Virus record (IMG/VR): IMGVR_UViG_3300023184_000549
Span: 1-22,731 of that record
Source: a virus
Length of the DNA stretch: 22,731 nucleotides
Strand: one strand, 5' to 3'
Shown: positions 1-22,731 of the stretch, one piece after another
Layout: each line of letters starts with the position of its first letter
Position numbering within the stretch: position 1 is the first letter of the stretch
Position numbers and translations under genes: made by a program
Notes under the pieces: model-generated
Told to the model about the DNA's origin: nothing
The model's input: the letters and a program-made list of their open reading frames with translations, nothing else
Databases searched by the model: none

Positions 1-185
1 GCGATGTTTTGAGCGGCGTCATCTGCCGTGATGACCTCGCCGTTCTCAATGCGGGTCGGGACGAGGCGCATGGCGACATTGGCGTCTGATGAGCCATCGG
101 GGAGATATTTGCCGGTGATGGCGAGGTTCAGGCTGTAACGGTCGTATTGTTTGCCGTCGATGGTGATTGGGTTGGTAGCGTTCAT
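1..185 (-). CDS. Phage structural-region protein, N-terminal part (runs off the left edge)
   Basis: The reading frame opens with ATG at 185 and stays open to base 1, giving about 61 residues that start MNATNPITIDGKQYDRY and reach ENGEVITADDAAQNI. The stop lies outside the window. I do not recognise the family. The segment is polar and soluble-looking, with no signal peptide or membrane span. It sits 18 bases downstream of the small fibre-like gene on the same strand, so it belongs to the same virion operon. By eye this stretch is clearly richer in G+C than the replication genes. There is no Shine-Dalgarno sequence before the ATG; the context is CACCACATATG. That this is a real gene is likely; its role is unknown. 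Confidence 0.7.
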   Translation of the reverse strand, partial: MNATNPITIDGKQYDRYSLNLAITGKYLPDGSSDANVAMRLVPTRIENGEVITADDAAQNI

Positions 186-203
186 ATGTGGTGGATTTTT
201 AGG

Positions 204-572
204 TTAGGAGTAGGAAAGGGATGTGCGGTTGCTCCACGCGCCGGTGGCGCTGGCTTCTGCGGTGACTTCGCCTGCGGCGTCGGTGGTGGTGCGGGAGACG
301 TCCCAGAGGGCGGAATCGTAGATGGACCCGCTGTTTGGGAAATCGGCGTAGGCGAGTTTGCCGTAGTAAAGGTTGGCTCCGATGATGTCGAAGACTTCGA
401 CTTTATCGGGCACCGGACGAGTGCCGATGCGGAAGACATTGCCGCTTGCGTCTTTTGAGTAGAGGCAATGGTCGGCGAGGTTTTGCACTAGTTCTCCGAC
501 TGCGAGATCGCCAGCGAGTGGGATCTTGCCAAGGACGGAGGATTTTTTGGGTATAATTACTGGAGATGCCAT
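204..572 (-). CDS. Small tail-fibre/appendage-like protein with shared C-terminal WSNRT module
   Basis: A 122-residue protein. Residues 4-50 (IIPKK.., then LAVGELVQNLADHCLYSKDA) resemble the short N-terminal segment seen in many phage fibre and appendage proteins, of the type AGDLAVGELxxNxADxxLYxKDxxG. Residues 68-122 resemble the C-terminal end of the 327-residue fibre protein at 1989-2972: both have YYG[KR]L, then a W..R segment, AAG.V.A, and ATG.WSNRT.L.Y at the very end. This suggests a duplicated module, perhaps for attachment, trimer contact or receptor binding. The start ATG at 572 has the context TTCTATAATG with no Shine-Dalgarno sequence. A perfect 10-bp hairpin (587-613) separates it from the gene before it. 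Virion role is inferred from position and motifs. Confidence 0.7.
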   Translation of the reverse strand: MASPVIIPKKSSVLGKIPLAGDLAVGELVQNLADHCLYSKDASGNVFRIGTRPVPDKVEVFDIIGANLYYGKLAYADFPNSGSIYDSALWDVSRTTTDAAGEVTAEASATGAWSNRTSLSYS

Positions 573-586
573 TATAGAATGGATTG

Positions 587-613
587 CCTCCAGAGGGGTC
601 GAACCTCTGGAGG
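587..613. repeat. Perfect 10-bp inverted repeat with 7-base loop between fibre genes
   Basis: CCTCCAGAGG (587-596) pairs with CCTCTGGAGG (604-613) around a 7-base loop. On the minus strand, the direction of transcription here, the loop reads TTCGACC, the same as the T-loop of the tRNA fragment at 10464-10470. Reading plus, a T-rich stretch follows (616-636), as in an intrinsic terminator facing plus-strand transcripts. Reading minus, no T-run follows. It lies 21 bases after one fibre stop codon and 14 bases before the next start. It could be a terminator against antisense transcription, an mRNA-stabilising hairpin or a processing site. Confidence 0.6.
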
Positions 614-634
614 ACTTTGTTGTTTAGTTATTTT

Positions 635-1699
635 TTAGTAAGAGCCGCCGTCGATGACGAAGTTTTCGATTTTGCTCATTTGGGACGATCCACCATAGGT
701 GTGATTGACACCGACCAAATGTCCTGCTGCTTGGAGGGCGATAAAGCCATTTGTTGAATTACCAAGACCCCACTGAGAATCAACGAGATCGAGCGTGGCG
801 TGAACTTTAGTCGTCGTATTGCCTAATTCGTTGAGTTCAAGCGTTGAGCCGCCGCCGCCGACTTTAATTTGGCTTACCCCCGCACCATTCAAGCCCACAG
901 TGAAATTACCAACGATGTCTGTGGTTCCTGATGCTGGACCCGCTGTAGGAGCCGTTGCTGTGATATTGACAGTCTTCAGTTCAACATCCGAAACGCGGGT
1001 CTTGAATGCGGAATCAAGCGCGACAGTGTAGCCAACATTCTCATCGCCTGTGACGGCGATTTCGTTTGCGGTTCCGCTAACAACGGCGTCCACGTTGTCG
1101 AGTTTTTGCCAACCAGTTGTGGTTTTGACAAACGCATCGCCAACCTTGGCATTAAAAGTTGTTGCACCATCCGTGTATGCGCCATCGACATCGACTTTGT
1201 AGTAAGCCCCAGTAGATGTATCGCTAAGAGTGGTGAGATCAAGAGGAGTAGCAGCAGAGCTAACATCACCGACAAAATGAAACACCGATCCGAGAGCAGA
1301 AACGGCAGAATCGAGGTCGGTTTTGCGAACCACATCTGTCGAGGCACTTGGCGCACTCGAAGCGGTCAGCGTGGTAAACGCACCAGTTGATGGCGTAGTC
1401 GCGCCAATAGTCGTGCCATCAATCGTGCCGCCAGTGATCATGCCGCCAGTGATATTGACAGCATTGGCATTCTGCGTGGACATCGTTCCGAGATCCAAGT
1501 CAGTAATAGCATCACCGACATACGCCTTGGTAGCGAAGGTGCCCTCACCGCCAACGATCTTGTTGGTGACCGAACCTGTGCCATTGTCAACTCCGAGGTA
1601 GAGGTTCAAATTTACCTGATCTACTGCGAACTCGCCTGCTTGAAGAGCTGTTGTTGGAGCATTACTGCCCCGTTTGATTTTGATAATTGGATTAGCCAT
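635..1699 (-). CDS. Phage tail-fibre/appendage-type structural protein
   Basis: A 354-residue protein from the ATG at 1699; an upstream in-frame start at 1711 would add four residues. The N-terminus (MANPIIKIKRGSNAPTTALQ, then AGEFAVDQVNLNLYLGVDNG) is the segment common at the start of phage fibre and head-decoration proteins, followed by GTFATKAYV. The middle is rich in T, S, G, A and D with short beta-type repeats (TGGMITGGTIDGTTIGA). The protein ends IENFVIDGGSY; an IDGG ending is common in such phage proteins and recurs in the neighbouring 81-residue protein. There are no membrane segments. The likely role is a virion surface fibre contacting the host. The gene is preceded by a run of AAAAC repeats and by TATAAT 3 bases before the ATG, so its mRNA may have almost no leader. 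Confidence 0.75.
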   Translation of the reverse strand: MANPIIKIKRGSNAPTTALQAGEFAVDQVNLNLYLGVDNGTGSVTNKIVGGEGTFATKAYVGDAITDLDLGTMSTQNANAVNITGGMITGGTIDGTTIGATTPSTGAFTTLTASSAPSASTDVVRKTDLDSAVSALGSVFHFVGDVSSAATPLDLTTLSDTSTGAYYKVDVDGAYTDGATTFNAKVGDAFVKTTTGWQKLDNVDAVVSGTANEIAVTGDENVGYTVALDSAFKTRVSDVELKTVNITATAPTAGPASGTTDIVGNFTVGLNGAGVSQIKVGGGGSTLELNELGNTTTKVHATLDLVDSQWGLGNSTNGFIALQAAGHLVGVNHTYGGSSQMSKIENFVIDGGSY

Positions 1700-1702
1700 A
1701 AT

Positions 1703-1708
1703 ATTATA
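1703..1708 (-). promoter_or_regulatory. TATAAT box directly before the fibre gene start
   Basis: TATAAT on the minus strand ends 3 bases before the ATG at 1699 (context GTGTATAATATTATGG). If it is a -10 box, transcription would begin at about the start codon. No convincing -35 is seen: the matching interval falls in the AAAAC repeat. It may instead be only the A/T-rich start context shared by many genes here. Confidence 0.3.
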
Positions 1709-1720
1709 CACTACTTTTTT

Positions 1721-1741
1721 GTTTTGTTTTGTTTTGTTTTG
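1721..1741. repeat. Pentanucleotide simple repeat (GTTTT)4-G upstream of the fibre gene
   Basis: Four exact GTTTT units plus one G, preceded by six Ts (1715-1720). On the gene strand it reads C(AAAAC)4 followed by AAAAAA, about 22-42 bases upstream of the fibre start at 1699 and just after the stop of the 81-residue gene. Repeats of this kind can change unit number by slippage and alter spacing in a promoter or leader. They can also act as A-rich translation enhancers. Confidence 0.8.
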
Positions 1742-1746
1742 CTACG

Positions 1747-1992
1747 TTAAAAAACACCACCATCGATGTTTTCTAAAATCATATGGTACTGAGAGGTTTG
1801 GGTGTCCCAAAACCACTGTACGTGTGTATCTGCGGCGACGTAAATGCGGTTTGCGTCCCCTTCTACTGGAAAATCGGAAAACGTATAGTAGACCTCTACA
1901 GGATTTGTAACAATAGGTTGCGACGGCAACGCAAGGATTTTCCCAGATAAATCTAGGGTATCGTCCATGTTATTCTCGTTAATAGTTGTCAT
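1747..1992 (-). CDS. Small fibre-associated phage protein
   Basis: An 81-residue protein beginning MTTINENNMDDTLDLSGK. The segment FSDFPVEGDANRIYVAADTH is the short motif FPxxGxxNxIYVAxDT, which recurs in phage tail and neck appendage proteins, followed by WFWDTQTSQYHMI. It ends ILENIDGGVF, matching the IDGG ending of the fibre protein downstream. Its ATG overlaps the TGA of the 327-residue fibre gene (ATGA at 1989-1992), so translation is probably coupled. It may be a small capping or chaperone-like partner of the fibre. The exact function is unknown; a virion or assembly role is likely from context. Confidence 0.65.
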   Translation of the reverse strand: MTTINENNMDDTLDLSGKILALPSQPIVTNPVEVYYTFSDFPVEGDANRIYVAADTHVQWFWDTQTSQYHMILENIDGGVF

Positions 1993-2972
1993 ACGTACGT
2001 TAATCCCGTTCTATTAGACCACGTTCCTGTTGCGTTTGTGACCGCTGAAACGCGTCCTGCAGCGGTTAATTCGCTACGACGAATAGCCCATTTGGAAGAT
2101 GATTCGGGTAACGCAGGTAACGCAGGTCTATCCGTATTTAAAAGCCTTCCGTAGTAAGCAGTTAGTCCATTAGATGTTAAGTCAAACGCATATGTGTATA
2201 ATGTCGGGTCAATGGGTCGTTGTACGCTCCGCAAACCAAACGCCCTAAATACAAGGCCCATACCGTTAGGGGGTGCGATTGATGAAAATGTGATGTTCCC
2301 TGTAGCAATATCCACGGTATAGTCTTTAGCGGGACTTTGAGTGATACCGTTGGCTAAGATTAAAACATGGTCAGGACTTGCGCTTACTAATCCGTTTATT
2401 TTATAAGTTCTAGAAACCCCATCCGCGACATGTGTGGTAGTTACTATGGAAACTTCTGGAGTTTTCTCCATTATAGCCTGAAACGTCCGCAACGGAGACA
2501 TCCATTTGACATTTGAGGTGCCATCCTCGGCTTCCTGTTGCGTTGCCAAGTAAGAAGTCGTATTCGTTGGGGCTGGCCTAGTGGCGTCATACGCTCTCCT
2601 CTCCACAATTACTGGGATGGGGAGGCTCGTTACCTCACTACTACCCCAAATAACCGAAACCTCAAAAGCCAAAGGGCAACTTCCAACGCTCGGCAAGTAG
2701 GCGTTCGCCTCAACGGTCCCCAAGTCTAATGTGGCGTTTACGAAGTTAGTGTTTACAAAGGCAGCGGTGGTCCGTGCTATATTAAAAGTGGACTCTTTTG
2801 GTTTCTTTAATACGAAAACGGCGTCCCCAGTTGCAATGGTGGTAAGAACGCCAGAAGCTACTACCGTAAGCGTTACGGGGTACTTATCTGGGTAAGAAAA
2901 CTTTAGCGATGCGACTGAGCCCCCGTTTGGCAGGCTCAGCTTTCTAGAGTCGATGTCCAGAAATAATTGCAT
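1989..2972 (-). CDS. Tail fibre / receptor-binding protein
   Basis: A 327-residue protein. The N-terminal half (about residues 1-130) is a beta-rich region starting MQLFLDIDSRKLSLPNGG. Residues about 143-166 (ATQQEAEDGTSNVKWMSPLR, then TFQA) match the tail-fibre signature ATxxEAExGTxNxKxMTPLRTxQAI known from many phages. Residues about 175-260 contain a YKINGL..PDHVLILANGI..KDYTVD segment like those in fibre and appendage proteins. The end (about 270-327) is the WSNRT module also found in the 122-residue protein at 204-572. The product most likely sits at the tail tip and binds the host surface. There is no Shine-Dalgarno sequence; the start context is GTATTAACGATG. The specific receptor cannot be told. 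Confidence 0.75.
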   Translation of the reverse strand: MQLFLDIDSRKLSLPNGGSVASLKFSYPDKYPVTLTVVASGVLTTIATGDAVFVLKKPKESTFNIARTTAAFVNTNFVNATLDLGTVEANAYLPSVGSCPLAFEVSVIWGSSEVTSLPIPVIVERRAYDATRPAPTNTTSYLATQQEAEDGTSNVKWMSPLRTFQAIMEKTPEVSIVTTTHVADGVSRTYKINGLVSASPDHVLILANGITQSPAKDYTVDIATGNITFSSIAPPNGMGLVFRAFGLRSVQRPIDPTLYTYAFDLTSNGLTAYYGRLLNTDRPALPALPESSSKWAIRRSELTAAGRVSAVTNATGTWSNRTGLTYV

Positions 2973-2984
2973 CGTTAATACTAA

Positions 2985-3293
2985 CTACTTTTTGGTCTTG
3001 CTAACACCGTCTTCAATAGCGGCTAAAAACCCAATAGCAGCTGGTTTTTTGTCAGAGGGGGCGTTATCCTCGGCGTTTTCCTCTTCTGGTGTTTCTGCTT
3101 GTTCTTCGGGGGATACGGAAACGCCATCTATGGCTTCGAGGCAAAGCATTCCGTTTTCCTTCATTCTAACGCTTGCCATCACCTCGAAAGGTTGCCCAGG
3201 AGTGGAATCCTCGGGTGGGGAGAATCCTTTAGGAGCTTGAAATTCAATTTCCTTAGCTGCAGCTGGTGCGGGGTCTACCTCATTAATATGCAT
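2985..3293 (-). CDS. Small acidic phage protein of unknown function
   Basis: A 102-residue protein from the ATG at 3293 (context CTTAATATTATG). A longer reading to 3404 would overlap the capsid gene and is less likely. The N-terminal half has PKGFSPPEDSTPGQPFEVMA and then SVRMKENGMLCLEAIDGVSV, possibly a small folded beta domain. Residues about 62-84 are very acidic (EEQAETPEEENAEDNAP) and the C-terminus is basic (VSKTKK). It lies between the capsid and fibre genes, where head-completion, decoration or fibre-joining proteins are often found. No family is recognised; only the position suggests a virion or assembly role. Confidence 0.6.
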   Translation of the reverse strand: MHINEVDPAPAAAKEIEFQAPKGFSPPEDSTPGQPFEVMASVRMKENGMLCLEAIDGVSVSPEEQAETPEEENAEDNAPSDKKPAAIGFLAAIEDGVSKTKK

Positions 3294-3370
3294 AATATTA
3301 AGACTTTTTGTTAGATGTAAGGCTGGCCCTGAGTTAACAAGGCCAGCCTCTTCATCGTTAGGGTTGCGGA

Positions 3371-4501
3371 TTAGTAGCGGAGGGTACGGATAACGTAGCC
3401 CCACTCTGGGAAGACTGGCTTAGACCCAGAGCTGAGAACGGCGCGGAAATAACCAATCGTTTTGTCGGGGTTATTCACTGCGTCCTCAATATTTTTCCAC
3501 TTGAAGTCGCCCATGTAGCTGACGGGATCGAAGCTCGTGTTTCCGCCTGGGGACGTGATCGGAGCAGGGATAAGCTGTTCCATAACATCGGTGTGGAAGA
3601 TGAAGGTATCTTCGTACAGAGCTGTTTCGTAAGCGGGATTGATGTCCCATTTATTCCCTTTGTATCCGGTAGCAACGGCAACGTAGTGTGGTACGCGAAC
3701 CCATGCGCCCGAAGTGAAGCTCCATCGAGGAGCAAAGTCATCAATTATGTGGAAGAACCCAGCATAAGAGCGTTCTACACCAAGAGGAGCCAAAAGCTCG
3801 CTTACCTTTGCGTTGTTGTAGCGATAATCTTCGCGGATAGCGGCGTTCTCTGTGATAATTGCACGGCTGTTCTCGGAGCTAGTGATGATGGCAAACTGAG
3901 GGCGACCATTTTGGCGACCAAAAGGGTTGTTGCCTGCGCCATCACGGATAAGACGCATGTAGTATTTGTCCAGGATGCTCTGAGTTAGCTTCTGCGTGGG
4001 GACTACCGCAGGAACTGCAGTTTTGTCTTCTTGGAGGGTTGCAGTCGCTGTAACTTTATGCTCCGAAAGGCGCGAAAACTCATCGCGGTTGCGGTCAATC
4101 CAAGCGTAGCTGGTATTCTCAGTAAGGATACGGAAAATATTTGATAGCTGCTCTTTACGCTTCAAGGCAAAGCGAAGATCGTTTACGCAAAGCTTAGGCG
4201 ACTCAATGGCAGTCTGCTGAAGATTGTACGTTTTCATTGTCTGAGCGAACTCGACAATTTCAGCTGTAGGTGCGCAGTTATTTCCAGTACCGTTGTTCAA
4301 CCCCACAGTAGCCCAAGTAAGAGCGTTTGCGGGAATCGAGCGTTGGTATGTCAAAACGCTGATGGATGTGCCCATTTCGTCAGGCCAAGTAGCTTTTTTT
4401 ACAAGCTTAAGCCAAGGGCTGGTGTTAAGTGACTTATTATAGATGTCAGGTCCAATGCGGCCTGACTCTGTAGAAAGGAGGTTATCGATGTTAAGTGCCA
4501 T
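3371..4501 (-). CDS. Major capsid protein
   Basis: A 376-residue protein (MALNIDNLLSTESGRIGPDI at its start, GYVIRTLRY at its end). Size and position, directly after the scaffold gene in the order terminase-portal-scaffold-capsid, are typical of the phage major head protein. The N-terminus (LNTSPWLKLVKKATWPDEMG) and the late segment DINPAYETALYEDTFIFHTD are the kind of sequence found in podovirus-like capsid proteins. No protease domain or cleavage site is evident. It has its own promoter-like element (4575-4585) and an A-rich leader of about 70 bases with repeated CTAAA units, as expected for a highly expressed protein. There is no Shine-Dalgarno sequence; the context is CCTATATG. Confidence 0.85.
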   Translation of the reverse strand: MALNIDNLLSTESGRIGPDIYNKSLNTSPWLKLVKKATWPDEMGTSISVLTYQRSIPANALTWATVGLNNGTGNNCAPTAEIVEFAQTMKTYNLQQTAIESPKLCVNDLRFALKRKEQLSNIFRILTENTSYAWIDRNRDEFSRLSEHKVTATATLQEDKTAVPAVVPTQKLTQSILDKYYMRLIRDGAGNNPFGRQNGRPQFAIITSSENSRAIITENAAIREDYRYNNAKVSELLAPLGVERSYAGFFHIIDDFAPRWSFTSGAWVRVPHYVAVATGYKGNKWDINPAYETALYEDTFIFHTDVMEQLIPAPITSPGGNTSFDPVSYMGDFKWKNIEDAVNNPDKTIGYFRAVLSSGSKPVFPEWGYVIRTLRY

Positions 4502-4574
4502 ATAGGTTTAGATTTAGGGTCTCCCCTTTAGATTTGCGGTTTAGGTTTAGCGACACAGAGAGGTGTGTTCGTTA

Positions 4575-4585
4575 GATATTATACC
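4575..4585 (-). promoter_or_regulatory. Recurring GGTRTAATATC element before the capsid gene
   Basis: Minus-strand GGTATAATATC followed by TAACGAACACACC, 74 bases before the capsid ATG. It contains a consensus -10 box (TATAAT). The upstream sequence has AGTTGTC, also found before the 6230 and 15524 copies, but not at a standard -35 distance. One of seven similar elements in the window, all oriented with the following gene. Confidence 0.55.
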
Positions 4586-4639
4586 TAACGACCAAGACAA
4601 CTTGAGTGTCTAGTTTACCCCCTCCCGAGCCAAGGAAGG

Positions 4640-4660
4640 GCTTCCAGATAGGAAGCTTTT
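4640..4660 (+). terminator. Possible plus-strand intrinsic terminator
   Basis: GCTTCC (4640-4645), loop AGATA, GGAAGC (4651-4656), then TTTT. It reads as a weak intrinsic terminator for plus-strand transcripts, opposite to the genes here. On the minus strand no T-run follows the stem, so it would not stop transcription of the capsid operon. The short stem makes this a weak call. Confidence 0.3.
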
Positions 4661-4759
4661 AGCTCTTAAAAATTGAACCGGAAGTTTTAGCGGATACCGA
4701 GCCGCAAGAAGACATTTACACACAGTAAATAATATGTCAAATACTTTTCTAGTAATTAT

Positions 4760-5926
4760 CTATCCGCCCGAAAATCTGGCTTCAAGGGCCTCCAAGAATC
4801 CCAAACCTTCGGATACGCTGGCAGGTTTTGTTTCAGACCCTGAGCCTGCTCCTGGGGTGGCAGACTGGTAGCGTTTAAGGGATGATTTGAGTTCTGAGAT
4901 TTCAGCTTGTAGAGACTTGTTATGCTTGAGGAGGTGGGGGACTAGCGAACCAGAAAAAGCCGAAAATGCCTTATGTTCATCCGATAGGGAATCGAATGAA
5001 AGCCCATCCATTTCCGATAATAGCGAAGCCTCAAATTTAGCCTTCTCGGAATCATCGGAAGGGAAGGGGACGCTATCTTTCAACTTATTCCACACCGTAT
5101 TAGTAGCTTTAGACCAAGACGCCTTAGCTTGACTTTTGCGCTTAGACTCCTCTTCTTTTTGGGCTTTTTCACGGGCGTCCAAGGCAAGAGCAGCCTTATC
5201 ACGCATTTTCTCGCGGTGGTCCAAAAGTTGAGAGAAATCGTCCCCAAGTTGGTATAAGCTTACCCTGTCGCGCTCGCTGAAGTTAGAGGCTAGCTCTACA
5301 ATCAAGTCTCCCTGTTTATCGGGGTCCCCCTCTTCAAGAGCACCTAAAAGTGCTTTTTCGGGAACCGAATACTTTTCAGCCATGCGACTAACCACGTTTA
5401 AAATAGCGGCCATGGGTTTAACAATGCTCTCTCGGTACTCATCAGTGGCCTCAAAACGAGAGATAGCCAATTCTTTTTCGTAATTAGCGATTTTTGCCTC
5501 ACGTTCTTCAATGGACGTTTTAAGTTTAGAAACTTCTTCATGGTCTACTTTTGGAGAAGATTCTGCGATAGCCAACTTCTCTTCGAGTTCGGCTACCCTA
5601 GCTTTAGCTGCCTTAGCCTCTGCTTTGATCTCTTTGAATTTAGCTCCCGCAGAAACCGACATGTTTTTAACGTTATCTGCATCTTCTGCAACTGTCTCTT
5701 CAGGTTTATCTGTTGCAGCGTCCTTTGCTGGGGCTTCAACCTTAGCCTCATCGCTGGAGTCAGAAGGGGAATCCGTAGAGGCATCCGCTTCTAGGGCTTT
5801 GTCCAAAGCTTCAAACCAGCTACTCCCAGATTCAGAAGTGCTCTGGGTTGGTTGGTCTTGGCCTGTGCTTGTTTCAGTTGCTTGGTTTTCTGCCGAAGCA
5901 GATTCTGTTTGTTGGGTTTCTAACAT
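4760..5926 (-). CDS. Capsid scaffolding protein
   Basis: A 388-residue protein from the ATG at 5926 (MLETQQTESASAENQ). A longer frame to 5962 would use TTG and overlap the preceding gene. The N-terminal third is acidic and rich in S, T, E and A. Residues about 90-170 form a strong predicted coiled coil (KFKEIKAEAKAAKARVAELE and on), and a second charged helical stretch lies near residues 240-280 (REKMRDKAALALDAREKAQK). The C-terminus has LQAEISELKSSLKRYQ and ends LGFLEALEARFSGG. This architecture, together with a position between portal and capsid genes, fits the internal scaffold that guides procapsid assembly. No protease motif is seen, so it is probably removed without a maturation protease encoded here. 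Confidence 0.75.
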   Translation of the reverse strand: MLETQQTESASAENQATETSTGQDQPTQSTSESGSSWFEALDKALEADASTDSPSDSSDEAKVEAPAKDAATDKPEETVAEDADNVKNMSVSAGAKFKEIKAEAKAAKARVAELEEKLAIAESSPKVDHEEVSKLKTSIEEREAKIANYEKELAISRFEATDEYRESIVKPMAAILNVVSRMAEKYSVPEKALLGALEEGDPDKQGDLIVELASNFSERDRVSLYQLGDDFSQLLDHREKMRDKAALALDAREKAQKEEESKRKSQAKASWSKATNTVWNKLKDSVPFPSDDSEKAKFEASLLSEMDGLSFDSLSDEHKAFSAFSGSLVPHLLKHNKSLQAEISELKSSLKRYQSATPGAGSGSETKPASVSEGLGFLEALEARFSGG

Positions 5927-5934
5927 AAAGTCTA

Positions 5935-6219
5935 TTATTTTGGCCTCATAGTGTGCTCCCAAGGAGCAGGGGTTTCAGTTAGCTTGTTGGGCTCTTTGGT
6001 AAGGGATTTTAAATTTCTAAGGAACCTAAAGTATCCTTCTCTTGAGCAACCGCTTAAAGCCGCTTGGTGGAGTAAATCGGAGTTCCCAGCGAATGTTTGT
6101 GGTGAGTCAGTCTCAATGGACAAACACACCTCAAGAGCTTGTTTGAGGGGTTCCGCGTTTAGTAAGTCGGATAGCTTAACTCTTAAGTCTTCCCGCCTGT
6201 CCCATTCGATTTTTGTCAT
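5935..6219 (-). CDS. Small conserved-position phage protein between portal and scaffold
   Basis: A 94-residue protein (MTKIEWDRREDLRVKLSDLL at its start). The middle has LKQALEVCLSIE and then DLLHQAALSGCSREGYFRFL followed by RNLKSLTKE, suggesting a compact helical protein. No domain is recognised. It begins 14 bases after the portal stop and ends 8 bases before the scaffold ATG, so the three are probably made together. A promoter-like element (6230-6240) overlaps the portal stop codon just upstream. The position suggests a head-assembly role; beyond that nothing can be said. Confidence 0.6.
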   Translation of the reverse strand: MTKIEWDRREDLRVKLSDLLNAEPLKQALEVCLSIETDSPQTFAGNSDLLHQAALSGCSREGYFRFLRNLKSLTKEPNKLTETPAPWEHTMRPK

Positions 6220-6229
6220 TTGTTACTTT

Positions 6230-6240
6230 GATATTACACC
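6230..6240 (-). promoter_or_regulatory. Recurring GGTRTAATATC element overlapping the portal stop codon
   Basis: Minus-strand AGGTGTAATATCAAAGTAACAAATG: the TAA of TGTAAT is the portal stop codon, and the next gene's ATG (6219) follows 10 bases after the element. AGTTGTCA lies just upstream, as at 4575 and 15505. If it is a promoter, the transcript would have almost no leader. Confidence 0.45.
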
Positions 6241-8501
6241 TGATATGACAACTTAGCAGCGTTTTCGGAATCTTTCAAAGCCATTTTTTGGTTGGCCTCC
6301 ATCATGCGCAAATTCATCTTTAGCTCTGACTGCTGTTTAAGCATGTCCATTTTAACCTGGTGTTCAGCCAAGCGTTGTCTAAGTCGTACATCCATGTCCG
6401 CATCGCCAGCTACATTAGGCTGAGCATCTCCAGCTTGTTGAGGCCCTTGTTCGGCCTGCTGTCGGCGCAACTTTTCAACATGCTTTGCCCCATTAGTTAC
6501 AACTTCCGTTATCTGGGATAATATCTTACGGTTTGCAGCGGCTTCGTCACGAGTGACTGGGTCGCCAGACATTTGCTCAACGTGCTGTGTTGTGTGCTCC
6601 AACATAGTCATTAACCCTGGGAGCACCGTTGGGAGGTCGGCACCGCTCTCGTTAATAGCGCTAACCCCTTGGGAAAGGGCTCCTATATGTACACGCGAAT
6701 GGACAGAATGGTTATCGTTAGGAAAAGTAGGAAGCGCAACGCCCTCTTTAAGAGAGCTGTTCTCAAGGTTAGCGAACTTCTCATCGAGCGATGGGCGGGC
6801 TTCTGCGGATGGTTTTTGCACATATCGGTCGGCGTTGTCATACCCGATTCTAGCGGCAACTCGATCACGTAACAGGTTCTGCCTGCCAAAATCATCGAAC
6901 GCAGGAGCAATCTGCGAGAACTCATCAAACGTTAGCTGCCGCATCTGTTCGCTGCCTGCCCCTATTGCGCGAACGATAGTGACTCTCGCAATATCTACCG
7001 CGTAAATAGCTTCCAATGGAACTCCTCGCTCGAAGCACCTTTTTCGGAACTCTCTTACCTCGTTCCCACCTGGGTCATCTGGGAGATACCCACGTCTACA
7101 TACACGGCGAACTACCTCTCTGAACAAGCGTTCGAGTGGGTCGTAAAAAAGAGAAAGGGCCGAAGTGCTTAGCCGTGCTCTATCGGACTGCTGGGCCTTA
7201 ACCTCATATTTAGTCTTCTCACGGGAGTCAACTTCGGCAGCTTGTGCTTGGTACCCAGCTGTTCGGTTTGAAATCAACCGCGACATATCACTCAGCACTG
7301 GGATAACTGAAGTTGATGCGTTTGGTATGGTACGATCTTGTATCTCTACTCCAGGGGATAAAATAGTGTAGGGCCCAAAGTAAGTGAGTTGAAGATTCTG
7401 AAGAGCCTCTTCATTCGTAGGCTGAAGTATAACAGAAGAGCTAAGGAGCGCCCCGTCAACCATCTGGCAGCGAAGCCTGTTGCTAGTCTGAATCTCCGTA
7501 AAAATCTTTGCTCCAAGCCCACGAATACTGTGGTAGTGGCCATTTACTCCCACACCGTAAGTAAACACCGTAAACGCCTGTTCCATGCTTGGGAACTTAC
7601 CAACCTTCCTGTACAAGAACCCATCGACATTGGGGGTGTCGCTCTCCATAATAATGCAATGGGTCACCCTTCCGTCGAACTCAACATTCCAAATATGGAC
7701 TAGCTTAATTTCCGAAGATGTGGCAGTGCCGATATATAAATCGTTAGACTTCATCTCCCTAACAATCCCCTCCCAGTCGGTTGAATGTAGCCCAGAGCCA
7801 GAAGAGCTAGTTACAGCGTTTTGTATAGCACGTTTCACTACCTCTACATTCCACCCAACTTCAGTAGCGCTTTCAGGGTCTTCGATAAACCTGTAAAGTT
7901 GTTGGGCCTGCATTACTCGTGAGCAGCAAGCTACCTCGATTTCGGATTCGGAAGCCAAAGTCCTGCGAGGGATTAGGAACTCGCCAAGACCTCCAACCCG
8001 CCAGCGCCAATCGAGGTCACACTCAAAATACGTGATTCCGACCCCATGTGCTACAAAGTGGGTTGCGAGCCTCAACCAATTAGGTGTGTAGGGGTTCCAA
8101 CCACGCAACATGCGAGTTAGTTCAGCGGAAATAATACCCTCGTATTCAAGACGTTCTTGGCGTTCTCCAAATTTTGTTTTGAAGTTTACAAGAGTCTCAA
8201 CGCTAGATAATAAGTCAACGTACCCAGATAGGGCTGCTTCAAGTAAAGCATCGGCTTCGCCAAAATTGACGTTCGCTCTTGCTCCCTGTCCAGTAGCCCT
8301 TAATTCAGCATCGTCGTAGGGAGGTGCCCCAGCAAACATTTCATCAATCGCGGCTCGGTTTCTAGCACTAGACTCATCCGCCTTACGTAGCTTGGAATAA
8401 ATTTCACGAGCACTATTGGCATCTTTGATCCTTGTTCGGGGAGCGGCCCCCTTTTCGGAAAGGTTCTCAAGCAGTAGGTCGTTTGGTTGATCGCTGGGCA
8501 T
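6234..8501 (-). CDS. Portal protein
   Basis: A 755-residue protein, a size typical of the large portals of podovirus-like phages. It lies directly downstream of the terminase gene, as usual. The N-terminal region (residues about 25-60, ANSAREIYSKLRKADESSAR and DEMFAGAPPYDD) and the region around 130-160 (MLRGWNPYTPNWLRLATHFV) are characteristic of large portal proteins. The C-terminal 120 residues are rich in Q, K, M and E (QVKMDMLKQQSELKMNLRMM) and probably form a long helical barrel or coiled coil inside the head. The product should form the dodecameric DNA channel at one capsid vertex and dock the terminase. The start ATG at 8501 has no Shine-Dalgarno sequence and follows a promoter with a good TTGACA. 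Confidence 0.85.
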   Translation of the reverse strand: MPSDQPNDLLLENLSEKGAAPRTRIKDANSAREIYSKLRKADESSARNRAAIDEMFAGAPPYDDAELRATGQGARANVNFGEADALLEAALSGYVDLLSSVETLVNFKTKFGERQERLEYEGIISAELTRMLRGWNPYTPNWLRLATHFVAHGVGITYFECDLDWRWRVGGLGEFLIPRRTLASESEIEVACCSRVMQAQQLYRFIEDPESATEVGWNVEVVKRAIQNAVTSSSGSGLHSTDWEGIVREMKSNDLYIGTATSSEIKLVHIWNVEFDGRVTHCIIMESDTPNVDGFLYRKVGKFPSMEQAFTVFTYGVGVNGHYHSIRGLGAKIFTEIQTSNRLRCQMVDGALLSSSVILQPTNEEALQNLQLTYFGPYTILSPGVEIQDRTIPNASTSVIPVLSDMSRLISNRTAGYQAQAAEVDSREKTKYEVKAQQSDRARLSTSALSLFYDPLERLFREVVRRVCRRGYLPDDPGGNEVREFRKRCFERGVPLEAIYAVDIARVTIVRAIGAGSEQMRQLTFDEFSQIAPAFDDFGRQNLLRDRVAARIGYDNADRYVQKPSAEARPSLDEKFANLENSSLKEGVALPTFPNDNHSVHSRVHIGALSQGVSAINESGADLPTVLPGLMTMLEHTTQHVEQMSGDPVTRDEAAANRKILSQITEVVTNGAKHVEKLRRQQAEQGPQQAGDAQPNVAGDADMDVRLRQRLAEHQVKMDMLKQQSELKMNLRMMEANQKMALKDSENAAKLSYQV

Positions 8502-8516
8502 GGGTATGTTAGCCAG

Positions 8517-8547
8517 ATATTATTAAATGGTCGCAAGATATTGTCAA
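8517..8547 (-). promoter_or_regulatory. Portal promoter with TTGACA and AATAAT/TAATAA
   Basis: On the minus strand TTGACA (8542-8547) is followed by a 17-base spacer and AATAAT (8519-8524), or a 16-base spacer and TAATAA. The downstream sequence, TATCTGGCTAACATACCCATG, aligns with the leaders of the GGTRTAATATC elements. This is the best sigma-70-like promoter in the window. The leader to the portal ATG would be about 10 bases. Confidence 0.55.
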
Positions 8548-8563
8548 ACGATGATTTCAAAAG

Positions 8564-10399
8564 TTACATGCGAGTTATGAACCTAGGAGTGTTTACGTGG
8601 TTTAACCTGCGCATTAAAGTGCTGAATGGGATTCCAGGGGAGTCGGACATAGACAGCTCTATAGACCTATCTGCGCCAAAACCAAATTTAACTCGGCATA
8701 GAGCTACAAGCATTAAAGCTGCGTCGGCTTCATCGGGAGATTTACCAATACGCATTTTCATATCGGGTTTGGGTTCTGCCTTCAGCCTCATCGAAGACCC
8801 TTTTTGTGTCTCGTACGTTCTGGCGCATAGTTCTCGTGCGAGGGAAGGGGAGATACCCTTTATTTGACCTGTGCGCATAAGCTCTTTTGCTCCGAACCAA
8901 ATTTCAGACACCCGATTGTAGTACCGCTCGTTGCTAGGGGTGGGGTCCGAAACACTAGCTGGGAGAGTACTAGCCGCCCCAGCGAAATCTATACGATTGA
9001 CCCGTGGGGACCACTCCCGAGCTACGACATCTCCGAAGGGCTTGCCTGCGCCTGATGCGTCAAAAGCCGCGTTCTCTGGAGGTACCCCCCTGCAAACACA
9101 TAGTTCTCGAAACTGGCGAGAAATTTGGAAAGCGCGAGGGGTTCCGACATCCGTGACATCTTCGGTTAGGAACTCTACGGAATCGAAGCACAGTGTCTTC
9201 ACTCCATTTATGTTCTCCCCAAATGACCCAAAATATAAAGCAGAACGATCACCCCCGTTTGTGAAAGCGGGGTCAAGAGCTGCAACTTTTATCGGGGGCT
9301 TAAGCCACACGGCAGGCTGGTCAGCTTGAAACTTGATGATGTCCGCTTCGGAGTAGATTCCATCAGCCATTCCAGTCGGAGACCAAAACCCGCGAACCAT
9401 TCGCCAATACGCATTGGAATTTTCTCCCAAGGATTCGCGTTGCTGGGCTAGAAAATCGGAAGTGATAAGCCACGGGTAGATAGTTTTTCCTGCCGTAACA
9501 TTGGGGCTCTTCTCGCCGTCGAGGCGCAAACATTTTCCACGTTCCGTTTCCCAAGACTGCGACTCGCTGTTAATCGAAGACCACCCCGCTTTAGGTTTTG
9601 AGAAAACACCAAAAGCATCGTAGTAGCTAGCTGGGTTGCCTAGCCCCACCATTTGAAACCATGGATTGATGGCGAGGTTAGAGTAAGCGGCACCGACCAC
9701 AGATTCTCCAAGCTCTGGCAACTCGTCAGCGATGAGCAAAACTCGCGGAGCTTTAAAACCGATGAGCTTTCCGTAAGCTTCTTTGTCTTTGCTTTTCTCT
9801 GCCGCGATAAGAGATATGCCGCTACGATCAGAGCCAGTGGTATCCTTGCTCCCCATGTCGTAGCGAATGAGCCCAACGGAATCGACAAGCTTGCCAGGGG
9901 CTCGTCCAGGGATCGCCTGCCAGTAATCGCGGATCGCTCCCCAAATACGTTTACGCGAATCTTTCAGTGAGGTGGAGGTGACTAGCACCATCGTTTTGCT
10001 TGGCAAGCATAAAAAATTTACTATTGCCCATAGCGCTCCGAAATCGGACTTGCCCGTGGAAGCCGCTCCAGCAATGGAAAGGAAGCTTTTTGGTTGCGAC
10101 ATCATTTCACAGGCTTCCTCTAACATTGCTTCTGCCCAAGGGTGCCAAACAAATTTTTTTCGTTTATTTTGAGGACCCCAAAGAATGCCTGAGATAGCTT
10201 TGAAATGCTCAGCTCTGCCCAGAGAGCCAGGTATTTCCTCGGTTCCAAGGCGGAAGCATTTCAAGTGCCGCATCAGCGCGTTGTCCGTTTTCGGCCACCA
10301 CGCACCATATTCGTAGTCCAAGTTTGGGGGGCCTGCGGGGACTTGTTGAGCTGTTTCAGGTGAAGGTTGTGGGTTTTGTTGGGCGCTTTGTTGTGTCAT
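8564..10399 (-). CDS. terL: Terminase large subunit (packaging ATPase-nuclease)
   Basis: A 611-residue protein from the ATG at 10399; an upstream TTG at 10420 is possible but less likely. The ATPase domain has a Walker A-type loop GAASTGKS at about 111-118, Walker B LLIADE at about 221-226, and the coupling region GLGNPAS at about 252-258. The nuclease domain has ALDPAF with its first metal-binding Asp at about 376, AAFDASGAG as the second acidic motif, and DEADAALML near the C-terminus as the third. It should pump DNA into the procapsid through the portal and cut the concatemer. The first gene of the leftward late block; the att region lies just upstream. No small terminase subunit is visible here. 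Confidence 0.9.
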   Translation of the reverse strand: MTQQSAQQNPQPSPETAQQVPAGPPNLDYEYGAWWPKTDNALMRHLKCFRLGTEEIPGSLGRAEHFKAISGILWGPQNKRKKFVWHPWAEAMLEEACEMMSQPKSFLSIAGAASTGKSDFGALWAIVNFLCLPSKTMVLVTSTSLKDSRKRIWGAIRDYWQAIPGRAPGKLVDSVGLIRYDMGSKDTTGSDRSGISLIAAEKSKDKEAYGKLIGFKAPRVLLIADELPELGESVVGAAYSNLAINPWFQMVGLGNPASYYDAFGVFSKPKAGWSSINSESQSWETERGKCLRLDGEKSPNVTAGKTIYPWLITSDFLAQQRESLGENSNAYWRMVRGFWSPTGMADGIYSEADIIKFQADQPAVWLKPPIKVAALDPAFTNGGDRSALYFGSFGENINGVKTLCFDSVEFLTEDVTDVGTPRAFQISRQFRELCVCRGVPPENAAFDASGAGKPFGDVVAREWSPRVNRIDFAGAASTLPASVSDPTPSNERYYNRVSEIWFGAKELMRTGQIKGISPSLARELCARTYETQKGSSMRLKAEPKPDMKMRIGKSPDEADAALMLVALCRVKFGFGADRSIELSMSDSPGIPFSTLMRRLNHVNTPRFITRM

Positions 10400-10415
10400 T
10401 TTAGTGGGAAAATCT

Positions 10416-10436
10416 GTCAATAGAACGTCAATAGAA
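10416..10436 (+). repeat. Tandem GTCAATAGAA boxes left of att
   Basis: GTCAATAGAA at 10416-10425 and again at 10427-10436, spaced 11 bases, about one helical turn. The longer word TCTGTCAATAG recurs on the other side of the tRNA fragment at 10631-10641. Candidate arm-type sites for the integrase or sites for the excisionase. Confidence 0.45.
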
Positions 10437-10454
10437 AGTTCTGTACGTAGGTAA

Positions 10455-10483
10455 GGTTGTGGGTTCGACCCCCGCCGGGTGCA
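10455..10483 (+). other. Attachment site (attP): 3' end of a tRNA gene
   Basis: The sequence contains an intact T-arm: stem GTGGG (10459-10463), loop TTCGACC (10464-10470), stem CCCGC (10471-10475), with one G-U pair. It is followed by a 7-base acceptor 3' strand CGGGTGC (10476-10482) and discriminator A (10483). GGTT before it fits the end of a variable loop. No D-arm, anticodon arm or 5' acceptor strand (expected GCACCCG) is present, so this is not a complete tRNA. Such a fragment directly before an integrase gene is the classical phage att core: integration would rebuild the 3' end of the host tRNA gene. Identity of the tRNA is uncertain. Confidence 0.75.
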
Positions 10484-10630
10484 GTTTTTTTGTGCCCAAA
10501 AATCTGGAATCTAACTGTAGTAATACCAAGTACATCAAGAAAATAGGTGAGAAATGGGGTGAATATCTGGGGATGCTGCGATATTATCCGCGAAACAATT
10601 TACTTTATTTTTGAACATTTTTTGTCTATT

Positions 10631-10641
10631 TCTGTCAATAG
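10631..10641 (+). repeat. TCTGTCAATAG box right of att
   Basis: An 11-base copy of the word found left of the tRNA fragment (TCTGTCAATAG at 10413-10423 allowing one shift at the first base). It lies about 150 bases to the right of the att core and 75 bases before the integrase ATG, so repeats flank the core on both sides. Confidence 0.4.
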
Positions 10642-10714
10642 TAACACAGACAATTCAGGCCGAAAGTGGAAAGTTCAAAAACACCAACTCACGCCAGAAA
10701 CAAAAAAAATCAAA

Positions 10715-11959
10715 ATGCCGAAGCCAAAACAGAAAAAAATTTCAGACTATCCAAAGCGGTTTTCTAACCGCTACGGGAAGGTTGCAATTTATAAAAACGC
10801 GAACAATGCGGATTGGTTTATTTTTGTTGTGGCGTGGTCTGTTGGGAAACATCGGTACCGTAAAACATTCTCCGATGAAGTGGCGGCAGTTAACCACGCA
10901 GAACTTTTACTCGAACAATTTGAGAAGGGGCAGGCTCTAGCTGGCGCTATGACGCATAACGATGCTCTGTGCTTCAATGCGTGTGCAGAAAAACTAAACG
11001 GCGTTCCTATTATGGATGCTGTGGAATTCTACGTGCGAATGAATGGAGGGGGTTCCAAAGAAGAAACAAAAATAGTTGTTGACGTGGTTCCTGATTTCTT
11101 GAGTCACCAAGAAAAACAGGGCAACTCTGATAGAGACCTAAAGACCCTGAAGAGCCATTTAAAAGGCTTCAGCGATGCTTTGTGTGTTCCGCTAACTAAA
11201 ATCACAACTCAAAATATCAACGAGTACATACAAGCGAAACGGGAACTGAAACCTGGAGTTTTTGCGGAATGGGCAAACAAGTCCAAAAATAATGTTCGGA
11301 TAACGCTTCACAGATTTTTTGAGTGGGCTAAAGATAACAACAGACTCCCCAAAAATTGGGAGAACCCCGTGACTGCGTCTACTACATACAAAGTAGTGCA
11401 TTCCTCACCAGGGATCTTCACTCCAGATGATTTAAAAAAGATGCTCCCCCATGTGTCCAATAAGTGGCTCCCTTATTTTGCTATCTCCGCTTTTGCTGGT
11501 GTGCGTAACGCTGAAATACAGCGATTGACTTGGGACGAAGTTGATATGGAAGGTCGGCACATATTTCTGGACCCCCGCCATACCAAAACAAAACGTAGGC
11601 GCGTTGCGATTATGGAAGATTGCCTTGCGGAGTGGCTTAAAAAGTACACTGGAGAGCGTAAAGGATTTTTATGCCCCGAAAAAATATCACGGACTGGGAC
11701 TCATCACAGAGAAGACGCACCTAAGGTAGCGGACCCAAATAAAGAGACTTCAGCAGTGGCTAAAAAGGCAGGGGTTAAGTGGGTCCACAATGGACTTAGG
11801 CACTCATATATTTCGTACCAAATGGCTATTTGGAGGGATGACCAAAAAGTAGCCGAGCAGTGCGGGAACTCTCCGCAAGAAGTGCAGGAGAGTTATAAAG
11901 CAAACACAACTGAAAAGGAGGCTAAACGTTGGTTTTCAATATTGCCTAAAAGGTTTTAG
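10715..11959 (+). CDS. int: Tyrosine-recombinase integrase
   Basis: A 414-residue protein from the ATG at 10715 (MPKPKQKKISDYPKRF); a GTG at 10547 would add 56 unlikely residues. The N-terminal 100 residues are an arm-binding-like domain (YGKVAIYK..HRYRKTF). The core-binding domain spans about 120-230. The catalytic domain has R264 (GVRNAEI), K291 in HTKTKRRR, NGLRH with R362, CGNSP and nucleophile Y394 (ESYKA). Asn359 and Asn385 stand where most family members have His or His/Trp. I recall this Asn pattern from Verrucomicrobia and Planctomycetes integrases. It should recombine attP (10455-10483) with a host tRNA gene. Confidence 0.9.
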   Translation: MPKPKQKKISDYPKRFSNRYGKVAIYKNANNADWFIFVVAWSVGKHRYRKTFSDEVAAVNHAELLLEQFEKGQALAGAMTHNDALCFNACAEKLNGVPIMDAVEFYVRMNGGGSKEETKIVVDVVPDFLSHQEKQGNSDRDLKTLKSHLKGFSDALCVPLTKITTQNINEYIQAKRELKPGVFAEWANKSKNNVRITLHRFFEWAKDNNRLPKNWENPVTASTTYKVVHSSPGIFTPDDLKKMLPHVSNKWLPYFAISAFAGVRNAEIQRLTWDEVDMEGRHIFLDPRHTKTKRRRVAIMEDCLAEWLKKYTGERKGFLCPEKISRTGTHHREDAPKVADPNKETSAVAKKAGVKWVHNGLRHSYISYQMAIWRDDQKVAEQCGNSPQEVQESYKANTTEKEAKRWFSILPKRF

Positions 11960-12037
11960 GCGCATTAAACTTAAACAAACTCAATCATGCTCCGCTTTAC
12001 AAACGTAAAAGCTGGGCTCACATTCAAACTCAAATAT

Positions 12038-12253
12038 ATGGCAAATCAAATGGCAGACGGTCGTAAGCGTACAGTCTACATAGTAGACAAAGAAGACTAC
12101 AATGAACTCGAAGCTTACGCTAAAAAAATGGGGTTCACCACATCGGTACTACTCAGAGAGGCAACTTTCAGGTTAGCTGAAGAACTCCGAAATACAGGAA
12201 AGACGCAACTCGTGCGGCAACCAAAAGATAACGAAGGTCGACGAAACGAATAG
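12038..12253 (+). CDS. Ribbon-helix-helix DNA-binding protein (first copy)
   Basis: A 71-residue protein from the ATG at 12038 (context AAATATATGG). Another ATG at 11987 would add 17 residues that do not fit the fold. RKRTVYIVDKEDYNELEAYA, then KKMGFTTSVLLREATFRLAE, fits a ribbon-helix-helix fold: one beta strand (TVYIV) and two helices separated by the GFT turn. The tail is charged and probably flexible. Such proteins bind DNA as dimers and often act as small phage or plasmid repressors. Between integrase and excisionase it may regulate the lysogeny region. The target is unknown. Confidence 0.65.
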   Translation: MANQMADGRKRTVYIVDKEDYNELEAYAKKMGFTTSVLLREATFRLAEELRNTGKTQLVRQPKDNEGRRNE

Positions 12254-12301
12254 GTGTTAATTAGCCCTTGCAATTTCAGACGCCTTAAAGTAGATAAGAT
12301 A

Positions 12302-12327
12302 TTCTTTGCTTTCAGGGTATAATATCC
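12302..12327 (+). promoter_or_regulatory. Recurring promoter-like element before the second RHH gene
   Basis: The core GGGTATAATATCC (12315-12327) contains a perfect TATAAT. The 13 bases before it (TTCTTTGCTTTCA) align without gaps to those before the copy at 12870 (TTCATTGGTTAAG), giving a shared 26-base pattern. The leader to the ATG at 12394 is about 65 bases and contains a weaker GGTAATATC repeat at 12351-12359. No -35 consensus is seen at the standard distance. It probably starts the regulatory transcript of the RHH and excisionase genes. Confidence 0.55.
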
Positions 12328-12393
12328 AAAAGCAATAGAACAAACCCTCCGGTAATATCATCAGATATAAAAACGCAGACATCCTCATTTAAT

Positions 12394-12558
12394 ATGGGTC
12401 AGAAAAAAATACAACTTAGCCTTACAAAAACAGAACAGCAAAAATTACACAAAGTCTGCGACGAGCTTGGCATCGACAAGAGTTTCTTAGTGTCCCAAGC
12501 ACTAAGAAAACTTCTTGCTGAGTTAAAGCAAAACGGAAAGGGGGAGTGCGTATGCTAA
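12394..12558 (+). CDS. Ribbon-helix-helix DNA-binding protein (second, short copy)
   Basis: A 54-residue protein, MGQKKIQLSLTKTEQQKLHK then VCDELGIDKSFLVSQALRKL and a short tail ending GECVC. It has one beta strand (KIQLSLT), helix A (EQQKLHKVCDELG) and helix B (DKSFLVSQALRKLLAELK), the minimal RHH fold. It resembles the first RHH protein in layout but is not a close copy. The start context TTTAATATGG is A/T-rich with no Shine-Dalgarno sequence. Its stop TAA (12556-12558) overlaps the excisionase ATG (12552) by 7 bases, so the two are probably translated together. A repressor or antirepressor role is inferred. Confidence 0.7.
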   Translation: MGQKKIQLSLTKTEQQKLHKVCDELGIDKSFLVSQALRKLLAELKQNGKGECVC

Positions 12559-12893
12559 ATAGCACTCCCAAGTTAATAGTAGAGTGTGCGGGGTCGTTCA
12601 AAGTCAACGTTAAGCCTGGAGGCCGCGTGGAAATTGAGATGGAGCAAGTCTCAGGGGTCAACAGCGACTCGGATACTCTATACGATAAAGCTGGAGTAGC
12701 TAAACGTCTTGGTACGTGTGCTAGGTCAATTGAAAACTGGATGACTCAAAAAAAGCATCCTCTGCCATACATCAAAAATTGTGGGCACCCTAAATTTAGG
12801 GAGTCCGATATTATTTGGTGGTTGGATCAAGGTTGCTCTGTGGCAGCACGAAGGGCTTCATTGGTTAAGGGGTGTAATATCCTAACAACATGA
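12552..12893 (+). CDS. xis: Excisionase-like helix-turn-helix protein
   Basis: A 113-residue protein from the ATG at 12552. Residues about 42-92 (TLYDKAGVAKRLGTCARSIE, then NWMTQKKHPLPYIKNCGHPK and FRESDIIWWLDQG) are the winged helix-turn-helix of the MerR/excisionase class: a 'helper' helix, the recognition helix around RSIENWM, and a wing ending KFRESDIIWWL. The first 40 residues look like a separate beta segment (KLIVECAGSFKVNVKPGGRV) of unknown role. Location near the integrase fits an Xis-type directionality factor, although a transcription regulator is equally possible. Its TGA overlaps the resolvase ATG (ATGA at 12890-12893), and a promoter-like element lies within its last codons. Confidence 0.65.
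   Translation: MLNSTPKLIVECAGSFKVNVKPGGRVEIEMEQVSGVNSDSDTLYDKAGVAKRLGTCARSIENWMTQKKHPLPYIKNCGHPKFRESDIIWWLDQGCSVAARRASLVKGCNILTT
12857..12882 (+). promoter_or_regulatory. Recurring promoter-like element inside the end of the excisionase gene
   Basis: The core GGGTGTAATATCC (12870-12882) is followed by TAACAACATG, whose ATG is the resolvase start. It shares a 26-base ungapped pattern with the element at 12302-12327. The TGTAAT box ends 11 bases before the ATG, so the transcript would be nearly leaderless. It lies within coding sequence of the upstream gene. Confidence 0.5.
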
Positions 12894-13354
12894 TTTTACT
12901 AGGAATTGACCCAGGAGTAAACGGAGGGTTCGCCTCGCGTAATGGTAACGGAGACATATTCACGGGTCCGCTACCAGATACAGACGGAGACATACTTCAG
13001 TTGCTTGAAATGATCAGCCTCGGAAAGTGCAACGAAAAAATATGCTACTTGGAGAACATAGTTAAATTCACGGGCTCCCCAATGCCATCGTCGGCTATGG
13101 CAAGTTATGCCTCAAGTTGGGGAGTTCTTAAAGGTATTCTTATGGCTTTGAAGTTTCAACTGGTCTTGGTCACACCCCAAACATGGCAGAAAGCTGTTGG
13201 GGTTGGGACCAGTAAAGGGCTCACAAAAACAGAGTGGAAGAATAAACTTAAAGCAGAGGCTCAGCGCCTTTACCCGCGTAGCAGGATAACCCTAGCAAAC
13301 TCGGATGCAGCACTAATTTTTAGGTATGCAGAGCTTCAAGAAAAATCAAAATAA
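12890..13354 (+). CDS. RuvC-like Holliday junction resolvase
   Basis: A 154-residue protein of the RuvC-like RNase H fold. MILLGIDPGVNGGFA carries the first acidic residue (D7), YLENI the second (E55), and NSDAALI the third (D139). SSWGVLKGILMAL, VTPQTWQKAVG and SDAALIFRYAEL are typical segments of phage RuvC-like proteins, with the TWQK loop and the last acidic helix. It should cut four-way junctions that form during phage replication and recombination so that DNA can be packaged. It begins the replication block and has its own promoter-like element. Length is normal for the family. Confidence 0.85.
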   Translation: MILLGIDPGVNGGFASRNGNGDIFTGPLPDTDGDILQLLEMISLGKCNEKICYLENIVKFTGSPMPSSAMASYASSWGVLKGILMALKFQLVLVTPQTWQKAVGVGTSKGLTKTEWKNKLKAEAQRLYPRSRITLANSDAALIFRYAELQEKSK

Positions 13355-13355
13355 T

Positions 13356-13613
13356 ATGGAAGAAACAACAACACAAACGTACAGCGTAGTATGGGAGACC
13401 CTTTCACTGCGTAAGAGATGGGTAATGTGGTTTAACGGAATAATTGAAGCGGTCGCCAGCTTCCCTCAAAAAGACTTCCCAAGGATTACCCCTAGGGTAA
13501 TTAAACGCCGCCCATATGGAAAAAGGAAAAAGGCTCTTGGGGGTCTAAAAGCAACCGCTGAGGTGCCTAAGCGTACAAAATGGAAATGCCATGGGGAGAA
13601 GTCAACAAAATGA
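13356..13613 (+). CDS. Small basic phage protein of unknown function
   Basis: An 85-residue protein from the ATG at 13356 (context AAAATAATATGG), directly after the resolvase stop. The first 40 residues (YSVVWETLSLRKRWVMWFNG then IIEAVASFPQ) look like a small folded domain. The C-terminal half is very basic (RRPYGKRKKALGGLKATAEV and on to the end), suggesting nucleic-acid binding. Its peptide TAEVPKRT is echoed as TAEVPGRT at the start of the next protein. Its TGA overlaps the next ATG (ATGA, 13610-13613). Not recognised. Confidence 0.6.
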   Translation: MEETTTQTYSVVWETLSLRKRWVMWFNGIIEAVASFPQKDFPRITPRVIKRRPYGKRKKALGGLKATAEVPKRTKWKCHGEKSTK

Positions 13614-13637
13614 CCGCTGAAGTACCTGGACGCACAA
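13554..13637 (+). repeat. Imperfect direct repeat spanning a gene junction (25 bases, 59-base period)
   Basis: ACCGCTGAGGTGCCTAAGCG.. (13554-13578) and ACCGCTGAAGTACCTGGACG.. (13613-13637) match at 19 of 25 positions, and all six differences are transitions. The copies encode TAEVPKRT at the end of one gene and TAEVPGRT at the start of the next. Confidence 0.6.
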
Positions 13638-13792
13638 GGGCCCAAGAGCAAACGGCAATAAACATCCTCTACATTAACGCCCAGATAGGCCGAGATGAGT
13701 GGAGGAAACGTACCGATGAGTTAAGTGACTTACACGTGTGGTGCTCGAAAGGGAGGTTACAAGATGTCGAAAAAAATAAAAGAAGCTATTGA
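13610..13792 (+). CDS. Small phage protein of unknown function
   Basis: A 60-residue protein from the ATG at 13610, which overlaps the previous stop (ATGA). MTAEVPGRTRAQEQTAINIL, then YINAQIGRDEWRKRTDELSD, looks mostly helical and charged. The end (KGRLQDVEKNKRSY) is basic. It overlaps the next gene by 29 bases, and that gene's strong Shine-Dalgarno sequence lies inside it. An alternative ATG at 13580 would add 10 residues. No family is recognised, and a small true gene is favoured by the ATGA coupling. Confidence 0.5.
   Translation: MTAEVPGRTRAQEQTAINILYINAQIGRDEWRKRTDELSDLHVWCSKGRLQDVEKNKRSY
13752..13756 (+). promoter_or_regulatory. Canonical Shine-Dalgarno GGAGG, exceptional in this genome
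   Basis: GGAGG lies 7 bases before the ATG at 13764. It fixes the start of the 82-residue gene over the earlier in-frame ATG-like start at 13725. Nearly every other gene here lacks such a site. Confidence 0.65.
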
Positions 13793-14012
13793 ACTGCTTG
13801 GAGACGAAAACGTGCTCCTCGCAGATGGGTTTGAAGGTGCTTTTGTTGGAATAGCTCGTCAATTCAACAACCCATTCGCAATTTATAGTAGGCCTAAATG
13901 TCTTGCACTACTTGTTAAGCAGGGGATGAGTAGCGAAGACGCGGAAGAGTACTTTTCGTTTAACGTGGAGGGCGCATGGGTGGGTGAACAGACCCCAGCG
14001 TTTATGCTATGA
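13764..14012 (+). CDS. Conserved phage protein of unknown function
   Basis: An 82-residue protein from the ATG at 13764, chosen because of the GGAGG 7 bases upstream. ENVLLADGFEGAFVGIARQF, then NNPFAIYSRPKCLALLVKQG and MSSEDAEEYFSFNVEGAWVG EQTP, matches the layout of a small protein widespread in phages (DGFDDAxxGxxxxF..AxYDxxKCxxxLxxxGMxxEEAxEYFxFNxxGAxVGExTPxF). Its biochemical role is not known to me. It is acidic and probably soluble. Its TGA overlaps the next ATG (ATGA at 14009-14012), so it is coupled to the genes leading into the helicase. Confidence 0.7.
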   Translation: MSKKIKEAIELLGDENVLLADGFEGAFVGIARQFNNPFAIYSRPKCLALLVKQGMSSEDAEEYFSFNVEGAWVGEQTPAFML

Positions 14013-14212
14013 GTTTACGTAGCGAACAATACGTGGCCTTGAAAAGAACGCACAGTTTCCTGCGAGACTTGATGTTTTCAGACACTAGGCCTAAAACAGT
14101 GCAGGAATTAAAAGATCGCGCTTATAGGTGCCTACGTCACTTCCCGTTCTTAGATGAACACGGGAAGCCAAAGTTCTCCCAAGATGACTTTGGGCCTGAC
14201 AAACTTAAATGA
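14009..14212 (+). CDS. Small conserved phage protein of unknown function
   Basis: A 67-residue protein, MSLRSEQYVALKRTHSFLRD then LMFSDTRPKTVQELKDRAYR and CLRHFPFLDEHGKP. It resembles short phage proteins with the pattern LKRTxxFLxDLxxxxxRPKxxxELRxRAxxCLRHxP, usually near replication or early genes. Mostly helical and basic. It is joined by ATGA overlaps to the genes on both sides (14009-14012 and 14209-14212), so it is made together with the helicase-nuclease. Function unknown. Confidence 0.6.
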   Translation: MSLRSEQYVALKRTHSFLRDLMFSDTRPKTVQELKDRAYRCLRHFPFLDEHGKPKFSQDDFGPDKLK

Positions 14213-16692
14213 AGACGCCTTACCCTGTCCAGGCAGCCCATATAAATAAGTTACTTAATTCACTTACACAATATCGTTGCGCATTAGACACATCAGCTAC
14301 AGGAACTGGAAAGACCTTATGCGCGGTGCTGGTGGCCAAGCTTCTAAAAGCACGAATAGTAGTAGTATGCCCCAAGGCAGTCATGCCAGCATGGGCAAGG
14401 GAGCTGCAGGACCAGGGGGTAGTAAGTCACTCCCTTATAAACTATGAGAAATTAAGGGCTGGAAAGTCCGGCATGGGTAAGTGGGACGGTAAGCGTTGGG
14501 TTTGGGAGCTGCCTGAAAATTCTATTATAATCTGGGATGAGGTACATAGGTGTAAATCGCCTACCGCTAAAAACACAAAGATGTTGATTGCGGCAAAGCC
14601 CTATTTTAATTTAATGTTGTCTGCAACTGTAGCGGACTCTCCAACGGAATTAAGAGGGGTGGGCTACATACTGGGGTTATTTGAGCTTCAAAAGTACTGG
14701 GGATGGTGCAGGTCTCATGGGTGCAAACCTAACCCTTGGGGAGCTATGGAGTTTGACAGGAGGAACACAAAATCACTTCAAAAGATACACTCAGACATAG
14801 TTCCAGCAAAAGGGAGCAGGATGTCGGTTGCAGATATGGAGGGCCACTTTGCGGAAAACTTCATCATAGATGAGCCGCTAGACTTCTCCGATAACGGAAG
14901 CATTCAAGCTCTGTACGCCGACATGGAGGACGAACTTGAGCAGCTAAAGACGCAAATGCAGGATGACTCTACCAACCCAGCTGCCGCTGCGCTAGTTGCT
15001 CAGCTACGAGCTAGGCAGGCTGTGGAGCTTTATAAAGTCCCTCTAATTGTGCAAATGGCTTCCGAGATAACCGTCGATCTTGGCCAAAGTGTGGCCATTT
15101 TTGTAAACTTCGATGCTACAATCGATGCTTTACTGGAGCGCATGTGTAGGACCCAAGGAACAGTGTCCGTAATCAGAGGTGGGCAAACTGAGACCGACAG
15201 ACAGAATAATATCGATAGGTTTCAAAGTAATGAGGTTACTACTATAATTTGCAACATAGAGGCTGGTGGGGTTGGGATTTCGTTGCACGATACAACAGGG
15301 GATCGTCAAAGGACTGCTCTAATAAGCCCAAATTTTAATGCAAAATCTTTAGTGCAAGTTTTGGGAAGAATTCATAGGGCTGGGGGCAAAAGCCCAGCAG
15401 TTCAAAGAATACTTGTTGCGGAAGGGACTGTAGAGGAAAAGGTTGCAAAGTCGGTAAAAGAGAAAATAAAGTCTCAAGATATTTTGAACGGATCGGAAAA
15501 TCAGTTGTCAAATGTGTCAACTGGGGTATATTATCCAGCTAACAACACAGAAACATCGCCAAAAATGCAAGAGAAGTCAGAAACTATTGACCATTCATCG
15601 AGGGCTCACGCAGAACATAGCCCATCAGCGCTTAAAATGTTTGAGATCTGCCCAGGGTACCTACCACGGGAAGGCTCTAGTCCTGCAGCAGATAAAGGAA
15701 CTCGAATTCACGAAGCCCTAGAAGTAGGGGATATTACTCTTCTGCATGATGAGGAGGAGCAAGCCATTGCGTATAAGTGTCTGGATTACGTTCAACATAT
15801 CATAAATAGTAAGCATGTTGAGCATGTTGAGCATGTTGAGCATAAAGAGATCAAATTTGATATACACTTAGGGGGTGGGGAGTCCACGTTTGGGACTTGT
15901 GACGTGTGCTTAGAGTTCAAGAATAACTTTGTCGTTTTAGTAGACTACAAGACTGGATACGGGGCAGTAGAGGATGCGGAAATTAATACTCAAGCATGGG
16001 CCTATTCTATCGGTGCTTTTCAAAAGTTCCCAAACGCCGAGCAAGTGGAGTTCTATTTCCTGCTACCAGTGAGGGACGAGGTAAGTGTCGCTACTTTCAA
16101 AAGAGCACAGTTGCCTGAGATGAAGTTGAGACTGCAAACAATCATTAAACGGGCTAAGGATAAGAAGATATTCAACCCAACTCCAGGGGTATGTGACTAC
16201 TGCGGCAACCAAGCAAAGTGCCCAGCACTGGCTAGCAAGGCGCTGCTAATTGCAAACAAGTATGCGGACGAGGGGTTTGAAGTGCCTGAAGATGTGTCTG
16301 GCGAAAACTGTTCTCCAGAGAGCCTAGCGGCTCTTCTCAAGATCGCCCCCATTATGGAGGCATGGGCCGAAGGAATCAAAAAGTTGGCGCTATCCAAGTC
16401 ACTTGAGGAGGGTTGGGAGTTGCCAGGATACCGCTTGCAGGAGCGTAAAACTCCTAGGGCAATAACGTCAGCACTACAAGCCTACAACGCTGTAAAGGAC
16501 ACAGTATCCATCATAGATTTTTTGGCATCGTGCTCCAAGGTGAGCATGCCTGACCTAGAAAAGAATTTTGCTGAAGCAATCCCAAGAGGGAAAAAAGGCC
16601 AAGCAAAACAAGAACTAGCGGACCGTCTTACGGACGCTGGGTGCTTGAAGCAAGAGGGCGTAATACACGTCCTAAAACAAGAAAAAAAGTAA
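14209..16692 (+). CDS. SNF2/DEAD-type helicase fused to a RecB/Cas4-like nuclease
   Basis: An 827-residue fusion. Residues 1-425 are a superfamily 2 helicase: Walker A SATGTGKT (29-36), motif Ia VVVCPKAVMPAW (51-62), motif II DEVH (110-113), motif III SAT (138-140), and motif VI QVLGRIHRAG (383-392). Residues about 460-680 are a PD-(D/E)XK nuclease: GTRIHEALE (497-505), GTCD with D565, and DYKTG with D579 and K581. Cys481 and the cluster C662, C665, C671 would hold a 4Fe-4S centre as in AddB and Cas4. Phages often encode these activities as separate neighbouring genes (the nuclease as DUF2800). The product probably resects or unwinds DNA during replication or recombination. A promoter-like element lies in the linker (15505-15536). 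Confidence 0.8.
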   Translation: MKTPYPVQAAHINKLLNSLTQYRCALDTSATGTGKTLCAVLVAKLLKARIVVVCPKAVMPAWARELQDQGVVSHSLINYEKLRAGKSGMGKWDGKRWVWELPENSIIIWDEVHRCKSPTAKNTKMLIAAKPYFNLMLSATVADSPTELRGVGYILGLFELQKYWGWCRSHGCKPNPWGAMEFDRRNTKSLQKIHSDIVPAKGSRMSVADMEGHFAENFIIDEPLDFSDNGSIQALYADMEDELEQLKTQMQDDSTNPAAAALVAQLRARQAVELYKVPLIVQMASEITVDLGQSVAIFVNFDATIDALLERMCRTQGTVSVIRGGQTETDRQNNIDRFQSNEVTTIICNIEAGGVGISLHDTTGDRQRTALISPNFNAKSLVQVLGRIHRAGGKSPAVQRILVAEGTVEEKVAKSVKEKIKSQDILNGSENQLSNVSTGVYYPANNTETSPKMQEKSETIDHSSRAHAEHSPSALKMFEICPGYLPREGSSPAADKGTRIHEALEVGDITLLHDEEEQAIAYKCLDYVQHIINSKHVEHVEHVEHKEIKFDIHLGGGESTFGTCDVCLEFKNNFVVLVDYKTGYGAVEDAEINTQAWAYSIGAFQKFPNAEQVEFYFLLPVRDEVSVATFKRAQLPEMKLRLQTIIKRAKDKKIFNPTPGVCDYCGNQAKCPALASKALLIANKYADEGFEVPEDVSGENCSPESLAALLKIAPIMEAWAEGIKKLALSKSLEEGWELPGYRLQERKTPRAITSALQAYNAVKDTVSIIDFLASCSKVSMPDLEKNFAEAIPRGKKGQAKQELADRLTDAGCLKQEGVIHVLKQEKK
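15505..15536 (+). promoter_or_regulatory. Promoter-like element inside the gene, at the helicase-nuclease linker
   Basis: TTGTCA (15505-15510), a 16-base spacer and TATATT (15527-15532) within the core GGGTATATTATCC (15524-15536). The sequence 15524-15557 aligns ungapped with 20478-20511, before the primase gene, at 26 of 34 positions, including AACAACACAGA at the same distance. An in-frame ATG (Met453) is at 15565, in the A-rich context CCAAAAATG. It could drive production of the nuclease domain alone (residues 453-827). Confidence 0.5.
15814..15840 (+). repeat. Three tandem CATGTTGAG units in the nuclease coding region
   Basis: Three exact 9-base units (15814-15822, 15823-15831, 15832-15840) encode three HVE repeats in KHVEHVEHVEHKE (residues about 535-547), followed by a decayed CATAAAGAG. 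The reading frame is kept whatever the copy number. It lies in the nuclease domain shortly before the GTCD motif. Confidence 0.85.
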
Positions 16693-16713
16693 ACGCATAT
16701 ACAATAATATAAC

Positions 16714-17487
16714 ATGGCATCAATATCATTCGGGGCTAAGCCCCAAACACGCAAAGAAGAACCAGAAGCAGCTAAAGAACCCCTTCGTGATAAAGAGGAG
16801 GTTTCCACGAGCCTAGCAACAATCGACCAGAACCAAGGCCAAGTAGTGTCTATTAACGGTGTTCGTGGAGAAATCTCCATGAAAGACATTAAACTCCCGA
16901 GAATTAACCTAGTTCAGAAGGTGGGCGGACTTGGGGACATTTTCGCTCCTGGTAGTATTGTATTTGAGAAACAAATCGTTCTTTCCAACGGAAAGCAGCC
17001 CATAAACCTCACGCCGCTTCAAATTCACAAACAATACCAAAAGAAAATTACATGGGGTGCTGGTGACTCCAACGAGCAAGCTGAAGTTTACAACAGCGCA
17101 AAGGAAGTTCGTGAAGCTGGCGGCTCCCTAGAGTACGGGGATGAGAACTACTTCCAAGAAATCGCGCATATCCAATTTGCAGTGCAACTGCCAGAGCATG
17201 TGGAAGGCGATGAAGCTCTAGATTTGTTCCCCTACAAGTTCAACGATGCGTTGTATACAATGGCAATGTGGACGGTAGCTTCATCGAGCTATACCGCTCT
17301 CGCTAAGCCTATCTTTAGTGCGGCGGCTGCTGGCCCTCTGCGTAATGGTTTAGAGCAGGGTAGCTTTAATGTCACTAGCGAGTTGCGTAAAAATGCAATG
17401 AATAGCTGGCATGCCCCAAAAGCTACGTTTGCTGGGAAACATACACCAGAAGCTGTCGCCTTTTTTAGAGAGTTGATGGGACTGTAA
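16714..17487 (+). CDS. Phage replication-module protein, possibly ssDNA-binding
   Basis: A 257-residue protein. The first 35 residues are charged and probably disordered. The core begins SMKDIKLPRINLVQKVGGLG and continues with GDIFAPGSIVFEKQIVLSNG, a beta-rich region, with a later FPYKFNDALYTMAMWTVASS segment and a helical end (HTPEAVAFFRELMGL). It lies just after the helicase-nuclease and before the kinase and polymerase. In related phages the DUF2800-type nuclease is commonly followed by a DUF2815/gp2.5-like ssDNA-binding protein, so this position suggests that role. The sequence itself does not prove it. The start ATG (context AATAATATAACATGG) lacks a Shine-Dalgarno sequence. A folded intergenic element follows. 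Confidence 0.55.
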   Translation: MASISFGAKPQTRKEEPEAAKEPLRDKEEVSTSLATIDQNQGQVVSINGVRGEISMKDIKLPRINLVQKVGGLGDIFAPGSIVFEKQIVLSNGKQPINLTPLQIHKQYQKKITWGAGDSNEQAEVYNSAKEVREAGGSLEYGDENYFQEIAHIQFAVQLPEHVEGDEALDLFPYKFNDALYTMAMWTVASSSYTALAKPIFSAAAAGPLRNGLEQGSFNVTSELRKNAMNSWHAPKATFAGKHTPEAVAFFRELMGL

Positions 17488-17494
17488 TACCCAG

Positions 17495-17567
17495 TGGGGC
17501 GTTTGGATTGTACAAAAGACCGCCGCTGCAACGGTCAGTCCCGCAGTGGCTACAACCAAACGCCCTA
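17495..17567 (+). ncRNA. Folded intergenic element, possible structured RNA or leader
   Basis: GGGCGTTTGG (17497-17506) pairs with CCAAACGCCC (17556-17565). After one bulged A, TTGTA (17508-17512) pairs with TACAA (17551-17555), so the outer stem has 15 bp. Inside, GCCGCTGC (17522-17529) can pair with GCAGTGGC (17543-17550) for 8 bp. GACC in the bulge (17518-17521) and GGTC in the loop (17533-17536) could form a pseudoknot. It lies wholly between a stop at 17487 and the ATG at 17580. No T-run follows, so it is not a standard terminator. Confidence 0.45.
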
Positions 17568-17579
17568 TCCCTAAATAAT

Positions 17580-17831
17580 ATGAATTTACCAGGATTAGAA
17601 CTACCAGTGATTAGTGAAGCGCGGGATATTTCCGCTCTTAGAGGAATTGCGGCTCGGGCTTGTGATATTTTGGCTGCAAGTAAAAATGAATCGTCTGATG
17701 GGGTTTGGGAAAATGCAATGAGTTCAAATCACTCAAAAACTATGTTCTCAACACCTGAAGAGACTGCTTTTTGGAAGAGCTTCGTTAATCTTCACGTAGC
17801 TGAGCTGGAAGCATTAGAGGGCCTAAGATAA
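17580..17831 (+). CDS. Small phage protein of unknown function
   Basis: An 83-residue protein from the ATG at 17580 (context CCCTAAATAATATG). A longer frame from a TTG at 17508 would run through the folded element and is rejected. MNLPGLELPVISEARDISAL is followed by helical segments with a run of A, R and L, then STPEETAFWKSFVNLHVAEL. It is acidic overall. It sits between the folded element and the nucleotide kinase, 5 bases from the latter, so it is probably in the same transcript. Not recognised. Confidence 0.55.
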   Translation: MNLPGLELPVISEARDISALRGIAARACDILAASKNESSDGVWENAMSSNHSKTMFSTPEETAFWKSFVNLHVAELEALEGLR

Positions 17832-17836
17832 ATAGT

Positions 17837-18382
17837 ATGGTAATAGGTCTTACAGGAAGGAAAGGCTCTGGTAAAAATATGGCGTGTGCTAACCTGCCAG
17901 TGGCAGAGTTTAAGCCTATGTCATTTGCAGAGCCTTTGAAAGCTCTCTGTAAAGACGTGTTTGGGCTAGAGGATGCGGAAATTGAATCGCGCAACTTAAA
18001 AGAAAAAGACCTTACTAGGTGGCCCCACATAAGCCCTAGGAAACTGATGCAAAATGTAGGAACCGAGTTGTTCCGAAAGAACTACCCCGAAGTATGGGTG
18101 GAGCATCTAAAAAGACGGATATTTGAACACGGAAATAATGCGCACATAATTGTGACTGATGTTCGCTTTAAGAATGAAGCGGAGATGATTTATAGAGTTG
18201 GTGGCCAAATAATCCGAATAGTGCGCCCAGGGCACGAATACGAAGTTGGAGTAGACCCGCATAGTTCAGAAACAGAAATGGACGATATAGATGCGGTTAA
18301 GACAATTAAAAATGATGGGACGATACATTTGCTTCAGGCTCGTCTTCATGCTGCGGTATTAGAGTTACTGGAGCGCAAATAA
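17837..18382 (+). CDS. Deoxynucleoside monophosphate kinase (T4 gp1-like)
   Basis: A 181-residue protein of the P-loop kinase class. MVIGLTGRKGSGKNMACANL has the nucleotide-binding loop GRKGSGKN (residues 7-14). HIIVTDVRFKNEAEMI matches the conserved DVRxxxEAxxI segment of phage dNMP kinases, and DPHSSETEMDD the SSExE motif. It should phosphorylate deoxynucleoside monophosphates to diphosphates, feeding DNA synthesis by the polymerase encoded just downstream. The length is normal for the family. No Shine-Dalgarno sequence is seen; the context is AAATAGTATG. A long folded element follows before the polymerase gene. Confidence 0.85.
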   Translation: MVIGLTGRKGSGKNMACANLPVAEFKPMSFAEPLKALCKDVFGLEDAEIESRNLKEKDLTRWPHISPRKLMQNVGTELFRKNYPEVWVEHLKRRIFEHGNNAHIIVTDVRFKNEAEMIYRVGGQIIRIVRPGHEYEVGVDPHSSETEMDDIDAVKTIKNDGTIHLLQARLHAAVLELLERK

Positions 18383-18386
18383 ATTT

Positions 18387-18479
18387 TCCGAAGCGGTGAG
18401 TAGAGCGCATAGAGATCATGCGACAAGGGAGTTTTGCTAAGTTGGCATTTGGCCCCTCTGTTGATCACGCCGCTTCGGA
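18387..18479 (+). ncRNA. Branched folded intergenic element upstream of DNA polymerase
   Basis: CCGAAGCGG (18388-18396) pairs with CCGCTTCGG (18470-18478). With T18387-A18479, a U-G pair and a G-C pair inside, the closing stem has 12 bp. Inside, CGCAT (18406-18410) and ATGCG (18418-18422) form a 5-bp stem with a 7-base loop. A second arm may use AGGG (18426-18429) with CCCT (18454-18457). The 92-base element fills almost all of the 113 bases between the kinase and polymerase genes. No T-run follows. It could be a structured RNA, a leader controlling the polymerase, or a replication origin dyad. Confidence 0.5.
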
Positions 18480-18495
18480 CTATTAACTCAGAAAA

Positions 18496-20241
18496 ATGGA
18501 TACAATTTACGCACTCGATACAGAAAACTATTACGACGCCGAGCTAAGCATAATCACGATGGGGGCTTGGAAGTACACTAGGGCTTCTAGTTGCTATATG
18601 CTTACGATTAAAGGCACCGATGGGTTTAGTTACGCTGCCCATCCAAAAGATTTTGATTGGGACGTTCTGCGGGGTAAGACAATGATAATGGCTAACGCGG
18701 CTTACGATTTGACGGTACTAGCTGCAGAAGGGGAGAAGGGGGTGATACCAAAAGACCTAGGCTTTAAGGAAGTGTTTGACGTGCTAGACATGTCTAGGTT
18801 TTTAGGTCAGCCAGGATCACTCGCAGGGGCCTCACAAGCTTTGCTTGGGGTGGAGATGAGTAAACAGACTCGCGCCAATATGAAGGGCAAGCAATGGGAG
18901 TTGATGAGTGATGAATTTCGTAAAGAGGTGACTGAGTATGCCCTCAAAGATGCGGAGATGACTTTAGAGCTATGGCTTAAGCATGGGGACAGGTGGCCAG
19001 AGCACGAACGCGAGCTTAGTAGGCAGACCCGTGAGATTGGGGTTAGAGGCGTTCCAGTAGACGTGGCCAAGGCAGAACAGTACAAAAAGCACTTGGAGGG
19101 GCTTATATGGGAGGCTGAGCAAAGTATCCCATGGGCAAAAGATGATGACGCAAGGATTCTATCTCCAAAAGCATTGGCTGAGGAGTGCCGTAAGGTTGGG
19201 ATTGAGCCCCCCAAATCGCTAGCCCAAGACAGTGAAGAGTGTGCTAGGTGGGAAGACGAGAACGGAGCTAAGTTTCCTTGGGTAGCTGCTATGCGAGATT
19301 GGAGGAGGTGCAACATGTTGTTGAAAAAAGTATGCACTTTTATCAACAGAACTAAACCTGATGGCTGGATGCCTTTTTCCCTAAAGTATTTTGGAGCAGG
19401 GTCAACGGGCAGATGGAGCGGAGATGCGGGGCTTAACCTGCAAAATCTTAACAGGAAAGAGCTTTACGGCGTTGATTTGCGAGGCCTTATCAAAGCTCCT
19501 GAGGGGTACAAAATAATCACATGCGACTTGTCTCAAATCGAGCCTAGATGCCTTGCATTCCTTTGTGGGGACCACAAGCTATTAGAGTTTATTAAACGCT
19601 CTGATGACCTGTATGACGCTCAGGCTAGGGCATGGGGACTTCACGATTTAGAAGCCCCGCTACGTAGCGACCCTGCAAAACGATTGATGGTAAAACAACT
19701 CAACCTAGGGCTTGGCTATGGGATGTCTGCGGCGAAGTTCTCCTTGGTTGCAGGGGTGGAGAAAGCGGAGGCAGAAAGACTCACTACGCTGTTCAGGAAC
19801 AAGAATACAAAACTCATGGCTTTATGGAGAGCACTAGACAAGAGCATGAAGGCTCACGCGTCTGGAATGGACTTTTCCATGGAGTTGCCTAGCGGTAGGG
19901 AGATCAAATATTGGTCTGTAAGTAATGCGGGTGGGGGGCTTAGTGCCATAACCTGCCGAAATGGTAAGATGATGCGCTCGAAGTACTGGTACGGACTAAT
20001 GGTCGAAAACCTAACACAAGCTACTGCGAGGGAAGTTTTCGGAGAAAAATTACTCAACATCGAGCACGAAGGATTTGAAATACTCTTCACAGTACACGAT
20101 GAAGTTGTTTGTATTGCTAAAGAGGAGGACGCCGAAGCTGCCCTCAAAAGAGTGGTAGACATTATGTCTGAGACCCCAGATTGGATGCCAGGGTTGCCTC
20201 TCAGCGCTGAAGGTGCAATAGTAGATAAATACGGAAAATGA
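18496..20241 (+). CDS. polA: DNA polymerase, family A, with proofreading domain
   Basis: A 581-residue phage-type Pol I. The 3'-5' exonuclease has D8 and E10 (ALDTEN), N67xxxD71 (ANAAYD) and Y148xxxD152 (YALKDAE), all apparently intact. The polymerase domain has TGRWSG, motif A DLSQIEPR (D344), motif B RLMVKQLNLGLGYG (R396 to G409) and motif C VHDEVV (H534, D535). L404 is at the position of Phe762 of E. coli Pol I; Leu there has been linked to temperate phages. No 5'-3' exonuclease domain is present. It should be the replicative polymerase. The ATG at 18496 (context CAGAAAAATGG) has no Shine-Dalgarno sequence, and its TGA overlaps the next gene (ATGA). Confidence 0.92.
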   Translation: MDTIYALDTENYYDAELSIITMGAWKYTRASSCYMLTIKGTDGFSYAAHPKDFDWDVLRGKTMIMANAAYDLTVLAAEGEKGVIPKDLGFKEVFDVLDMSRFLGQPGSLAGASQALLGVEMSKQTRANMKGKQWELMSDEFRKEVTEYALKDAEMTLELWLKHGDRWPEHERELSRQTREIGVRGVPVDVAKAEQYKKHLEGLIWEAEQSIPWAKDDDARILSPKALAEECRKVGIEPPKSLAQDSEECARWEDENGAKFPWVAAMRDWRRCNMLLKKVCTFINRTKPDGWMPFSLKYFGAGSTGRWSGDAGLNLQNLNRKELYGVDLRGLIKAPEGYKIITCDLSQIEPRCLAFLCGDHKLLEFIKRSDDLYDAQARAWGLHDLEAPLRSDPAKRLMVKQLNLGLGYGMSAAKFSLVAGVEKAEAERLTTLFRNKNTKLMALWRALDKSMKAHASGMDFSMELPSGREIKYWSVSNAGGGLSAITCRNGKMMRSKYWYGLMVENLTQATAREVFGEKLLNIEHEGFEILFTVHDEVVCIAKEEDAEAALKRVVDIMSETPDWMPGLPLSAEGAIVDKYGK

Positions 20242-20450
20242 CCATCGAACAATACGCAACTACGTACGCAATCATTGAATCGGGAGCTATCCACTCGTCC
20301 ATGAATACGTTCTTTAAATGGGCTAAAGAGGACAAAGAGAGCCCAATAGCTAAGGCTATAGAGGCTGGGGACACAGAAGAAAAGGTGTGGGAGACTTACT
20401 TAAATGCCTACACCGATGCTCAAAAGATCATAGCAAAATTTGAAAGTTAA
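20238..20450 (+). CDS. Small acidic phage protein of unknown function
   Basis: A 70-residue protein whose ATG overlaps the polymerase TGA (20238-20241), so it is probably translated by coupling. MTIEQYATTYAIIESGAIHS, then SMNTFFKWAKEDKESPIAKA and helices ending AYTDAQKIIAKFES, suggests a small helical protein. It may be a polymerase accessory factor, but only the position supports this. No family is recognised. Confidence 0.6.
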   Translation: MTIEQYATTYAIIESGAIHSSMNTFFKWAKEDKESPIAKAIEAGDTEEKVWETYLNAYTDAQKIIAKFES

Positions 20451-20452
20451 TA

Positions 20453-20479
20453 CCGACCAAATGCCCTAAGGGCTGTCGG
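20453..20479 (+). other. Nested dyad before the primase promoter-like element
   Basis: CCGAC (20453-20457) and GTCGG (20475-20479) enclose GCCCTAAGGGC (20463-20473). The last bases overlap the GGGTGTAATATC element. It could be an operator, a weak terminator for the polymerase transcript, or both. There is no T-run after it. Confidence 0.35.
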
Positions 20480-20490
20480 GTGTAATATCT
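20478..20490 (+). promoter_or_regulatory. Recurring promoter-like element before the primase-helicase gene
   Basis: GGGTGTAATATCT, followed by AACAACACAGACACATG at 20495-20511, where the ATG (20509) is the primase-helicase start. The TGTAAT box ends 22 bases before the ATG. No -35 consensus is seen; a dyad (20453-20479) overlaps its left side. Confidence 0.55.
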
Positions 20491-20508
20491 ACAGAACAAC
20501 ACAGACAC

Positions 20509-22674
20509 ATGCCACAGAAAGCCATAAAATACACAGCCATACCAAACCTAAGGAGCAGTGATGCAACGACCCTACAGGGAAAGCCTTGGGATGCCCAGAT
20601 ACCCAGTCGCCCAGGATTAAAGTCGGGTGCGACCAAAGAAGACTACCGAGCATGGTGCGCGGACGCTACTACAGAGTGGTGCTTCTACACCTTCGCGGAA
20701 GGGCTTACTCCATCTATGAGGGTGGGGGAGACTAACCCAGTTAAATTTCAACACGGCATCATAGCGGACTATGACGCTGTTATAAGTATACCTGATGCCA
20801 AGAAACTGATTGCGAATAACTGCGCTGCAGGGTTGGAGCCTACCGCTATTTCTAGCACCTTCAGCGGGGGAATACGGCTTGTTTGGGAGTTTGAGGAGCC
20901 TTTGATGCTGGACAACAAAGCGATATACGAATCGTTTATGGCATACGCAGCTAAAGAGCTTAAACTTACTAAGCTGCTACCGCATTTCGATCAAACCTCG
21001 CTTAAGAGCAGCCAAGTCTTCGAGATCGGTAATAACTGGGAGAAAATCACCCCATCTTCCCCAATCGTAGTAGATGTATGTTACTACTGGCTAGCGGAGT
21101 CAGCACTAAAGGCAAAGAAGATAGTCTCTGACGTAGCTACAATCCCTTACGAGAAAATAGCTGCTGAACTGGAAAAACAGTTCCCAAATAGGATCACCGG
21201 AAAAATCGAGGAAGGCGTCCGAGTTCCGCTATTCTGGATAGACGATGGGATTGACCGAATCGGCGCTGTACTAGGCGAACACGGGGTTATCTGCTTCTCA
21301 GATAGAGCTGGCAAGTCATTCGTGCCTTGGGTCGAGATCTTCGGTAAGAAGTTCGTTCAGGACTTTGAAGCGGAGCGTACAGGTGCCGCTGCAGCAGACT
21401 TCTGGTTCGACGGGAAGAGCTATTGGACGAAGGAAGGGGTTCTGTGGTGCAGGATACTAACAGAAGAAATGACCCGCCGTATGAGGGTTCTCTACAAGCT
21501 TTCAAGCAAGAACGGCAACAAGGACACAGCCTCGGAGATCGACAAGGCGTTAGTAGCCATACAGCAGACCAAACGAGTGCAGAACGTAGCCCCGTTCATC
21601 TACAAGCCAGAGGAGATCATTGACTACAACGGGCTGAAGTACCTGAACACAAATCACCGCAAGATGATGGAGCCTGCAGACGTGGATGGGGATTTCCCTT
21701 GGTTGAAGGAGTTCCTAGTTAGCCCAGGAATTTGGGACAAGGCCAAGGACGAAAACGGAGTCAAGCAAACGGAATACTTCTTAGCTTGGCTAAAGAGGTT
21801 CTGGGAGTCCGGCAGAGCGGGTCGGCTTCTTTCTGGTCAAATGGTGTTTATTGCTGGGGACGCAGGGCAGGGGAAAACGCTGTTATCTTCGTTTATCCTC
21901 GGCCAGATCGCAGGGGGTCACTCAGACGCTGGTGGGTATCTTCTCGGTGGCGGGGACTTCAACAAAGAATTGGTAGAGGTAGGCGTGTGGAGTGTTGACG
22001 ATGGTTCTGCCACAATAGACGGCACCAGCCGCAAGACCTTCTCGAATAACGTTAAAAAGGTGGTCGCTCAAACGGAAATCCTATACCACCCCAAGTTCCA
22101 AGACGCATCGAAACTACCGTGGCAGGGTAGGGTGGTAGTCACCTGCAACACGGATGACGAGTCCCTGTCAATAGTACCGACAACGGACAACTCAATTACT
22201 GACAAGCTGATGCTGTTTAGACTCGGAGAATGGAGCCCAAGCTTCCCACCTAACAACATACTAGAGGCTAAGATTAGAGGAGAACTGCCCTACTTCCTCC
22301 GTTGGCTATCGAACTGGACTCCCCCAAAGTCGATCATGGCAGCGCCAGGGCAAAATAGATACGGGGTTAAGTCCTACCACCACCCAGAAATTCTTAAACA
22401 CAGTCAAAATCTATCTGCTGCTACCCATCTTATGACGGACGTAGATGAGCTACGTAACATGCCAGAGTCTCCCATGTTCAATGGAGACAAGGTAGCATGG
22501 GAGGGTACTGCTGGAGGTCTATTGCGACTGGGCAAAGATTTCTTCGCAACTCGGGCTAGCACAGCTCAAACGGGCGTTTGGTTGTCCCAGATACACAGGA
22601 GCAAGTCTGCCCCGTGGCTGAGTCGCAGGGAAGGACGTGCAAGGCAGACGCTTTGGAGGATTACAGCACCGTGA
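20509..22674 (+). CDS. Primase-helicase (AEP-like primase plus SF3/D5-type helicase)
   Basis: A 721-residue protein. The N-terminal half resembles archaeo-eukaryotic primases: IADYDA with D87 and D89, FSGGIRLVW (118-126) at the second motif, and FDQTS with D161. The usual His in the second motif is replaced by Arg. The C-terminal half is a superfamily 3 helicase of the D5/DUF5906 type: Walker A GDAGQGKT (450-457), Walker B VWSVDDGSA, and the sensor segment VVVTCNTDDE. It should unwind DNA at the phage replication fork and lay primers for the polymerase. It is monocistronic after a promoter-like element. The ATG context is CAGACACATG without Shine-Dalgarno. The helicase call is firm; primase activity is inferred. 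Confidence 0.85.
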   Translation: MPQKAIKYTAIPNLRSSDATTLQGKPWDAQIPSRPGLKSGATKEDYRAWCADATTEWCFYTFAEGLTPSMRVGETNPVKFQHGIIADYDAVISIPDAKKLIANNCAAGLEPTAISSTFSGGIRLVWEFEEPLMLDNKAIYESFMAYAAKELKLTKLLPHFDQTSLKSSQVFEIGNNWEKITPSSPIVVDVCYYWLAESALKAKKIVSDVATIPYEKIAAELEKQFPNRITGKIEEGVRVPLFWIDDGIDRIGAVLGEHGVICFSDRAGKSFVPWVEIFGKKFVQDFEAERTGAAAADFWFDGKSYWTKEGVLWCRILTEEMTRRMRVLYKLSSKNGNKDTASEIDKALVAIQQTKRVQNVAPFIYKPEEIIDYNGLKYLNTNHRKMMEPADVDGDFPWLKEFLVSPGIWDKAKDENGVKQTEYFLAWLKRFWESGRAGRLLSGQMVFIAGDAGQGKTLLSSFILGQIAGGHSDAGGYLLGGGDFNKELVEVGVWSVDDGSATIDGTSRKTFSNNVKKVVAQTEILYHPKFQDASKLPWQGRVVVTCNTDDESLSIVPTTDNSITDKLMLFRLGEWSPSFPPNNILEAKIRGELPYFLRWLSNWTPPKSIMAAPGQNRYGVKSYHHPEILKHSQNLSAATHLMTDVDELRNMPESPMFNGDKVAWEGTAGGLLRLGKDFFATRASTAQTGVWLSQIHRSKSAPWLSRREGRARQTLWRITAP

Positions 22675-22705
22675 CGCCTGAACAGAACCAAAGAAAAACA
22701 CCACT

Positions 22706-22731
22706 ATGAAACACCTAGAAAAATACTACGC
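22706..22731 (+). CDS. Start of a further early gene (cut by the right edge)
   Basis: ATG at 22706 in an A-rich, Shine-Dalgarno-less leader (AAAAACACCACTATG) opens a frame reading MKHLEKYY to the edge. It lies 31 bases after the primase-helicase stop on the same strand. The leader style matches the other genes, but eight residues allow no identification. Confidence 0.5.

Follow-up and report, generated by a model that had tools for sequence, protein, structure and literature searches.

A repeated, gene-oriented 20-bp element as a candidate operator set for a ribbon-helix-helix regulator in a temperate phage inferred to infect Verrucomicrobiota

The window analyzed here, a 22,731-nt stretch of viral DNA, carries the same short sequence before genes for replication and for structural proteins, raising the question of what reads a signal common to both. 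A preliminary description treated this sequence, GGTRTAATATC followed by an AACAA-rich leader, as a promoter family. The family is real: the window contains five exact copies (4575-4585 and 6230-6240 on the minus strand; 12316-12326, 12871-12881, and 20479-20489 on the plus strand) and one copy with a single mismatch (15525-15535), compared with no match to the reversed pattern, and a long form of the motif, GGTRTAATATCNNAACAACA, has four matches at up to three mismatches where 0.03 are expected. The copies lie where they were first placed, except that the plus-strand coordinates had been given one base too low. Plain k-mer over-representation within the window did not bring the motif out.

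Extent, orientation, and conservation of the sites

Extended to 20 bp, the six sites are as follows.

4566..4585, minus strand: MCP site, 20 bp, GGTATAATATCTAACGAACA; exact core, 26.4 bits
6221..6240, minus strand: 94-aa-gene site, 20 bp; exact core, 29.2 bits
12316..12335, plus strand: RHH1/RHH2 intergenic site, 20 bp; exact core, 24.3 bits; RHH2 67 nt downstream
12871..12890, plus strand: RuvC site, 20 bp; exact core, 27.8 bits
15525..15544, plus strand: helicase-nuclease internal site; core with one mismatch, 24.2 bits
20479..20498, plus strand: primase site, 20 bp; exact core, 24.9 bits; primase-helicase gene start at 20509

All six copies are oriented with the gene that follows, as originally reported. 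Most were also said to lie 8-30 bases from a start codon, which holds for four of the six (8, 10, 19, and 29 nt) but not for the copies before RHH2 (67 nt) and the major capsid protein (MCP) gene (73 nt; gene start at 4501). The MCP site is conserved in the related contigs G001 and G004, and the primase site in G001 and G002. The site at 6221..6240 overlaps the 3' end of the portal gene, lies 10 nt from the 94-aa gene (start 6219), and is conserved in G001, G002, and G004, while the RuvC site overlaps the 3' end of an HTH gene, ends at the start codon of a RuvC-like resolvase, and is conserved in G001, G002, and G003 with its 8-nt start distance unchanged. A "related form" proposed before the portal gene at 8517 scores below 9 bits with a 21-column matrix and does not belong to the family; judged by eye, the sequence is a plain TTGACA-N17-AATAAT promoter. 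A one-mismatch core at 6515 (plus strand), antisense within the portal gene, is likewise rejected by the full matrix.

Relatives extend the core to a fixed element, [GA]GGTRTAATATC[CT]nARnRACA. The conservation claimed for the downstream part is borne out: among 31 sites drawn from the window and related contigs, A17 is kept in 28, C18 in 26, and A19 in 30. The AACAA-rich leader is in part distinct from the motif, with A/C-rich leaders persisting in the motif-free contig G013. Matches falling equally within genes or in random orientation had been named as the outcome that would speak against the family. The matrix scan did not give that outcome: in four relatives, 38 sites reach 13 bits or more, vs. 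0-1 with column-shuffled matrices. Of the 38, 31 served to train the matrix, and these seed sites score high by construction; independent support comes from conservation in relatives and from the seven extra sites. The element is a genome-wide, oriented, non-coding signal family common to replication and structural genes, as first described, and two conserved sites that fall within ORFs are nevertheless under DNA-level constraint. A pattern scan of IMG/VR with GGTRTAATATCNNAGTRACATG matched only G001 and G003.

The internal site at 15525..15544 lies at the domain junction of a long fusion ORF.

14209..16692, plus strand: helicase-nuclease fusion ORF, 827 aa (Pfam and PHROG)
15565..16692, plus strand: proposed nested cistron, 375 aa, nuclease part (DUF2800 / PD-(D/E)XK), in-frame ATG

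This site is kept in G001, G002, and G003, and five of its six codons, at identical residues, are unchanged in all four sequences, compared with 64 of 469 in the remaining ORF. An in-frame ATG follows the core by 29 nt (26-32 nt in all four), and the nuclease part that it would open has a PHROG exonuclease match. Helicase and nuclease are two separate genes in G011-G014, and in G012 and G014 a site is located between them. From these sequence comparisons, the internal site likely marks the start of a nested nuclease gene. A search by peptide patterns found no relatives of the helicase protein.

A phage-private element and the regulators encoded beside the integrase

The phage comes from a lake bacterium, and its inferred host order is Chthoniobacterales (Verrucomicrobiota). 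The comparison with host promoters suggested at the outset indicates that the motif is not a host promoter type. The 147 genomes of the host order hold 69 matches vs. 61 for the reversed pattern (a control summed by hand), which is no enrichment, and none of the 388 genomes of the phylum Verrucomicrobiota that were searched contains the 20-bp form. The motif is phage-private. Many copies across the phage genome and absence from the host are what the operator set of a lysogeny master regulator would look like, as are sites standing before genes in a fixed orientation. Candidates for such a regulator are encoded next to the integrase.

10450..10482, plus strand: probable attP, a tRNA gene 3' end between terminase and integrase (seen in sequence)
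10715..11959, plus strand: tyrosine integrase (Pfam Phage_integrase, E=4.9e-11)
12038..12253, plus strand: RHH1, 71-aa ribbon-helix-helix protein, proposed binder (Pfam RHH_3, E=0.0022)
12394..12558, plus strand: RHH2, 54-aa Arc-like protein (PHROG Arc-like repressor, E=1.1e-5)
12555..12893, plus strand: HTH protein, excisionase/regulator-like (PHROG, E=7.4e-6)

The integrase and tRNA-derived attP mark the phage as temperate, and in G002 the position homologous to attP matches tRNA-Thr(TGT) of Verrucomicrobiota MAGs. A search for proviruses in genome contigs by MCP found none and no lysogen, and known phage records contained no relatives of the MCP or terminase.

RHH1 scores 18.3 bits against Pfam RHH_3, below the curated cut-off of 21.6, and has a PHROG match to a transcriptional repressor (E=0.0086); its best match among solved sequences is CopG (E=0.034). 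The predicted model has two helices after an N-terminal segment, with the strand absent from the monomer. Its top fold matches are nearly all ribbon-helix-helix proteins (probability 0.99, TM to target 0.81, E 0.22), the best being the PutA ribbon-helix-helix domain and Arc, as expected of a strand-helix-helix fold. In both phage groups the best conserved part is an N-terminal basic segment, MxNKxADxRRRxVxI.

The motif and the RHH1 gene are found together and diverge together, with few independent losses. All contigs bearing RHH1 carry sites. Among phages without RHH1, G013 (65.8 kb), which encodes neither RHH1 nor the HTH protein, has no sites and retains TTGACA before its portal gene without a dyad. 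L087 (17.3 kb), which keeps the HTH gene and lacks RHH1, has no sites. L096 and L099, a single and more distant lineage without RHH1, have none. The case for RHH1 rests on a few losses, and L087 is the one contig that sets RHH1 apart from the HTH protein. Because L087 has the HTH gene and no sites, the HTH protein is an unlikely binder, and RHH2 is a less likely one because its sequence diverges among phages that share the same motif. Some RHH1 and RHH2 genes, among them both genes in G001 and in G002, have a site upstream, as autoregulation would predict; the window, G003, and G004 have no site directly before RHH1.

Dyad symmetry and promoter geometry

In sister phages the orthologous sites, which stand before orthologous genes, form a 13-bp dyad, GGTnT-N3-AnACC, enriched at a spacing of 3 only (G010, G014, and G015), and 78 of 84 such sites have a start codon within 120 nt downstream. 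The window-group dyad is imperfect, with a right arm of ATCC instead of AnACC. On the basis of the sites, their conservation, the sister dyad, the absence from host genomes, and the co-occurrence with RHH1, we consider it probable, with moderate confidence, that the element is a genome-wide operator set for an Arc/CopG-like phage regulator, probably a repressor, with RHH1 the most likely binder. By operator we mean a sequence, on or next to the promoter of each of many operons, that is recognized by a dimeric DNA-binding protein made by the phage. We hypothesize that RHH1 binds these sites and that, once bound, it would obstruct RNA polymerase across the entire set simultaneously, repressing rather than activating. 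Such a block could silence replication and structural genes during lysogeny, or time their expression after infection, and the full gene set would be freed once RHH1 is removed. The placement of the transcription start in this scheme is one that we infer.

The arms bear first on an RNA-level reading, a hairpin or translation signal in the 5' leader, which we regard as very improbable. Sites do lie near start codons, and inverted arms surround some of them, such as TGTCTGTTGG...CCAATAGACA in G001; flanking arms in the window's group are more complementary within sites than between them (7.7 vs. 6.4, reached by 0 of 20000 permutations), although this may partly reflect local composition. However, the 67 sister sites show no covariation of half-sites (complementary pairs 24 vs. 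26.8 expected and 49 vs. 51.3), which fits a protein-bound dyad better than an RNA hairpin; the distance to the start ranges from 8 to 113 nt, and intragenic sites lie up to ~110 nt from the next ATG. The same lack of covariation led us to reject a hairpin promoter, whether RNA or N4-type, despite the apparent 5-bp stem and 3-nt loop in GGTAT-CAT-ATACC. A promoter for a phage single-subunit RNA polymerase, T7-like or N4-like, would account for a contiguous 20-bp motif with excess information, and G002 encodes a 3105-aa virion protein; that protein matches a virion structural PHROG and nothing in Pfam or PDB, and PF00940 was not found in ten phage records (incomplete contigs, with no positive control). 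This reading is scarcely credible.

A promoter family recognized otherwise is, in our judgment, rather unlikely. Here the core (TRTAAT or TAATAT) would be the -10 element, used without a -35 box through an extended contact or a phage activator, and leaders would be very short, with transcription beginning ~7 nt downstream, at the conserved purine that precedes ACA. The core holds a near-consensus -10 whose T4 (31/31), A5 (28/31), and T9 (29/31) fit TAATAT, the fixed RACA downstream might mark where transcription begins, the sites keep one orientation relative to the gene, and the internal helicase site has TTGTCA 16 nt upstream, its TTG codon kept in all four sequences. The strict conservation of the TRTAAT center in the window's group is also something that a pure operator would not need. 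The lack of a general -35 box noted previously, for which an activator had been offered as one alternative, agrees with the absence of a conserved -35 column and of an assignable -35/-10 pair for most sites in this group. The extended -10 contact suggested for the core is not supported: in the TATAAT register position -11 is G in 14, A in 16, and T in 1 of the 31 sites and TG is lacking, in the TAATAT register -11 is A in 28/31 and TG is again absent, and GGGTR is not a TG-n extended -10. Sister orthologous sites keep the GGT and ACC arms and conserve neither -10 register. A TTGAC-N17-CA promoter is present in 15 of the 84 sister sites, and when these are aligned on TTGAC, 12 of the 15 have A at -11 of the N17-spaced -10, a higher count than at any other of the 19 spacings. 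The matching -10 lies 17 nt downstream, beyond the dyad, which places the motif within the promoter spacer. Moreover, the sites vanish together with RHH1, and no RNA polymerase or sigma factor family was found in these phages. The element holds ~24.5 bits where ~13 are needed, a value raised by the choice of sites through their core; such an excess is compatible with an operator superimposed on another signal.

RHH1 could instead act at the same sites as an activator or dual regulator that raises phage expression after infection, which seems improbable to us. The scarcity of -35 boxes in the window's group would suit activation, and activating ribbon-helix-helix proteins exist: AvtR activates at low concentration (PMC5569661), and AmrZ is reported to act both ways (PMC3325190). 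However, a protein bound at the start region or in the spacer, where the sites are located, would normally obstruct polymerase, and the intragenic sites fit blocking equally well.

Known systems and implications for the phage group

Operator dyads lying between or on promoter elements are known for P22 Arc and plasmid CopG, which share their fold with RHH1 at very low sequence identity and have one or two operators each, in contrast to the genome-wide set here. Phage P1 C1 is a single repressor with dispersed operators before many operons, a similar arrangement; its operators are 17-bp and asymmetric, and the protein is unrelated to RHH1. Cluster A mycobacteriophages (L5 and relatives) carry stoperators, many short dispersed sites in one predominant orientation (PMC6550527, PMC9283540). 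As here, the genome is temperate, some sites lie near genes of many functions, and the motif drifts with the regulator between relatives, but the cluster A repressor is a two-domain monomer on an asymmetric 13-bp site, unlike the symmetric sister-group dyad and the 64-71 aa ribbon-helix-helix candidate. A repeated 15-bp element in promoter regions of phage SPbeta, comparable in placement, was first found in silico and subsequently proved to be bound by the master repressor MrpR (PMC10516654), which has a tyrosine-recombinase fold that RHH1 lacks. The archaeal virus proteins F55, SvtR, and AvtR are small ribbon-helix-helix proteins acting on several viral promoters, often including their own; F55 maintains lysogeny from sites over the start and BRE, and AvtR has eight potential sites (PMC5569661). 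They differ in working with archaeal transcription machinery and fewer sites, those of F55 being tandem repeats. The literature searched contained no prior description of such a system in Verrucomicrobiota phages.

More tentatively, a single 64-71 aa ribbon-helix-helix protein might be the master switch of a lineage of 60-70 kb tailed phages through ~12-24 operators, including intragenic ones for nested genes, with relatives that lost it having lost all operators and rewired their promoters. If the operator reading is correct, this would be the first regulatory code for an uncultured group of temperate phages of freshwater Verrucomicrobiota, with regulator and operators named and immunity groups predictable from sequence alone. 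In the helicase-nuclease fusion, the element that once controlled a separate second gene would have been retained in frame, and relatives in which the regulator is present, diverged, or lost would form a natural series for following operator gain and decay. The control of a so far unstudied phage group would then be directly testable.

Sites in the window and its relatives

The 22.7-kb phage fragment constitutes the whole of its IMG/VR record, and its major capsid protein and terminase have no relative among annotated phage records. Its features are listed here, "SSB-like" being our own label for a protein without a family match:

minus strand: tail and capsid genes, portal, terminase
plus strand: integrase
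12038-12253, plus strand: RHH1, a 71-aa ribbon-helix-helix (RHH) protein
12394-12558, plus strand: RHH2, a 54-aa Arc-like RHH protein
12555-12893, plus strand: HTH, an excisionase/regulator-like protein
plus strand: RuvC-like resolvase
14209-16692, plus strand: helicase-nuclease, with an internal site at 15525
plus strand: SSB-like protein
plus strand: dNMP kinase, DNA polymerase A, primase-helicase

Close IMG/VR relatives (group A: G004, G001, G002 with its near copies, and G003) show 98% and about 80% identity to the window, and a sister group (group B: G010-G015) shows 50-60%. In the related contig L039 (9643-18960), a 3105-aa protein carries metalloprotease-like motifs (HEALHH and HENLH) and matches a virion structural PHROG in its C-terminal part only.

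The core GGTRTAATATC occurs in the window as five exact copies and one with a single mismatch, each directed towards a gene, and sites recur upstream of the same genes in group A, which bears out the repeated, gene-directed copies of the preliminary description. The portal copy that it included (8517, minus strand) was excluded from the site family, as was an antisense core at 6515. Alignment of 31 sites gave the consensus [GA]GGTRTAATATC[CT]nA[GA]nRACA, in which the spacing does not vary; farther upstream, no column is conserved. A matrix scan of the window, G001, G002, and G003 returned 38 sites scoring 13 bits or more, versus 0-1 with column-shuffled matrices; information per site, inflated through core-based site selection, is about 24.5 bits, versus the roughly 13 bits needed for locating sites in the genome. 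Immediately upstream of the primase site lies an inverted repeat (CCGAC...GCCCTAAGGGC...GTCGG, 20455-20478) that may act as a terminator or as an additional control element.

The signal is phage-owned, since the core is not in excess in 147 genomes of the inferred host order (69 versus 61 for the reversed control, by our own table sum) and none of 388 genomes from the phylum contains the 20-bp form. That order is likely Chthoniobacterales (Verrucomicrobiota), as we infer for G002, whose attP (contig L041:8857-8888, or G002 48857-48888) matches the 3' half of tRNA-Thr(TGT) genes in Chthoniobacterales/Verrucomicrobia MAGs without a mismatch over at least 48 bases; the attP of the window itself corresponds to a different tRNA end. 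Five copies of TATTGACAG/CTGTCAATA are spread across the window (0.13 expected), some of them flanking the tRNA-derived attP in the terminase-integrase interval (10390-10660; CTGTCAATAG, CGTCAATAG), and these are likely integrase arm or regulator sites.

Operator and promoter readings of the element

The counterpart element in G010, G011, G012, G014, and G015 is a dyad, GGTnT-N3-AnACC, enriched at spacing 3 only in G010, G014, and G015 and less clearly so in G011 and G012. After palindromic double hits were merged, group B held 84 sites, and 78 of these are followed by an open start codon at a distance of 120 nt or less. Variable arm positions are complementary no more than by chance (24 observed versus 26.8 expected; 49 versus 51.3), which weighs against an RNA stem and argues for two half-sites that a protein dimer would read. 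TTGAC ends 0-4 nt upstream of the dyad in 15 sites, and alignment on it places a -10 at 17 nt; at this spacing 12 of the 15 have A at -11, more than at any other spacing tried. In these 15 predicted promoters the dyad lies within the spacer, a classical position for a repressor.

An operator set is better supported than the promoter family originally proposed, which is still the main rival. An operator leaves unaccounted for the strict centre of group A sites, their downstream RACA, and the excess complementarity of their flanking arms. Group A sites retain the left arm GGTRT and, strictly, the central TRTAAT, while the right arm is degenerate, so that a promoter element may have merged there with an operator; such a combined element is possible.

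The site at 15525 falls within the poorly conserved linker of the helicase-nuclease and is retained in G001, G002, and G003. Codons are identical in all four phages at 5/6 shared-residue positions there, versus 64/469 elsewhere in the ORF (chance about 3 in 10,000 by our binomial estimate), and an in-frame ATG follows 26-32 nt past the core in all four. Helicase and nuclease are fused in these phages, G010, G015, and the more distant L087, and form two genes separated by a stop codon in G011-G014; the junction carries a scored dyad in G010, G012, G014, and G015, and no clear one in G011 or G013. Together, codon constraint, the ATG, and the split genes with junction dyads suggest that the site marks the nuclease cistron start and was preserved while the genes formed one ORF, or before they did so. 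In G001, G002, and G003, the N-terminal part of the SSB-like gene holds another internal site, which the window lacks. Within the nuclease part, a short in-frame tandem repeat (GAGCATGTT, 15810-15845) encodes EHVEHVEHVEH.

RHH1 as the candidate binder

Three candidate binders adjoin the integrase: RHH1, RHH2, and HTH. RHH2 is less likely to be the binder, its sequence diverging between phages that share the same motif. RHH1 and HTH occur in every site-bearing phage with the region covered (G004 lacks the HTH part where its contig ends), and every RHH1-bearing contig has at least two sites. G013, without RHH1 and HTH, has no site in 65.8 kb and retains TTGACA upstream of its portal, plus A/C-rich leaders. 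L087, which keeps the window's gene order and an HTH 60% identical, has neither RHH1 nor a site in 17.3 kb, and the distant L096/L099 also lack both. The sites therefore track RHH1. RHH1 is missing from L087, L090, L096, L097, and L098, which are terminase relatives at a greater distance.

Past the integrase, the regulator regions of G012 and G013 (contigs L062 5803-7283 and L074/L071 ends) both contain glycosyltransferase-like genes; in G013 these and a methyltransferase-like gene occupy the place of RHH1 and HTH. In L017, a distant primase relative, the palindromic 9-mer GTTGCAACG/CGTTGCAAC is over-represented (8 versus 0.2 expected) and is possibly the operator of another phage.

The part of RHH1 best kept between groups A and B is its N-terminal basic segment, the DNA-contacting part of RHH proteins (PMC5569661). 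The predicted monomer contains both helices of the fold (mean pLDDT 70), RHH domains (PutA, Arc) are its closest structural matches, and among proteins of solved structure CopG is the closest in sequence (E = 0.034). Some RHH1 and RHH2 genes have a site upstream.

To our knowledge, no tailed phage with a dispersed operator set this large and an RHH protein has been described; a literature search on Verrucomicrobiota phages found no prior description, though this does not prove that none exists. The proposed set would work like the stoperators known from cluster A mycobacteriophages (PMC6550527, PMC9283540), like the repeated element of SPbeta to which MrpR binds (PMC10516654), and like the RHH regulators acting on multiple promoters in archaeal viruses (PMC5569661), an analogy that does not make it a member of any of these. 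In the best-supported reading, the phage is temperate and the sites are operators spread over its whole genome, where RHH1 would bind, repress, and affect lysogeny.
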